Below, one piece after another: positions 1 to 64,000 of a stretch of DNA of 64,000 nucleotides. A model generated the notes under the pieces. That model worked only from the letters and a program-made list of their open reading frames with translations, was not told where the DNA came from and did no database searches. The position numbers and the translations under genes are program-made. Source of the DNA: a bacterium (GTDB taxonomy: Bacteria > Verrucomicrobiota > Kiritimatiellia > CAIKKV01 > CAIYGI01); the NCBI GenBank assembly GCA_025360745.1, contig JANYBP010000079.1, positions 1 through 64,000 of the forward strand, in the 5' to 3' direction. Positions within the stretch are counted from its first letter, which is position 1. The number at the start of each line of letters is the position of its first letter.

Positions 1-80
1 GCTACCAGTCTCCGCGAACGCTCATCCAAGTGCGGCAGTAGCGCCGCCAGTTTCGTCGCCAACCGTGTTTCTGTTTGCAT
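1..80 (-). CDS. ISAzo13-like transposase, N-terminal fragment cut by the window edge
   Basis: Read on the minus strand from an ATG at 80, the frame gives MQTETRLATKLAALLPHLDE followed by RSRRLVA and runs off the window. The ALLPHLDER.RR stretch is the signature I associate with the start of ISAzo13/ISNCY-type transposases. A GTG two codons upstream (86) is an alternative start. Only about 26 residues are visible, so the family call rests on one motif. The AT-rich, hairpin-containing sequence just upstream (81-260) would be the IS promoter and terminal region. Confidence 0.5.
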   Translation of the reverse strand, partial: MQTETRLATKLAALLPHLDERSRRLV

Positions 81-139
81 GCCCACAGAGCGTGCTACAT
101 AAACGCGGTAATGTCTATGTTATTTATTGACGCCTCCTA

Positions 140-185
140 AGTGTGGGGAGGAAAGTGTGACTGTTGACATTTAGTCCCACACTTG
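140..185. repeat. Inverted repeat upstream of the transposase fragment
   Basis: AAGTGTGGG at 140-148 pairs with CCCACACTT at 177-185. It lies in non-coding sequence just upstream of the transposase fragment, so it may be a promoter-region hairpin or part of the insertion sequence end. No gene is seen between 81 and 327. Confidence 0.4.
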
Positions 186-274
186 ATCGGTTACACTTAG
201 TCGACTCGCTTAGTCGTTGGCTTCGCTTTACAAACAGCACAATAGCCCAATGAATATTCACACGGAAGAACCTG

Positions 275-311
275 ACAGCCTACAGCCAGTCAAACTGCAT
301 CCTTCGGGATG
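275..311 (+). repeat. Dispersed repeat R1, copy A
   Basis: A sequence of about 37 bp containing CAGCCTACAGCC and CTGCATCCTTCGGGATG. Related copies occur at 775-813 (inverted) and 2780-2819 (direct). Copies A and B face each other around the pseudogene at 328-775, as if bounding an accessory unit. Confidence 0.6.
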
Positions 312-327
312 TCACTGAGGAGTCTTT

Positions 328-775
328 ATGAAGGTTCTCCTGATTGTGCCGACGATCAAGTACAAGGAGGAATATCCCTCGTTTCTCTCCAACTCGGATT
401 TTCCTGTCGGCTACGCCTACATTGCCGGCGCGCTGGGGCGGGCCGGGCGGTGCGCATGTGGCAACCTCGCGGCGGAGCTGGTTTGGGCGTGTGATCCGGA
501 AGATGCGGGCCCAGGGCGAGGGGCGGAATCGTTTCAGACTGAAAGCGGCGGCGGCCAGCCTGCTCTATCTGGCGACCTCGTTTCGGCATCCCATATTTGC
601 GCAAGTGCGGCCCTTTATGAACCGTCCCGCCGCCGGAGTCTGGTTCGCGACCATTTGTCTTGGTTGCGGCGGACTGATGCGCGTGGAAGTTCCGCAACTT
701 TCAAGCGCGCCCTCGCGCCCCGGGTTTACGGATCGCATCGCGATCCCATTGCTGAGGCGCTTGTTTCGCAAGTAG
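328..775 (+). pseudogene. Radical SAM / B12-binding protein remnant
   Basis: The frame opening at 328 starts MKVLLIVPTIKYKEEYPSFL, then a segment ending GYAYIAGAL. This is typical of the N-terminal B12-binding-like domain of radical SAM enzymes. At about codon 37 the frame loses all similarity and becomes low-complexity. A second frame, ending at 775, carries a credible C-terminal tail (FRHPIFAQVRPFMNRPAAG, later LLRRLFRK). The simplest reading is a gene that has lost its middle and gone out of frame; the radical SAM core with its CxxxCxxC motif is absent. The C-terminal piece might come from a different gene. It is flanked by R1 repeats in opposite orientation. Confidence 0.5.
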
Positions 776-813
776 CATCCCGAAGGATGCAGGTTGATAG
801 GCTGAAGGCTGTT
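775..813 (-). repeat. Dispersed repeat R1, copy B (inverted)
   Basis: Reverse complement of the R1 sequence: CATCCCGAAGGATGCAGG followed by TTGATAGGCTGAAGGCTGTT. It begins at the stop codon of the radical SAM remnant. Confidence 0.6.
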
Positions 814-900
814 AAGTCTGGTATCAAACGCTTCGTCCTTTAACCCCCCTTCGTGCTCTTCGTGGTGGAAAAAACCGCCAGGCTGATCAATCCAGCACAA

Positions 901-979
901 ATTACCGCGAAAGAACGCAAGGAACGCAAAGAAAATTTCGGGTCGTTCTTTGCACTCTATGCGTTCTTTTGCGGTGAAT
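901..979. repeat. Long imperfect hairpin element
   Basis: The left arm ATTACCGCGAAAGAACGCA (from 901) is matched by a right arm ending GCGGTGAAT at 979, with an inner pairing of GCAAAGAA and TTCTTTGC. The arms pair over about 28 bp with few mismatches. It is intergenic, between two pseudogenes. This looks like a mobile or dispersed hairpin element and not a terminator, because no T-run follows. Confidence 0.5.
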
Positions 980-991
980 AATCTCCCCGAA

Positions 992-1553
992 TTACAGGCC
1001 CTGATCCAGGTAAGCCTTCGACTGGGTGTATCGCCCGGCGTCGGTGTTGTAAATATAGGTGACGTGCGTGGTCATAGACGTGGGATTTTGAGTGTTGAAC
1101 GAGAGGTAGGTGTCGTAACTGATGAATCCCGGCGTCACACTTTCCAGTAGACCGGCCGAGTAGTCATAAGCGAAGGCATAATATGAATTGCCGGCAAATG
1201 TGAAATAACAACGTTGAGTATTGCTCAGATGAGAAAAGTTGACTTGCCCCGCCTGAACGATCGTCACATTTTGAGGACTGCCAGTGGCGCCCGAGGCGGT
1301 GACCGTGACTGTCCCCGTACGCGCAGTTTGTTCCTGCTGCGGCATACACGCCGTTAGTCACCCAAACCACATCCCCCGTCGTTGCCGCGTCCACCGCCGC
1401 CTGGATGGTCCGTGCCGCCGTCGCCCAGTTCGTGTAGGGCGCCGCGTCGCTGCCGGTTGGGGAAACGAAACGCTCCATAGGCCAACCCATTAAAGGCAAC
1501 GCGAGGAAGGCAAGGGTTAGTGTTGAGACGAGAAGGCGGCGATAGCGGTTCAT
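992..1553 (-). pseudogene. Exported right-handed beta-helix protein, frameshifted and deleted
   Basis: The minus-strand ATG at 1553 has a good ribosome site (AGGAG) and opens with a signal peptide (MNRYRRLLVSTLTLAFLALP). This is followed by FVSPTGSDAAPYTNWATAAR and TIQAAVDAATTGDVVWVTNG, the standard start of secreted right-handed beta-helix repeat proteins. After about 75 residues the frame breaks. A different frame (down to 992) carries GTVTVTASGATGSPQNVTIV, a BACON-like/Ig-like segment, and then a terminal domain. A gene that once encoded a long surface protein seems to have lost most of its repeats and its frame. Confidence 0.55.
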
Positions 1554-1618
1554 AGCAGGCTCCTGACTGTTAAGCAGCGTCTTACCTGTTACAAGATCGC
1601 CGTTCGTAGTTATCATTC

Positions 1619-1705
1619 AACAATCGCGTAACTGCCCGGCGAAATCATCGCAATGCAGTCCGCATCACGATAATCCACCTTAGCGCTGACGAGCGCAACA
1701 AAAAA
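1619..1705. repeat. 87-bp direct repeat R2, copy 1
   Basis: Nearly identical to 2411-2497: the one difference I see is GTAACT here against GCAACT there. It contains the small hairpin GCGCT-GACG-AGCGC. The two copies flank the methyltransferase gene in the same orientation. Confidence 0.8.
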
Positions 1706-1786
1706 GCGACACAAAAAATGCGGCAAAATCGCATTGATTAAGAAGAGGTTTTAACGCAGAGGCTCGGAAAAAAGACGCTGTTTTAC

Positions 1787-2389
1787 TTACCTTTTTGGTT
1801 TTACGACAAAACCCCAACTGAAGGGTTGTTGGAAGGCCGCGAGGTAGGCAATCCACCAGTACCATGCATATTTCTGCATGCAACCCAGCAGTTCCACCGC
1901 GTGATCTCCGAGCGCGGAACGCTTGACAAACCGGTCGGCGATGCCCCGGAAAAAAGCCACCGAATGGTCGCCGTTCCAGCCCAGGGCGTTAAAGACCCAG
2001 TTGCCGTTATTGGGGATGGTGATGAAGACGGTGGCGCCATAAGCCTTGACCGCCTGTGCCATCGCATTCATGGACTCGAAGTGGTAGTTCACGTGTTCGA
2101 GCGTCTCCATGCAGAGGATGACTTGCGGCCGGTACTCCGCGAGCACGGTCTTGAGCGCTTCGACACCCTCGGGGCGGTTTAAATTGACGAGATAGTCGAC
2201 ACCGGGAACCTGCTGATAGTCGGCGATGCGATATTCGGCCGCCGCTTTTTGAATCTTTTGATACTCGCGCGCAAACGGGCTTTTGGGATCGCAATTCGGC
2301 ATTTTCTGGCCGCCGATATCCAAGACCGTTTTGCCACGGCAGAGTTCTGTGGCAAATGCCAATCTGTCGACCACTTTATATGAAGACAT
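1787..2389 (-). CDS. SAM-dependent methyltransferase (class I, unknown substrate)
   Basis: A 200-residue protein. The start at 2389 (MSSYKVVDRL) is preceded by GGCGGAAC; a longer frame runs upstream only because the R2 repeat happens to be open. TVLDIGGQ near residue 21 is the glycine-rich SAM-binding motif I, and VILCMETLEHV near residue 89 matches the motif IV/post-IV region of methyltransferase-11-like enzymes. ATVFITIPNNG follows. The family acts on small molecules, lipids or sugars; the substrate cannot be told here. The gene sits alone between pseudogenes and direct repeats, which fits acquired cargo. Confidence 0.65.
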   Translation of the reverse strand: MSSYKVVDRLAFATELCRGKTVLDIGGQKMPNCDPKSPFAREYQKIQKAAAEYRIADYQQVPGVDYLVNLNRPEGVEALKTVLAEYRPQVILCMETLEHVNYHFESMNAMAQAVKAYGATVFITIPNNGNWVFNALGWNGDHSVAFFRGIADRFVKRSALGDHAVELLGCMQKYAWYWWIAYLAAFQQPFSWGFVVKPKR

Positions 2390-2410
2390 TGTTCCGCCTT
2401 TTTTCTTCAA

Positions 2411-2497
2411 AACAATCGCGCAACTGCCCGGCGAAATCATCGCAATGCAGTCCGCATCACGATAATCCACCTTAGCGCTGACGAGCGCAACAAAAAA
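2411..2497. repeat. 87-bp direct repeat R2, copy 2
   Basis: Second copy of R2, lying just upstream of the methyltransferase start. Because it is open in the methyltransferase frame it gives a false 37-codon N-terminal extension. Confidence 0.8.
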
Positions 2498-2567
2498 CAA
2501 GAGGTCGGAAGTCGGAGGTCAGAAGACAGAAATCGGAAGTCGGAAGTCGGAGGTCAGAAAGCCAGAA
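2498..2567. repeat. Heptamer array H1 (GAAGTCG/GAGGTCA-type)
   Basis: Tandem, slightly degenerate heptamers of the form (G)AAGTCGG/AGGTCAG start immediately after R2 copy 2. The array is followed by GAAAATGCGGCATTCGACGCC; an almost identical sequence follows the related array at 3919-4093, so array plus tail is one compound repeat. Confidence 0.7.
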
Positions 2568-2779
2568 TAAGAAAATGCGGCATTCGACGCCAAGGAACGT
2601 CATCGAGACTTGCCAGAGGATTCTTCTGGAGGGCGGCAGGCCTCTGCCGCCGCGTGGGCGCAAGGCGAAATGCTTATGGATGGAATGTCGGAACGACGTT
2701 AGGTATAATTGCACGCAAATGAACTTCAGATTTCGTAAAAGACTTGCCGTGAAATCGAACAGGAATACACGTATTTCCT

Positions 2780-2819
2780 AACAGCCTTCAGCCTATCCAC
2801 CTGCATCCTATGGGGTGCT
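2780..2819 (+). repeat. Dispersed repeat R1, copy C
   Basis: ACAGCCTTCAGCCTATC followed by CACCTGCATCCTATGGGGTG. It is the same family as 275-311 and 775-813, here about 30 bp upstream of the agmatine deiminase start. Confidence 0.6.
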
Positions 2820-2851
2820 GCTGAACCGTAAAGAATGCAAGATTGACTCAA

Positions 2852-3913
2852 ATGCAGGCTGAAACAAAATCCAAGACGGCGGGCTGGCGGCTGCCGGCGG
2901 AGTGGGAGGCGCAGGACGGGGTGCTGCTGGCCTGGCCGCGGCCGGAGATGGATTGGCTGCCGTACCTGGACGAGGCGCGCCGCACGGTGGCCGGGCTGGC
3001 CGCCGCGATCACGCGCTTCGAGCGGCTGGTGTTGATTGCGCGCGCGGACGAGGCTGGCGCCATGCTGGCCGGGGCCGGCGCTGTCATGGAGCGCGTGACC
3101 TTCGTCGATTGCCCGCTGAACGATACCTGGGCGCGCGATTTTGGGCCCCTGACCGTTGTGCGCGCGACGCCGGCGGGGCGGGAGGCGCGCTTGCTCGATT
3201 GCGTCTTTAACGGCTGGGGCGGCAAATTCTGCGCGGAGGCCGATACGCAGGCGACGGGCCGCCTGCACGCCGCCGGAGTTTTCGGCGCCACGCCGCGGCG
3301 GCGGCTCGATTTCGTGCTGGAAGGGGGCAGCCTCGATAGCGATGGCAAGGGCGCGCTGCTTACCACTTCGACCTGTCTGTTGCAGCCGGGACGCAATCCG
3401 GGTTTTGACCGGCGGGGGATCGAAGCGCGGCTGCGCGACGAACTGGGGGCCGCGCGGGTACACTGGCTGGAGCACGGGGCGCTGGCGGGCGACGATACGG
3501 ACAGTCATGTGGACATGCTGGCGCGCTTCGCGCCGGACGACACGATTATCTACACCGCCTGCGACGATCCGGCGGACGAGCATGCCGCGCCGCTGGGCGC
3601 GATGGCGGAGGAACTCGCGGCCCTGCGCACGGCGGCGGGGCGGCCCTACCGTCTGATCCCGCTGCCCTGGCCGCGGGCCATATTCGACGCGGACGGCGCG
3701 CGGCTGCCGGCCAGTTACGCCAACTTCCTGGCGATCAACGGTGCGGTGTTGACCCCGGCCTATGGCGATGCGCGCGACGCGCAGGCGCGGGAAGCGATCG
3801 ACGCGGCCTTCCCAGGGCGCATTGCGATCGGCGTTGACTGTACCGCCCTGATTCGACAACATGGGTCCCTGCATTGCATGACGATGCAGCTTCCCAAGGG
3901 AGCGCTGAAGTGA
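2852..3913 (+). CDS. aguA: Agmatine deiminase (agmatine iminohydrolase)
   Basis: Converts agmatine to N-carbamoylputrescine and ammonia in the cytoplasm, the first step of the arginine decarboxylase route to putrescine. The 353-residue length is normal for the peptidyl-arginine-deiminase-like fold. Visible family motifs are GWRLPAEWEAQDGVLLAWP at the start, NDTWARDFGP near residue 90, the LEGGSLDSDGKG substrate loop, GDDTDSHVDM with the catalytic His, and GSLHCMTMQ near the C-terminus with the catalytic Cys at about 342. The start is ATG 2852; a TTG three codons upstream is also in frame. The next enzyme of the pathway follows downstream, separated by a repeat array. Confidence 0.93.
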   Translation: MQAETKSKTAGWRLPAEWEAQDGVLLAWPRPEMDWLPYLDEARRTVAGLAAAITRFERLVLIARADEAGAMLAGAGAVMERVTFVDCPLNDTWARDFGPLTVVRATPAGREARLLDCVFNGWGGKFCAEADTQATGRLHAAGVFGATPRRRLDFVLEGGSLDSDGKGALLTTSTCLLQPGRNPGFDRRGIEARLRDELGAARVHWLEHGALAGDDTDSHVDMLARFAPDDTIIYTACDDPADEHAAPLGAMAEELAALRTAAGRPYRLIPLPWPRAIFDADGARLPASYANFLAINGAVLTPAYGDARDAQAREAIDAAFPGRIAIGVDCTALIRQHGSLHCMTMQLPKGALK

Positions 3914-3918
3914 CGAGG

Positions 3919-4093
3919 GAATGCAGAAGTCAGAAGTCAGAAGTCAGAAGCCAGAAGCCAGAATCCAGAAGTCAGAAGTCGGAGGTCGGAAGACAGAAGC
4001 CAGAATTCAGAATTCAGAAGTCAGAATCCAGAAGCCGGAGGTCGGAGGTCGGAAGACAGAAGTCGGAGGGCAGAAGTCGGAGGTCGGAAAAAG
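3919..4093. repeat. Heptamer array H2 (CAGAAGT-type) between aguA and aguB
   Basis: About 25 tandem heptamers, mostly CAGAAGT, CAGAAGC, CGGAGGT and close variants. The array is followed by GAAAATGCTGTATTCGACGCC, as at array H1. It is open in more than one frame (repeating Lys-Ser-Glu-Val-type peptides), but I regard those as spurious. Confidence 0.85.
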
Positions 4094-4137
4094 AAAATGC
4101 TGTATTCGACGCCCTCGTCCTTTGAAAGAGGCAGACG

Positions 4138-4157
4138 TGCTGACTTCTGACTTCTGA
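4138..4157. repeat. Inverted partner of heptamer array H2
   Basis: GCTGACTTCTGACTTCTGAA is the reverse complement of units in the 3919-4093 array, so a transcript could fold the array back on itself just before the amidase start. Confidence 0.55.
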
Positions 4158-4174
4158 ATCCCTGAGTAGTTCAA

Positions 4175-5602
4175 ATGAAGGTCGCCTTAATCCAGTCCAA
4201 AGTGTCAGCCGACCGCGCAGGCAATCTGCGCCGCGCGGCCGCGTCCGTGCGCGCCGCGCGCGCGGCCGGGGCCGAACTGGCGGTTTTTTCCGAACTGCAC
4301 ACGGCGCGCTACTTCTGCCAGGTTGAGGATCCCGCGGCCTTCGACGGCGCCGAGCCGATTCCCGGTCCTTACACGCAAGCGCTGAGCGAGCTGGCGCGCA
4401 CGAACGGCATGGTGCTGGTTGGTTCGCTCTTCGAACATTGCGCGCCGGGTCTGGCCTACAACACGGCCGTGGTTTTCGAACGCGACGGCAAACTGGCGGG
4501 ACGTTACCGCAAGATGCACGTCCCCGACGATCCGGGCTACTACGAGAAGTTTTATTTCGCGCCGGGCGATCTGGGCTTTACGCCGATTGACACCTCCGCG
4601 GGCCGTCTGGGCGTGCTGGTCTGCTGGGATCAATGGTACCCCGAAGCGGCGCGGCTGATGACGCTGGCGGGGGCGGAAATACTGATTTATCCGACGGCGA
4701 TCGGCTGGGACCCGCGCGACGCGGCCGGCGAAAAAATCCGCCAGCGCGAGGCCTGGACGACCATTCAGCGCGCGCATGCGGTGGCCAATGGCGTGCCGGT
4801 CCTGAGTGTCAACCGCGTGGGCCGCGAACCCGATCCCGCCGGCGGCGCGGGCATCGCGTTCTGGGGCCACTCCTTCGCGGCGGGCTGCCAGGGCGAACTT
4901 CTGGCCGAGGCCGGCGACAAAGCGGAGGCGCTGTTGATTGTGGAACTCGAACGTGGGCGCACGGAAAGCGTACGGCGGATCTGGCCCTTCCTGCGCGACC
5001 GGCGGGTGGATGCCTACGCCGGCCTGACGCAGCGCTACGGCCCGCCCCCCAGAACAAAGCCCCATCACGAATGCACCAACCATTCCTCACCACTCCCGCA
5101 CTCCCGCACTCCCGCACTTCTTCCCCCTTCCACCCTCCACCCTCCACCCTCCACCTCCCACCTCTCACCTTCCCGCAAGCGGCGCGGAATCGCCTTGCTG
5201 GCCGCGCTGCTCTTGACGACGCTGGTGGGCACGGTGGCGCTGGCGGCGGTGACGCACGCTGGAGTGAATTTGCGCTGGGGCCGGGCGATGCGCACGCAGA
5301 CCGAATTACGCGCCACGTTGCGGGCGGTGGTAAGCGGGACGTTGAGTGTGAGCAACGCCACGCTGACCGGCACGTCGCGGCTGAGTCCGGGCGGCACGAC
5401 GGTGACGCTGCAGGCGGCGCGTGTGGATGTCGCGGTCTTGCCGGCGGCCCTGCGTCCGGATACTCCTTCCGGCGGTAACATGGCCCTCTGGCGAATCAAG
5501 GCCCAGGCGCAGCGGGAATCCTCCTCGGCCGCGCTGCAGGCGATTGTGCAGCGGCCCCGGCAGGGTGGCGCCGCCCGTGTCCTGGCGTGGGTGGAAAGAT
5601 GA
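4175..5602 (+). CDS. aguB: N-carbamoylputrescine amidase fused in frame to a GspK/PilX-like pseudopilin
   Basis: Residues 1-290 form a complete nitrilase-fold N-carbamoylputrescine amidase, which yields putrescine, CO2 and ammonia. The catalytic triad is visible: Glu40 (VFSELHT), Lys113 (RYRKMHV) and Cys150 (LVCWDQWYPEAAR). The usual C-terminal RRVDAYAGLTQRYG is present. Then comes a 45-residue Pro/Ser/Thr/His-rich stretch encoded by a pyrimidine heptamer array. From about residue 335 follows KRRGIALLAALLLTTLVG, a prepilin-type N-terminus of a minor pseudopilin, with a short periplasmic domain to residue 475. Amidases of this family normally stop near residue 290. The array has probably destroyed the amidase stop codon and the pseudopilin start; alternatively the pseudopilin starts independently, for example at TTG 5195, although no clear ribosome site is seen there. 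Its stop overlaps the next gene (ATGA). Confidence 0.8.
   Translation: MKVALIQSKVSADRAGNLRRAAASVRAARAAGAELAVFSELHTARYFCQVEDPAAFDGAEPIPGPYTQALSELARTNGMVLVGSLFEHCAPGLAYNTAVVFERDGKLAGRYRKMHVPDDPGYYEKFYFAPGDLGFTPIDTSAGRLGVLVCWDQWYPEAARLMTLAGAEILIYPTAIGWDPRDAAGEKIRQREAWTTIQRAHAVANGVPVLSVNRVGREPDPAGGAGIAFWGHSFAAGCQGELLAEAGDKAEALLIVELERGRTESVRRIWPFLRDRRVDAYAGLTQRYGPPPRTKPHHECTNHSSPLPHSRTPALLPPSTLHPPPSTSHLSPSRKRRGIALLAALLLTTLVGTVALAAVTHAGVNLRWGRAMRTQTELRATLRAVVSGTLSVSNATLTGTSRLSPGGTTVTLQAARVDVAVLPAALRPDTPSGGNMALWRIKAQAQRESSSAALQAIVQRPRQGGAARVLAWVER
5089..5170. repeat. Pyrimidine heptamer array H3 inside the amidase-pseudopilin frame
   Basis: Tandem CACTCCCG-like units followed by CCACCCT units, all C/T-rich on the plus strand. 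It encodes the PHSRTPALLPPSTLHPPPST-type linker. This is the complementary-strand type of the heptamers seen in H1 and H2. Confidence 0.8.
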
Positions 5603-6909
5603 TGAGCAACATATACGGTCTCGATGGCGAAGGCGAAAACGCCGCGGCGGTGCGCGCCGTGCGGCGCGGGCTGGGCTGGGACTTTATCCCGGCCACGCTG
5701 GACGAGGCGCGCCGCGCGCCGCGGGCGCGGGTGGCGGTGGCATTGCGGCAGAAGGACAGTCTGCTGCGTCCAATTCGCGCCCCCTTCGGCGACCTGCGCA
5801 AGGCGCGGCGGGTCTTACTGTCGCTGCTCGACATGCAACTGCCCTTTCCGGTCGAAAGTTGCGCCGTGGCGGTGGCCGAGTTGCGCGCCGAGGGCGGCGA
5901 AACGCGCGGTTGGGCGGCCCTGGCTCGCACCGAGGAAATTACCCGCGTGCTGGCCGCCTGGCGCGCGGCGGGGGTGGACCCCGATACGCTGGACCAGGAG
6001 TCGCTGGCGTTGTGGAGCGAAGCCCGGCGCACACTGCCCGGCGTGCGGGCCGATGCCGAACGGCTGCATGTGGTGGCTTACCTTGGGCACGACCGGATCA
6101 CCTTCGTGCTGGGCCGCGCCGGACATCTGGTCGCGGCGCACGGCCTGGGGATGGAGGCCCGGGATCAGGCGGTGCGGGTGTTGAAACCTTACATGGGCGG
6201 CGGCGCGGCGGTCTGGATTTTTGCCGGTCCGGCGGCCGCCACGCCCGACGGTGAGGCGCTGCGCCTGGCCGTGACGCGCGCCTGGCCGGGCGAAATTCTG
6301 CCGGCGCCGGAACCCGAATCGTTCCTGGCCCGCGCGCTCGCCCGCCGCCAGTTGAGCGCCGGTGCGTATCCCTGCAATTTCCGCAGCGGCGACTTCGCGC
6401 ACGAGCGCGAGCGCGAACGCGGGGTGCGGCGCAGTTGGGTGGGACTGGCGGCCGTGCTGGCGGCGGGACTGCTATTGATCGGCGTCAATGCGGTCTGGCG
6501 GAGCGCGGCGGCGCGGCGGGAGGCGGCGGCCCAGGCCGAGTTGACGCGCGTCACCAGGCTGCTGGCGCCGCTTGGCGCCGCGCGCGGGAGCGAAGTTATG
6601 ACGGCGCGCCGCGTCGTGGAACAGGAGAGCAAGCGTTTAGAGCCGGTGCTCCAGGCGGGTAATCCGGAAGCGCTGGGCACGCTGCGCAAACTGCTCGACG
6701 TGGCCGCGGAGCAGGGACTGATCTTCGAAACACTGCGGCTGCGCCGGGATGGATTGGTGCAGGCCACGGGCGTGGCGGTGGACTGGCGGCGGGCCGAGCT
6801 TTCCGAGCGGGAATGGGCCGGACAGGGAATCGATCTGCGCATGGAGCGGCGCGACGAATGGGCCGATGGTCATGTTGTCTTCAACCTGTCGTCCGGGGGC
6901 AAGCCATGA
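5599..6909 (+). CDS. GspL/PilM-N-like inner-membrane assembly protein
   Basis: A 436-residue protein. The N-terminal half (about 1-270) resembles the actin-like cytoplasmic domain of GspL/PilM. The patch ending FRSGDF precedes a charged run and one membrane segment (SWVGLAAVLAAGLLLIGVNA, about 278-298). The periplasmic part follows, with a coiled-coil-like stretch (about 300-360) and a ferredoxin-like ending. This is the layout of GspL or a fused PilM-PilN, which anchors the secretion ATPase and pseudopilus platform. The start ATG at 5599 overlaps the upstream stop (ATGA), and ATG 5602 or GTG 5587 are alternatives. It forms a K-L-M-like trio with its neighbours. No ATPase or secretin is in this window, so whether the system is type II secretion or type IV pilus cannot be decided. 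Confidence 0.6.
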   Translation: MMSNIYGLDGEGENAAAVRAVRRGLGWDFIPATLDEARRAPRARVAVALRQKDSLLRPIRAPFGDLRKARRVLLSLLDMQLPFPVESCAVAVAELRAEGGETRGWAALARTEEITRVLAAWRAAGVDPDTLDQESLALWSEARRTLPGVRADAERLHVVAYLGHDRITFVLGRAGHLVAAHGLGMEARDQAVRVLKPYMGGGAAVWIFAGPAAATPDGEALRLAVTRAWPGEILPAPEPESFLARALARRQLSAGAYPCNFRSGDFAHERERERGVRRSWVGLAAVLAAGLLLIGVNAVWRSAAARREAAAQAELTRVTRLLAPLGAARGSEVMTARRVVEQESKRLEPVLQAGNPEALGTLRKLLDVAAEQGLIFETLRLRRDGLVQATGVAVDWRRAELSEREWAGQGIDLRMERRDEWADGHVVFNLSSGGKP

Positions 6910-7430
6910 ATCATGATCGGTTGCTGAAAGTGGGCTGGGGCGTCGCCGGTGTGCTGGCGGCGGCGGGGCTGCTGTGGTCCGTCGGCAGTTGTCTCGATCG
7001 CGCCGAACCGGCCCGGCGGCTGGCGCGGCGGGCGGGCGACCTGCGGGAATTGCAGGCGCTGCAGCGCGTGGCGGCGCATCGCGAAGCCGGGCTGGAGCGG
7101 CTGCGTCAACCGGCCGCAGCCGGCACCAATGCGACGACGCTGGCGGCCATGATCCGCGACGGGCTGGGGGCGGTTGCGACGACGATCAAGGAGTTGGACC
7201 CGCCGACCGCGCCCGAAGGTTGGAGTTTGCGGCGCGTGAAGGTGAACCTGAAGGATATCAACGGCGACGCTCTGGGACTGTTGCTGGCGCAATTGGCATC
7301 CAACCGTCCGCCGTGGACCGTGGCGGAATGCTCGCTTAAAGCATCAACCCGGCCCGGCTGGATGGCCGAGGCCGAGTTGACGTTGGAGCAGGCCTGCGCG
7401 GCGGAGGCGCCGCCGCCGACTCAGAAGTGA
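6906..7430 (+). CDS. GspM/PilO-like membrane protein
   Basis: A 174-residue protein that overlaps the GspL-like gene by 4 bp. A single membrane anchor (about residues 9-30, WGVAGVLAAAGLLWSVGSCL) is followed by an Arg-rich coiled coil and a small alpha/beta periplasmic domain. This is the topology of GspM or PilO, the partner of GspL/PilN. The sequence is too divergent for a firm name; position is the main evidence. Its 3' end overlaps the convergent beta-barrel gene by 10 bp. Confidence 0.5.
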   Translation: MNHDRLLKVGWGVAGVLAAAGLLWSVGSCLDRAEPARRLARRAGDLRELQALQRVAAHREAGLERLRQPAAAGTNATTLAAMIRDGLGAVATTIKELDPPTAPEGWSLRRVKVNLKDINGDALGLLLAQLASNRPPWTVAECSLKASTRPGWMAEAELTLEQACAAEAPPPTQK

Positions 7431-8185
7431 AAGGCGAGTTCGCCGCCGTACGATAGATTGCCGAAGGCGGCCAGGTTCAGTCCGAGCGAGAAATTGCTGC
7501 CGAGACTGAAGATCAGCCCGCCCACCAGTCCGACCGCATGATCTTCGCTGATGTCGGTGTCCGACACGAACCCCTTGCGCGTCCCATCCAGCACCGAAAC
7601 GCCGGGACCGGCATAGAGGTCTATCTTGTCGACCGCCATCCAGCGTTCCGGGCGGGTGGAAAGGTGGAAGGTCAGCGCGGCATCATATTGGTTCCAATCG
7701 ATGTCGCCCATGCCGCCGCCGGATTGGCCGCGATCGAAGCGTCCCATGGCTTCGATGCCCAGCCAGTACGGCTCGTTGCCGACCGGCGGATCCACGATCA
7801 TATATTCCAGCAGGCGCAGGCGCAGGACGGCCTGCCACTCGGTCTTGTCGTCGCGCGAACCGTCGCCCAGCGCGAGCGAGCTGCTGCCGACGGCCGCCTG
7901 CAGGGTGATCCACGACAGCGGATCGAATCCGACAAAGGCCATCATGCGATCGTTCTGCCAGGTGTCCTTCAAACCGCCGATCGTGACCGGGCGTTGATCG
8001 TGGTCCATAAAGCCGCCGAACGACCAGCGGTGCGGACCGCCGAAGAAGTCGCCGTCTTTTGGCGCCGTGCTGCTGCCATAGGAAAGGTAGCCCTGTGTGG
8101 CCATGGCTCCGCTTTCCGTTGCCGCGAAGGCCGAAACCGTCGCCGCGGTGATGATCACTGCCGAAAGGATGGGTATGATTTTCAT
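7421..8185 (-). CDS. Outer-membrane beta-barrel-type protein, unknown function
   Basis: A 254-residue protein with a clear signal peptide (MKIIPILSAVIITAATVSAF, cleaved near AFA|AT). The rest alternates aromatic and glycine-rich strands and ends in Phe (GGELAFHF), the usual C-terminal signature for BAM-dependent barrels. Phrases such as MMAFVGFDPLSWITLQAAVG and KIDLYAGPGVSV resemble hypothetical PVC-group outer-membrane proteins. No enzymatic motif is seen. It is transcribed alone, opposite to its neighbours. Confidence 0.6.
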   Translation of the reverse strand: MKIIPILSAVIITAATVSAFAATESGAMATQGYLSYGSSTAPKDGDFFGGPHRWSFGGFMDHDQRPVTIGGLKDTWQNDRMMAFVGFDPLSWITLQAAVGSSSLALGDGSRDDKTEWQAVLRLRLLEYMIVDPPVGNEPYWLGIEAMGRFDRGQSGGGMGDIDWNQYDAALTFHLSTRPERWMAVDKIDLYAGPGVSVLDGTRKGFVSDTDISEDHAVGLVGGLIFSLGSNFSLGLNLAAFGNLSYGGELAFHF

Positions 8186-8295
8186 AACGGAATTATTCCT
8201 AGCGTATTCGGGGCGGGGTGGGCAAGCACAAAATTTTCGCGACGAATTCGCGAGATTGCCTTCATAAGCGCCGATAGTATAGATTGCCGTTTTAC

Positions 8296-8369
8296 GGGCC
8301 CGTAGCTCAGTTGGTCAGAGCGGAGGACTCATAATCCTTTGGTCGCAGGTTCGAGCCCTGCCGGGCCCA
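8296..8369 (+). tRNA. tRNA with CAT anticodon (elongator Met or lysidine-type Ile2)
   Basis: The acceptor GGGCCCG (8296-8302) pairs with CGGGCCC (8362-8368), discriminator A. The D arm is GCTCAGTTGGTCAGAGC, the anticodon stem GAGGA/TCCTT with loop CTCATAA, and the T arm GCAGG-TTCGAGC-CCTGC. CCA is not encoded. The GACTCATAATC and GGTCGC features are also seen in tRNA-Ile2, so the amino acid depends on whether TilS modifies C34. The histidine kinase starts 10 nt downstream. Confidence 0.93.
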
Positions 8370-8379
8370 CTCCATTTCA

Positions 8380-9693
8380 ATGAGCGGGCTTTTTTCCAAT
8401 CGGTCGAGTCTGGTCGGAGCGGCCGCCGCGGCGCTGATCGGCGTCGCGGCGCTGGCCGCCGCCAGTCTGGTGCTGTTACAGAAGGCTTACCGGCAATCCT
8501 TTCATGCCGCCGCGGCCATGCGGGTGGTGGAAACCGGGCGCGCCATGGCGGCGCGGCTGGCGCAGCAGGCGAAGAGCGCCGACTGGGCCGGCTTCGGACG
8601 CCTGGCGCATGGTCTGGCCGAGGCCGAGCCCTCGCTTTATTACGTCTCCGTGACCGAAAACGGCGCGATTCTCTACCACGAACTAATGCCCAGCACGGCG
8701 CTGCCGGACAGCGCCGCTGTGCGCATTGGCCGCGCCAGCGTGGTGGACGGCGATGCCACCGTGCCGGTGCTGACCTTTACCGCGCGAACCCCGCCCGGCG
8801 AGGGCGCCGCGCGTTCGGTGCAGGTCGCCGTGCGGCGCGATCGGGTGGAGCGCGAGGAGGCCGAGGCCGCCGGGGCGCTGGGCATCATGTTCCGCGTGGC
8901 GCTGGGCACCATGACGGCGGCGTTTTTGGTGTCGGTCCTGCTGGTGGTCTGGGTCTTCCGCCGTGAACTGAGCCGACAGCGGCGGCGGCGGGTCGAGGAG
9001 CATCTGGCGCTGTCCGGGGCGTTGGCCGACGGGATCATGCACGACCTGCGCAATCCGCTCTCCGCGCTGGGACTGGATGTGCAGATGATCGGGCGCGAGG
9101 CGGGCAGGGGGCGCGCGGCCAATCCGGAGCGGCTGGTGGAACTGGCGGACCGGGCGCGGCGCGCGGTCGAGCGGCTGGATTTGATCATGGGCGAGTTTTT
9201 ATTCGTTTCGCAGCCCGACGGGCGCGTGGCGGAGCCGGTGGACCTGACCGCCTGCCTGCGGGACAGTCTCGACCTGCTGGGTCCGCGCTTCGAGCGGCTG
9301 GATGTGGCGCTGGCGATCGAACTGCCCCCGGCGCCGCTCTGGATTCAGGGGCACGCCGTCTCCCTGAAAAGGGCCTTCGTCAACCTGCTCGTGAATGCCG
9401 AACAAGCCTCGCCGCGCGGAGGTGTCGTGAGCGTGCGCGCCGCGCGCGACGGGCGGACGGGCCTGGTCGAGATCAGCGATCAGGGCCGCGGCATCCCGCG
9501 GGCGGAACGCAAGCGGGTCTTCGAGATGTTCGTGACGCAGCGTCCGGGCGGCCTGGGTTTGGGTCTGAGTCTGGCGAAGTCCGCCATCGAGGGTTGCGGC
9601 GGGCGCGTGGAAATCGCGGACGCGCCGGGCGGCGGCGCGAAATTCGCGCTGCGCTTTCCCTTGAATGACCGGGGCGGGGCGGACGCATCATGA
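8380..9693 (+). CDS. Membrane sensor histidine kinase
   Basis: A 437-residue protein. Transmembrane segment 1 is near residues 11-33 and segment 2 near 167-192; the loop between them is a periplasmic sensor of about 130 residues. A HisKA box follows with His221 (GIMHDLRNPLSALG), then the N box FVNLLVNAEQASPRGG, and the G boxes DQGRGIP and GGLGLGLSLAKSAIEGCGG. It autophosphorylates on His and presumably phosphorylates the NtrC-type regulator downstream. The two genes are separated by about 250 bp containing a repeat, where such pairs usually touch. The signal sensed is unknown. Confidence 0.9.
   Translation: MSGLFSNRSSLVGAAAAALIGVAALAAASLVLLQKAYRQSFHAAAAMRVVETGRAMAARLAQQAKSADWAGFGRLAHGLAEAEPSLYYVSVTENGAILYHELMPSTALPDSAAVRIGRASVVDGDATVPVLTFTARTPPGEGAARSVQVAVRRDRVEREEAEAAGALGIMFRVALGTMTAAFLVSVLLVVWVFRRELSRQRRRRVEEHLALSGALADGIMHDLRNPLSALGLDVQMIGREAGRGRAANPERLVELADRARRAVERLDLIMGEFLFVSQPDGRVAEPVDLTACLRDSLDLLGPRFERLDVALAIELPPAPLWIQGHAVSLKRAFVNLLVNAEQASPRGGVVSVRAARDGRTGLVEISDQGRGIPRAERKRVFEMFVTQRPGGLGLGLSLAKSAIEGCGGRVEIADAPGGGAKFALRFPLNDRGGADAS
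9666..9678. repeat. 13-bp direct repeat, left copy
   Basis: TGACCGGGGCGGG at the 3' end of the kinase gene is repeated exactly at 9901-9913, just before the regulator. Similarity extends a little further into CGGACG...ATG. Confidence 0.6.
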
Positions 9694-9900
9694 ATTTCGA
9701 TGTAATCAAGTTAACCGCGGATTACGGAAAAAGTGGAAGAATTTGACGCAAAGGCGCTAAGACGCAAAGAAAACCGGTTGTTGAGGTTTGGCTCAAAAAG
9801 CTTTCTCTGCCCTCTGCGTCAAAGAATTCGCGCCCATTATGCGTCTGTCTGCGGTTTTTGGATAACAGATATGCACCTCATGATGATGTGTTTACCCTGA
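9694..9900. repeat. Intergenic repeat element between kinase and regulator
   Basis: AT-richer sequence with GACGCAAAGGCGCTAAGACG and CCCTCTGCGTCAAAGAATTC, a common style of dispersed repeat (ACGCAAAG... paired with ...CTCTGCGT). It is bordered by the 13-bp direct repeats at 9666 and 9901, so it may be an insertion into a formerly tight kinase-regulator junction. Confidence 0.5.
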
Positions 9901-9913
9901 TGACCGGGGCGGG
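9901..9913. repeat. 13-bp direct repeat, right copy
   Basis: Exact copy of TGACCGGGGCGGG at 9666-9678. Confidence 0.6.
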
Positions 9914-9946
9914 TGAACGGACGGAATGGAAAGTCGCAGGATTAAT

Positions 9947-11311
9947 ATGGCGGAACGCGGGCGAATACTGGTGATCGAGGACGATGCCGACGGGTTGCGC
10001 GCGGTGAGCGAGGCGATCGCCGAGGCGGGCTGGGAGGTCGTGGGGCTGGCCGCGGCGCGCGACGCGCTCGAGCGGGCGCGCGGCGAAGAATTCGACGCCG
10101 CGATCACGGATCTGGTGATGCCTGAAATGGACGGCCTGGCCGTGCTGCGCGAACTGAACCGGCTGCGGCCCGATCTGCCGGTGTTGTTGATGACGGCGCA
10201 CGGCTCGATTGACAGCGCGGTGCGGGCGCTCAAGGACGGCGCCTACGACTATCTGGTCAAGCCGCTCAATCTGGACGACCTGCAGGCGCGCATCGCGCGG
10301 GCGGTGGAAACCCGGCGGCTGCGCGCGAAGGTTTCCGACCTGCATCGCGAACTACGGCGGCGTTACACGGCGCGCGCCATGCAGGCCGGGACGCCGGCCA
10401 TGCAGGCGGTGCTGCGCCAGATCGAGGCGGTGGCTCCGACCACGGCCAACGTGCTGATTCTTGGCGAGAGCGGTACGGGCAAAGAGCTGGTGGCGCGGGC
10501 GCTGCATGTGGACGGCCGCCGCGCGGCGGGGCCGTTTGTGGCCGTGAACTGCGGGGCCTTTGCCGAGAGTCTGCTCGAATCCGAACTCTTCGGGCATGAG
10601 AAGGGCGCTTTCACCGGCGCGGCCCAGCGGCATCCGGGGGCATTCGAGCGGGCGCAGGGCGGCACCTTGTTCCTCGACGAGATCGGCATCGCCCCGCTAT
10701 CCGTGCAGGCGCGTCTGCTGCGGGTGCTGGAGGAACACGAGGTGCTGCCGGTCGGCGCCACGCAGCCGCTGAAGGTGGACGCGCGCATTGTGGCGGCCTC
10801 CAACCGGGACCTGGACGCGCTGGCGGCGGCGGGCGAGTTCCGGCGCGATCTGCTCTACCGTTTGCAGGTGGTGACATTGCGCCTGCCGCCGCTGCGCGAG
10901 CGGCGCGAGGATCTGCGCCCGCTGGCCGACCGTTTTCTGGCGCAGGCCTCGGCCGAGCATGGCCGGCGGATCGAGGGGCTGGCGCCCGACGCCTATGCGC
11001 GGCTGGAAAGCTACGACTGGCCCGGCAACGTGCGCGAGTTGCGCAACGCGATCGAGTCGGCGGTGATCCTGGCGTGCGGTCCGCTGCTGAGCGCGGCCGA
11101 CTTTCCGCAAAGCGGCGGCGCCAGCGCGAAAGCTCCCGCGCCGCCGCCGGGCATGCCGGCGCCGGGGCTGACGCTGGCGGCGCTGGAAAAGCAGGCGATC
11201 CTGCAGGCCCTGCGCCGTCACGAAGGCAACCGCGCGCTGGCGGCCGGGGAACTGGGCGTCTCCGCGCGGACGATCCAGCGCAAAGTGCAGGAATACCGCT
11301 TGCCGTTCTGA
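9947..11311 (+). CDS. NtrC-family sigma-54-dependent response regulator
   Basis: A 454-residue protein with a receiver domain (about 1-120; phospho-acceptor Asp55 in [12 protein letters not shown], acidic pocket EDD at 11-13), a central AAA+ domain (Walker A GESGTGKE) and the sigma-54 contact loop GAFTGA, then Walker [13 protein letters not shown]-terminal Fis-type HTH ends it ([20 protein letters not shown]). It activates sigma-54 promoters when phosphorylated, probably by the kinase upstream. I prefer ATG 9947, preceded by AGGA at a normal distance, over ATG 9926. No sigma-54 site was recognised nearby, so targets are unknown; the secretion-like genes are one possibility. Confidence 0.92.
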
Positions 11312-11365
11312 AAGAGGAAACTGATAAAAGGACCCGCCCGCTAACAATCCTCATCGCGTGATGGT

Positions 11366-11394
11366 TTGACATGAAACATAGCATCTGTTATATT
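11366..11394 (+). promoter_or_regulatory. Promoter of the defence operon
   Basis: TTGACA at 11366-11371 and TATATT at 11389-11394, separated by exactly 17 nt: a near-consensus sigma-70-type promoter. Transcription would start near 11400, about 40 nt before the helicase ATG. Confidence 0.75.
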
Positions 11395-11406
11395 AGCTCG
11401 GTGGTT

Positions 11407-11425
11407 TTCAAGCGTAACGCTTGAA
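11407..11425. promoter_or_regulatory. Palindromic operator candidate
   Basis: TTCAAGCG-TAA-CGCTTGAA is a perfect 8-bp inverted repeat with a 3-nt centre. It lies at about +7 to +25 of the predicted transcript and directly before the helicase ribosome site. The first gene carries an N-terminal XRE-type HTH, so autorepression through this site is an obvious hypothesis. Confidence 0.6.
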
Positions 11426-11441
11426 CGGACTGGACGCTACG

Positions 11442-14400
11442 ATGACAGAACGCTATGTGATAGGGGCGAAGCCGGGCGATGATTACTCCGAGCGCATCAA
11501 GCGCCTGCGAGGAGATATCCGCCTGACCCAACAGGCGCTCGCAGGCCGCTTGGGCGTCTCGTTTGCCACCGTCAACCGGTGGGAGAACAAACAGACCAAG
11601 CCGTCTCGACTCTACTGGAACCAACTTCAGCAACTCGAAATGCGCGTGGCCGAGGAGTCCGTCCCCTACGGCAAGCCGATGGCGACGCCGCCCGCGATCC
11701 TGGACTTCACCGCCCAGCCGGAGGTCGTGAAGGTCCTGGCCGAGGGTGAACGCCTTTCCTTCGGCCACCTGATGAACCCAGCCTTTGCCACCGAGATCTC
11801 CAGCATCGATCCCCTGCCGCACCAGCGGATTGCCGTCTACGACCACATGCTCAAGCAGCCCCGGCTGCGATTCCTGTTGGCCGATGACGCGGGCGCGGGC
11901 AAAACCATCATGTCCGGCCTCTACATCCGTGAGATGTTGTCCCGCAGACTGTTGCGCCGGATTCTGATCGTCACCCCCGCCGGGCTGGTGGGCAACTGGC
12001 GGCGCGAGTTGCTGACGCTGTTCAACCTTCCGTTTCGCATAGTCACGGGCGCGGATGCGCGGGCGGACAGCCCGTTCCAGGGCGAGGAGGGCGACCGGAT
12101 CATCATCAGCGTTGATACGCTATCGAGCCCGCGCATGTTCGCGCGCCTCCGTGAAACGACCGTCGTGCCCTACGACCTCGTCATCTTCGACGAGGCGCAC
12201 AAGCTGGCAGCCGACCGGGGCAACGATCTGCGCGTCCGCAAGACTGACCGCTACTGCTTGGCCGAGGCTATCGCGGGTGTCCAGACTCAGAACGGTCATT
12301 GGCGACTGGGCTGGAGCGCCCATCATCTCCTGCTACTGACCGCCACCCCGCACATGGGCAAGGACTATCCGTACTACGCCGTGTGGCGACTTCTCGAACC
12401 CGAGATGCTAGCGACCCCGGATGCGTTCGACGAGTTTCCGCGCGAGCGCAGACAAGCGCATTTCATCCGGCGAACCAAGGAAGAAATGGTCTTCCTGGAT
12501 GGCCGACCGCTCTACCCGAAACGCATGTCCGACACGCTCGGCTACGAACTCAGCCAGGGCCCCGCCGTCGCCCAAGGGGCTATGGCGGGCGCGGACATCA
12601 GCGAGCAGAAGCTCTACGACGAGACCACGGACTACCTGCGCTTCGTCTACAACAAGGCGAAGCTGCTGAACCGTGAGGCGGCACGGCTCGCCATGAGCGT
12701 GTTCCAGCGACGTCTGGCCAGTTCAACCTACGCGCTTCTCCGGTCGTTCGAGCGCCGCATGGAGAAGCTGAACGCGCTGATCGACGATATCCAGGACGGA
12801 AAGATCACCACCGAGCAGATGATGACCTTTCAGGCTCGCCTCCACGAGGACGACCTTCTCGACACCACCAGTGCGGACGACGAAGGTGACGAGGAACACG
12901 GCGAAGCCCACGAGGCCGCCGAGGATCGCCTGCTGCAAGGCGTGGTCGCCGCATCCCTCACCGACCTGCTGGCCGAGAAGGAACAGGTCAAGGAACTGCT
13001 CGATCTGGCCCGCAAAGTCCACGACGGCGGCCACGAGTCGAAGTTCGACAAGCTCCGGGAAGTCCTGACCGACTCCCGCTTCAGCGGCGAGAAGTTCATC
13101 GTCTTCACCGAGCACCGGGACACGCTGGAGTTCCTCGTGCGGCGGCTCGGCGGAATGGGTTATACCGGCCAAATCGCCCAGATTCACGGCGGCATGCAGT
13201 ATCTCCAGCGCGAAGACGAGGTGGAGCGTTTCCGAAAGCCGATTGACGAGGGCGGCGCCCGCTTTCTCATCTGCACGGATGCCGCGGGCGAAGGCATTAA
13301 TCTCCAATTCTGCTGGATCATGATCAACTACGACGTGCCTTGGAATCCCGCCCGCTTGGAGCAGCGCATGGGCCGCATTCACCGTTACGGCCAGAAGCAC
13401 GACCCCGTCGTCATCATGAATCTGGTCGCGCCGTCCACCCGCGAGGGCAAGGTTCTGAAGGTGCTGCTCGACAAGCTGGAGAAGATTCGCAAGGAACTCC
13501 AGTCCGACAAGGTCTTCGACTGCATCGGGCGCCTGTTCGAGGGCGTCTCCATCAAGCGGTACATGGAGCTTGCGGTAACGGAAGACGCCGACGAGGTGGC
13601 GCTGCAACTGGACGGCCGCCTGACCAAGGAGCAGATCGAGGCCGTGGCCAAGCGCGAGAAGTCCCTCTACGGAACCGGCGGCGACGTGGCGAAAGAACTC
13701 CCGCGCCTCCGTGTCAGCATGGAGCAGGAAGTCTATTTCCGGTTGATGCCGGGGTACATTCGCCAGTACATCCAACAGGCCGCCCCGCTTGTGGACATTG
13801 AGATCGACGGCGACATGGACGGAGTCTTCTCGCTCCGCTCTCTCCGGTTCGGCGCGATGGACCCGCTGCTTCCGGTGCTGGAACTGTACCCCGAAAAGTC
13901 CCGCGACAACTTCTCTGTCGTCCGCCCGACAGACCGCAAGGACGTGATCTGGCTCCATCCCGGCGAGCCGGTATTCGAGCGGTTCCGCGCTCTGACAACC
14001 GAGCGCCTGGCGGAGATCGGCACACGCGGCGCGGTCTTCATCGACCCGTCCGCCACCAAGCCCTACCTCTTCCACATGGCGCTTATTTCGGTGGTGCGCC
14101 GTGCCGACCCGGAACTGCCCGACTTCGCGCAGGAAGAGGTCCTCGAATGCCGCCTTGTCGGCATCTGCCAGCAAGAAGGCTCGGAGATCTGCGTCTGCCC
14201 CGTCGAGCATCTTCTACTTCTGAAGGGAGGACACGGCCTCCCTGCTTCGGCCCAACGGCTGGCCGTGGCCGCCACCGAGCAGAAGGAACTCGCCCGCGCC
14301 TATCTGGCCGAGCGGATCGCCCGCGGGATGGCCCTCGAACGCAAGAAGACCCTTGCCGACAGCATCCCGGAACGCGAGGGATTCATCCGCCGGGGCTTCG

Positions 14401-15044
14401 ACTACCAGGAATCGGAACTGGCCACCGCCCGCGCCAAGCATTCCGACAAGGCCCGCAACGGCAACCGCAAGGCGATGGAGGCGTTGGACGAGGTCAAGCG
14501 CCAGCAGCGCGAACTTGCCGCGCGCCGCCAAAACGCCCTGGCCGTCCTGCATCGTGAAACCGACCTGATCGCGCCGGGCGAAGTCACCTTCGTGGCCCAT
14601 GCACTCGTGGTGCCGTCATCCGACCCGGCTGACATCGAGCAACACGACAAGAATATCGAGCTGGTCGCCATGCAGTTAGCGCAGGCGTTCGAGGAAGCGG
14701 CCGGGGCCAGAGTCCTGGACGTCCACACGCCAGACCTCGCCCGTCAGGCTGGCCTGCCCGAGAACCCGGGCTTCGATCTTCTGTCGATTCGACCTGACAA
14801 CGTGAAGCGATCCATCGAAGTCAAGGGCCGCGCCACGATCGGCGACATCGAGGTCTCCGCCAACGAGTGGGCCAAGGCGTGCAACATGCGCCAGGGCTAC
14901 TGGCTCTATGCCGTGTACAACTGCGCCACGCCCAACCCGCGCCTGGCCCGCGTCCAGGATCCGTTCGGGGCCCTGCTGGCAAAGGCCAAGGGGAGCGTGC
15001 TGGTCAGCCACGCGCAGGTCGCGGAAGCGGAGGTGGCCACATGA
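11442..15044 (+). CDS. HTH-SNF2-family helicase with DUF3883 domain (Hma/DISARM-like helicase)
   Basis: A 1200-residue defence helicase. Residues about 15-58 form an XRE-type HTH (TQQALAGRLGVSFATVNRWE). Superfamily 2 motifs follow: Walker A-like DDAGAGKT (about 149), Walker B VIFDEAHKL (about 249), SAHHLLLLTATP, then the second RecA domain with FTEHRDTLEFL, TDAAGEGINLQ and RMGRIHRYGQ. A long middle region leads to DUF3883 near the C-terminus (GFDLLSIRP, IEVKGRA), a PDDEXK-like fold. Such helicases are core to DISARM- and Hma-type systems. I chose ATG 11442, because the TTG at 11421 lies inside the palindrome. The stop overlaps the next start (ATGA). Confidence 0.85.
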   Translation: MTERYVIGAKPGDDYSERIKRLRGDIRLTQQALAGRLGVSFATVNRWENKQTKPSRLYWNQLQQLEMRVAEESVPYGKPMATPPAILDFTAQPEVVKVLAEGERLSFGHLMNPAFATEISSIDPLPHQRIAVYDHMLKQPRLRFLLADDAGAGKTIMSGLYIREMLSRRLLRRILIVTPAGLVGNWRRELLTLFNLPFRIVTGADARADSPFQGEEGDRIIISVDTLSSPRMFARLRETTVVPYDLVIFDEAHKLAADRGNDLRVRKTDRYCLAEAIAGVQTQNGHWRLGWSAHHLLLLTATPHMGKDYPYYAVWRLLEPEMLATPDAFDEFPRERRQAHFIRRTKEEMVFLDGRPLYPKRMSDTLGYELSQGPAVAQGAMAGADISEQKLYDETTDYLRFVYNKAKLLNREAARLAMSVFQRRLASSTYALLRSFERRMEKLNALIDDIQDGKITTEQMMTFQARLHEDDLLDTTSADDEGDEEHGEAHEAAEDRLLQGVVAASLTDLLAEKEQVKELLDLARKVHDGGHESKFDKLREVLTDSRFSGEKFIVFTEHRDTLEFLVRRLGGMGYTGQIAQIHGGMQYLQREDEVERFRKPIDEGGARFLICTDAAGEGINLQFCWIMINYDVPWNPARLEQRMGRIHRYGQKHDPVVIMNLVAPSTREGKVLKVLLDKLEKIRKELQSDKVFDCIGRLFEGVSIKRYMELAVTEDADEVALQLDGRLTKEQIEAVAKREKSLYGTGGDVAKELPRLRVSMEQEVYFRLMPGYIRQYIQQAAPLVDIEIDGDMDGVFSLRSLRFGAMDPLLPVLELYPEKSRDNFSVVRPTDRKDVIWLHPGEPVFERFRALTTERLAEIGTRGAVFIDPSATKPYLFHMALISVVRRADPELPDFAQEEVLECRLVGICQQEGSEICVCPVEHLLLLKGGHGLPASAQRLAVAATEQKELARAYLAERIARGMALERKKTLADSIPEREGFIRRGFDYQESELATARAKHSDKARNGNRKAMEALDEVKRQQRELAARRQNALAVLHRETDLIAPGEVTFVAHALVVPSSDPADIEQHDKNIELVAMQLAQAFEEAAGARVLDVHTPDLARQAGLPENPGFDLLSIRPDNVKRSIEVKGRATIGDIEVSANEWAKACNMRQGYWLYAVYNCATPNPRLARVQDPFGALLAKAKGSVLVSHAQVAEAEVAT

Positions 15045-16009
15045 ACACGTCATTCTCGATAGCGCCACGGCATGCCGTGGCGCTATCGACCGGGCGCAAA
15101 CACCTCCGCATGCAGGGCTGGGATTTCACCAGTCCCGGCTGGTATTTCCTGACCGTCTGCACCAAGAACATGCGCTCCGAATTCGGTACGGTCGTCAACG
15201 GCCGCATGACCCTCAACGAGGCCGGCCGGATCGCCGACAAGTTCTGGCGCGAAATCCCGCGTCATTTTCCACGCGCCGTCGTGGACGAACAGGTCGTGAT
15301 GCCCAACCATGTGCATGGCCTGCTGCGCCTCACGGAAACGGGCTGGGATATCGATGGCCTCACGGCACGCCGTGAGGCCTTCGGCAAACCGGTGGCCGGT
15401 TCCGTGCCCACCATCATGCGCTCCTACAAAGGCGCCGTTACCCGGGCACTGGGCCGGAACCCCTGGCATCGCCGGTTCTACGAAGTCCGGGCGCGCGACG
15501 ATCTGGCGCGCACCAACATTCGCAACTACATCCGCCGCAATCCGGGGAACTTCGACGCCGTGGTGAACGGCGGCGAGCCGCAGAGTCTTGGCAACAAGGC
15601 CGTGCTGGACTTGCCCAAGGTGGGCTTTCTGGCCTCGCGCGGGCAGGCGAACCCGCATGGAAACCTGCCGCTCAAACCGGGCGAAGCCATCATTTCGGGA
15701 TTTCTCTCGCCCATGGAACGTGCCGTTTTCCGTGCCGGCCTGGCCAGCAAACGCCCCATGATCTGGGTGCTGCCCCATGGCCTCAATACCCTCACGGCAT
15801 GCCGCTCTGCCATTGAAGAAGGCAGACTGCTTGTGCTCTCGCCCTTCGAGACCGCCATCGAAGCCCCCAGCGCTCGCCGGGCGGTGTGGTGCAACCAGTA
15901 CGTGCTGGCCCACTGCAACCGCGCGGTGGTGGGCCACCTCAACCCCGATGGCATGCTCGCCTGCATCCTCCACGAGGCCGATCCCGATATGGAGATTGTA
16001 CGCCTATGA
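15041..16009 (+). CDS. REP-associated (HUH, Y1) transposase-like domain fused to a DprA-like tail
   Basis: A 322-residue protein. Residues 25-175 match the Y1 transposase fold of RAYT/TnpA-REP proteins: SPGWYFLTVCTKN, the HUH pair His90/His92 in VMPNHVHGLL, a candidate catalytic Tyr129 (IMRSYKGAVTR), then NIRNYIRRNP. The remaining part (about 190-322) resembles a Rossmann/DprA-like domain (GEAIISGFLSPMERAVFRAG, RLLVLSPFE). Three GCATGC-centred or similar palindromes lie inside the gene, one spanning codons 6-16. It overlaps the helicase and the next gene by 4 bp each (ATGA), so it is built into the operon and is not a loose insertion. Housekeeping of the operon's palindromes or a domesticated nuclease role are both possible. 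Confidence 0.7.
   Translation: MNTSFSIAPRHAVALSTGRKHLRMQGWDFTSPGWYFLTVCTKNMRSEFGTVVNGRMTLNEAGRIADKFWREIPRHFPRAVVDEQVVMPNHVHGLLRLTETGWDIDGLTARREAFGKPVAGSVPTIMRSYKGAVTRALGRNPWHRRFYEVRARDDLARTNIRNYIRRNPGNFDAVVNGGEPQSLGNKAVLDLPKVGFLASRGQANPHGNLPLKPGEAIISGFLSPMERAVFRAGLASKRPMIWVLPHGLNTLTACRSAIEEGRLLVLSPFETAIEAPSARRAVWCNQYVLAHCNRAVVGHLNPDGMLACILHEADPDMEIVRL
15057..15088. repeat. Perfect 32-bp palindrome P1
   Basis: Left half CGATAGCGCCACGGCA, right half its exact reverse complement. It lies within codons 6-16 of the HUH-transposase-like gene and encodes the Pro-Arg-His-Ala-Val stretch. It looks like a REP-type hairpin. Confidence 0.85.
15356..15379. repeat. Palindrome P2
   Basis: GGCCTCACGGC - AC - GCCGTGAGGCC, an 11-bp perfect stem inside the HUH-transposase-like gene. 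It shares the CACGGC core with P1. Confidence 0.75.
15795..15804. repeat. Palindrome P3 (short)
   Basis: CGGCATGCCG in the context CTCACGGCATGCCGCTCT. It is a decayed copy of the same core, inside the DprA-like part of the HUH gene. Confidence 0.5.
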
Positions 16010-17235
16010 ACGCCACTTCTCCTTTGTCGCCCCTGTCCATACATCCACGGCATGCCGTGGAGGCCAAGCCCCCAAAGCCAATTGTGCCCGTCGCCACTGA
16101 TTTGGCGCTCTCCATCGAAACGCCCGACACCGGCAAACTGCATCTTTCCTACTGGGATGTGTGGTACGCCTTGCTGGCTATCGACATGTTCGCCGGCAAT
16201 CTCGACAGGTTGGCACTCGAACTGCGCGAGTTACGCGGCGTGTACCGCTCGGAAGACGCCAAACGCAAGTTGAGCCACCTGCGGGACTTGCAGCAGCGGC
16301 TGGCAAGAGCCGGCATCGGGGTGTCGGATATCCTGGCCGCCCTGCCGCCGGACCTGACGAAAGCCGAACGCCGCCGGGCATACGGCCGCATTATCAAACA
16401 CAACCAGCGCTCGCGCGAGCTTTCCGAAGCCATGCGGATTCTTCCCGCAGAACGGTTCGGCGACATCGCCCTGCGCGGTCTGTGGACGCCATTTCCAGTT
16501 TCGCCGGAGTCCTATTACGAACGTCTCCGAGCCAAGTTTAACTGGGAGCGCTTTCACGGCGAAAACGCATCCTGGGGTCTGGCCAAGAAGCTGGACGCGG
16601 CTACCGAAGCCGCTCTCAAACTCGAAGATAAGGGGATGTTCGGGGACGCCCTCGCCTCGCTACGCGCCACGCTGACAGTAGCCATTGAGTTGGTCGAAAT
16701 CGCCGACGACTCCTTCGGTTGCATCGGCCAGAGTTTCCAGGAGACCTTCGAGCGCTATCTCGTCCTTCCCCGCCAGAAGACCGGCGTCTCGATCGAGGGC
16801 TTCCTCGCGGACCTGCTTGAATTGCTCGTGTTTGAAGATTACGGCTTCACCGACGGGCATACCGACGGCTTCTTTGCGTCCCTTTCTGGCGAGGAGGGCG
16901 ACTTCTGTCTGGCCTATCTTCGCGGCAGACTCACCGTCTTGTCGGCCTGGGATTTGGACTATCAAGCCGAGGAGGCTCTGACCCTGATCGGGCAGGTAGC
17001 CGCCGAACAGAAACGGTTCGATTCGTTCGAGGCGCTGGCCGGCGAAATGGGATCGAGGAAATGGCAGCGGATCATCCGCCTGGCGGACGCGTCCGTTCGC
17101 GCCCGCAAACGCGATCTCGCGGACCGTATTTTCCAAGCCGCGCTGGCCGGCGAGGACGGCGGAGACGCGGATTTTCTGGCCAAGAAACACGCCCAACTCC
17201 TGCACGGCAAGTGGAGCCCCGACCCGCGAAAGTGA
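16006..17235 (+). CDS. Unknown protein of the defence operon (409 aa)
   Basis: I do not recognise a family. The start ATG 16006 overlaps the HUH gene stop. After a short Pro-rich leader (to about residue 30, containing the palindrome-encoded PRHAV), the protein is almost wholly helical. A conserved-looking block is KLHLSYWDVWYALLAIDMFA; then come charged helices and several degenerate helical hairpin units reminiscent of TPR or SWIM-less scaffold proteins (FGDALASLRATLTVAIELVE, RKRDLADRIFQAALAG). There are no catalytic motifs, membrane segments or signal peptide. Its place between helicase and TrlF-like ATPase and its translational coupling to the HUH gene suggest a scaffold or partner protein of the defence machinery. 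Confidence 0.6.
   Translation: MNATSPLSPLSIHPRHAVEAKPPKPIVPVATDLALSIETPDTGKLHLSYWDVWYALLAIDMFAGNLDRLALELRELRGVYRSEDAKRKLSHLRDLQQRLARAGIGVSDILAALPPDLTKAERRRAYGRIIKHNQRSRELSEAMRILPAERFGDIALRGLWTPFPVSPESYYERLRAKFNWERFHGENASWGLAKKLDAATEAALKLEDKGMFGDALASLRATLTVAIELVEIADDSFGCIGQSFQETFERYLVLPRQKTGVSIEGFLADLLELLVFEDYGFTDGHTDGFFASLSGEEGDFCLAYLRGRLTVLSAWDLDYQAEEALTLIGQVAAEQKRFDSFEALAGEMGSRKWQRIIRLADASVRARKRDLADRIFQAALAGEDGGDADFLAKKHAQLLHGKWSPDPRK
16044..16061. repeat. Palindrome P4
   Basis: TCCACGGCA-TGCCGTGGA, a perfect 18-bp palindrome at codons 14-19 of the 409-aa gene. It again encodes Pro-Arg-His-Ala-Val. Confidence 0.8.
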
Positions 17236-17243
17236 CAACACCC

Positions 17244-17404
17244 ATGAAACCCGCCCCAAAAACACTTCCCCCATCCACACCGCCACGGCATGCCGGACTG
17301 CCCGACAATCCTGACTTCGATCTGCTTGCCATCCGTTCCTCTTCCGCGCCAAGGGGAGCGTGCTTGTCAGCGCGTCCGCCGTTGCCATGGCGGAGGAGGC
17401 ATAG
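17244..17404 (+). pseudogene. Remnant of a second helicase 3' end (DUF3883 scar)
   Basis: The frame from ATG 17244 reads into HAGLPDNPDFDLLAIRS, matching QAGLPENPGFDLLSIRP of the intact helicase. After a deletion of roughly 75 codons and a frame change, AKGSVLVSASAVAMAEEA and a stop match the intact ending AKGSVLVSHAQVAEAEVAT. The ends of the DUF3883 tail are therefore kept and its middle is lost. It is a scar of a duplicated helicase terminus, located after the HUH and 409-aa genes. Confidence 0.75.
17286..17295. repeat. Palindrome P5 (short)
   Basis: CGGCATGCCG in the context CGCCACGGCATGCCGGAC, at codons 14-18 of the helicase remnant. It encodes Pro-Arg-His-Ala as in P1 and P4. Confidence 0.6.
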
Positions 17405-17455
17405 CCAATGAACATCGCTGGCAAACGCACACTCAATCGAACTGATCTGACCGGG

Positions 17456-17485
17456 TTGACATGCGTGCGGAAGGGCGCCTATGCT
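17456..17485 (+). promoter_or_regulatory. Internal promoter candidate before the TrlF-like gene
   Basis: TTGACA (17456-17461), an 18-nt spacer and TATGCT (17480-17485). Expected start near 17492. It would drive the second half of the operon separately from the helicase. Confidence 0.5.
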
Positions 17486-17529
17486 GCTCCGACTAGTAGC
17501 ACCCCCGGTAGCTTCGGCGAAAGGGCGCG

Positions 17530-17562
17530 GAGCCGTTCCGGTAGGGGCGGCTCTTGCTTTTT
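17530..17562 (+). terminator. Hairpin plus T-run in the leader (attenuator or small-RNA terminator)
   Basis: GAGCCGTTCC (17530-17539) pairs with GGGGCGGCTC (17544-17553), with two G-T wobbles and a GGTA tetraloop. TTGCTTTTT follows directly. It lies about 40 nt downstream of the predicted start site and 35 nt before the TrlF ATG. A first hairpin, TGCTGCT/AGTAGCA at 17482-17501, precedes it. Confidence 0.55.
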
Positions 17563-17597
17563 GCCCGCTGGCCAATGATGACAGGAGGGAACAAACC

Positions 17598-20222
17598 ATG
17601 ACGGAACAAACCAGCTTCTTTGCTCACGGCAGTCGCTGGGTGCGTGCTGACTTTCACCTACACACTCGACGGGACAAAGAGTTCAAGGATGACGGATCCG
17701 AGCAGGACTTTATCGCGCGGTATGTCTCCGCACTCAAGCAAGCCGACATCCGTGTTGGTGTAATCACGAATCACAACAAGTTTGATCGCGACGAATTCAA
17801 GGCCCTTCGCAAGGCCGCCAAGAAGGAGGACATTTACCTCCTGCCGGGCGTTGAACTTTCCGTGAATGTTGGGGCGAACGGTATCCATACGCTAGTCGTC
17901 TTCAGTGAAGCATGGATCGCGAACCAGGAACAGACCGACCACATCAATGTTTTCTTGAATGTCACCTTCGCCGGTCAGTCGAACTATGACAACAACAATG
18001 CCCGGTCGAATCACGATCTCCTAGGGACAATTCGGGAGTTGGACAAGTTCCAGCGGGACTACCTGCTAATCTTCGCCCATGTCGAGGCGGCCAATGGGCT
18101 CTATGGATCGGGAGGTTTGGAAGGCGGACGCATTCATGAACTAGGACAGAACGAACTCTTTCGTCTCCGCACTGCAGCATTTCAGAAAGTCCGAACAAGG
18201 AACCTGAATCAGAACGTGCGTGGTTGGCTTGGCGACTGGTACCCCTCTGAAGTAGAAGGGTCCGATCCGAAGGCAATATCTGATGTCGGCCGTGGTGAAC
18301 AGACCTTCATCAAGGTTGGCGCGTTCACCTTCGAGGCCGTACAGTTCGCGCTGAAACCGGGTGCGGATCGGGTCGCGCCGACTGTGCCAACACGACAACC
18401 CCACAGTTGGGTGAAGTCCGTACGGTTTGAGGGAGGAATCTTGGACGCGAAGCGATTCGACTTCTCCGATCAACTCAACTGCCTAATTGGAATTCGGGGA
18501 AGCGGGAAGTCCGCTGTGTTGGAAGCGCTCCGCTATGCGTTGGAACTGCCATGTGACGAGACGCTTGCCGATTGGAAGTACAAGCAGGATCTCGTGCGTT
18601 TTGCGTTGCAGAGCGGCGGGAAGGTGATCGTGGAAGCCGAGGATGCCCAAGGTCGTCTTTGCGAGGTACGCCGCATTCTGAATGACAGGGCGAGCGTGTA
18701 TTGCGGCGATCAGTTGCGTCCAGGTGTGAGCACTCAGTCCGTTGTCAGCAAACCTCTGTTTTTTGGGCAGAAGGAACTGGTTCCCAAGGGGGATGGGTTC
18801 GAGCGGGAACTGATCGAGAAGTTGCTCGGGTCGCGGCTGGACTCGACGCGGCGGGACATCGCCGGCCAGAAGCAGCGGGTGCTCGATGTTCTCGCGAACT
18901 TGGACAAACTGAAGGATCTGGATGCCTTGGAACAGGAATACCAGACGAAGCGCAAAGACGCAGAGTTCAAGTTGGACGTATTCCGCCAGCACGGGGTTGA
19001 GGAGAAGCTGAGGCGCCAGGTAGATTTCAACGCTGACGTGACCCATGCAAGCAGAGCTGTTGAAGCGGCCGATTCATTTGCCCGGGAGTTGGAAGGCTTC
19101 TTGAACACCCAGGAGGCTGAACTGGCCGCGCACGGTCGAATCGAGTCGCGGGGCAACGCCGATTTGATGAACGAGTTCAACGACATCTTCGCCCGCATCC
19201 GACGAATGCCGGAGAAGGGGCGACAACTTCTTTCGGAACTGCGTCAGGCAATTCAAGCCTTGCGCGCGAAGCTGAGTGAATTGGAGCGACGCCGCGACGC
19301 TCTGAAGGAAGAGTTTGCTGCGATAGAACGCCAGTTGAGCGCCCAGTTGCAGCAGCAGGGAAGCGTTTCCGTCCGGCCGGACGACTTTGTCCGTCTCAAC
19401 GCCGACCTGCAGAAGGCGAAACTGGCGATCGACGAAATCGCCAAGAGCAAGGCGCGCAAAGCAGCCATGCAGGACGATCTCGCGAAGGAATTGAAGGGAC
19501 TGTCAGATCTATGGCACCGAGAGTTCAAGCAGATTGACGAGGAAATCAAGAAACTCAACGCCGGTCAGACCGCCCTGCGCATCACCGCGGAGTACAAGGG
19601 CGACAAGGCCGCGTTTCTGGAGCAACTCAAGGCCAACGTTCGTGGAAGTCGGCTGCGGGAATCCACACTGGAGGCCATTGTACAGCAGCACGCCGATTTC
19701 GCGTCTGTATATGCGTCACTTGCGGCCCTGTGCAGCGGCATGGGCGACTCGGGCGAGGTCTTTCGAAAGTATTTCAACGAGTCCAAGGCGGCCCTGTTGA
19801 CGTGGCAGGTTCCGAACCGCTTTGCCATCGAGTATCATGGCATGCCGCTTCGCGACCACTCACTCGGTCAGCGTGCTTCGGCGCTTATCCTCTTCATCCT
19901 GAGCCAGCGCGACAACGATGTGATCATCATTGACCAACCGGAAGACGATTTGGACAACCAGACGATCTTCGAGGATGTGATCAAACTGGTCCGGGTCCTG
20001 AAACAGGACGTCCAGTTTATATTCGCCACGCACAACGCGAACTTCCCCGTTCTCGGCGATGCTGAACAGGTCGGGGCATGTTCATTCGCTGCTGGTCATG
20101 GCGACGTCAAGGTCGGCAGCATCGACGATCCTGACATTCAGAAGGCAATCGTGTCCATTATGGAAGGCGGCCACGAGGCGTTTGCGCGTCGAAAGGAGAT
20201 ATACCAGCTATGGAAGCAATAG
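17598..20222 (+). CDS. TrlF-like PHP-domain SMC-type ATPase
   Basis: An 874-residue protein. The N-terminal PHP phosphoesterase domain shows the metal-binding HLHT (His20, His22) and, further on, GVITNHN and PGVELSVN. The ATPase head follows with Walker A GIRGSGKS (about 298-305), a long coiled coil (about 430-700), and then IIIDQPEDDLDNQ (about 774-786), a combined signature/Walker B of SMC/RecN-like ATPases. Family members with this PHP-ATPase order are annotated TrlF and found in defence islands. The likely role is ATP-controlled nuclease or phosphoesterase action on nucleic acid. The start ATG 17598 has a strong AGGAGG-type site. It overlaps the next gene by 13 bp. Confidence 0.8.
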   Translation: MTEQTSFFAHGSRWVRADFHLHTRRDKEFKDDGSEQDFIARYVSALKQADIRVGVITNHNKFDRDEFKALRKAAKKEDIYLLPGVELSVNVGANGIHTLVVFSEAWIANQEQTDHINVFLNVTFAGQSNYDNNNARSNHDLLGTIRELDKFQRDYLLIFAHVEAANGLYGSGGLEGGRIHELGQNELFRLRTAAFQKVRTRNLNQNVRGWLGDWYPSEVEGSDPKAISDVGRGEQTFIKVGAFTFEAVQFALKPGADRVAPTVPTRQPHSWVKSVRFEGGILDAKRFDFSDQLNCLIGIRGSGKSAVLEALRYALELPCDETLADWKYKQDLVRFALQSGGKVIVEAEDAQGRLCEVRRILNDRASVYCGDQLRPGVSTQSVVSKPLFFGQKELVPKGDGFERELIEKLLGSRLDSTRRDIAGQKQRVLDVLANLDKLKDLDALEQEYQTKRKDAEFKLDVFRQHGVEEKLRRQVDFNADVTHASRAVEAADSFARELEGFLNTQEAELAAHGRIESRGNADLMNEFNDIFARIRRMPEKGRQLLSELRQAIQALRAKLSELERRRDALKEEFAAIERQLSAQLQQQGSVSVRPDDFVRLNADLQKAKLAIDEIAKSKARKAAMQDDLAKELKGLSDLWHREFKQIDEEIKKLNAGQTALRITAEYKGDKAAFLEQLKANVRGSRLRESTLEAIVQQHADFASVYASLAALCSGMGDSGEVFRKYFNESKAALLTWQVPNRFAIEYHGMPLRDHSLGQRASALILFILSQRDNDVIIIDQPEDDLDNQTIFEDVIKLVRVLKQDVQFIFATHNANFPVLGDAEQVGACSFAAGHGDVKVGSIDDPDIQKAIVSIMEGGHEAFARRKEIYQLWKQ

Positions 20223-21397
20223 AACTCATAGAACTGATCAGTCGGGGCGAAGACAGCCGGACACAGTTCAAGCAGACCGTCACAAATCCGGAATCCGTAG
20301 CGGCCGACCTTGTGGCCTTTTCCAATAGCAACGGTGGCCGTATCCTCATCGGCGTCAATGACCAGGGGACCGTTATCGGTCTGTCGCCAGCCGATATTCG
20401 CAGAATCAACCAATTGATTTCCAACACGGCAACCAATTGCGTGCGGCCATCGGTTAACCCTACGACCGAGAATATCTCTGCCGGAGGGGTGCTGGTGATG
20501 GTCGTTACAGTTCAGGCGGGCATTTCAAAACCCTATGCCGACTACAATGGCGTGTTCTGGGTCAAGTCTGGAGCGGACAAGCGTAAGGTGACTTCCCGCG
20601 AGGAAGTCCAACGGATGCTCCAAACCGCTGAGCTGGTCCATGCGGACGAGGTGCCAGTGGAGGGAACCACGAACGGCGACATTGACTTGGAGCACTTTCG
20701 GACGTTCTTCCTGAAGCAGTACGGCAAGCGGCAGTTCGACGAGTCTTTCAGCGATGATCCCGACCGACCTGGGATTGCTTTGGGGCAGTTGTTGAACAAT
20801 CTCGGCCTGGCGCGTGAAGCGTGTCTCAATCTGGCCGGGCTCATGATCTTCGGGCGTCAACCCCAACGCCATCTTCCTGCCTTCGTAGTTAAGGCAGTTG
20901 CCTTTGTCGGCAACGACTCAGCAGGCGACAAGTATCGGGACAGTCAGGATATCGAGGGGTGTTTACGGGACTTGTTCAGGCAAACCATGTCATTTATTAC
21001 CCGTAACCTGCGGCGGATGCAGGGTGGCAAAGGCATCAATACTGAAGGCGACTTGGAGATTCCGTTGCCGGCTCTGGAGGAGCTTGTAGTCAACATGCTG
21101 CTTCACCGGGACTACTTCATCTCCGCGCCATGGCGAGTGTTCCTGTTCGACAATCGTATTGAGTTAATCAGTCCCGGCGCGCTCCCCAACAATCTTACTG
21201 TCGAGAACATTCGGAACGGCGTGTCTGTGATACGGAATCCATTAATTGCGTCATTCGCGACAAAGGGTGACGAACTGCCGTATCGCGGCATTGGTACGGG
21301 TGTCCGCCGTGCTCTCGCGTCTGTGCCTGCTCTCGAACTGGATTCGGCCCACGAGCGCAACCTGTTCACTGCACGGATTCCGAGGCAACCTGCATGA
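20210..21397 (+). CDS. AlbA_2 (Schlafen-type) ATP-binding protein
   Basis: A 395-residue protein with an N-terminal AlbA_2 domain (EDSRTQFKQTV, LVAFSNSNGGRILIGVNDQG). The C-terminal HATPase_c_4 region has EELVVNMLLHRDYF and YRGIGTGVRRAL. Proteins of this kind are labelled ATP-dependent regulators or Schlafen-like. They occur beside restriction-modification and other defence genes, where nucleic-acid binding or a regulatory role is assumed. It is coupled to the TrlF-like gene by overlap and to the truncated methyltransferase by ATGA. Confidence 0.75.
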   Translation: MEAIELIELISRGEDSRTQFKQTVTNPESVAADLVAFSNSNGGRILIGVNDQGTVIGLSPADIRRINQLISNTATNCVRPSVNPTTENISAGGVLVMVVTVQAGISKPYADYNGVFWVKSGADKRKVTSREEVQRMLQTAELVHADEVPVEGTTNGDIDLEHFRTFFLKQYGKRQFDESFSDDPDRPGIALGQLLNNLGLAREACLNLAGLMIFGRQPQRHLPAFVVKAVAFVGNDSAGDKYRDSQDIEGCLRDLFRQTMSFITRNLRRMQGGKGINTEGDLEIPLPALEELVVNMLLHRDYFISAPWRVFLFDNRIELISPGALPNNLTVENIRNGVSVIRNPLIASFATKGDELPYRGIGTGVRRALASVPALELDSAHERNLFTARIPRQPA

Positions 21398-21773
21398 CCG
21401 ACCACCCCCGCCTCATCGAACACGCCTTCCCGCTGAAGCAGACTTCGCTGGACTCGGTCCACGAGAAGAACGTGCGGCATGGGCATATCTCAACGCTGCA
21501 CATCTGGCCGGCCCGGCGGCCGTTGGCGGCGTGCCGGGCGGCGCTGATTGCGACGCTCCTGCCCGATCCCGGAACGCCGGAAGGCCGGAAGGCGCTGTGC
21601 GAGAAGATCGGCGGCAGGGTGGTCAAGAAGGTGGAACATAAGAAGATGCCCGACGGCAGCATCGTCGAGCGCGAGAAGGAAGAGACCGAGGGCGGCATTC
21701 TCCACTGGGGCAGAGAGACGAAAAACAAGGCCGACCTGGATTGGTTCCGGGCAGAAATTATGAAGGCGTATGG
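21394..21773 (+). repeat. 380-bp direct repeat: methyltransferase 5' end, left copy
   Basis: Aligns without gaps to 23865-24244; differences are scattered, mostly third-codon changes near the start (for example GACCGACCAC against GACTGATCAC). The high identity suggests a recent duplication or ongoing gene conversion. Confidence 0.9.
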
Positions 21774-21825
21774 GAACGGGTGCCAAAGGCGCAACAATTG
21801 TTGGGGACCCTGTTGGCGAAAATGA
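21394..21825 (+). pseudogene. Truncated DUF1156 methyltransferase (N-terminal copy)
   Basis: The first 126 codons equal the intact methyltransferase at 23865 except for three residues (Thr17/Ala, His84/Arg, Met123/Lys). Then 17 unrelated codons lead to a stop. All catalytic motifs (DPFAGGG, DPPYY) are missing. It could still make a 143-aa N-terminal DUF1156 peptide, since its start and junction (ATGA with the AlbA_2 gene) are intact. Best read as a recombination scar. Confidence 0.85.
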
Positions 21826-21912
21826 AAGGGGAGCGTAGTCAGACGGCAAGTTTTTCTGGATACGGAAGATGTTCTTTGATTGTGGGTCGACGATATTAGG
21901 AGGGCGTGAATC

Positions 21913-23196
21913 ATGGCTAAGATAGAAGGCATACGAATACGCAACTTCAGGACGCTGCGCGACGTTACACTCGGCAGACTCTGGAATCTACAGAACGCTG
22001 AACCCCTGACGCCAATGACGGCCGTTATTGGCAAGAATGGGGTCGGAAAGAGTTCCCTTTTTGATGCATTTGGCTTTTTGGCCGATTGCCTGAAGTCCGG
22101 TGTGGAAGAAGCGTGTGACCTGCGAGGTCGCGGCGGTTTCCACCGCATCAGGTCGCAAGGGGAACAGGGACCAATAGAGTTTGAAGTCTACTACAAGGAA
22201 GACGGCAATGCCCGGCCGATAACCTATGAAATGGCGGTTGATACAGACGCAAACGGCCGCCCCTGCGTTCTAAATGAACGACTTCGCCAGCGGAGAAAAG
22301 GTCAGAAATGGGGGTGGCCCTTTTCCTTTTTGGTCCTGAGAGATGGGAAAGGTGTTGCCTGGAAGGAAAACAAAGAAGGTATCGAGGAAAAGGACACCCC
22401 GACGGATATTCTTACGTTAATGAAATCCGTGAAGGATAGAGAGACGGAGGAAGGCCGACAAACGGAGATTGTGGAACTGGAGGATCCAAGGAAACTTGGA
22501 ATCGCAACACTTGGATCACTCAAACAGCACCCGCGAATCTCGGCTTTCCGGAGTTTCATCGAAGGCTGGTATGTGAGCTATTTTACGCCGGACGCTGCGC
22601 GCAGTCTGCCGCTGGCGGGTCCTCAAAAGCACTTGAATATACACGGCGATAATCTCGGCAATGTCGTACAGTTCATGGAACGTGAGTATCCGAAGAAATT
22701 TCAGGCAATCCTTGATCGCATTGCGGCCAAAATTCCTGGCGTCCACAAGATAGACACGGAAAGGACTCCTGATGGACGACTACTGCTCCGTTTCAACGAC
22801 AAAGGTTTCAAGGATCCTTTCTATGCTCAGCAGATGTCTGATGGAACGCTGAAAGTGTTTGCCTATCTTCTGCTTCTCGAAGATCCGGTGCCTCCTCCAT
22901 TCCTCTGTATTGAAGAACCCGAGAACGGACTCTACCACAAGCTTCTGGAAACCTTGGCAAGTGAGTTCCGTGATCATGCAACGGGACAAAAGGGCGGCTC
23001 ACAGATATTCATCACAACTCATCAGCCCTACTTAGTGGATGCTTTATCTCCTCAAGAAGTGTGGGTTATGCAGAAGGGCGAAGATGGCTTCTCGTCTGTC
23101 AAACGGGCCAGTGACGATGAAACCGTAAAGAACATGGTGAATGAAGGTCTTCCTTTGGGCGGACTCTGGTACAGCGATTATCTGGATGCGAGGTGA
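21913..23196 (+). CDS. OLD/RloA-type AAA (AAA_21) ATPase, first pair
   Basis: A 427-residue ABC-type ATPase of the overcoming-lysogenization/AAA_21 group. Walker A is GKNGVGKSS (Lys46), Walker B FLCIEEPENGLYH (about 330), and the H-loop ITTHQPYLVDAL (about 370). The insert between them carries the variable sensor region. It is followed after 3 nt by a DUF4276 protein, a pairing seen in RloA/RloB and PARIS-like abortive systems, where the ATPase senses a phage trigger and the TOPRIM-like partner is the effector. A good AGGAGG site precedes ATG 21913. Base composition is visibly more AT-rich than the flanking genes. Confidence 0.8.
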   Translation: MAKIEGIRIRNFRTLRDVTLGRLWNLQNAEPLTPMTAVIGKNGVGKSSLFDAFGFLADCLKSGVEEACDLRGRGGFHRIRSQGEQGPIEFEVYYKEDGNARPITYEMAVDTDANGRPCVLNERLRQRRKGQKWGWPFSFLVLRDGKGVAWKENKEGIEEKDTPTDILTLMKSVKDRETEEGRQTEIVELEDPRKLGIATLGSLKQHPRISAFRSFIEGWYVSYFTPDAARSLPLAGPQKHLNIHGDNLGNVVQFMEREYPKKFQAILDRIAAKIPGVHKIDTERTPDGRLLLRFNDKGFKDPFYAQQMSDGTLKVFAYLLLLEDPVPPPFLCIEEPENGLYHKLLETLASEFRDHATGQKGGSQIFITTHQPYLVDALSPQEVWVMQKGEDGFSSVKRASDDETVKNMVNEGLPLGGLWYSDYLDAR

Positions 23197-23199
23197 GTA

Positions 23200-23868
23200 A
23201 TGCATTTTGAGATACTCGTTGAAGATCAGTCGGGGAAGGTGGCGCTCGATATCCTCGTACCAAAGATTGTTGGGGCCGACCACACGTTCATTGTGCACTC
23301 CTATAAGGGAATCGGCAGGATTCCCAGTAACATGCGTGACTGCAAGCACGCATCGAAGCGAATGTTGATGGACAATTTGCCAAAACTGCTGAAGGGTTAT
23401 GGCCGAACTCAGGCCGGGAGGCTTGGTTTTCCCTCATTAGTGGTTCTGATTTGTGACTTAGATGACAACTGTTTGCGAGGGTTCAGGCAAGAATTCCTTG
23501 CGATCCTTGACTCCTGTCATCCGAAACCGCGGGCTCGATTCTGCCTTGCTGTCGAAGAGGGTGAAGCCTGGTTTCTCGGGGATCTTCCTGCGGTCAAAAG
23601 GGCATATCCGAATGCCAGTGACTCCGTCCTTGGCTCATATGCGAACGACAGCATTTGCGGCACATGGGAAAGACTGGCTGATGCCATTTGTCCGGGCGGT
23701 TCATTAGCGTTGTCAGCCAACGGATGGCAAGCGGTCGGTGCGGGAAAGTCTGCTTGGTCGAAGAGAATTCCGCCACATATGGAAATAGATCGGAACCTCT
23801 CACCAAGCTTCTGCTTTTTCCGAAAGACTCTCATGGCTGAAATCGGGATTATTGAGGAGACGCCATGA
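23200..23868 (+). CDS. DUF4276 (TOPRIM-like) effector candidate, first pair
   Basis: A 222-residue protein. The start MHFEILVEDQSGKVALDILV holds the acidic first-strand residue, and VVLICDLDDN (about 84-92) the second acidic cluster. LAVEEGEAWFLGD (about 114-126) is the DUF4276 hallmark. Together these resemble a TOPRIM-like nuclease site. The ATPase upstream is its probable sensor partner. The stop overlaps the methyltransferase start (ATGA). Confidence 0.7.
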   Translation: MHFEILVEDQSGKVALDILVPKIVGADHTFIVHSYKGIGRIPSNMRDCKHASKRMLMDNLPKLLKGYGRTQAGRLGFPSLVVLICDLDDNCLRGFRQEFLAILDSCHPKPRARFCLAVEEGEAWFLGDLPAVKRAYPNASDSVLGSYANDSICGTWERLADAICPGGSLALSANGWQAVGAGKSAWSKRIPPHMEIDRNLSPSFCFFRKTLMAEIGIIEETP

Positions 23869-24244
23869 CTGATCACCCCCGCCTCATCGAACATGCCTTT
23901 CCGCTGAAGCAGGCTTCCTTGGATTCCGTCCACGAGAAGAATGTGCGGCATGGGCATATCTCGACGCTGCACATCTGGCCGGCGCGGCGGCCGTTGGCGG
24001 CGTGCCGGGCGGCGCTGATTGCGACGCTCCTGCCCGATCCCGGAACGCCGGAAGGCCGGAAGGCGCTGTGCGAGAAGATCGGCGGCAGGGTGGTCAAGAA
24101 GGTGGAACGTAAGAAGATGCCCGACGGCAGCATCGTCGAGCGCGAGAAGGAAGAGACCGAGGGCGGTATTCTCCACTGGGGCAGAGAGACGAAAAACAAG
24201 GCCGACCTGGATTGGTTCCGGGCGGAAATCAAGAAGGCGTATGG
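23865..24244 (+). repeat. 380-bp direct repeat: methyltransferase 5' end, right copy
   Basis: Functional copy of the repeat at 21394-21773; alignment is lost after GGCGTATGG in both copies. Confidence 0.9.
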
Positions 24245-27086
24245 CGGACGGGCACCGAAGGTTCTGGACCCGTTCGCGGGCGGCGGCGCGATCCCGCTCG
24301 AAGCCATGCGCCTCGGTTGCGAGGCGACGGCCGTGGACATCAATCCGGTGGCGTGGTTCATCCTCAAATGTACGTTGGAGTACCCGCAGAAACTGGCCGG
24401 GAAGACCCACCCCCTCCCGGACTTCATCCTCGAGAACGAGGAGTTCATGAACGCCTTCTACAAGGCGCACCCGCATTTGGTCGGCCGGACCAAGAAGACG
24501 AAGAAGCAGGCGGTTGATGAGGCCGGCATGTTCCCGATGATGGTGAAGGAAGACTCTGGCCGCGCTCCCAAAGCCGATCTCGCGTGGCACGTCCGGGCAT
24601 GGGGTCAGTGGGTGCTGGAACGTGCCCGCCGTGAGTTGGCCCAGTTCTATCCCACCTATGCCGACTTTGAACCTTTGAAGCTGACCGCCAAAGATATCGC
24701 CTCCGCGAAGCCTTATGAAAAGCGGCCCATGCAACTGGCGCCGCTCAAGGACAACGGGATGCCGGACATGGACGCACTCAACAAGGAGTTCAGCCAAGAA
24801 TACCTCGCTGACAAGAATAACCCCCGTTGGGTGGCCAAGCCGACCGTGGCCTATCTCTGGGCTCGAACAGTAACGTGCAAGAACTGCCGCGCGGAGATTC
24901 CGTTGCTCCGCACTACGTGGCTATCCAAAGAGCCCGGCCACAGAAGTCGTCTGGCAATTGTCCCTCGTCTCGATAGATCGGGTGTCGATTTCAAATTGGA
25001 GACGAACGTTCCCCAACAAGGGGGCAATAACGCTGCAAGGCGTGAACACGATAAGCGGATCGGCCAAGGGACAACTACACGTTCGGGAGCACGATGCCCA
25101 TGCTGCAACACGATAGCCACAACGGAAGACATTCAACAGTCAGGAATAGCAGGTCGGACTGGTGAACGAATGGTGGCCCTCGTCGTGGAGCGACAAGGCA
25201 CGAAAGGGTTTCGAGTTCCCCAGGTTGCGGACACAGAGGCTTACGTTCTTGCGACAAGATCATTGAAGGAGATTGTGGCTCGCGATTTCATTGGACCGCT
25301 AACTGAACCGATTGACTCGCGCCGGCCCTCTCCAAACTCTCGTGGCCTATCCGGCCTCACTCGGTACGGCATAACGACATTTGATCAAGTCTTTAACAGA
25401 AGACAACAATGCGCACTGTTTGTGCTATCAGCACTTGTGCGAGATCTTCCGAAGCACTTGGCACAAACACGAGTTGATAGCACCTTGCAAACAACAGTAG
25501 CCGACTACTTGGCTTTGAGCATTGATAAGATCGCTGATTACGACAGTTCGTTCTGCACTTGGCATATAAACAGACAAACCATTGGTCACACATTCGCTCG
25601 TTATGCACTACCGATGACGAGCGACTATGCAGAATGCAACCCGATCGGTGCCGTCACTGGCGGATTCGCGAGTGCAGTGACGTGGGTGGCTATGGTCATC
25701 GATCATCTGATGCACGTTTCCGCGGCAAGTGCCAAAGTCTGTTTTGGGTCAGCTTCGGATCAGAGGCAGGAGAAATACGATATCGTCCTCGGTGACCCTC
25801 CATATTATGACTCGATTCCCTACGCTGACATTAGCGACTTCTTCTACATCTGGCTTCGTCGATCGATTGGTGGACGGTTTCGTGACGCATTCTCCACCAC
25901 AGTAGTTGATCGATCACGGGAAATCATTCAGCACGCGGGGCGAATGGATGGCGACAATACCCTCGCGAAGCAAGTGTACGAAAACGGCATGGCTGAATCA
26001 TTCGTGCGATGCGCTCAGCAACTAGCAGATGATGGTCGCATGGTGATCGTCTTCGCTCATAAACAGCCTGATGCATGGGAGACCCTGGCTGCATCAATCA
26101 TCCGTGCAGGCTTTACTGTTGATGCCAGCTGGCCGATCCAAACGGAAATGCCCAACAAAACGGCTGGCGGTGCTCGTTTGGCCTCTTCCATCTGGCTCGT
26201 CTGCAAGAAGCGCCCAGCAACAGCACGGCCTGGATGGGACAACCAGGTCCTCGATGACATGCGTACAAACATCCGGGCGATGCTGCGGGAGTTCTGGGAC
26301 GCGGGCATTCGGGGCCCGGACTTCGTATGGGCCGCCACCGGCCCGGCGATGGAGGCATACAGCAAGCATCCGGTGGTGAAGAAGGCGAACGAGCCCGGTC
26401 CGATGACGGTCAGCGAGTTCCTGACCCATGTCCGCCGGATCGTGGTGGATTTCGTGGTCGGCCGCGTCCTCTCCGGCGACAAAGAAGGCGACGCCGATAT
26501 TGCCGCCGCCGACCGGCTGGACGAGCCGACAGCCTACTACCTCCTCCATCGGCATGATTTCGGCATGGACGAGGCCCCGGCGGGCGCGTGCATCCTGTAC
26601 GCCATCTCGTGCGGCATTTCGGACCGGGAACTGGCCCAGACGTGGGACTTGATCGGCTTCACGAAGGGCAAGGGCAAAGACGACGAGGATGAGGAGGCCG
26701 ACGCCGACGCAGAGGCGGACGCCGAGACAGAGGAAGATTCCGGCAGCAAGGTGAAGCTCAAGACTTGGGCGCAGCGCAAGGGCAAGTCGCTCGGATACGA
26801 AGCGCCGGGTGGTAAGGCAATTCCGCTGATTGACCGGGTGCATTGTCTGATGCACCTCTGGAAGGCGGGCGATTTGTCGAAGGTGGATGGGTATCTGGAC
26901 GGCAACGGGTTACGGCGGCATGAGCTGTTCAAGCGGCTTCTACAGTCGCTTATCGAACTCTCCCCGCACGGGAGCGAGGAACGGTCGCTCATGGAGTCCA
27001 TCAGCAATCACGTTGGGGCGCGGGGGGCTATGAAAGACGATCAGAGACTGATAGATTTTGCGGAGAACACGGAGGAATCATCATGA
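23865..27086 (+). CDS. DUF1156-family DNA methyltransferase
   Basis: A 1073-residue amino-methyltransferase, the modification component of the system. The N-terminal DUF1156 region holds HGHISTLHIWPARRPLAACR. Motif I is VLDPFAGGGAIPLEAM (about 132-147), a zinc-finger-like pair CKNC (about 338) and CPCC (about 411) follows, motif IV is VLGDPPYYDSIPYAD (about 643), and a Glu/Asp-rich linker lies near 945-965. DPPY motifs methylate adenine N6 or cytosine N4. The middle third (nt about 24860-26250) has lower GC and different codon use from the ends, as expected if the recognition region was exchanged. It is coupled by ATGA at both ends. Confidence 0.85.
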   Translation: MTDHPRLIEHAFPLKQASLDSVHEKNVRHGHISTLHIWPARRPLAACRAALIATLLPDPGTPEGRKALCEKIGGRVVKKVERKKMPDGSIVEREKEETEGGILHWGRETKNKADLDWFRAEIKKAYGGRAPKVLDPFAGGGAIPLEAMRLGCEATAVDINPVAWFILKCTLEYPQKLAGKTHPLPDFILENEEFMNAFYKAHPHLVGRTKKTKKQAVDEAGMFPMMVKEDSGRAPKADLAWHVRAWGQWVLERARRELAQFYPTYADFEPLKLTAKDIASAKPYEKRPMQLAPLKDNGMPDMDALNKEFSQEYLADKNNPRWVAKPTVAYLWARTVTCKNCRAEIPLLRTTWLSKEPGHRSRLAIVPRLDRSGVDFKLETNVPQQGGNNAARREHDKRIGQGTTTRSGARCPCCNTIATTEDIQQSGIAGRTGERMVALVVERQGTKGFRVPQVADTEAYVLATRSLKEIVARDFIGPLTEPIDSRRPSPNSRGLSGLTRYGITTFDQVFNRRQQCALFVLSALVRDLPKHLAQTRVDSTLQTTVADYLALSIDKIADYDSSFCTWHINRQTIGHTFARYALPMTSDYAECNPIGAVTGGFASAVTWVAMVIDHLMHVSAASAKVCFGSASDQRQEKYDIVLGDPPYYDSIPYADISDFFYIWLRRSIGGRFRDAFSTTVVDRSREIIQHAGRMDGDNTLAKQVYENGMAESFVRCAQQLADDGRMVIVFAHKQPDAWETLAASIIRAGFTVDASWPIQTEMPNKTAGGARLASSIWLVCKKRPATARPGWDNQVLDDMRTNIRAMLREFWDAGIRGPDFVWAATGPAMEAYSKHPVVKKANEPGPMTVSEFLTHVRRIVVDFVVGRVLSGDKEGDADIAAADRLDEPTAYYLLHRHDFGMDEAPAGACILYAISCGISDRELAQTWDLIGFTKGKGKDDEDEEADADAEADAETEEDSGSKVKLKTWAQRKGKSLGYEAPGGKAIPLIDRVHCLMHLWKAGDLSKVDGYLDGNGLRRHELFKRLLQSLIELSPHGSEERSLMESISNHVGARGAMKDDQRLIDFAENTEESS

Positions 27087-28345
27087 TTACGCGAATCGAA
27101 GCTAACGGCTTTCGGTGCCTGAGGCATGTGCGCCAAGAGGTGGGGCCTTTCCATGTGTTGGTCGGACCGAACGCTAGCGGCAAGAGTAGTTTCATGGACG
27201 CGCTGGGCTTCCTCAGCCGTCTTATGCGGCATGGCGTTGGGAACGCGATCCTGGCCCCGGAAACCATCTACGACCTTGTGTGGGGGCGCCAAGGCCGGGG
27301 GTTCGAACTTGCCGTGGAAGCGTGTGTTCCGGAATCTGTGCGAAAACCCAACCACTTATTTCACGGCGACAGGACGGCTGACGTTCGTTACGAGGTGGCG
27401 GTGGGTGTGGACACGGCCGGCAAGGCTCGCGTGCTCAAGGAACAGTTGCTGCTACGCCCTGAACACGCCCCGCAGAACACTCCGTCGCGGGCGTCCGAGT
27501 CATGCGGCACGCTCTTCGTCGATCCCGATGGAACGGAATGGCACTCATTGGTGCATTTCGATGAGAGCGCCCTAGAGTACGTGCGCATGGACCCCGAGGA
27601 ATACGACCCGTCCAGACCGGACGAGGAGCACTACACGGTCTTTCACAGGCCATCGAAGGACCGGTCTCTGTTCGCCGGCTTATCGCCAACGGAATTCCCT
27701 ACGGCCATCTGGCTGGAGTCTCTATTGGGCGAGAGGGTGGTGCAAGTAAATATCAACCCGAAAGTATTACGCGCCCCGGCAAGACCAGGATTGGGCGACG
27801 TGTTGCTGGGAGATGGGGCGAATTTTCCCTGGCTCGTTCAGGAACTGGAGACACGTGACCCGGAACGCTACGCGGACTGGATACGGCATGTGGCGACGGC
27901 GCTGCCCGACATCGAGCGGGTTCGAGTCGTCAGCAGGCCGGAAGACCTCCATCGCTACCTCATGGTCAAGTACGCCAATGGACTTGAGGTTCCGTCGTGG
28001 TCGATCTCCGAGGGGACGCTTTGCCTGCTCGCGCTGACATTTCTGGCGTACTGGCGCTACGAGTACGGGACCGTCTACATGATCGAGGAGCCGGAGTCGC
28101 ACATTCACCCTCTCAACATCGAGCCGGTCATCCAGTCCCTGCGCAGCGTGTACGATGGGCAAGTCATGCTCGCCACGCACTCCCCATCGGTTCTGACGAT
28201 GTCGGACGAGGCGACGATTCTGGTCTTCTCGCGCGATAAGGATGCCGGTGTTTCCATCGTGCCTGGCGACCAGCATCCCCGGCTGCGGCAATGGCGACGA
28301 GAAGTAAGCCTCGGTGATCTTTTCGCCAGCGGGGTGCTTGGATGA
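27083..28345 (+). CDS. AAA_21-type ATPase, second pair
   Basis: A 420-residue ABC-type ATPase. Walker A is GPNASGKSS (Lys34), Walker B VYMIEEPESHIHP (about 332), and LATHSPSVLTM is the switch/H-loop. It is unlike the first ATPase outside these motifs. It overlaps the methyltransferase and the next small gene by 4 bp each, so it is tightly built into the operon. Similar ATPase plus small-protein pairs occur in methylation-associated defence loci (MAD3/MAD4 is a possible parallel, from memory). A role in triggering the effector is inferred. Confidence 0.78.
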   Translation: MITRIEANGFRCLRHVRQEVGPFHVLVGPNASGKSSFMDALGFLSRLMRHGVGNAILAPETIYDLVWGRQGRGFELAVEACVPESVRKPNHLFHGDRTADVRYEVAVGVDTAGKARVLKEQLLLRPEHAPQNTPSRASESCGTLFVDPDGTEWHSLVHFDESALEYVRMDPEEYDPSRPDEEHYTVFHRPSKDRSLFAGLSPTEFPTAIWLESLLGERVVQVNINPKVLRAPARPGLGDVLLGDGANFPWLVQELETRDPERYADWIRHVATALPDIERVRVVSRPEDLHRYLMVKYANGLEVPSWSISEGTLCLLALTFLAYWRYEYGTVYMIEEPESHIHPLNIEPVIQSLRSVYDGQVMLATHSPSVLTMSDEATILVFSRDKDAGVSIVPGDQHPRLRQWRREVSLGDLFASGVLG

Positions 28346-28971
28346 ACAACCAAGCGCTCGATCTCGTTGCATTGGTGCCTGGAAGGGACGAACAGGCGGC
28401 GTTGGAGGGTATTCTGTCGCGCCACCGAGCGCTGGGAATCGGACAAGTGAGTTATGCGATCGACAGGCACACCGGGCGGGATCCGGGTTGTCGTCTGCGC
28501 GCGGTCGATCACCTGAAGTCCGCCATTGGGCTCTACCGCCACGCGATTGTCTTGTTCGACCATGAAGGGTCTGGCGGAGAAACAACCCCTGCGTGCGATC
28601 TCGAACGGCAAGTCGAAGAAGCGCTGGCGCGATCAGGCTGGCAGGATCGTGCCGCCTGTATCGTCATCGAACCCGAGCTTGAGATCTGGGTCTGGAGCGA
28701 CTCTCCTCACGTCGATTTGGAATTGGGATGGGCCGGGCGCCATCCGACGCTCCGCGAGTGGCTGATTTCGGAGAACTTTCTTACGGCCAATACTGCAAAG
28801 CCGGCCGATCCCAAGGCGGCCATGGAACGCGCTATGAGACAGGCGCGGAAGCCGATCTCACCCCATGTCTTCGCGCGCTTGGCGGAGACGGTCGGTTTGA
28901 ACCGCTGCGGAGACCGCGCGTTCCTGAAACTCAAGACGGTGTTGCGGGGATGGTTCGATGCAACGAAGTAG
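28342..28971 (+). CDS. DUF4276/MAD4-like TOPRIM-type protein, second pair
   Basis: A 209-residue protein. LVALVPGRDEQAALEGILSR, AIVLFDHEGSG (about 68-78) and CIVIEPELEIWVWSD (about 109-123) follow the same acidic pattern and order as the DUF4276 protein at 23200, with little other similarity. It is therefore probably a distant version of the same effector. Its partner is the ATPase it overlaps. Catalytic competence is uncertain, because the first acidic residue is shifted relative to classical TOPRIM (E...DxD). Confidence 0.6.
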   Translation: MNNQALDLVALVPGRDEQAALEGILSRHRALGIGQVSYAIDRHTGRDPGCRLRAVDHLKSAIGLYRHAIVLFDHEGSGGETTPACDLERQVEEALARSGWQDRAACIVIEPELEIWVWSDSPHVDLELGWAGRHPTLREWLISENFLTANTAKPADPKAAMERAMRQARKPISPHVFARLAETVGLNRCGDRAFLKLKTVLRGWFDATK

Positions 28972-28987
28972 GGATGGCGGAGTGAAT

Positions 28988-30205
28988 ATGCAGATGCCAG
29001 AGCCCGTGCAGGACAACTACACCGGTTTGGTGTCGGACATCTCCACTTTGTTGGAACAAGCCCGGCGCACGGCGGTGCGGGCGGTTAACAGTATCCTGAC
29101 GGCAACGTACTGGAAGGTTGGCCGCCGCATTGTGGAGTTCGAACAGGGGGGGAAAGAAACGTCGGAGTATGGAGAAAAACTCTTGGAACGCCTTTCCGCG
29201 GATCTGACAGCACGACTTGGGAGGGGGTTCTCCCGCACGAATGTATCCCAAATGAGGGCCTTCTATGCCGGGTGGGAGATTGTTCAGACACCGTCTGAAC
29301 TATTCGAGGCTCGGGCGAAATGCCGGATGCTGTCTGGCGAATCCTCAGCGGCAATAGTCCAGACGGTGTCTGGAAAATCCGAGATGTTGCAGGCACTGTC
29401 TGCCACATCGTGTTTAGGCGTATTTCCCCTCTCCTGGTCACATTACGTTCGCCTGATGTCGGTGGAGCAACCGCACGCCCGCGCGTTTTACGAATCCGAA
29501 GCGATCCGCGGCGGCTGGTCGGTCCGGCAACTGGACCGGCAGATCGGCACGCAGTTCTTTGAGCGCACAGCGCTTTCCACCCGTCAGGCAGTCCTCCTGT
29601 CACGCGGGCGGCAGGCCAAACCCGAGGATGCCGTCACACTGGAGGAGCAGATTCGGGATCCGTACCTCTTGGAATTCCTCAATCTAAAAGACGAATACAG
29701 CGAGACCGAACTGGAAGATGCCATCATCCGGCATTTAGAGTGGTTCCTTCTGGAACTGGGGGCGGGGTTCACGTTTGTCGCCCGTCAGAAGCGCATCCGG
29801 ATTGGCGACGAGTGGTATCGCATGGACCTGCTCCTGTACCACCGCCGGCTGAAGAGCCTGGTTGTGATTGATCTGAAACTCGGCAAGTTCACCCATGCCG
29901 ACGCCGGCCAGATGAACCTCTACCTGAACTACGCCCGCGAGCACTTGGTGGAGCCTGGCGAAAACGAGCCGGTCGGTCTGATCCTGTGCAGCGCCAAGGA
30001 TAACGCGGTTGTCCACTACGCCATGGGCGGGATTAAGGCCGGAGTCTTCGCCTCACGCTACATGACCACCCTGCCGGATGAGGAGACTCTGCGGAAGGAG
30101 ATTCTGAGCACCCAGCGTGCGCTGGCCGGAAGAGGTTTGCCACAGACGAATCTCTCTGTGAACTCTGTGCCCTCTGTGGCTACGAAAGGAAATGACAATG
30201 GCTAA
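28988..30205 (+). CDS. DUF1016 (YhcG-type) PDDEXK nuclease-domain protein
   Basis: A 405-residue protein. The N-terminal DUF1016 helical domain has TYWKVGRRIVEFEQ, GFSRTNVSQMRAFY and PLSWSHYVRLMSVE. The C-terminal nuclease core has DLLLYHRRLKSLVVIDLKLG, with the D...(x)DxK pattern of PDDEXK enzymes, and GQMNLYLNYA after it. Members occur with type I restriction systems and may be accessory nucleases. I prefer ATG 28988 (GGCGGAG site) to ATG 28958, which overlaps the previous gene. Two small perfect palindromes lie inside the gene, and its last 20 or so codons derive from a CTCTGTG-type repeat. Confidence 0.8.
   Translation: MQMPEPVQDNYTGLVSDISTLLEQARRTAVRAVNSILTATYWKVGRRIVEFEQGGKETSEYGEKLLERLSADLTARLGRGFSRTNVSQMRAFYAGWEIVQTPSELFEARAKCRMLSGESSAAIVQTVSGKSEMLQALSATSCLGVFPLSWSHYVRLMSVEQPHARAFYESEAIRGGWSVRQLDRQIGTQFFERTALSTRQAVLLSRGRQAKPEDAVTLEEQIRDPYLLEFLNLKDEYSETELEDAIIRHLEWFLLELGAGFTFVARQKRIRIGDEWYRMDLLLYHRRLKSLVVIDLKLGKFTHADAGQMNLYLNYAREHLVEPGENEPVGLILCSAKDNAVVHYAMGGIKAGVFASRYMTTLPDEETLRKEILSTQRALAGRGLPQTNLSVNSVPSVATKGNDNG
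29283..29374. repeat. Two perfect 17-bp palindromes inside the DUF1016 gene
   Basis: TTCAGAC-ACC-GTCTGAA at 29283-29299 and TCCAGAC-GGT-GTCTGGA at 29358-29374. Both encode Val-Gln-Thr-(Pro/Val)-Ser. Their 3-nt loops, ACC and GGT, are complementary. Confidence 0.65.
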
Positions 30206-33200
30206 ACTACCCTGGAAGCCCTGGCATGAAGTGGTGAAACTCCGGGACGATCTTCGTTCCGGCGAGTTGCCGATGCACATGTTCGCCGCCGACCTCTATG
30301 AGGTCATGATGCAGCGTGGCAAGCGCCCAATCTACGAGAAGCCGGAGCACTTCTTCGCCCTGACCTTCCCCACCTACAACCTGCGCCACCTGGTGCGGGA
30401 CGTGGTGTTGCGGCTGGCGGGTAAGAACGACAAGGCCGTCCGCCAACTTGAGCTGACCTACGGCGGCGGCAAGACGCACACGCTGATCACGCTGCGGCAT
30501 CTTGTCAACGACCCGAAGAACCTGCCAGACCTGCCCGCCGTGGCCGAGTTCATGGAGGCAATCGGCCAGCAGCCGCCCCAGTGCCGCATCGCCGGTCTGT
30601 GCTTCGACAAGCTCGATGTCGAGAAGGGCATGGACGTCCGGTCGCCGGACGGCAAGACCCGGACGCTCAAGCAGCCGTGGAGCGTGTTGGCCTACCAGGT
30701 GGCGGGCGATGCGGGGCTGAAGGCGCTGCACGCCTCGAACAAGGCCGAGGAGCGCGAGACCGCGCCAGCAGAAAACGTCCTGATAGAGCTTCTCGAACTG
30801 CCCGGCAAGGATGGTCTCGGCACGCTTATCCTGATCGACGAGGTGCTGATGTATGCCCGCGAGAAGGTGGCGCAGGACCGGGAGTGGCGCAGCAAGCTGG
30901 TGAACTTCTTCCAGTACCTGACCCAGGCGGCCACCAAGGTGGACCGGTGCTGTCTGGTGGCGTCGCTCCTGGCAACCGACCCGCGCAAGAGCGACACGCT
31001 TGGACGGGAGATTCAAGCCGAACTGTACGACATCTTCCAGCGTCAGCGAGAAGAGGCCGTCGAACCGGTCGTGAAGGAGGACGTGGCCGAGGTGTTGCGC
31101 CGCCGGTTCTTCACGCCCGAGTCGCTCAAGGATCGCGAGGGCTTCCGCCAGCATGTCCTGGCCGCGATCAAGGGGATTGCCGCCGTGGACGAGCAGACGG
31201 CCAAACAGGGCGCGGAGGCCGAGGAGCGCTTCCTCAAGAGCTTCCCGTTCCATCCCGACCTGACGGAGGTGCTCTACTCGAAGTGGACGCAACTGACCCG
31301 TTTCCAGCGCACGCGCGGAGTGCTCAGAACCTTCGCGTTGGCGTTGCGCGAGGCGGAGAAATGGGACGCCAGCCCGTTGGTGGGTCCGGCGGTGTTCCTG
31401 ACCGCGCCCGACAAGGACGGTCTCTCCGAAGCCCTGCGCGAAATGGTGGCCGTCGCCGACACCGAGGAATGGGAAGGCAAGAAGCAGGCGTGGACCGGCA
31501 TCCTGGACAACGAGTTCAGTCAGGCCCGGCGGATTCAGTCGGAGTCGGTTGGACTTAGGAGCCGCGAAGTGGAACAGGCCGTCGTGGCGACATTTTTGCA
31601 CTCGCAGCCGGTCGGCCAGAATGCCCGTACGCGGGATCTGTCCGTGCTTCTGGGATCCGTGCGTCCCGACAAGATCGAATTGGAGAAGGGATTGGCCCGC
31701 TGGTCACAGTCGAGTTACTGGCTGGACGATCTCTATACGGCCGTCTCGGAAGGTCAGCTTCCGGGCACATGGCGGTTGGGCAACCGGCCGAACCTCACCC
31801 AAATGCACGCGGTGGCGGCGAAGAACATCCCGGACGACACCGTTCGCGCCCGTTTGCTCGACGACATCGGCAAAGCCAAGACTCTCACCGCCAATGCCTC
31901 GGCTGCGGGCGTCCGCGTTCATACGCTTCCGACCCGGCCAAAGGATATCGAAGACGATGGCGCTTTTCACTACGCCGTGCTCGGGCCGAATGCGGCATCG
32001 GAGTCCGGCAAGCCCAGCGCAGAGGCCAAGCGGTTTCTCGACGAGACCACCGGATCGGATCGGCCGCGCGTCTACCGGAACGCCGTGTTGTTGGTGACCC
32101 CTTCAAAGGATGGGATGGAACTAGCCATGGCCCGTGTGCGCGACTACCTGGCATGGGAGGTCGTGCGCGAAGACGTGAAGAAGCAACAGAAGGACGGGAA
32201 CGTGGACCCGGCCCGCGCCCAGACGATGCAGATCAATATCGACAAGGCGAAGGGGCGCATCCCGGAAGCCATCAAGCAGGCGTACTCCATCGTGGTCACC
32301 GTCTCCGAAAAGGACGACGCTCAGGCATTCAAGATCACGGTGACGGAAGAGCCGCATTTCAACACGATCAAGGCCGATAAGCGGTCGCGCGTCCAGGACA
32401 CGGCCATCACCGCCGAGGCCCTGCTCCCAGACGGTCCTTACAATCTCTGGCGGGATGGTGAGACCGCCCGGCGGGTCAAGGACCTGGCGGGGGCGTTTGC
32501 CCAGCTTCCGCATCTGCCGAAGATGCTGAAGGCCAGCGCCATCCTGGACACGCTGGTTGAAGGCTGCGAACAGGGCACGTTTGTGCTGCGGCTGACACGA
32601 CCGGACGGAACGTCCCGGTCGTGGTGGATGTCGAGACCCGACGAGAACGCGCTCAACGACCCGGCAATGGAACTTGTCCTGCCAGAAGCGGCCGTTCTCA
32701 CGGATGTCGCATCGGCCCTGCTCGCGCCCAAGAAGCTGCCGGGGCTGTGGACTGCTGACTTGCCCGCCGAAGCCTCGGCGCAGGCGGGCGAGATTGCCGT
32801 GCAGGCGGTGTTCGACTACTTCGGCGGCAAGACGGTCGTCCAGGTGGAGCGTGGCGGCTACCAGGAGCCCATGCAGATTCCGAAAGCTGAGCAGACTGTC
32901 GTGGAGATGGCTATCGCCGCCGCTGTGGCGGAGGGGTCTATCTGGTTACTCTCCGGGCCCGCCAGTATCCTTGGCGAGCCTATCCCGGCTGGTGTCTTAA
33001 GCGCCAACGGCAAACTCTGCGTGCCGCCCGCAGCTATTGCCGCCGCCGAGATTCTGCCCGAGAACCTGAAGGATGCGTGGAAAGGCGCGGTCGCTTCTGG
33101 CCTTTCTGTCGCCACCGCGTTATCCGTCAAGGCGGGCAAGACGCTGCCTTGGAAGACGGTGCGCGACGCGATCGGCGGCGCGCTTCAGGCGAGGTTCCTG

Positions 33201-33551
33201 GAACTGGATGCCGGATCGCAGGCGTGGCCGTGCGATTTCCCGTCCGCCCAGTTTGTGAAGGTCAAGGTCGCCACCGCCGGCGGCAAAGGCGGCGCTGGCG
33301 GGACCGGAGGAACCGGGGGCGGCGCAACGCCCAAGATGCTCGTCGCCGTCGCCGATCTCGAACCGTCGCAGGTTCAAGACCTGGGCGACATTGTGCCCAA
33401 GTTGCTGGATGTCAAGAACAAGTCCAACGTGCCCATCCGCTTCCAGGTCAGGATTGAGCTGGGCGACGGAAAGACGATGCCATCGGCGGAGGCCGCTCAG
33501 AAAGCCAACGCGCTTCTGAAGAGCGTCAAGGGAGGACTGCAACTGCAATGA
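30198..33551 (+). CDS. DUF499 ATPase of the defence operon
   Basis: A 1117-residue P-loop ATPase. LTYGGGKTHTLITLRHL (about 90) is the Walker A and GTLILIDEVLMYAREK (about 213) the Walker B. The central part is AAA-like; the C-terminal half carries the variable DUF499 region, then a glycine-rich linker (GGKGGAGGTGGTGGG) and a small beta domain (MLVAVADLEPSQVQD). Large DUF499 proteins accompany DUF1156 methyltransferases and helicases in predicted defence clusters and are the A of Hma. The AAAGGA site spaces well to ATG 30198; ATG 30192 is too close to it. It is the last clear gene of the operon. Confidence 0.85.
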   Translation: MAKLPWKPWHEVVKLRDDLRSGELPMHMFAADLYEVMMQRGKRPIYEKPEHFFALTFPTYNLRHLVRDVVLRLAGKNDKAVRQLELTYGGGKTHTLITLRHLVNDPKNLPDLPAVAEFMEAIGQQPPQCRIAGLCFDKLDVEKGMDVRSPDGKTRTLKQPWSVLAYQVAGDAGLKALHASNKAEERETAPAENVLIELLELPGKDGLGTLILIDEVLMYAREKVAQDREWRSKLVNFFQYLTQAATKVDRCCLVASLLATDPRKSDTLGREIQAELYDIFQRQREEAVEPVVKEDVAEVLRRRFFTPESLKDREGFRQHVLAAIKGIAAVDEQTAKQGAEAEERFLKSFPFHPDLTEVLYSKWTQLTRFQRTRGVLRTFALALREAEKWDASPLVGPAVFLTAPDKDGLSEALREMVAVADTEEWEGKKQAWTGILDNEFSQARRIQSESVGLRSREVEQAVVATFLHSQPVGQNARTRDLSVLLGSVRPDKIELEKGLARWSQSSYWLDDLYTAVSEGQLPGTWRLGNRPNLTQMHAVAAKNIPDDTVRARLLDDIGKAKTLTANASAAGVRVHTLPTRPKDIEDDGAFHYAVLGPNAASESGKPSAEAKRFLDETTGSDRPRVYRNAVLLVTPSKDGMELAMARVRDYLAWEVVREDVKKQQKDGNVDPARAQTMQINIDKAKGRIPEAIKQAYSIVVTVSEKDDAQAFKITVTEEPHFNTIKADKRSRVQDTAITAEALLPDGPYNLWRDGETARRVKDLAGAFAQLPHLPKMLKASAILDTLVEGCEQGTFVLRLTRPDGTSRSWWMSRPDENALNDPAMELVLPEAAVLTDVASALLAPKKLPGLWTADLPAEASAQAGEIAVQAVFDYFGGKTVVQVERGGYQEPMQIPKAEQTVVEMAIAAAVAEGSIWLLSGPASILGEPIPAGVLSANGKLCVPPAAIAAAEILPENLKDAWKGAVASGLSVATALSVKAGKTLPWKTVRDAIGGALQARFLELDAGSQAWPCDFPSAQFVKVKVATAGGKGGAGGTGGTGGGATPKMLVAVADLEPSQVQDLGDIVPKLLDVKNKSNVPIRFQVRIELGDGKTMPSAEAAQKANALLKSVKGGLQLQ

Positions 33552-33729
33552 GTACCGAGAAGACAGGAGAGCCGCCCAAAGGCCCCTTGTCGCTGGCGAC
33601 GCGGCGGCCGCAGGCAGGCAGCTACGGAAAAGGCGCGGCGCGGATGGCCCTCGAAGCCGCCGCGGTGACGCGGTGGCGTGGATGGCGCGGAAGCAGTTTC
33701 CTGTCAGGCTCGCCTCCATCCTCCGGCAG

Positions 33730-33775
33730 ACTGAATGCGTCCGCCCTGGCGGCGGCCGGGGGCGCATTCAGTTTG
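33730..33775 (+). terminator. Operon-end hairpin
   Basis: ACTGAATGCG (33730-33739) pairs perfectly with CGCATTCAGT (33763-33772); three further pairs close the stem, and TTTGTC follows. It is a plausible terminator for the defence operon, though the T-run is short. Confidence 0.6.
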
Positions 33776-33823
33776 TCAATCGAGGCCTGAAAGAAAACCT
33801 GAAAGAAAAACTGTAAAAAGCTG

Positions 33824-33851
33824 TTGACACGAATTCCCTGTGTGGTATCTT
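33824..33851 (+). promoter_or_regulatory. Promoter for tRNA-Thr and tuf
   Basis: TTGACA at 33824-33829 and TATCTT at 33846-33851, spacing 16. It is followed after about 150 nt by tRNA-Thr and then tuf with no other promoter visible. Confidence 0.6.
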
Positions 33852-33999
33852 TCTTCGTTCTGACCGATGGTTTCAACCGCTGGTCGGATCGAGAAAAAGC
33901 AGCAGGCATCGCCTTGATCCCTTTGTACCGCAAGCGGCGCACGGGGTTGGAGGGGTGGTGTCGCTGCCGAATGTTTTTTTGGACGGGTGATGAATCGAG

Positions 34000-34075
<76 letters not shown>

Positions 34076-34153
34076 TGGGAAGAAGCCCGCGACAGGAATT
34101 GAACAGCGAAATCGGCGCGGAGAAAACGACGGTAGACGAAGGAGGATAGTACG

Positions 34154-35362
<1,209 letters not shown>

Positions 35363-35441
35363 CGCGCTTTGTAACGACGGGCCGGGCTGGACGTGAGGGA
35401 AGACCTCGTATTCGGCGTGGCGTTTCGAAAGGGGAACCCGC

Positions 35442-35594
35442 ATGCCCAGGGATTTGGTGACGTTGGCGTGTACGACGTGCAAGCGCCGTAATTACACCAC
35501 CACAAAAAATAAACGCACGACGCCCGACCGGCTGGAGATCAAGAAATTCTGCCCGGCGGAACGCAAGCATGTAATGCACAAGGAGACTCGCTGA
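35442..35594 (+). CDS. rpmG: 50S ribosomal protein L33
   Basis: A 50-residue protein, [20 protein letters not shown] followed by [20 protein letters not shown] and [10 protein letters not shown]. The first zinc pair CTTC is present. The second, usually CPxC, reads CPAE, so one ligand is missing. AAGGGGA precedes ATG 35442. Position between tuf and tRNA-Trp/secE/nusG is typical. Confidence 0.93.
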
Positions 35595-35625
35595 CGCGCG
35601 AGCGTCGGTGTCCGGCCGGAAAAAC

Positions 35626-35701
35626 AGGGCAGTAGCTCAATTGGCAGAGTACCGGTCTCCAAAACCGGGTGTTGGGGGTTCAAGTCCCTCCTGCCCTGCC
35701 A
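35626..35701 (+). tRNA. tRNA-Trp (CCA)
   Basis: Acceptor AGGGCAG/CTGCCCT, anticodon stem CCGGT/ACCGG with loop CTCCAAA (anticodon CCA), T arm GGGGG-TTCAAGT-CCCTC. CCA is encoded. The classic tRNA-Trp-secE-nusG order follows. Confidence 0.96.
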
Positions 35702-35740
35702 TTTAAACGATCGAAGCGTTTGTGCGCGAAGGAGTCGGCG

Positions 35741-35947
35741 ATGAACAAGGCGGCGGCGACCGTACATAAAGTCACGGGCTTTCTGGGGGATGTGCGCACG
35801 GAGCTGCAAAAATCCTCCTGGCCGACGCGTGGCGAACTGATGGAGTCCACGCTGGTGGTGATCGTGTCCGTGGCGTTGTTCACCGCGTTTATCGGGCTGA
35901 GCGATTTTTTCATCAGCCACATCGTCAGGTTCCTGACAACCCGGTAG
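35741..35947 (+). CDS. secE: Preprotein translocase subunit SecE
   Basis: A 68-residue single-span protein of the SecYEG channel. FLGDVRTELQKSSWPTRGEL is the conserved amphipathic segment before the membrane helix STLVVIVSVALFTAFIGL. The start ATG 35741 has GAAGGAG upstream. It lies 13 nt before nusG. Confidence 0.93.
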   Translation: MNKAAATVHKVTGFLGDVRTELQKSSWPTRGELMESTLVVIVSVALFTAFIGLSDFFISHIVRFLTTR

Positions 35948-35960
35948 GCGAGGGAGCGGG

Positions 35961-36572
35961 ATGAGCGATAAACATTGGTTTGCTTTGCAGGCGTTGACCG
36001 GGCAGGAAGCCAAGGTCAAGGAGAGCATCGAGCGGCGGCTCGATCCCGAGGAAATGCGGGACCTGATCGATCAGGTTCTGATTCCCACGGAAAAAGTTTC
36101 CGAGGTCAAGAACGGCGTCAAGACGACGACCACGCGCAAGTTCTTTCCGGGCTATGTGCTGGTGCATTTGAAGCTGTACGAGACCGGGCCGGCGGAGGAA
36201 CCGGTCAAGCCCACGAAGTCGCGCTCGCGCAAGGCCATTCCGGCCGGTCCGCGGCTGGTCGAAAAGGTCTGGTATTTCATCCGCGACACGCCGGGCGTGA
36301 TCGGGTTCGTGGACGGCAACCGGGCGGCGCCTTTGCGCGACGAAGAGGTCAACGACCTGCTGTACAAGGTCGAGGACAAGAAGGAAAAGGTCAAGCCCAA
36401 GATTCTGTATGACGCGGGCGACAAGGTTAAGATCAACGACGGTCCGTTCATGAATTTCACCGGCGTGGTCGAGACGGTGGACGCGGATCGCGGCAAGCTC
36501 AAGGTGGACGTGGAAATTTTCGGCCGGACGGCGCCGGTCGAACTGGAATACTGGCAGGTCGAAAAAGCCTGA
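35961..36572 (+). CDS. nusG: Transcription termination/antitermination factor NusG
   Basis: A 203-residue protein. The NGN domain (HWFALQALTGQEAKVKESIE, FFPGYVLVHLKL) binds RNA polymerase; the KOW domain (DKVKINDGPFMNFTGVVETV) binds S10 or Rho. An insert of about 20 residues (ETGPAEEPVKPTKSRSRKAI) interrupts the NGN domain between FPGYVLVHLKL and VWYFIRDTPGV. The protein is otherwise a normal length. Confidence 0.96.
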   Translation: MSDKHWFALQALTGQEAKVKESIERRLDPEEMRDLIDQVLIPTEKVSEVKNGVKTTTTRKFFPGYVLVHLKLYETGPAEEPVKPTKSRSRKAIPAGPRLVEKVWYFIRDTPGVIGFVDGNRAAPLRDEEVNDLLYKVEDKKEKVKPKILYDAGDKVKINDGPFMNFTGVVETVDADRGKLKVDVEIFGRTAPVELEYWQVEKA

Positions 36573-36635
36573 GGCGCCGGCGGACAATCATAAGCGTGCC
36601 GTTGGCCCGAGGGCGCGGCGCGACAGGACATCATC

Positions 36636-37061
36636 ATGGCAAAGAAAGTTACGGGCAAGATCAAGTTGCAGATACCGGCGGGGCAGGCCAATCCGGCGCC
36701 GCCCGTGGGTCCGGCGCTGGGCTCGCACGGCGTGAACATCATGCAGTTCTGCAAGGCCTTCAACGCCGAGACGCAGAACATGGCGGGTCTGGTGATTCCG
36801 GTGGTGATCACCGTTTACCAGGACCGTTCCTTCACCTTCATCACCAAGAGTCCGCCGGCCTCCTCGCTGCTCAAGCGGGCGGCGGGTCTGGCCAAGGGAT
36901 CGGGCGTGCCGAACCGCGACAAGGTCGGCAAGGTGACGCACGCGCAGGTTTTGGAAATCGCCCGCGCCAAGCTGGCGGATTTGAACGCGACCGATGAAAC
37001 GATGGCCGCGCGCATGGTCGAAGGCACCGCGCGCAGCATGGGGATCGAGGTGCTGAACTAA
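36636..37061 (+). CDS. rplK: 50S ribosomal protein L11
   Basis: A 141-residue stalk-base protein. The N-terminal [20 protein letters not shown] is the thiostrepton-site domain; the C-terminal domain ([10 protein letters not shown]) binds 23S rRNA. It lies 2 nt before rplA. Confidence 0.97.
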
Positions 37062-37063
37062 CC

Positions 37064-37747
37064 ATGGCTAATCACGGCAAAAAGTACAGGGCGGTCCAGG
37101 CGAAGGTCAAAGCGGAGCTTTACACGCTTCCGGCGGCGATCGATTTTCTGAAGGCGAATCATCCCGCGCAGTTCGACGAGACGATGGAAGTCGCCTTCCG
37201 GCTGGGGGTGGACACGGCCAAGTCCGATCAGGGCGTGCGCGGCACGGTTTCGCTGCCGCACGGCACGGGCAAGACGCAGCGCGTGATCGTGTTCGCGGCC
37301 GGGGCGGCGGCGGATGCGGCGCTCGCGGCGGGCGCCGACGAGGTCGGCTACGAGGCGTTGATCGAGAAGGTCAAGAGCGGCTGGACCGGGTTCGACGTGG
37401 CGATCGCCACGCCGGACGCGATGAAGGAAGTGCGGAAATTAGGCAAGGTGCTCGGCCCGCGCGGGTTGATGCCGAACCCGAAAACCGGCACGGTTTCCGA
37501 GGACACGGCGGCGGCGGTCAAGGCCTCCAAGGAGGGGCGCGTCGAGTTCCGCATGGACAAGAACGGCAACGTGCAGGTGCCGTTCGGCAAGTGTTCCTTC
37601 GCTCCGGCGTCGCTGCTGGAAAATGTGAAAGCGGTCGTGGGCGCCATTCATGCCTCGCGTCCGGTTTCGGCCAAGGGTGTTTTCATCAAGCGTTGCACGC
37701 TGAGTTCCACGATGGGCGTGGGGGTCCGCGTGGACGTGCATGACTAA
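37064..37747 (+). CDS. rplA: 50S ribosomal protein L1
   Basis: A 227-residue L1-stalk protein. FRLGVDTAKSDQGVRGTVSL and GLMPNPKTGTV are family hallmarks. In many bacteria L1 represses its own operon; no L1-binding leader was recognised here. Confidence 0.97.
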   Translation: MANHGKKYRAVQAKVKAELYTLPAAIDFLKANHPAQFDETMEVAFRLGVDTAKSDQGVRGTVSLPHGTGKTQRVIVFAAGAAADAALAAGADEVGYEALIEKVKSGWTGFDVAIATPDAMKEVRKLGKVLGPRGLMPNPKTGTVSEDTAAAVKASKEGRVEFRMDKNGNVQVPFGKCSFAPASLLENVKAVVGAIHASRPVSAKGVFIKRCTLSSTMGVGVRVDVHD

Positions 37748-37763
37748 TAAGAGGATTGGCGGC

Positions 37764-38318
37764 ATGACAAACGAAATTTCCGAGAAGAAGACGTATCGTC
37801 CCGAGAAGCAGGCGATTTTGGGGGAGGTGCGCGACCGGGTCGCGGGTTCCTCCTTCTTCCTGATCACCGACTACCGCGGGATGAAGGTGGACCAGTTCCT
37901 GGGCCTGCGCAAGAAACTGCGCAAGGCCGGGTCCGAGGTCCATGTGGTGAAAAACAGTTTCGTCCGTCACGTGGTGACGGAACGTGGGTGGACTCGACTG
38001 GAGGAATGCCTCACCGGCCAGTCGGCCATGGTCACCGGAGGCGAGGTGACGGAGGTCGCCAAGGTTCTCAAGGCCTTCATGGCCGGGGTGAACCTGCCGA
38101 TCGCCAAGGGGGGAATGCTCGGGGATCTTTACCTCGACCCCGCGGCGGTGGGTGTGCTGGCCGATCTGCCTTCGAGGGATCAACTCCTCGGGCAGTTCGT
38201 CGGCACGGTCGCGGCGCCGCTTTCGCGGCTGGTGGGCACGCTGCACAGCAAACTTTGCAGCTTGCTCTATGTATTGAACGCGGTGGAACAAAAGAAGCAG
38301 CAGCTAAACGCGGCGTAA
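37764..38318 (+). CDS. rplJ: 50S ribosomal protein L10
   Basis: A 184-residue stalk protein that anchors L7/L12 dimers. [20 protein letters not shown] and the variable helical tail fit the family. I prefer ATG 37764 (preceded by GAGG at 9 nt) to ATG 37740, which overlaps rplA. Confidence 0.92.
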
Positions 38319-38352
38319 CAGCGTTGATCGGTATAGAAAGGAAATGACTCCC

Positions 38353-38751
38353 ATGGCAGACGAAATCAAGGTTGAAGGCAAGATGGCGGAATTCATCAGT
38401 TGGGTCGAGGGCATCAGCGTGCTCGAACTTTCCCAGCTGGTCAAGGCGTTGGAGCAGCGGCTGGGCGTGTCGGCGGCGGTGCCGATGGCGGCGGCGGCGG
38501 CGGCTCCGGGCGCGGCGGCGGGCGCGGAAGCGGTCGAGCAGACCGAGTTCACCGTCGTCCTGAAGGAAGTCGGTCCCAACAAGATCAACGTGATCAAGGA
38601 AGTGCGCGCGATCACCGGTCTGGGCCTGAAGGAATCCAAGGATCTGGTCGAGGGCGCGCCCAAGAACGTCAAGGAAGGCGTGACCAAGGAAGAAGCCGCC
38701 AAGATCAAGGAAGCGCTGGAGAAGACCGGCGCCGCCATCGAGGTCAAGTAG
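38353..38751 (+). CDS. rplL: 50S ribosomal protein L7/L12
   Basis: A 132-residue protein with an N-terminal dimerisation domain, an Ala/Gly-rich hinge ([12 protein letters not shown]) and a C-terminal factor-binding domain ([20 protein letters not shown]). Start ATG 38353 fits the AAAGGA site; ATG 38344 is too close to it. Confidence 0.95.
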
Positions 38752-38764
38752 GGCCGTGGACGCG

Positions 38765-38790
38765 GGGCGCGCCGCCGGGGCGGCGCGCCC
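38765..38790 (+). terminator. rplL-rpoB intergenic hairpin (attenuator)
   Basis: GGGCGCGCCG (38765-38774) pairs perfectly with CGGCGCGCCC (38781-38790) over a 6-nt loop, followed by GCTTGCTTTG. It resembles the partial terminator found between rplL and rpoB in other bacteria, which lowers rpoBC output relative to ribosomal proteins. Confidence 0.5.
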
Positions 38791-38834
38791 GCTTGCTTTG
38801 CGATCCGTAAACCTACAAATCACAGGTGGCTGGC

Positions 38835-42683
<3,849 letters not shown>

Positions 42684-42728
42684 GCTGGTCCGGCGGCCGA
42701 CTACCGCCGGAGGATCGGGAGGCATATT

Positions 42729-46901
<4,173 letters not shown>

Positions 46902-46903
46902 GC

Positions 46904-46931
46904 TTGACAAACAACCGCGTGACAATATAAA
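46904..46931 (+). promoter_or_regulatory. Promoter of the rpsL-rpsG-fusA-S10 cluster
   Basis: TTGACA at 46904-46909, 16-nt spacer, TATAAA at 46926-46931. It starts 3 nt after the rpoC stop and 39 nt before rpsL. Confidence 0.75.
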
Positions 46932-46969
46932 TTCAAAACCTTTGCGCAGTTAAAGGGGTGGAACACGTA

Positions 46970-47347
46970 ATGCCAACAATTAATCAGCTTGTCCGCAAGG
47001 GGCGGTTGCAAATCCGCTACAAAAGCAAGTCGCCGGCGCTGTCGCGCTGTCCGCAGCGGCGCGGCGTCTGCCTTTCGGTGAAGACGCAGACGCCCAAGAA
47101 GCCGAATTCCGCCTTGCGTAAAGTCGCCCGCGTGCGCCTGACGAACGGCTACGAGGTCACGGCCTACATTCCCGGCGAAGGCCACAACCTGCAGGAGCAC
47201 AGCGTGGTGCTGGTGCGCGGCGGACGTGTCAAGGATTTGCCGGGTGTGCGTTATCATATTGTGCGCGGAACGCTGGACGCCGTCGGGGTCGACGGCCGTC
47301 GCCGCAGCCGGTCCAAGTACGGCGTGAAAACTCCCAAGAAGACCTGA
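46970..47347 (+). CDS. rpsL: 30S ribosomal protein S12
   Basis: A 125-residue decoding-site protein. The streptomycin-site residue is the sensitive type ([11 protein letters not shown]), and [13 protein letters not shown] holds the second site. The true start is ATG 46970 with AAAGGGG upstream; the in-frame GTG at 46958 is not used. Confidence 0.96.
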
Positions 47348-47369
47348 CGAACGGATTAAGGTGTAGGGT

Positions 47370-47843
47370 ATGGGCAGAAGACGCAAAGCAAGCCGCCGGA
47401 CCTTCGCAACGGACACCAAGTTCAAGAGCGATCTGGTCTGGTGCCTGATCAGTCACGTGATGAACTCCGGCAAGAAGTCCACCGCCGAGCGGGTGGTCTA
47501 CGGCGCCATGGAGCAGGTGAAAAACAAGATCCCGGACAAGGAAACGGTCGAGGTCTTCACCCGCGCGATCGACAACATCAAGCCGCGCGTGGAAGTCAAG
47601 AGCCGCCGCGTGGGCGGCGCGACCTACCAGGTGCCGGTGGAAGTCAATCCCAGCCGCCAGATGGCGCTGGCGATGCGCTGGCTGATCCAGTATTCGCATG
47701 CCCGCAAGGGCGTGCCGATGGCGCGGGCGCTGGCCATGGAAATTTCGGACGCCTATCAGGAACAGGGCAACGCGGTCAAAAAACGCGACGATGTGCACAA
47801 GATGGCGCAAGCCAACAAGGCCTTCGCCCACTACCGCTGGTAA
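47370..47843 (+). CDS. rpsG: 30S ribosomal protein S7
   Basis: A 157-residue protein that nucleates the 30S head. [19 protein letters not shown]-like start ([20 protein letters not shown]) and [12 protein letters not shown] are conserved. Confidence 0.96.
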
Positions 47844-47869
47844 CGAACGCACCCCATCAACCCCACAAC

Positions 47870-50005
47870 ATGTTGCAAACCTTGAAAGAGAATGCCAAAG
47901 CCGGGGCGCGGGACGCCGCTCGGATGCGTGAAGCGCCCGACCGTCTGCGCGCGCTGGCTTTGGTGCGCAACATGGGGATCATCGCCCATATCGACGCCGG
48001 CAAGACTACGGTCAGCGAGCGCATCCTGTTCTATTCCGGGCTGGTGCACCGCATGGGCGAAGTGCACGAGGGCACGGCCACGATGGACTGGATGCCGCAG
48101 GAGCGCGAGCGCGGCATCACGATCACCAGCGCGGCCACCACCTGTTTCTGGCGCGATCACCAGATCAATCTGCTGGACACCCCGGGGCATGTGGATTTCA
48201 CCGTCGAGGTCGAGCGCTCGCTGCGCGTGCTGGACGGGGCCGTGGGGGTTTTCTGCGGCGTCGGCGGCGTGCAGCCGCAGTCCGAGACGGTCTGGCGCCA
48301 GGCCGACCGGTATCATGTGCCGCGGGTGGCCTTCATCAACAAGATGGACCGCATGGGCGCCGATTTCGACGCCGTGGTGGCGCAGATGAACGCCCGTTTT
48401 ACCACGCCCTGCGTGCCGGTGCAGCTGCCCCTGGGCCGCGAGGAGTCCTTCCGGGGCGCGATCGATTTGCTGACGATGGAAGCGGTCACCTTCGACGATC
48501 GAACGCTGGGCCAGAAGCTGACCCGCGGGCCGGTGCCGGCGGAGCTGGGCGCGGCTTCCGAGCGGGCGCGCGCGGCGCTGGTCGAGAAGGTGGCGGAGCA
48601 GGACGAGGCCGTGCTGGAGGCCTATCTGGCCGCGCCCGACGTGCCGGCCGCGATTTTGCGCGCCGGGCTGCGGCGGGCCGTGCTGGCCAACAAGATCGTT
48701 CCGGTCTTCTGCGGTTCCGCGCTGCGCAACAAGGGCGTTCAACCGCTGCTGGATGGCGTGGTGGATTACCTGCCCTCGCCGGCCGATGTGCCGCTGCTGC
48801 AGGGGCATCATCCCAAGACGCAGGCGGTCGTGACGCGCGAAGCCGACGATTTCGGGCCCTTGACGGCGCTGGCGTTCAAGCTGACCAACGACGCCCATCT
48901 CGGCCAGATCGTTTTCGTGCGGGTCTATGCCGGCCAGCTCAAGAAGGGCGCCAACGTTTATAATCCCCGCACGCGGCGGCGCGAGCGGGTCATGCGCCTG
49001 GTGCGCCTGCATGCCGACAGCCGGGAAGAGATCGAGACGCTCTACGCCGGCGAAATCGGGGCCGTCAGCGGTTTCAAGCAGGTGACGACCGGCGACACGC
49101 TTTGCTTCGAGAACGATCCGGTCGAGCTCGAGCGCATCCGCTTCCCCGAGCCGGTGATTTCGATGGCGATCGAGCCCAAGTCGCAATCCGACCGCGTCAA
49201 GCTTCAGGAGGCGATGGCGGCGATGGCGGCCGAGGATCCCACCTGTGTGGTCTCGGTCAACGCCGAGACCGGCCAGACCATTTTGAGCGGCATGGGCGAA
49301 CTGCATCTGGAAATCCTCAAAGACCGCATGTTCCGCGAGTACAAGGTGCAGGCCAACGCCGGCAAGCCGATGGTGGCCTACCGCGAAACGGTGACCGCCG
49401 AGGGCCGGGCCGGGCATCTCTTCGATCGCGTGATCGGCGGGCAGCGGCAGATGGCCGGGCTGACGATCGAGGTGGCGCCGGCGCCGCGCGGAACTGGCAA
49501 TACGGTGGCGTTCGGGATTTCGACGGCGGTTCTGCCGGCGGAATTCCGGCCGGAGATCGAGGCCGGGCTACAGGACGCGCTGGCGACGGGCGTGGTCGCG
49601 CAGTATGCGCTGACGGATTTGAAGGTGCGGGTGGCGGGCGCGCAGGTGCATGAGACCGATTCGACGCCGATGGCGTTTCGCATGGCGGCCGTGATGGCGC
49701 TGCGCGAGGCGGCGCGGGCGGCGGGGGCGGTGCTGCTGGAACCGATCATGGCCCTGGAAGTGTTGACGCCGCCCGAGTACATGGGCGACGTCTTGAACGA
49801 TCTAAGCAGCCGGCGTGGGCGTATCCGGAACATGGAATCCCACGAGACGATGCAGGTCATTCACGCGGATGTGCCGTTGGCGGCGTTGTTCGGCTATTCG
49901 ACGGCGATCCGTTCGGTCAGCAAGGGACGGGCGAGTTACTCCATGGAACCGGCCTGCTTCGACGTGGCGCCGGAAACAATTCAAGCGACGATCATTAACC
50001 GGTGA
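47870..50005 (+). CDS. fusA: Translation elongation factor G
   Basis: A 711-residue translocation GTPase. G1 AHIDAGKTT, the switch I region [21 protein letters not shown]3 DTPGHVDF, G4 NKMDRMG, and domain IV/V signatures (MGELHLEIL) are intact. No good ribosome site precedes ATG 47870 ([10 protein letters not shown]); ATG 47924 ([10 protein letters not shown]) would give a more typical N-terminus and is equally possible. It lies close behind rpsG. Confidence 0.93.
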
Positions 50006-50018
50006 GGGTGAGGACAGG

Positions 50019-50327
50019 ATGCAAGGCCAGCGTATCAGAATTCGGTTGAAAGCGTACGACTACCGGGTCCTTGACCAATCGGTCACCGACATCGTCGAGA
50101 CGGCGAAACGGACGGGCGCCCGCATCGCGGGGCCGATTCCGCTGCCGACGCGCATCGAGCGCTACAGTGTGAACCGCAGCCCGCATGCGGACAAAAAGTC
50201 AATGGAGCAGTTTGAGTTGCGGACGCACAAGCGTCTGCTCGACATCATCGAACCCACGGCGAAAACAGTGGATGAGCTGAAGAAGCTCAACATGCCGGCG
50301 GGTGTGGACATCACAATCCGGATTTGA
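50019..50327 (+). CDS. rpsJ: 30S ribosomal protein S10 (NusE)
   Basis: A 102-residue protein with [20 protein letters not shown] and [20 protein letters not shown]. It also acts as NusE in antitermination complexes with NusG. First gene of the S10 cluster; no separate promoter is seen, so it is probably read from fusA. Confidence 0.97.
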
Positions 50328-50334
50328 GGACGTC

Positions 50335-50985
50335 ATGCAAGGCATTTTGGGACGTAAAATAGGGATGACGCGGGTCTTCGATGCGGAGGGGCATCAACTG
50401 CCCGTGACGGTCATCGAAATCGGACCCTGCGTGGTCGTGCAGGTCAAGACCAAGGCCGTCGACGGCTACGAGGCGATCAAGGTCGGCTTCCGCGAGCAGA
50501 AGGAATCGCGTGTGACCGGGGCGTTGCGTGGCGAGTTCAAGAAGGCCGGTGTGGCGCCGCAGCGTCTGTTGCGGGAATTCGCGCTCGATGCCGGCGACAG
50601 TTTCAAGGCCGGCGACACGCTGACGGAGGCGGTTTTGAACGGCTTCGAGTACGTGGACGTGACCGGCATCGGCAAGGGCCGCGGCTTTCAGGGCGTCGTG
50701 AAGCGTTTCCAGATGAGCGGCGGTCCGATGACGCACGGCGGCCATTCCAAGCGCCGCATCGGTTCGATCGGCTGCCGGTCGTATCCCGGCCGTGTGCACA
50801 AGGGTAAACGCATGCCCGGGCACATGGGCAACGTCGTCGTGACCCAGAAGAATCTGCGGGTGGTGCAGTTGCGCGCGGACGATCATTTGTTGCTCGTGCA
50901 GGGCGCGATTCCCGGCGCGGCCGGCGGGGTGGTGGCGATCCACAAGGCCAAGATGGCTGAGAAGGTGAAGGCGAAGGCGACATGA
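50335..50985 (+). CDS. rplC: 50S ribosomal protein L3
   Basis: A 216-residue protein. GRKIGMTRVFDAEG at the start and GHMGNVVVTQKNLRVV near the end are conserved. TGAGGA gives the ribosome site for ATG 50335. It overlaps rplD by 4 bp. Confidence 0.96.
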   Translation: MQGILGRKIGMTRVFDAEGHQLPVTVIEIGPCVVVQVKTKAVDGYEAIKVGFREQKESRVTGALRGEFKKAGVAPQRLLREFALDAGDSFKAGDTLTEAVLNGFEYVDVTGIGKGRGFQGVVKRFQMSGGPMTHGGHSKRRIGSIGCRSYPGRVHKGKRMPGHMGNVVVTQKNLRVVQLRADDHLLLVQGAIPGAAGGVVAIHKAKMAEKVKAKAT

Positions 50986-51632
50986 GCAAGTTGAACGTCT
51001 ATACCATGACGGGCGCCGCGGCGGGCGACGTGGAACTGTCGGATGCGCTGCTTGTCGAGGGCCGCGGCGGTCAGGCTGTCCACGACGCGATCGTGGCGCA
51101 CCAGGCTGCGGCGCGTGCGGGCACGGCGGCCACCAAGAACAAGGCGCTGGTTTCCGGCAGCCGCAGCAAACCGTGGCGGCAGAAGGGCACGGGCCGGGCG
51201 CGCGCCGGTTACAAGCAGTCGCCGATCTGGCGCGGCGGCGGCGTGGTCTTCGGACCGATGCCGCGCAGCTACGTCAAGGGCATGCCCCGCAAGATGGCGC
51301 GGCTGGCTTTTTGCGCGGCCTTTTCCGGCAAGGTGCGCGACGGCGAGGTCAGGGTTCTGGAATCCCTGACCATGGACGCGCCCAAGACCAAGGCGCTGGC
51401 CGCCGTGGTCAAGAGTCTCGGACTGAAGCGCGGGGCCCTGCTGGTCGTGGACAAGCCCGACCGCAAACTGTTGCTGGCGGTTCGCAACATACCGGACGTG
51501 GAACTTACGACCCCGTCCGAAGTCAACACCTATCAGTTGCTGCGCTGGCCTGTGGTGGTGATCACCAGGGCGGCGTTGGAAACCCTCCGGACGCGTCTCG
51601 CGGCCGGCGCGGGAGAAGGGAAAGCGGCATGA
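50982..51632 (+). CDS. rplD: 50S ribosomal protein L4
   Basis: A 216-residue protein. The exit-tunnel loop SGSRSKPWRQKGTGRARAGY and RGGGVVFGPMPRSY are conserved. L4 is often the autoregulator of the S10 operon. Confidence 0.96.
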   Translation: MSKLNVYTMTGAAAGDVELSDALLVEGRGGQAVHDAIVAHQAAARAGTAATKNKALVSGSRSKPWRQKGTGRARAGYKQSPIWRGGGVVFGPMPRSYVKGMPRKMARLAFCAAFSGKVRDGEVRVLESLTMDAPKTKALAAVVKSLGLKRGALLVVDKPDRKLLLAVRNIPDVELTTPSEVNTYQLLRWPVVVITRAALETLRTRLAAGAGEGKAA

Positions 51633-51910
51633 AGCTGGATCAAGTCATCCAGGGCTTGCAGATCACGGAAAAGGGCACGCGCCTGACGGTGGAGGATAAG
51701 TACATCTTCCGGGTCAATCGCGACGCCAACAAGCCGCTGATCAAGCAGGCCGTCGAAAAGATTTTCAAGGTGCATGTTGTGACGGTCAATACGATGAACA
51801 TGCCCGGCAAGGCGCGGCGCGAGCGCACCGCCAACGCCGGGCGGACCTCGGACTGGAAGCGTGCGATCGTGACGCTCAAGGCCGGCGAAAAAATCGATCT
51901 CGAGAAGTAA
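51629..51910 (+). CDS. rplW: 50S ribosomal protein L23
   Basis: A 93-residue protein at the tunnel exit. ITEKGTRLTVEDKYIFRVNR and VHVVTVNTMNMPGKARR fit the family. It overlaps rplD by 4 bp. Confidence 0.95.
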   Translation: MKLDQVIQGLQITEKGTRLTVEDKYIFRVNRDANKPLIKQAVEKIFKVHVVTVNTMNMPGKARRERTANAGRTSDWKRAIVTLKAGEKIDLEK

Positions 51911-51922
51911 GAGGGTATACGC

Positions 51923-52747
51923 ATGGGTCTCAAGTCTTACAAACCGGTTACGGCGGCGATGCGTTTCACGGACGGCTTCACGTTCGATGAAATCACGAAG
52001 TCCCGGCCCGAGCGCGCGCTGACCGAGCCGTATGCCAAGAATGGCGGGCGCAATTCGGCGGGGCGGATCACGGTTCGCCATCAGGGCGGCGGCCACAAGC
52101 GGCTCTACCGCATGATCGATTTCCGCCGCGACAAATACGGCATCCCCGCCAAGGTCGCGGCGATCGAATACGACCCCAATCGTTCGGCGCGCATCGCGCT
52201 GCTGCATTACAAGGACGGCGAGAAGCGCTATATCGTCTGCCCCGTCGGCCTGAAGGTGGGCGCGACGGTGGTTTCCGGGCCGGCGGCCGAGGCCGAGATC
52301 GGCAACATGCTGCCGCTGGCGAACATCCCGGTCGGGCTGGCGATTCACTGTATCGAGCTCGAACGCGGCCGCGGCGGTCAGATCGCCCGTTCGGCGGGCC
52401 AGACGGCGACGCTGATGTCCCGCGAAAGCGGCTTCGCCCAGATCCGCCTGCCCTCGGGGGAAATCCGCAAGATCCGCGTCGAATGCATGGCCACGGTGGG
52501 CCAGGTCGGCAATCTCGAATGGAGTTCGCGCAGTCTGGGCAAGGCCGGACGCAAGCGCTGGCTGGGCGTGCGCCCGACGGTGCGCGGCGTGGCGATGAAT
52601 CCGGTGGACCATCCGATGGGCGGCGGCGAAGGCCGCACCTCGGGCGGCGGACACCCGGTCACCCCGTGGGGTCAGCTCACGAAGGGCAAGAAGACCAGGT
52701 CGCGGCGCAAACCGTCGCAGCGTCGAATTGTCGAACGGAGGAAGTAA
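51923..52747 (+). CDS. rplB: 50S ribosomal protein L2
   Basis: A 274-residue protein needed for peptidyl-transferase centre assembly. [19 protein letters not shown] and [18 protein letters not shown] are intact. It lies 3 nt before rpsS. Confidence 0.97.
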
Positions 52748-52750
52748 GCG

Positions 52751-53035
52751 ATGGGACGATCACTTAAAAAGGGGCCGTTCGTTCAGGACAAGCTGCTCGC
52801 CAAGGTCGAGAGCATGAACAAGAGCGGGGAAAAGCGCGTCGTGAAGACCTGGTCCCGGAGTTCGATGGTCGTGCCAGATTTCATTGGACACACGATCGCG
52901 GTGCACAACGGCAAGCAGCATATTCCGGTTTACATCAGCGAGAACATGGTTGGTCACCGCCTGGGTGAGTTCGCGGCGACGCGCATTTTCCGCAAGCACG
53001 GCGTGCATGTGGACAAGACGGCGGCTTTGAAGTAG
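52751..53035 (+). CDS. rpsS: 30S ribosomal protein S19
   Basis: A 94-residue head protein. [16 protein letters not shown] and [20 protein letters not shown] are conserved. Confidence 0.97.
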
Positions 53036-53060
53036 CGGTTGAAGTTTGGCGGGGCGCCGG

Positions 53061-53546
53061 ATGCGAAGCGAATGGCGCGGGCGGGCGGCGCGGGCCGGTT
53101 GCTGGTTGGCGCTGCTGGCGCCGGCGGCGGCGGTGGGCGCGGATGGAGGAGTCTCGAATCTCGAGACGCGGGTGGCGGTGCTGGCGGAGGCGTTGGGCGA
53201 GGCGCGCGCGGAGGCGGACGGTCTGCGGGCGCGGCTCGAACGGCGCGGCTGGCAGCTGGCGGGCGGCGGCGCGGTGGCGTCGCCGGCGGGCGTCGGCGAG
53301 GCGGCCGGGGCGGTCTGGCAGATTCGCGCGCTGAACGAGGCGCTGGGAGTGGTGGTGGTGGATGCCGGCCGGCGGGCGGGTCTGAGGCCCGGCATGCGGC
53401 TGGCGGTGGTCCGCGGGACGCGTGGCGTGGCCGCGGTGAGAGTGGTGGATGTCCGCGAACGGATCGCGGGGGCTGTGCTCGAACGAAGCGAGACGGCGCC
53501 GCGTCCGGGAGACCGGCTGGTGCTGCTGGCCGGGCGCGGGGAATAG
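53061..53546 (+). CDS. Predicted exported protein embedded in the S10 cluster
   Basis: A 161-residue protein not related to ribosomal proteins. An Arg-rich N-terminus and a hydrophobic core (AGCWLALLAPAAAVGA) form a likely signal peptide. A short coiled coil (VAVLAEALGEARAEADGLRA) leads to a small beta-rich domain (VVVVDAGRRAGLRPGMRLAV, then VRVVDVRERIAGAV). That domain is like the PDZ-adjacent 'GxxxGLRPGM' modules of envelope proteins in PVC bacteria. The start is ATG 53061, or TTG 53046. Position between rpsS and rplV is not the standard arrangement. Codon use is strongly GC-biased like its neighbours, so no recent transfer is suggested. Confidence 0.6.
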   Translation: MRSEWRGRAARAGCWLALLAPAAAVGADGGVSNLETRVAVLAEALGEARAEADGLRARLERRGWQLAGGGAVASPAGVGEAAGAVWQIRALNEALGVVVVDAGRRAGLRPGMRLAVVRGTRGVAAVRVVDVRERIAGAVLERSETAPRPGDRLVLLAGRGE

Positions 53547-53558
53547 GGAAGCGATTTT

Positions 53559-53927
53559 ATGGAAGTCAAAGCCAAATCGAAATACGTGCGGGTGTCGTCG
53601 AGCAAGATGCGTACGCTGGCCCAGGCGATCCAGGGGCGTCCGGTCGCCGAGGCCATGCATATCGCGCAGTTCAGCCCGCGCAAGGCGGGCTTGCTGGTGG
53701 GACGGACGCTCAAGTCCGCCGTGGCGAACGCCGAAAACAACGCCAAGATTCCGGCGGACCGCCTGCGTGTCAAGGAGGCCGTGATCCAGATCGGCCCCAC
53801 GCTCAAGCGCTCGTGGCCGCGGGCGCGGGGCATGGCCAGCCCGATCAAGAAGCACACCAGCCATATTGTAATTACAGTGACGGATGACGTGGCCTCGCCT
53901 TCGCGGCAGGCGGCGGGGAAGGAGTAA
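53559..53927 (+). CDS. rplV: 50S ribosomal protein L22
   Basis: A 122-residue tunnel protein with RVSSSKMRTLAQAIQGRPV and the hairpin region KRSWPRARGMASPIKKHTSH. It starts 12 nt after the exported-protein gene, with GGGAAGCG as a weak ribosome site. Confidence 0.96.
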   Translation: MEVKAKSKYVRVSSSKMRTLAQAIQGRPVAEAMHIAQFSPRKAGLLVGRTLKSAVANAENNAKIPADRLRVKEAVIQIGPTLKRSWPRARGMASPIKKHTSHIVITVTDDVASPSRQAAGKE

Positions 53928-53931
53928 TCGC

Positions 53932-54600
53932 GTGGGCCAGAAGGTAAATCCGATCGCGCTGGGAGTCTCAGTCAACAAGGACTGGCGGTCGCGCTGGTAT
54001 GCCAGCAAGAAAGATTTCGGCAAGCTGCTGCTGGAGGATCAGAAGATCCGGGCGCTGGTCAAAAAGGAATTGGCGCAGGCGGCGGTGGCCGAGGTGCTGA
54101 TCGAACGCTATGCCAACCGCGTGCGCGTGACGATCTGCACCGCGCGGCCGGGTGTCGTGATCGGGCGCAAGGGCCAGGACATGGACCGCATTCGCGAGAC
54201 CTTGCTGAAGATGACGGGCAAGGAGGTCTACCTGGAGATCCGGGAGATCCGCAGTCCCGACACCAACGCCCAGTTGGTGTCCGAGAACATCGCGGTGCAG
54301 TTGCAGCGGCGCATTTCGTTCCGCCGGGCGCTCAAGCGCGCGATCAAGATGGCGATGGAACTGGGCGTCAAGGGCGTGCGGATTCGCGTCGCCGGTCGTC
54401 TGGGCGGGTCGGAACTGGCCCGTACGGAGTGGTACAAGGAAGGCACGATTCCCCTGCACACCCTGCGCGCCAACATCGAATATGGTTTCACCGATTGCCA
54501 CACCACGGCCGGTTTGATCGGCATCAAGGTCTGGATTTGCAAGGAAAAAGAAGAGCCGGAACGGGCGGGAAAGGGTCGTAACAATGCCGCTTATGCCTAA
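53932..54600 (+). CDS. rpsC: 30S ribosomal protein S3
   Basis: A 222-residue protein that starts at GTG 53932 with AAGGAG seven nt upstream. The KH domain has the GXXG loop (GVVIGRKGQDMDRI), and the C-terminal domain VKGVRIRVAGRLGGSELART is present. Confidence 0.96.
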   Translation: MGQKVNPIALGVSVNKDWRSRWYASKKDFGKLLLEDQKIRALVKKELAQAAVAEVLIERYANRVRVTICTARPGVVIGRKGQDMDRIRETLLKMTGKEVYLEIREIRSPDTNAQLVSENIAVQLQRRISFRRALKRAIKMAMELGVKGVRIRVAGRLGGSELARTEWYKEGTIPLHTLRANIEYGFTDCHTTAGLIGIKVWICKEKEEPERAGKGRNNAAYA

Positions 54601-55009
54601 ACGCGTGCTGCACCGCATGGTGCAGCGCGGAACGATGCGGGGAATCGCGCACTCCGGCACTTCGCTGGCGTACGGCGAGTACGGACTCAAGGCGCTCGGC
54701 CGCTGCTGGTTGAAGGCCATTCAGATGGAAGCCTGCCGCGTGGCCTTGAACCGCCACATGAAGCGGCGCGGCAAGGTCTGGATGCGGGTTTTCCCGAGCA
54801 AGCCGATCAGCAAGAAGCCCGCTGAAACCCGGCAGGGCAAGGGCAAGGGCGATCCGGCGTACTGGGCGGCGGTGGTGCGGCCGGGCATGATGCTGTTCGA
54901 AATCGACGGCGTGCCCGAGGCTCAGGCGCGCGAGGCGCTGCGCCTGGCGGCCGGCAAACTGCCCATTCGGACGTCGTTTATCAAGCGCGCCCATGGCGCG
55001 ACGGTCTGA
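54584..55009 (+). CDS. rplP: 50S ribosomal protein L16
   Basis: A 141-residue protein near the A site. The start is slightly divergent ([20 protein letters not shown]); [20 protein letters not shown] and [14 protein letters not shown]-like [20 protein letters not shown] follow. It overlaps rpsC by 17 bp; ATG 54593 is an alternative start. Confidence 0.95.
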
Positions 55010-55020
55010 GGAGACGGACG

Positions 55021-55227
55021 ATGAACGCTGCGAAAAAACTTCGTGATATGACATTGGAAGAGCTGCAACAGCAGGGCGTGGAATGGCGGTCGGAGCTTGT
55101 CAATCTCCGCATCCGTAAATCGGCCAGCCAGATCGAGCAGCCTTCGCGGATCAGGATCCTGCGGCGATCGATCGCCAGGGTTGAAACGGTGCTGCGCGAA
55201 CGGGCGCGGAAGGAGCAGGTAGCATGA
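55021..55227 (+). CDS. rpmC: 50S ribosomal protein L29
   Basis: A 68-residue helical hairpin at the tunnel exit ([20 protein letters not shown], then [14 protein letters not shown]). It overlaps rpsQ by 4 bp. Confidence 0.95.
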
Positions 55228-55499
55228 CGGAGGCAGCGGCGAACGAGCGCGGCGTTCGCAAGGAACGCACCGGGATTGTGGTGAGCGACCGGATGGCGAA
55301 GACGATCGTCGTACTGGTGGAGCGGAAGAAACCGCATCCCCTTTACGGCAAGGTCATCCGTAATCTCAAGAAATTTTACGCCCATGACGAGGAACGTCAG
55401 GCCAAGGTGGGCGACACGGTGCTGATCGTGGAGACACGGCCCCTGAGCAAGCTGAAGCGCTGGCGGCTGCTGACGGTTGTGGCGCGCGCAAAAGGCTGA
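55224..55499 (+). CDS. rpsQ: 30S ribosomal protein S17
   Basis: A 91-residue OB-fold protein with [20 protein letters not shown] and [20 protein letters not shown]. Confidence 0.96.
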
Positions 55500-55519
55500 T
55501 CCCGGAGGGGGAAGCGACA

Positions 55520-55885
55520 ATGATTCAAGAGGAAAGTTATCTCGAGGTTGCCGACAACACGGGCGCGAAGCGTTGCGCCTGTTTTCGCATCCTTGGCCAG
55601 AACAAACGCTACGCGCACGTCGGCGACGTGATCCGGGTGGCCATCAAGGAAGCACAGCCCACCGGCATGGTCAAGAAAGGCCAGGTTTGCCGCGCGGTGA
55701 TCGTGCGCACGGTGGCCCAGATTCGCCGGCCGGACGGTTCGTATCTGCGCTTCGACAACAACGCCTGCGTGCTGGTGGACGACAAGCTTAATCCGCTGGG
55801 CACGCGTATTTTTGGCCCGGTGGCGCGGGAATTGCGCGACAAGAACTACATGAAAATCGTTTCGCTCGCGCCCGAAGTGCTCTAA
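55520..55885 (+). CDS. rplN: 50S ribosomal protein L14
   Basis: A 121-residue protein with [20 protein letters not shown] and the C-terminal [20 protein letters not shown]. Confidence 0.97.
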
Positions 55886-55897
55886 GGGGTTTTACCG

Positions 55898-56218
55898 ATG
55901 AAGATCAAACGCAACGACATTGTAGTGGCGACCCGCGGCCGGGACGGTCAGGGCAAGGGCAAGACCGGCAAGGTCCTGCAGGTTGACCCGCTGGCGGGCC
56001 GCGTGCTGGTCGAGGGCATCAACCTCGTGACCAAGCATGTCAAGAAGTCGCAGGACTACCCCAAGGGCGGCATTATTCACAAGGAAGCGCCGATGGCCGT
56101 CGCCAATCTCGCCCTCTACTGTCCGCACTGCAAAAAAGGCGTGCGTGTCCGTGGGGTGGTCGAGGCCGGCAAACGGGTTCGGCATTGCGCCAAGTGCGGC
56201 CACGGATTCGACGCTTAG
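55898..56218 (+). CDS. rplX: 50S ribosomal protein L24 with C-terminal zinc-ribbon-like motif
   Basis: A 106-residue assembly-initiation protein. The KOW domain (KTGKVLQVDPLAGRVLVEGI) and KHVKKSQDYPKGGIIHKEAP are conserved. The tail carries CPHC and CAKC, a four-Cys zinc-ribbon-like pair that many bacterial L24 proteins lack. Confidence 0.95.
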   Translation: MKIKRNDIVVATRGRDGQGKGKTGKVLQVDPLAGRVLVEGINLVTKHVKKSQDYPKGGIIHKEAPMAVANLALYCPHCKKGVRVRGVVEAGKRVRHCAKCGHGFDA

Positions 56219-56229
56219 GAGGTTTTTGG

Positions 56230-56775
56230 ATGAGCGGATTGCAGACCAAGTATCGCCAGGAAATCGCGCCGGCGCTCAAGCAAGCGCTGAAGATGAGCAA
56301 CGACATGCAGGTGCCGCGTGTGCTCAAGGTGGCGATCAACATGGGTTTCAACAGCCAGGTCGACAAGGAGATGATTAAAAACATCGTCGGCGACATGGCC
56401 AAACTTTCCGGCCAAAAGCCGGTTTTGACCAAGGCGCGCAAGAGCATCTCGAACTTCAAGGTGCGCGAAGGCGTGCCGGTGGGCGTCAAGGTGACGCTGC
56501 GCGGCAAGCGCATGTACGATTTCCTGGAGCGCCTGATCGCCGCGGCGCTGCCGCGCGTGCGCGATTTCCGCGGACTGCCGGCGCGCGGGTTTGACGGCCG
56601 CGGCAGTTATACTTTCGGCCTGCAGGAGCAGACGGTGTTTCCGGAGATCAATCCGGATACGGTCAAGCGCGTGCAGGGGATGGATGTTTCGATCGTCACG
56701 TCGGCGGCCACGGATGCCGTGGCGCGCGAGTTGTTGGTGCGCCTCGGGCTGCCGTTGGCCGGGACGCGCAAGTAA
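56230..56775 (+). CDS. rplE: 50S ribosomal protein L5
   Basis: A 181-residue 5S-rRNA-binding protein. LSGQKPVLTKARKSISNFKV and RDFRGLPARGFDGRGSYTFG are conserved. ATG 56230 follows GGAGGTTTTT. Confidence 0.96.
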   Translation: MSGLQTKYRQEIAPALKQALKMSNDMQVPRVLKVAINMGFNSQVDKEMIKNIVGDMAKLSGQKPVLTKARKSISNFKVREGVPVGVKVTLRGKRMYDFLERLIAAALPRVRDFRGLPARGFDGRGSYTFGLQEQTVFPEINPDTVKRVQGMDVSIVTSAATDAVARELLVRLGLPLAGTRK

Positions 56776-56796
56776 TCACGGTTAGGAGGAGTTCCT

Positions 56797-56982
56797 TTGG
56801 CAAAGACCTGTCAGGAAGTTAAAGCCCGCCGCGCGCCGAAATTTTCGTCGCGCAAGGTGAATCGATGCGAGCGCTGCGGTCGGCGGCACGCCTTCATGCG
56901 ACGTTTCAAAGTCTGCCGCATTTGCTTCCGGGAAATGGCCTCGTTCGGCCAGATTCCGGGCGTGGTGAAGGCCAGCTGGTGA
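56797..56982 (+). CDS. rpsN: 30S ribosomal protein S14, zinc-binding type
   Basis: A 61-residue protein starting at TTG 56797 behind a strong AGGAGGA site. CERC and CRIC form the zinc site ([20 protein letters not shown]). This is the short, zinc-containing form. Confidence 0.95.
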
Positions 56983-56995
56983 GGAGAGCAAAGCG

Positions 56996-57391
56996 ATGAG
57001 TATGTCTGATCCGATCGGGGATATGTTGGTGCGCATTCGTAACGCCGGGCAGGCCGGCCTGCGGGTTGTGACCATGCCGTACTCCAAGGTCAAGGCCGAG
57101 GTCGCCCGCATCCTGAAGCAGGAAGGCTTCGTCGGCGATTTCGTGGTCGAGACCGAGGGCGTCAAGCGGTCGCTGCGCGTGTTTCTTAAATTTCGCGGCG
57201 GACATTCGATCATCGTGGGGCTGCGCCGGATCAGCCGGCCCGGTCTGCGGCGGTATGTCGGATGCACGGAAATCCCGCGCGTGCTCGGGGGCATGGGCAT
57301 CACGATTCTGAGCACGCCGGGCGGCGTGTTGAGCGATCGCGAGGCCCGGCAGCGGCGCCTGGGCGGAGAGCTGTTGTGCACGGTCTGGTGA
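56996..57391 (+). CDS. rpsH: 30S ribosomal protein S8
   Basis: A 131-residue protein. SDPIGDMLVRIRNAGQAGLR and the C-terminal GMGITILSTPGGVLSDREAR are conserved. S8 is the usual spc-operon repressor; no leader copy of its binding site was recognised. Confidence 0.96.
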   Translation: MSMSDPIGDMLVRIRNAGQAGLRVVTMPYSKVKAEVARILKQEGFVGDFVVETEGVKRSLRVFLKFRGGHSIIVGLRRISRPGLRRYVGCTEIPRVLGGMGITILSTPGGVLSDREARQRRLGGELLCTVW

Positions 57392-57426
57392 TGCCGGACC
57401 GGCCATTTTCGGGGAGAGTTTAAATC

Positions 57427-57957
57427 ATGTCCAGAATCGGAAAAAAACCAGTGCCGATCCCGAACGGAGTGACCGTTCAGGCGGTCGGCGGCAAAGTGCG
57501 CGCCAAGGGGCCGAAAGGCGAACTCAGTCTGGCGTTGCCCGAGGGCGTCGAGGCCGCGGTGGAAAAGGGGCAGGTCTGCGTGACAGTCGCCGACGCCGCC
57601 CAGAGCGGGAGCCTGCACGGGCTGGGCCGCAGCCTGGTCTCCAATCTGCTGGCGGGCGTGGCCCAGGGCTATGTCAAGGAACTGCAGTTGGAGGGCGTCG
57701 GATTCCGCGCGTCCGTCCAGGGCGCGACGCTGACGATGGCGCTCGGCTACTCCCATCCCATCGTCTTCGCGGTGCCGACCGGCGTTCAGGTGACGGTCAA
57801 GGACACCAAGATCACGGTCGCCGGCGCGGACAAGCACATGGTCGGCGACACGGCGGCCCGCATTCGTTCCTTTTATCCCCCGGAGCCGTACAAGGGCAAG
57901 GGAGTTCGTTACACAGATGAGCATATCCGGCGTAAGACCGGCAAGACGGTGGCGTGA
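57427..57957 (+). CDS. rplF: 50S ribosomal protein L6
   Basis: A 176-residue protein with MSRIGKKPVPIPNGVTVQAV and the C-terminal EPYKGKGVRYTDEHIRRKTG. Confidence 0.97.
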   Translation: MSRIGKKPVPIPNGVTVQAVGGKVRAKGPKGELSLALPEGVEAAVEKGQVCVTVADAAQSGSLHGLGRSLVSNLLAGVAQGYVKELQLEGVGFRASVQGATLTMALGYSHPIVFAVPTGVQVTVKDTKITVAGADKHMVGDTAARIRSFYPPEPYKGKGVRYTDEHIRRKTGKTVA

Positions 57958-57960
57958 CGC

Positions 57961-58314
57961 ATGAAACAGACTATTCGAAGCGAGGCGCGGATCAGGCGCC
58001 ATGTGCGCATCCGGCGCGTGGTGCGCGGGACGGCCGTGCGGCCGCGGATGTGCGTGCACGTGTCCAACCGGCACATCCAGGTGCAATTCGTGGATGACGA
58101 CAAAGGCGTGACGCTGGCGGCGGTCTCCACCATGGGCGAGGCGGCCGTGGGGCGGAAGTCGCTGGACGGCGCCAAGCAGATCGGCCAGAAGGCGGCCGAA
58201 ACGGCCCAGGGCAAGGGCATCTCGGCGGTCGTGTTCGATCGCGGCGGGTTTGCGTTTCACGGACGGGTAAAGGCCATTGCCGACGCGGCTCGCGCAGCCG
58301 GGTTGAAATTTTAA
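57961..58314 (+). CDS. rplR: 50S ribosomal protein L18
   Basis: A 117-residue 5S-binding protein. [20 protein letters not shown] and [20 protein letters not shown] are conserved. Confidence 0.96.
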
Positions 58315-58331
58315 GGCGCGGAGAACAAGGC

Positions 58332-58850
58332 ATGAATGATGGACGGAACCGGAATCGACGCACATCGCGGAACGTGGAACATACGCCCAGCGATATCGAA
58401 GAGCGCGTGGTGTTTGTGAACCGCACCGCCAAGGTTGTCAAGGGCGGACGGCGCTTCAGTTTCAGCGCGGTCGTCGTGGTCGGAGACCGCAAGGGCCGCG
58501 TGGGCTACGGCTTCGGCAAGGCCAACGAGGTGGCGGACGCGATCCGCAAGGGCGGGGAGATCGCGCGCCGCTCCATGTTCCGCGTGACCATGCAGGATCG
58601 CACGATTCCGCACGAGGTCACGGGCCATTGCGACGGCGGACGGGTGATGCTCAAACCCGCATCGCCGGGAACCGGCGTGATCGCCGGCGGCGGCATGCGC
58701 CCGGTGATCGAATTGTCGGGAATTCAGGACGTCTTGTCCAAATCATTCGGCAGTGGAAACAAACTCAACGCCGTCAAGGCGACGATTGCGGCTCTGCAGT
58801 CGCTGCGTTCGCACGAGGAAATCAAGGCCAGCCGGATTTTGGAAGGTTGA
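58332..58850 (+). CDS. rpsE: 30S ribosomal protein S5
   Basis: A 172-residue accuracy protein. [20 protein letters not shown] and [20 protein letters not shown] are conserved. It is followed directly by rplO; rpmD (L30), often found here, is absent. Confidence 0.96.
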
Positions 58851-58888
58851 ACGCGGCCCCCGCGGGGGCGCGCGCCGAAAGGGATCGC

Positions 58889-59350
58889 ATGAAACTGCAC
58901 ACCATGACCAATAACCCGGGAGCGCGCAGCACACCCAAGCGCTTTGGGCGCGGCTGCGGCTCGGGGCTGGGCAAGACCTCCGGGCGCGGACACAAGGGGC
59001 AATACGCGCGTTCGGGGCATAAATACCGGGCGGCCTTCGAGGGCGGCCAGATGCCGCTGATCCGCCGCCTGCCCAAGCGCGGCTTTACGAACGCCCTGCG
59101 CGGCGTCTGGGTTCCGGTCAACCTCGGCCGTCTGGGCGTCTTTGCGGACGGCACGAAGGTGACCCCGGAACTGCTGGTCGAGAAAGGCCTGGCGCGCGGC
59201 AGACTGGATGGGATCAAAATTCTGGGCGGCGGCGTCCTGAAGGCGAAACTGACCGTGCAGGCGCACGCCTTTAGCGCGGCCGCCAAGGCGGCGATCGAGG
59301 CGGCCGGCGGAAGTTGCGAAACGATCGGCGGCGCGCAGCCGAAGGGCTGA
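58889..59350 (+). CDS. rplO: 50S ribosomal protein L15
   Basis: A 153-residue protein. [20 protein letters not shown] and [20 protein letters not shown] are conserved. ATG 58889 follows AAAGGGA. Confidence 0.96.
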
Positions 59351-59384
59351 GCCGGATAACGGCGCGTTCAAGGAATTAACGGTT

Positions 59385-60737
59385 ATGTTGTCGGCATTCA
59401 CAAACAGTTTCAAGATTCCCGAACTGCGCCAGCGCATTCTCTTCACGATGGGCCTGATGTTCGTGGTCCGCATCGTGGGCAACATTCCCACGCCGGGGGT
59501 GGACAGCGCGGCCGTTCAGGCGATCATCCGCGATCTGCAGGCCAGCGCGGGCGGCGGCTTCCTGGGGCTGTTCGACATGTTCAGCGGCGGTGCGCTGAGC
59601 AACCTCGCCATCGGCGCCCTGGGCATCATGCCCTACATCAGCGCCTCGATCATCATGCAGTTGCTGACGGCCGTCGTGCCGACCCTGGGCCGGTTGTCGC
59701 GCGAGGGCGACGCGGGACGCCAGAAGATCATCCAGTATTCGCGCTACATGACCGTGGGACTGAGCCTGGTTCAGGGCTATTTCATGGCCGTCACGCTGGA
59801 GCATCCGGAGGCGCTGGGGATTCAGCATGCGATCGTGCTGAATCCGGGTCTGGCTTTCGAGTTGACGACGGTCCTGACCATGACCACCGGCTCGTTGTTG
59901 ATCATGTGGCTGGGCGAACAGATCACCCAGCGCGGCATCGGCAACGGCATTTCGCTGATCATCACCGAAGGCATTGTCAGCCGCCTGCCGGGCGCGATCA
60001 ACGCGACCTACAACATGGTGCTGCGTCCGACCGAAAACGGCGGCAGCGATTTCCTGGTTTTCCATCTGATCGGTCTGCTGGGCATGCTCTTCCTGGTGAT
60101 CGCCGCCACCGTGGCCTTGACGCAGGGACAGCGCAAGGTGGCGATCCAGTACGCCAAGCGCGTGGTAGGGCGCAAGGTCTACGGCGGGCAGCAGACCTAT
60201 ATGCCGCTGCGGGTCAATTATTCCGGCGTCATGCCGATCATTTTCGCCCAGTCCCTGCTGATGTTCCCGACCATGCTGCTGGGCCGTCTGCCCTGGAATT
60301 TCACCAAGACGCTGGCCGCGCATTTGAGCATGGACACCGGCTTGTACATGGTGCTTTATGGTCTGCTGATTCTGTTCTTCTCGTACTTCTGGGTGGCCAC
60401 GCAATTCAATCCCACGCAGGTCGCCGACGATTTGAAGAAATACGGCGGCTACGTGCCGGGCATCCGGCCGGGCCGCGCGACGGGCGAATTCCTGGACAAC
60501 ACCATGACGCGCATCACCTTCGCCGGCGCGGTCTTTCTGACCGTCATCGCCGTGATTCCCACCATCATGTCGCGCAAATTCAACGTGTCGTGGCTGGTGG
60601 CCTCGTTCTTCGGCGGGACCAGTCTTTTGATCACGGTCGGTGTGATGCTCGACACGATGCGCCAGGTGGAATCGCACCTGCTGACGCGGCATTACGACGG
60701 CTTCCTGAAACGTGGCAAGTTGCGGTCGCGGCGCTGA
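59385..60737 (+). CDS. secY: Protein translocase subunit SecY
   Basis: A 450-residue, ten-span channel of the Sec translocon. The N-terminal SFKIPELRQRILFTMGLMFV, plug-region segment and GIGNGISLIITEGIVSRLPG are present, and the cytoplasmic loop RRVPIQYAKRVVG-like KVAIQYAKRVVGRKVYGGQQ too. SecE lies at 35741. Confidence 0.97.
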   Translation: MLSAFTNSFKIPELRQRILFTMGLMFVVRIVGNIPTPGVDSAAVQAIIRDLQASAGGGFLGLFDMFSGGALSNLAIGALGIMPYISASIIMQLLTAVVPTLGRLSREGDAGRQKIIQYSRYMTVGLSLVQGYFMAVTLEHPEALGIQHAIVLNPGLAFELTTVLTMTTGSLLIMWLGEQITQRGIGNGISLIITEGIVSRLPGAINATYNMVLRPTENGGSDFLVFHLIGLLGMLFLVIAATVALTQGQRKVAIQYAKRVVGRKVYGGQQTYMPLRVNYSGVMPIIFAQSLLMFPTMLLGRLPWNFTKTLAAHLSMDTGLYMVLYGLLILFFSYFWVATQFNPTQVADDLKKYGGYVPGIRPGRATGEFLDNTMTRITFAGAVFLTVIAVIPTIMSRKFNVSWLVASFFGGTSLLITVGVMLDTMRQVESHLLTRHYDGFLKRGKLRSRR

Positions 60738-60751
60738 AGCGAAAGGGTTCC

Positions 60752-61402
60752 ATGCGAGCGATCATTCTTCTGGGCGCGCCGGGAGCCGGCAAGGGCACGC
60801 TGGCCGACGGCATCAAGGCCGCCAGCCGGTTTCAGCATGTGGCCACGGGCGACATGCTGCGCGCCGCGCTGAAGCAGGGGACGCCGGTGGGACGCGAGGC
60901 CGAAGCCTTCATGAAGCGCGGCGAGCTGGTGCCCGACGAGGTTATTTTCAAACTGGTCGAGGCCCGCATCGGCGCGGGCGACGACGGATTTATGTTCGAC
61001 GGCTTTCCGCGCACCCTGGCGCAGGCCGAGCGGTTGGACGCCCTGCTGGCGGCGCACGGCGGGAAGGTCGATCATGTGTTTCTGCTGGATGCCAAGCGCG
61101 CGCTGCTGCTGTCGCGTCTGACGGGTCGCCGTGTTTGCCGCGCCTGCGGCGCGGTCTATCACGTCGTCAACATCCCGCCCAGGCGGGCGGGTGTCTGCGA
61201 CGCCTGCGGCGGCGAGTTGTACCAGCGCGCGGACGACCAGGAGGCGACGATCGCGAACCGCCTGGATGTGTACGAGCGGCAGACCGCCCCGCTGATCGCC
61301 TATTACGAGCGGCAGGGCGTGTTGACGCGCGTGGACGCCGCGCGCGAACGGCGGGAGTCGGTCGCCGCGATCGTGGCCGCGGCGGCGGACCGCGGGCGAT
61401 GA
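60752..61402 (+). CDS. adk: Adenylate kinase, zinc-LID type
   Basis: A 216-residue protein that interconverts ATP + AMP and 2 ADP. P-loop GAPGAGKGT, NMP-binding site DGFPRTLAQAERLD. The long LID carries a four-Cys zinc site (CRAC and CDAC). It overlaps map by 4 bp; the secY-adk-map order is standard. Confidence 0.96.
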   Translation: MRAIILLGAPGAGKGTLADGIKAASRFQHVATGDMLRAALKQGTPVGREAEAFMKRGELVPDEVIFKLVEARIGAGDDGFMFDGFPRTLAQAERLDALLAAHGGKVDHVFLLDAKRALLLSRLTGRRVCRACGAVYHVVNIPPRRAGVCDACGGELYQRADDQEATIANRLDVYERQTAPLIAYYERQGVLTRVDAARERRESVAAIVAAAADRGR

Positions 61403-62151
61403 TCCCGATCAAGAGCGCGGCCGATCTGGAGCGCATGCGGGCCAGTTGCCGGCGGACCGCCACGCTGCTGAGCGAGTTGATGCGGCGGATTGTGCCGGGG
61501 GTCACGACGGCGGAACTGGACGCCTGGGCGGCGGCGCGGATTTTGGAATTGGGCGGGCGCAGCGCGTTCAAGGGATACCACGGGTATCCGGGACATGTTT
61601 GCATGTCCGTCAACGAGGAGGTCGTGCATGGGATTCCGGGCTCGCGCCGGATTCAGATGGGCGACCTGGTGAGCGTGGATGTCGGGATGCTGTACGACGG
61701 GTTTGTCGGAGATACGGCCGGCACGGTGATGGTCGGCGTGACGGACCCGGAAGTTGCGCGGCTGGTGGAGGTCACCAAGGCGGCGCTGGCGGCCGGCATC
61801 GCGGCGGCGCGGGTTGACGCGCGGGTGGGGGACATCTCCCACGCGATCGAGCGGGTGGTGGTGGCGGCGGGCTTTTCGGTTGTGCGCAGTTACGTCGGGC
61901 ACGGAGTCGGACGGGACCTGCACGAAGAACCGCAGGTGCCGAATTTCGGGCGGGCGGGACAGGGCCCCAGGTTGCGGGCCGGCATGACCCTGGCGATCGA
62001 GCCGATGGTCAATGCGGGCGCGGCCGAAGTGAAGGTGCTGGCGGACGGCTGGACGGCGGTGACGGCCGATGGACGCCCCTCGGCGCACTTCGAGCATACG
62101 GTGGCGATTGGGACGGATGGGCCGGAGGTGCTGACGCGCTACGGGGCGTGA
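61399..62151 (+). CDS. map: Methionine aminopeptidase, type I
   Basis: A 250-residue enzyme that removes initiator Met. Ligands of the two-metal site: Asp in VDVGMLYDGF and GDTAGT, His in GHGVGRDLHEEP, Glu in AIEPM and HFEHTVAI. No infA follows, although it often does. Confidence 0.96.
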   Translation: MIPIKSAADLERMRASCRRTATLLSELMRRIVPGVTTAELDAWAAARILELGGRSAFKGYHGYPGHVCMSVNEEVVHGIPGSRRIQMGDLVSVDVGMLYDGFVGDTAGTVMVGVTDPEVARLVEVTKAALAAGIAAARVDARVGDISHAIERVVVAAGFSVVRSYVGHGVGRDLHEEPQVPNFGRAGQGPRLRAGMTLAIEPMVNAGAAEVKVLADGWTAVTADGRPSAHFEHTVAIGTDGPEVLTRYGA

Positions 62152-62160
62152 GCGGACCGG

Positions 62161-62166
62161 TATAAT
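62161..62166 (+). promoter_or_regulatory. -10-like hexamer before rpmJ
   Basis: A perfect TATAAT between map and rpmJ, but no credible -35 at 16-18 nt. It could drive the rpmJ-rpsM-rpsK-rpsD part if an activator or extended element is used. Confidence 0.25.
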
Positions 62167-62230
62167 TTTGATGTGGACAATACGGCGGGCGCTGCGGTAA
62201 ACTTCGCCGTTTTCGCCCGAGGAGATCGGT

Positions 62231-62344
62231 ATGAAAGTACGCAGTTCAGTCAAACGCATCTGCGAACGGTGCAAAGTGGTGCGCCGCTGCGGGGTGGTGC
62301 GCGTGATTTGCACGAATCCCCGCCATAAGCAGCGGCAGGGTTAA
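62231..62344 (+). CDS. rpmJ: 50S ribosomal protein L36
   Basis: A 37-residue protein: [20 protein letters not shown], then [17 protein letters not shown]. The zinc ligands CERC, C and H are all kept. GAGGAGA precedes the ATG. Confidence 0.96.
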
Positions 62345-62353
62345 GGAGAGCGC

Positions 62354-62749
62354 ATGCCCAGAATACTTGGTGTTGACATTCCCGGACGCAAACAATTGGT
62401 CTTTTCGCTGCCCTACATTCACGGGATCGGCAGGACGCTGGCGGTGGCGCTTTGCGAGAAGGCGCATCTGGATCCCAGGAAAAAGGCCGACGATCTGAGC
62501 GACGACGAGGTCGCCAAACTGACGGCGATCCTGCAGTCCGACTACCGGACCGAAGGCGATTTGCGCCGCGAAGTGGCGCAGAACATCCGCCGCCTGATCA
62601 GTATCGGCAGTTATCGGGGCACCCGCCACAAACGCGGGCTGCCGGTGCGCGGTCAACGGACCAGCACGAACGCGCGCACGCGCAAGGGCCCGCGCAAGAC
62701 CGTGGGCGCCATGCGTGGCAAGGAAACGCGCACGGCGGCCAAGGCTTAA
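62354..62749 (+). CDS. rpsM: 30S ribosomal protein S13
   Basis: A 131-residue head protein. MPRILGVDIPGRKQLVFSLP and the tail RGLPVRGQRTSTNARTRKGP are conserved. Confidence 0.97.
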   Translation: MPRILGVDIPGRKQLVFSLPYIHGIGRTLAVALCEKAHLDPRKKADDLSDDEVAKLTAILQSDYRTEGDLRREVAQNIRRLISIGSYRGTRHKRGLPVRGQRTSTNARTRKGPRKTVGAMRGKETRTAAKA

Positions 62750-62779
62750 TATAACGATCTTTCGAAGGAGTAACGGCGC

Positions 62780-63307
62780 ATGGCAGAAAAGAATGACAAA
62801 ACACCCGCTCCGGCGGCGGTAGCCGCCGAAGATGCGGCGGCCAAGCCGGTGGCGGCGCAGGCCGGGGCGAAACCGGCGTCGGCTCTGGATGTGGTGCTGG
62901 ACGCGACGGGCGACGAGGCCGGCAAGGCCGTGCGTGTCGTGCGGGTCAAGGGACAGAAGGCTGTTCCCTTCGGCATCGCCTTCATCAACGCCAGTTTCAA
63001 CAATACGATGGTGACGATCACCGATGCCAAGGGCGGAGCGGTGGCCTGGAGCACCGCGGGCCGCGCCGGCTTCAAGGGCTCGCGCAAGAGCACGGCCTTT
63101 GCCGCGACGGTCGTCGCGCAGGAAGCCGGACGCCAGGCGGCCGGACGGGGCATGCAGGAAATCGAGGTCCGCGTCCAGGGCGCGGGCGCGGGCCGCGAGT
63201 CGGCGATCCGGGCCCTGCAGTCGGCCGGGCTGAACGTGACCGTGATCAAGGATGTGACGCCGATGCCGCACAACGGCTGCCGGGCGCGCAAGCGCCGCCG
63301 CGTCTGA
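62780..63307 (+). CDS. rpsK: 30S ribosomal protein S11 with N-terminal extension
   Basis: A 175-residue protein, about 45 longer than usual. The first 45-50 residues are an Ala/Pro/Lys-rich extension ([20 protein letters not shown]); the S11 core starts near [20 protein letters not shown] and ends [19 protein letters not shown] well-placed AAGGAG before ATG 62780 supports the long form. Confidence 0.95.
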
Positions 63308-63353
63308 TGCGGCCTAACCGAAGCGAACCTCAGTAGAGACAGGAGAGAAATTC

Positions 63354-63983
63354 ATGGGTCGATACGTTGGACCGGCGTGCCGCTTGTGCCGTCGCGAGGG
63401 CATCAAGCTCTTTCTGAAGGGCGACCGTTGTCGCATGGCCAAGTGCGCCGTCGAGCAGGGCCGTCCTTCGCCGGGCATGCATGTTGCCCGGATGAGCAAC
63501 AAGAAGAGCGAATACGGCACGCAGTTGCGCGAAAAGCAACGGTTGCGCCGGTTCTATGGCCTGCAGGAAGGCCAGTTCCGGCTCTTCTTCGAACGCGCGC
63601 TGCGGCGCCGCGGTATCACGGGCGAGCAGTTGCTGCAGATGCTGGAAATGCGGCTCGACAACCTGGTTTATCGTCTGGGACTGGCGAGTTCGCACCGCGC
63701 GGCGCGACAGTTCGTGCTGCATGGCCATGTGACCGTCAACGGCCGGCGCGCCAGCGTGCCGTCCATGGAGCTTAAGGGCGGCGACCGGATTGCGGTCAAG
63801 CCGCGCGAGAGCGCCAAGACCTACGCCAAGGCGCAAATGGAGGCCTCGGCCAGCCGGGAATTGGCCGTCTGGCTGACCGTGGATCGCGAGAACCTGCAGG
63901 GACAGGTGCTGCGCGTGCCGACACGCCAGGAAATCAACCCGTTCGTCAACGAGCAACTGATTGTCGAACTGTACTCGAAGTAA
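63354..63983 (+). CDS. rpsD: 30S ribosomal protein S4, zinc-binding type
   Basis: A 209-residue assembly protein. The N-terminal zinc site (CRLC, C, C within the first 38 residues) and the S4 RNA-binding domain (MRLDNLVYRLGLASSHRAAR) are intact. rpoA would be expected just beyond the window. Confidence 0.96.
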   Translation: MGRYVGPACRLCRREGIKLFLKGDRCRMAKCAVEQGRPSPGMHVARMSNKKSEYGTQLREKQRLRRFYGLQEGQFRLFFERALRRRGITGEQLLQMLEMRLDNLVYRLGLASSHRAARQFVLHGHVTVNGRRASVPSMELKGGDRIAVKPRESAKTYAKAQMEASASRELAVWLTVDRENLQGQVLRVPTRQEINPFVNEQLIVELYSK

Positions 63984-64000
63984 GTCACGCCGGGGCGTCT

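What the first reader, a model, noticed from the sequence alone, without database searches (positions are those of the whole stretch)
11366..33772. A ~22-kb composite defence operon built on helicase, DUF1156 methyltransferase and DUF499 ATPase
Seen: a single co-directional run of twelve intact genes, mostly joined by ATGA overlaps, with a near-consensus promoter at one end and a hairpin at the other. It holds all three parts (HTH-SNF2-DUF3883 helicase, DUF1156 methyltransferase, DUF499 ATPase) of what I recall as the Hma type of defence system. Added to these are TrlF-like, AlbA_2, two ATPase/TOPRIM-like pairs, a DUF1016 nuclease, a HUH protein and an unknown protein. Known: each of these families occurs in defence islands. 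Inference: the accessory genes are nested, partly exchangeable modules. I know of no description of this full combination.
Basis: partly seen in the sequence, partly recalled or inferred. Interest (0 to 1): 0.88.

Follow-up and report, generated by a model that had tools for sequence, protein, structure and literature searches.

The report
Layered Hma defence operon with scars
This is a known kind of bacterial anti-phage system (Hma) carrying about nine extra genes between its three core genes; broken leftovers of the core genes mark where extra genes were spliced in, and an undescribed small RNA sits among them.

Summary
The twelve genes are real and co-directional. Profile searches give HmaA, HmaB and HmaC, i.e. 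an Hma (BREX-related Type-1) system, with embedded TrlF, Schlafen/AlbA_2, HEC-01A/B, MAD3/MAD4 and DUF1016 genes, plus a REP-type transposase and an unknown helical protein.

(1) A 13th ORF (21394-21825) is a truncated second HmaB start, about 95% identical over 381 bp to the true one. (2) A decayed HmaA 3' end lies before TrlF. (3) The 362-bp gap before TrlF holds its own promoter and a structured ~75-nt RNA ending in a terminator hairpin.

In 80 relatives from many phyla the order A-slot1-B-slot2-C is constant and cargo varies. HmaB-5' or HmaA-3' remnants recur in slot 1 (7 loci), none in slot 2. The best account is cargo capture by recombination anchored in core-gene ends. The RNA is a covarying family absent from Rfam, usually beside NYN-nuclease genes in other genomes and prophages; here it stands alone. 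No function was tested.

The parts
11366..11394 (+). promoter-like site TTGACA-17-TATATT with extended -10
   Evidence: 11 of 12 matches; 0.1 expected
11442..15044 (+). HmaA: HTH + SNF2 helicase + C-terminal NOV_C/DUF3883 (predicted nuclease)
   Evidence: PADLOC HmaA 3.7e-148; Pfam HTH_3, SNF2, Helicase_C, NOV_C
15041..16009 (+). REP-associated tyrosine (HUH) transposase-like protein with weak DprA-like C-terminal half
   Evidence: NCBIfam REP_Tyr_transpos 2.4e-9, below cut-off; profile hits TnpArep 4er8 and DprA 3uqz at E 0.01
16006..17235 (+). unknown all-helical protein (409 aa), 76% identical copy in slot 1 of L060
   Evidence: no Pfam/PADLOC/NCBIfam hit; model mean pLDDT 57; no significant PDB fold match
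17281..17414 (+). decayed remnant of an HmaA 3' end (scar)
   Evidence: tblastx/blastn to HmaA 3' ends of relatives, DNA alignment, HMM E 0.0038
17456..17485 (+). second promoter-like site TTGACA-18-TATGCT
   Evidence: read from sequence
17490..17566 (+). structured RNA, two hairpins, second one terminator-like; family R1
   Evidence: no Rfam match
17598..20222 (+). TrlF-family PHP + SMC-like ATPase
   Evidence: NCBIfam TrlF_fam_ATP 534 bits, cut-off 350
20210..21397 (+). Schlafen AlbA_2 + HATPase_c_4 protein
   Evidence: Pfam PF04326 3.9e-21
21394..21825 (+). truncated HmaB 5' copy (scar); homology to HmaB ends at about 21773
21913..23196 (+). HEC-01A OLD-type ABC ATPase
   Evidence: PADLOC HEC-01A 2e-195
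23200..23868 (+). HEC-01B, DUF4276/TOPRIM-like
   Evidence: PADLOC HEC-01B 3.2e-88; DUF4276 0.0013
23865..27086 (+). HmaB: DUF1156 N6-adenine-type DNA methyltransferase (motifs DPFAGGGAIP, DPPYYD)
   Evidence: PADLOC HmaB 9.2e-119; Pfam DUF1156; alignment A2
27083..28345 (+). MAD3-like OLD-type ABC ATPase
   Evidence: NCBIfam MADS3 397 bits, cut-off 420
28342..28971 (+). MAD4-like protein (DUF4276/TOPRIM-like partner)
   Evidence: NCBIfam MADS4 198 bits, cut-off 160
28958..30205 (+). DUF1016/YhcG PD-(D/E)XK nuclease (PDC-S02)
   Evidence: Pfam YhcG_C 2.3e-55, DUF1016_N 6e-41; PADLOC PDC-S02
30198..33551 (+). HmaC: DUF499 AAA+ ATPase
   Evidence: PADLOC HmaC 1.1e-75; Pfam DUF499 3.2e-22
33715..33790 (+). 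stable hairpin after HmaC
   Evidence: fold z = -4.2

Best explanation
The block is an Hma (BREX-related Type-1) restriction-like chassis. HmaB would mark self DNA, the HmaC AAA+ ATPase would scan and assemble, and the HmaA helicase-nuclease would attack unmarked phage DNA. It carries backup nuclease modules in two fixed slots (A|B and B|C). These modules were added one after another by recombination with DNA from other Hma operons: one side crossed over homologously inside a conserved core-gene end (HmaB 5' or HmaA 3'), the other side joined illegitimately. Each event leaves a truncated core-gene end next to the new cargo and restores one full core gene. Inferred order for slot 1 here: A-TrlF-AlbA2-B first; then REP-transposase plus unknown protein after A, leaving the HmaA 3' remnant; then most recently HEC-01A/B before B, leaving the HmaB 5' remnant. 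Shown: families, order, slots, remnants, mosaic identity. Inferred: the recombination route, the order of events and all functions.
For: HMM identities. In 80 named loci plus further genomes the order A-B-C holds in 73 of 73 complete cases; slot 1 exceeds 300 bp in 65 of 80 and slot 2 in 47 of 80. 94% of cargo coding length runs with the operon and 124 of 250 cargo ORFs are singletons. HmaB-5' remnants recur in L047, L059 and L083, and HmaA-3' remnants or displaced tails in L060, L070 and L076. Mid-gene control profiles and reversed-strand controls give nothing comparable, and slot 2 has none (7/66 vs 0/48, p = 0.02). Mosaic: the two HmaB copies differ at 12 of the first 121 bp, all but one apparently synonymous, but at only 2-3 of the next 239 (p = 9e-5); L047 shows the same pattern (26 nt diverged, then 64 identical). 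HEC-01A/B has GC3 about 0.54 against 0.81-0.88 in HmaC, rpoB and EF-Tu. Module histories differ: H1A is 77-79% identical to L057/L085 while HmaB is 57-70%. Arrangements A-H1A-H1B-B (L057, L085) and A-TrlF-AlbA2-B (L077, L092, L094, L114) exist as expected intermediates or donors. The same-genus genome G163/L082 keeps a 39-aa TrlF tail between two AlbA_2 genes.
Against: No donor molecule or immediate pre-insertion state with high identity was found; the first 121 bp of copy 2 are only slightly nearer to L085 than copy 1 is (0.85 vs 0.80). The HmaA 3' remnant in the window is weak alone (E 0.004). Only 7 of about 66 occupied slot-1 loci have scars, so other routes may dominate or scars may be lost. 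The window is from a draft genome (131 contigs) and reads could not be inspected. Defence was not tested.
Confidence: 0.68

Rival explanations
1. The HmaB remnant arose inside one genome: tandem duplication of HmaB (or of B plus cargo), then deletion of most of the first copy, with gene conversion homogenising the middle of the repeat.
For: L080 has two full HmaB genes in tandem. Identity of the copies beyond bp 121 could come from conversion.
Against: Nearly all early differences are synonymous, as between two genes that diverged while functional; HEC-01A/B has clearly foreign base composition; scars sit where donor-like arrangements of other operons begin.
Confidence: 0.2
2. Modules are moved by a dedicated mobile element, with the REP-type HUH protein and the palindrome CCACGGCATGCCGTGG as its machinery.
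For: The perfect palindrome occurs only twice in this genome, at the starts of the HUH and unknown genes, with a damaged third copy at the edge of the HmaA remnant; HUH homologues elsewhere contain it and two genomes have 29 and 48 copies of its core.
Against: Loci L047, L059, L083, L070 and L076 have scars but no HUH gene match and no such palindrome within two mismatches; scar ends vary.
Confidence: 0.07
3. All twelve proteins form one co-evolved machine rather than a chassis with independent cargo.
For: Tight overlaps and one direction of transcription.
Against: Relatives with complete A-B-C lack any given accessory gene, and HEC-01 and AlbA_2 occur in either slot; an internal promoter and terminator split the run.
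Confidence: 0.04
4. The duplicate HmaB start is an assembly chimera of two strains.
For: Draft assembly in 131 contigs.
Against: The copies lie in series with different sequence on each outer and inner side, and the same arrangement recurs in unrelated assemblies.
Confidence: 0.05

Closest known systems
Hma system (PADLOC; Payne et al. 2021, PMC8565338)
   Same: HmaA helicase, HmaB DUF1156 methyltransferase, HmaC DUF499 ATPase in fixed order on one strand
   Different: Many embedded genes, duplicated HmaB start, embedded RNA; the 2021 paper calls HmaB m5C, but motifs and the 2026 paper point to N6-adenine
Type-1 BREX-related (BR) systems (PMC12839542)
   Same: Same tripartite core and HmaA C-terminal nuclease; same kinds of accessory effectors (OLD-ABC/TOPRIM, Schlafen, PD-(D/E)XK)
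   Different: That survey lists associations; I saw no account there of core-gene scars or of the RNA (only the passages read)
Hma-embedded candidates, HEC-01 (Payne et al. 2024 preprint, cited in PMC12988326 and PMC12255303)
   Same: HEC-01A/B pair embedded next to HmaB
   Different: Here flanked by a truncated HmaB start that records the insertion
MADS (MAD3/MAD4)
   Same: MAD3- and MAD4-like pair
   Different: The rest of MADS is absent; the pair sits in Hma slot 2, as in six other loci
Type III toxin-antitoxin systems (ToxIN and kin)
   Same: Small structured RNA plus terminator next to an RNase-type gene in the NYN loci
   Different: Single RNA unit, not tandem repeats; NYN instead of ToxN fold; in actinobacteria the RNA is convergent; the window copy has no NYN

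Membership tests
Hma / Type-1 BR | HmaA, HmaB and HmaC all present and matching their profiles | tested here: met
   3.7e-148, 9.2e-119, 1.1e-75
Hma / Type-1 BR | co-directional genes in order A-B-C | tested here: met
Hma / Type-1 BR | methylation of host DNA and phage protection | not testable with these tools
   needs experiment
HEC-01 | HEC-01A ATPase plus HEC-01B partner, adjacent, inside Hma | tested here: met
   2e-195 and 3.2e-88, position between AlbA_2 and HmaB
MADS | complete set of mad genes | tested here: not met
   only MAD3-like (below cut-off) and MAD4 (above cut-off); HmaB hits mad2 weakly
TrlF family | NCBIfam TrlF_fam_ATP score over cut-off | tested here: met
   534 vs 350 bits
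Ppl anti-phage protein | NCBIfam Ppl_antiphage over cut-off | tested here: not met
   138 vs 1000 bits
REP-associated tyrosine transposase (RAYT) | NCBIfam/Pfam score over cut-off with HUH motif | tested here: inconclusive
   37 vs 80 bits; Y1_Tnp best 1.2e-5 among homologues; MPxHVHG invariant in alignment A7
Type III toxin-antitoxin | structured RNA, terminator, then RNase gene | tested here: inconclusive
   architecture met at NYN loci but no NYN match in the window genome; convergent order in actinobacteria
Type III toxin-antitoxin | toxicity of the protein neutralised by the RNA | not testable with these tools
   needs experiment

The most novel reading that the evidence does not exclude
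The RNA at 17490-17566 belongs to an undescribed family of ~75-nt two-hairpin RNAs that work as separate transcripts with NYN-domain nucleases (an RNA-nuclease immunity or addiction module in genomes, prophages, plasmids and Hma slots). In some Hma operons, including this one, the RNA has been kept without its NYN gene and may act with the Hma core or control the genes downstream.
Probability: 0.45. Interest if true: 0.82.

Novelty: new variant of a known kind. Interest (0 to 1): 0.62.

Why it matters
How accessory genes get into the inside of Hma and BREX-like operons without breaking them is, as far as the papers read here show, unexplained. The repeated truncated HmaB starts and HmaA ends give a direct record of it and a testable rule: cargo enters slot 1 by recombination in core-gene ends. 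That makes the relative age of embedded modules readable from sequence and gives a simple search signature (core-gene fragment next to cargo) for finding further embedded defence genes. The RNA family links a nuclease type with homologues on 444 plasmid records to these operons and can be tested in laboratory E. coli.

Tried and rejected
HmaC-5' and HmaB-3' scars in slot 2: none, except the second full HmaB gene in L080. L059 HmaA-3' remnant after its HmaB scar: not significant, dropped; L064 HmaB scar: near control level, dropped. An HmaA-3' remnant between the HmaB scar and HEC-01A in the window (21774-21912): not supported. Structure of the HUH protein from one sequence: pLDDT 31, useless. 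Structure of the unknown protein: partial helical model, no significant PDB match. RNA as coding sequence: rejected, because both strands gave translated matches and pairs covary. Low-scoring R1 hits in genomes, not beside NYN, look like ordinary terminators. Metagenome scan not available.
Full report
WHAT IS THERE. PADLOC profiles name the core without ambiguity: HmaA 11442-15044 (3.7e-148), HmaB 23865-27086 (9.2e-119) and HmaC 30198-33551 (1.1e-75). The embedded genes are a REP-type HUH transposase-like protein, an unknown helical protein, TrlF (534 bits, cut-off 350), Schlafen AlbA_2, HEC-01A/HEC-01B, MAD3-like/MAD4 and a DUF1016 nuclease. The block lies between a sigma-54 two-component pair and tRNA-Thr/EF-Tu/tRNA-Trp. 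The best rpoB match among 25 named genomes is 67% over nearly the full length, to a Verrucomicrobia genome, so the host is probably a Verrucomicrobiota-like bacterium.

First, ORF 21394-21825 is a truncated second start of HmaB. 381 bp (21393-21773 vs 23864-24244) align without gaps. Twelve of the first 121 positions differ, nearly all synonymous, then about 1% of the next 239 (p = 9e-5 for this clustering). That is what a crossover between two diverged but functional HmaB genes at about bp 121 would leave. Second, 17281-17414 holds a decayed HmaA 3' end. Third, the 362-bp gap 17236-17597 has a promoter-like site (17456-17485) followed by a structured RNA with a terminator-like hairpin, so at least two transcription starts are likely.

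RELATIVES. A scan of one genome per species kept the 80 closest HmaB loci, in bacteria named as Armatimonadetes, Nitrospirae, Proteobacteria, Planctomycetes, Acidobacteria, Verrucomicrobia, Chloroflexi, Latescibacterota and others. All 73 loci with the three core genes keep A-B-C order (L082 and G163 are the same contig counted twice). Slot 1 (A|B) exceeds 300 bp in 65 of 80 and slot 2 (B|C) in 47 of 80. Cargo is diverse: 250 ORFs, 124 of them singletons, 94% of their length co-directional. TrlF occurs only in slot 1, MAD4 and DUF1016 only in slot 2, AlbA_2 and HEC-01 in both. Every accessory gene of the window is missing from many complete relatives, so the modules are exchangeable.

SCARS. 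Profiles of the HmaA 3' end, HmaB 5' end, HmaB 3' end, HmaC 5' end and two gene middles were searched in all slots on both strands and on reversed sequence. HmaB-5' fragments were found in the window, L047 (Armatimonadetes), L059 (Sumerlaeota) and L083 (Latescibacteria), all from the gene's start. HmaA-3' fragments were found in the window, L060 (Lentisphaerae; 153 of 178 bp identical), L076 and L070 (the last is a displaced tail). Middle-of-gene controls gave nothing except the second full HmaB of L080. Slot 2 gave none otherwise (7/66 vs 0/48, p = 0.02). In L060 AlbA_2 has split A from an older HUH-unknown pair, leaving an HmaA tail and an internally deleted HUH gene; the window keeps that pair intact directly after A. 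G163/L082, the same-genus genome, keeps only the last 39 codons of TrlF beside its AlbA_2.

MECHANISM. The simplest reading is one-sided homologous capture: DNA from another Hma operon recombines in the conserved end of HmaB (or HmaA) while its other end is joined illegitimately in the same gene. This leaves a truncated end and an intact, chimeric core gene. The route is inferred; the remnants, their position, the mosaic and the foreign composition of HEC-01 (GC3 about 0.54 against 0.81-0.88 for HmaC, rpoB and EF-Tu) are shown. Tandem duplication with conversion is the main rival. Function follows published work on the families, not tests here: a restriction-like core plus backup nucleases (PMC12839542).

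THE RNA. 17490-17566 matches sequences in slot 1 of L047, G083 and G227. A covariance model also finds it in slot 1 of L097 (twice) and L092, and just after an HmaA-like gene in G264. On 21 distinct sequences 98.3% of cells pair and 12 of 18 pairs show changes on both sides (shuffled mean 7.0; 1 of 500 shuffles reached it); sliding by one column drops pairing to under 50%. The alignment was fitted to the model, which leans it towards the structure. Rfam has no match. In L047 the RNA ends about 10 nt before an NYN-domain gene. The six best NYN matches in the phylum sample all have the RNA just upstream, as do several IMG/VR contigs. In an actinobacterial plasmid, a mycobacterial prophage and related IMG/VR contigs the RNA lies just after the NYN gene on the opposite strand, which argues for a separate transcript. 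NYN homologues occur on 444 plasmid records, most of which were not checked for the RNA: of three looked at, a small Serratia plasmid and a Phaeobacter plasmid gave only weak matches. The window genome has no NYN match.

NOVELTY. The system and the idea of embedding are known. The recurrent core-gene scars and the RNA family were not found in the papers searched; that library is incomplete and does not hold the 2024 preprint itself, so priority is not certain.

Noticed in passing
window 17490-17566: Undescribed structured RNA with terminator hairpin; family R1 is found beside NYN nuclease genes in genomes, prophages and a plasmid and in slot 1 of several Hma operons.
   Followed up: partly
window 15065-15080, 16045-16060, 17283-17298: Perfect palindrome CCACGGCATGCCGTGG near the start of the HUH and unknown genes (only two exact copies in the genome) and a damaged copy at the edge of the HmaA remnant; 29 and 48 copies of its 14-nt core in genomes G357 and G083, REP-like.
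   Followed up: partly
L080:10001-16635: Two full-length HmaB genes in tandem, 52-55% identical to the window's.
   Followed up: no
L231:2617-2695, L208:2450-2528, L230:2628-2698: Actinobacterial NYN genes have an R1-like RNA convergent at their 3' end on the other strand, so the RNA is probably a separate product.
   Followed up: partly
L201:5426-5503, L204:5582-5659: R1-like RNAs upstream of nuclease-like genes (one NYN-like, one beginning like DUF3800, judged by eye) in what look like restriction-system loci.
   Followed up: no
window 15041-16009: REP-type transposase with a weakly DprA-like C-terminal half; matches in 82 of 368 genomes of the phylum.
   Followed up: partly
L082:8491-8607: Last 39 codons of TrlF kept between two AlbA_2 genes in the same-genus genome.
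   Followed up: yes

Follow-up and report, generated by a model that had tools for sequence, protein, structure and literature searches.

The short palindromes in and around a RAYT-like gene of this bacterium are probably REPs of the very transposase whose gene holds them. Two copies, P1 and P4, bound the gene, and two others, P2 and P3, are embedded within it in frame. By analogy with characterized TnpAREP enzymes, the likeliest reading is that the palindromes serve as substrates of the encoded enzyme and that the extra copies are tolerated in loops of the protein. The spread of REPs and the role of domesticated RAYT nucleases are still poorly understood. The gene lies in a window of 64 kb, which is the whole stretch of DNA that was analysed.

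The HUH gene (15041-16009, forward strand) encodes a protein of 322 aa, with a Y1 nuclease at about residues 19-176 and a DprA-like domain at about residues 181-322. GGAGG, a likely ribosome-binding site by its sequence (15029-15033, forward strand), lies 7 nt upstream of ATG15041. Alignment of the homologs places the HUH motif NHVH at residues 89-92 (15305-15316, forward strand) and the motif YIRRNP at residues 163-168, with Y163 as the putative catalytic tyrosine (15527-15529, forward strand), and both motifs are conserved across the alignment. The protein scores 37.2 bits against the NCBI equivalog REP_Tyr_transpos (NF047646), below the cut-off of 80, over residues 32-168. A profile of 22 homologs matches E. 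coli TnpAREP (4er8, E 1.6e-6) in its N-terminal part and DprA (3uqz, E 1.2e-4) in its C-terminal part. In the predicted structure (mean pLDDT 82.5), the nuclease half retrieves 4er8 (E 1.7e-6) and IS608-type transposases with Foldseek, and the C-terminal half, with its Rossmann-type fold, retrieves DprA (E 1e-5) and ShosA. The Pfam family DNA_processg_A is matched, weakly (E 0.085), by one of the 22 homologs. Judged by sequence profile and predicted fold, the gene is a RAYT (TnpAREP)-like nuclease fused to a C-terminal DprA-like domain.

Five palindromes, listed without a strand, were located. P1 (15056-15089), the 5' flanking copy, is a perfect palindrome of 34 bp; the first-pass annotation had recognized it as perfect, giving its size as 32 bp. 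P2 (15356-15379) is an internal copy with an 11-bp stem and a 2-nt loop. P3 (core 15794-15805), another internal copy, lies in the DprA-like domain and has decayed by loss of its right arm; its counterparts are intact in several relatives. Both had been placed further inside the HUH gene, where they indeed are. P4 (16044-16061), the 3' flanking copy, follows the stop codon of the HUH gene by about 35 nt and is perfect over 18 bp, exactly as first annotated. P5 (17286-17295) is a decayed single copy adjoining a helicase remnant, and what holds of its earlier description is the 10-bp core and not a hairpin. No other perfect palindrome of the window is as long as P1 or P4. Folded as single-stranded DNA with DNA parameters, P1 and P2 are far more stable than shuffled DNA (z -6.2 and -5.5), P4 is so to a smaller degree (z -2.9), and P3 and P5 no longer form a hairpin. 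Two segments of the HUH protein are modelled with a confidence below 50, and P1 and P2 fall there, P2 in a loop at residues 105-115 of the predicted structure.

A search of the 3.0-Mb genome finds three exact copies of the ACGGCATGCCGT core. Two of them belong to this locus, which, like the folding of the hairpins, goes beyond chance, and the third is without complementary arms. Intact copies are confined to this locus, with no dispersed family, and the core with at most one mismatch occurs 33 times genome-wide against 20 for the reversed control. With so small an excess, a general dispersed palindrome of the HIP1 type was rejected. The same genome carries further RAYT-DprA frames at the ends of contigs C76 and C6, each with GTAGGGGCGACACGCATGTCGCCC within it (L189:1517-1540 and L190:342-365); they are possibly two halves of one gene.

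Homologs of 60-80% identity were found in assemblies named Kiritimatiellae, Lentisphaerae, Verrucomicrobia or PVC group. In these genes, palindromes with ACGGCATGCCGT-type cores occupy four places: the 5' edge before the Y1 domain, the loop after the HUH strand, a loop of the DprA domain, and a site shortly past the stop codon. Not every homolog has all four. REPs on both gene flanks are also present in L018, L023 and L024, though not around every homolog, and P1 is missing in L019, L021, L056 and L136, which keep internal copies. Among the copies, the core is constant and the arms vary yet stay complementary. At arm positions -2 and -3, each of the four Watson-Crick pair types is represented, and pairing holds in 23 of the 25 copies at either position; these copies were chosen partly for pairing, so that the proportions lean upward and the diversity of pair types is unaffected. 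The deviating loop of P2 (CACG) suggests a constraint on the stem rather than on duplex symmetry. The earlier proposal that palindromes inside coding sequence are linked to REP biology is well supported by the same palindromes standing in the same places of homologous RAYT genes with covarying arms. Copies scattered at random, with no tie to the HUH gene, were not seen.

The hairpins are concentrated in this subfamily of genes. In 28 homologous genes, 38 strong hairpins fall within the aligned gene, a density of 1.48/kb vs 0.27/kb in flanking DNA, and dinucleotide shuffles give 3.3 hairpins on average and 8 at most. Hairpin centres within one gene resemble each other, at a distance of 3.57 against 6.78 when permuted (0/1000 permutations). 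The core type also tracks the gene tree, with seven of the ACGGCATGCCGT genes in one clade (100/99) and L144 at another place in the tree. More distant fused homologs have GTAGGGGC...GCCC-type palindromes in similar regions. Matches to GTAGGGGCG..CGCCC number 13 in seven genomes of the class, and 10 of them lie inside RAYT-DprA genes, although such genes make up very little of the DNA; the reversed control gives at least as many matches in total. Among 26 ordinary RAYTs examined from the phylum, 5 had internal hairpins (7 in total), which lay for the most part at the 5' edge; L179 is the exception. In the Spirosoma and Leptolinea relatives, palindromes occur only outside the gene core. A Spirosoma plasmid carries a RAYT without a DprA-like domain, where a 34-bp palindrome with GTAG feet and the same GGCATGCC centre overlaps the stop codon (L199:1487-1520).

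The internal copies might instead be passengers, REPs that entered the loops long ago and whose arms are kept complementary by template switching (quasipalindrome correction), without any use to the gene. This explanation is possible but less likely. Template switching is known to make imperfect inverted repeats perfect and to mimic compensatory change (PMC8794818, PMC7202029). The tandem copies in L020 and L021 show slippage of a replication type, and P3, P5 and the L022 copies have decayed without the gene breaking. A core that stays fixed while the arms vary is, however, expected for sequence-specific recognition. Passengers would also not account readily for cores that the hairpins of one gene have in common and whose type tracks the gene tree, nor for the rarity of such hairpins in ordinary RAYTs of the phylum and in flanking genes. 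Either selection or template switching may maintain the arm complementarity itself. The tandem array at L020:4878-5041 comprises six REP copies with a spacing of 30 bp (ten codons) at the 5' edge of a homologous gene, in one open frame. In L018, the counterparts of P1 and P4 share an identical stretch of more than 30 bp. The tandem copies and this identity point to recent local copying.

The position of P1 suggests another role. If translation starts at ATG15041, P1 begins 15 nt past it and forms codons 6-17 of the HUH gene, and P1 is probably translated as part of this gene because GGAGG stands seven bases upstream. Some relatives are without P1, and a start after its place is possible there. 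Messages of IS200-type transposases are restrained by 5' structure. The hairpins, P1 above all, might similarly lower translation of the transposase. The well-spaced GGAGG and ATG shortly before P1, the presence of an ATG shortly before P1 in L018, L020 and L025 as well, and the high stability of P1 (calculated with DNA parameters) are all in keeping with this idea. It is possible for P1 but quite unlikely as the explanation of the hairpins, as the four homologs that have no P1 keep internal copies far from the start, and regulation of the mRNA leaves a sequence-fixed core unexplained.

The first-pass annotation had laid its emphasis on gene starts, as if marked by a palindromic element that also supplies a Pro-Arg-His-Ala peptide. 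PRHA is indeed the reading of P1, P4 and P5 in the three ORFs named, not more than about 20 codons from the first ATG. The peptide is not shared by the other copies, however, since P2 reads TARR and P3 reads TACR, and their counterparts read likewise (TARR/TACR). The 409-aa ORF that follows the HUH gene (16006-17235, forward strand) has no family match, and its conserved part begins at residue 21, after P4: one partial homolog was found in 334 genomes of the class, and it aligns from residue 21, past the stretch encoded by P4. The third supposed gene, at P5, is a pseudogene, a frameshifted 3'-end remnant of a helicase (17296-17411, forward strand) related by sequence comparison to the HmaA-like gene, with no sign of translation. 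The dispersed copies in the genome G201 occur in every reading frame and on both strands. A peptide-driven explanation was rejected from the reading frames, and a gene-start element is altogether very improbable. PRHA appears in P1, P4 and P5 because of the frame into which each copy fell; the peptide and the pattern of three gene starts are incidental.

Dispersed families exist in two other genomes, which further supports the link to REPs. The core is present in 32 copies in G201 against 1 for the reversed control, and in 48 copies in G083 against 0, with a GTAG foot on many of the latter. In G083 (L053, L119-L130), the 48 dispersed palindromes with a GGCATGCC core are accompanied by a second dispersed family, GTAGGGGCGGACCTATGTGTCCGCCC. 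Neither family was seen at the two RAYT-DprA loci of that genome, L131 and L132, which bear a different palindrome. The 48 copies were accordingly dropped as support for a pairing of core and enzyme, and core and enzyme are evidently not always paired. A phage or plasmid vehicle for the gene was considered and rejected: viral contigs gave no match to the HUH gene, and the matches in one phage and two plasmid records span only about half of the query.

The foot beside the palindromes differs between groups. In the clade of the window it is TCxATAG-like, whereas more distant homologs have a GTAG-like foot. The motif FYEVR[AV] occurs in ten genes, every one of them in the ACGGCATGCCGT group and with TCxATAG-like flanks or remnants thereof; most genes with an xYxxIV-type motif have GTAGGGGC-like feet. 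The FYEVR[AV] segment corresponds by position to the residues of E. coli TnpAREP that contact the GTAG guide (PMC6006769). The ten genes are close relatives, so the association of the ATAG-like foot with this segment probably goes back to one event, and the match between motif and foot stands as a prediction and not as proof.

In-frame REPs inside RAYT genes are already known. Quentin et al. (2018) described them in tnpAREP genes of subclass 2.4 (RAYT group 4), between HuH and Y (PMC6006769). The gene of the window resembles that subclass in its class 2 HUH and Tyr motifs, in the in-frame position of P2 and its counterparts between HuH and Y, and in its long palindromic REPs with a foot possible at both ends. 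The key motifs of subclass 2.4 are NH[IFV]H, WQ and YIxNNP; here they are NHVH, WH (WQ in several relatives) and YIRRNP. Subclass 2.4 proteins, however, have a median of 194 aa and no extension, whereas the protein of the window has 322 aa and the C-terminal DprA-like domain. Also unlike subclass 2.4, REPs are found here at the N-terminal edge and within the extra domain, the clade has an ATAG-like foot, and several genomes contain few or no dispersed copies. A literature search, mostly of journals open without subscription, returned no description of a RAYT or HUH fusion to DprA, nor of REPs in a DprA-like domain and near the N-terminus, an ATAG-like foot, or REPs mostly confined to the transposase gene, as in several genomes here.

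The locus also resembles the REPtrons of Gammaproteobacteria, in which, as with E. coli TnpAREP (PDB 4ER8; PMC8266576), a HUH nuclease stands beside cognate hairpins. The E. coli REPs are extragenic and abundant and have a GTAG foot, whereas internal REPs and a DprA-like domain are absent there. Like classical REPs, the palindromes of the window form hairpins with compensatory changes in the arms; unlike them, they have an ATAG-like foot instead of GT[AG]G, and the genome contains three exact cores rather than many extragenic copies. Rickettsia palindromic elements and intragenic GTAG/CGTC REPs (PMC3733652) are likewise short palindromes in frame within genes. Those elements are dispersed in many host genes, whereas intact copies are found here mainly in or beside the transposase gene. 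The C-terminal half shares a predicted Rossmann-type fold and weak profile similarity with DprA and ShosA (PDB 3UQZ, 8ZVA), but none of the other DprA domains is present, and this half is joined to a HUH nuclease.

TnpAREP recognizes a single-stranded hairpin together with a tetranucleotide and cleaves at CT or CA (PMC8266576). Applying the E. coli mode of recognition as a model, the locus is best read as a REP-RAYT-REP unit with P1 and P4 at the two ends of the gene. P2 and P3 are further copies in frame, one where the protein loops out after the HUH motif and the other in a DprA-domain loop. As single-stranded DNA, each intact copy folds into a hairpin: the stem is ACGG/CCGT, the loop is of the CATG type, and the arms vary but remain complementary. 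Where lagging-strand DNA is exposed, the enzyme presumably binds these structures and nicks close by with Tyr163, and it can presumably copy or move the element locally. The hairpin would be upheld by selection for recognition or by arm-to-arm repair. Internal copies could persist because they lie in loops, are free of stop codons and keep the frame.

A more specific proposal is that the HUH domain recognizes the REPs in and around its own ORF and that the DprA-like domain then passes the strand to RecA, so that the gene spreads or repairs itself by homing or gene conversion and not by classical transposition. It is put forward tentatively and is rather doubtful as a whole, and the handling of the strand by the DprA-like domain, which is known from a predicted fold, is speculation. 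If the proposal is true, the embedded hairpins would be functional sites of the gene and not passengers. Because the domain joined to this RAYT looks like a RecA-loading mediator, a route from nick to recombination suggests itself. Protein-substrate pairs for working out the rules of recognition are also at hand in genes that carry the sites presumed to be recognized by their own products, since the cores differ by lineage and the foot has changed naturally from GTAG-like to ATAG-like.

The neighbours of the gene in the window are not found beside it in close relatives. A HmaA-like SNF2 helicase gene (11421-15044, forward strand) lies upstream of the REP-RAYT-REP unit. At the loci of the relatives, neither the 409-aa gene nor the helicase adjoins the RAYT-DprA gene, and a shared operon with either of them was rejected on this ground. 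The P1-RAYT-P4 unit therefore appears to have ended up between the HmaA-like helicase and the 409-aa gene, a position that puts P4 where the 409-aa ORF begins. The surroundings (11421-33551) represent a Hma-type defence operon, with matches to the HmaA, HmaB and HmaC models. Four insertions break it up, namely the RAYT unit, a gene for a TrlF-family ATPase, an AlbA/Schlafen gene and a pair resembling HEC-01A/B. Two stretches of about 398 bp with 94% identity (21393-21789 and 23864-24261) contain the 5' end of the HmaB-like methylase twice and flank the HEC-01-like pair, as if this pair had been inserted with duplication of the HmaB-like 5' end.
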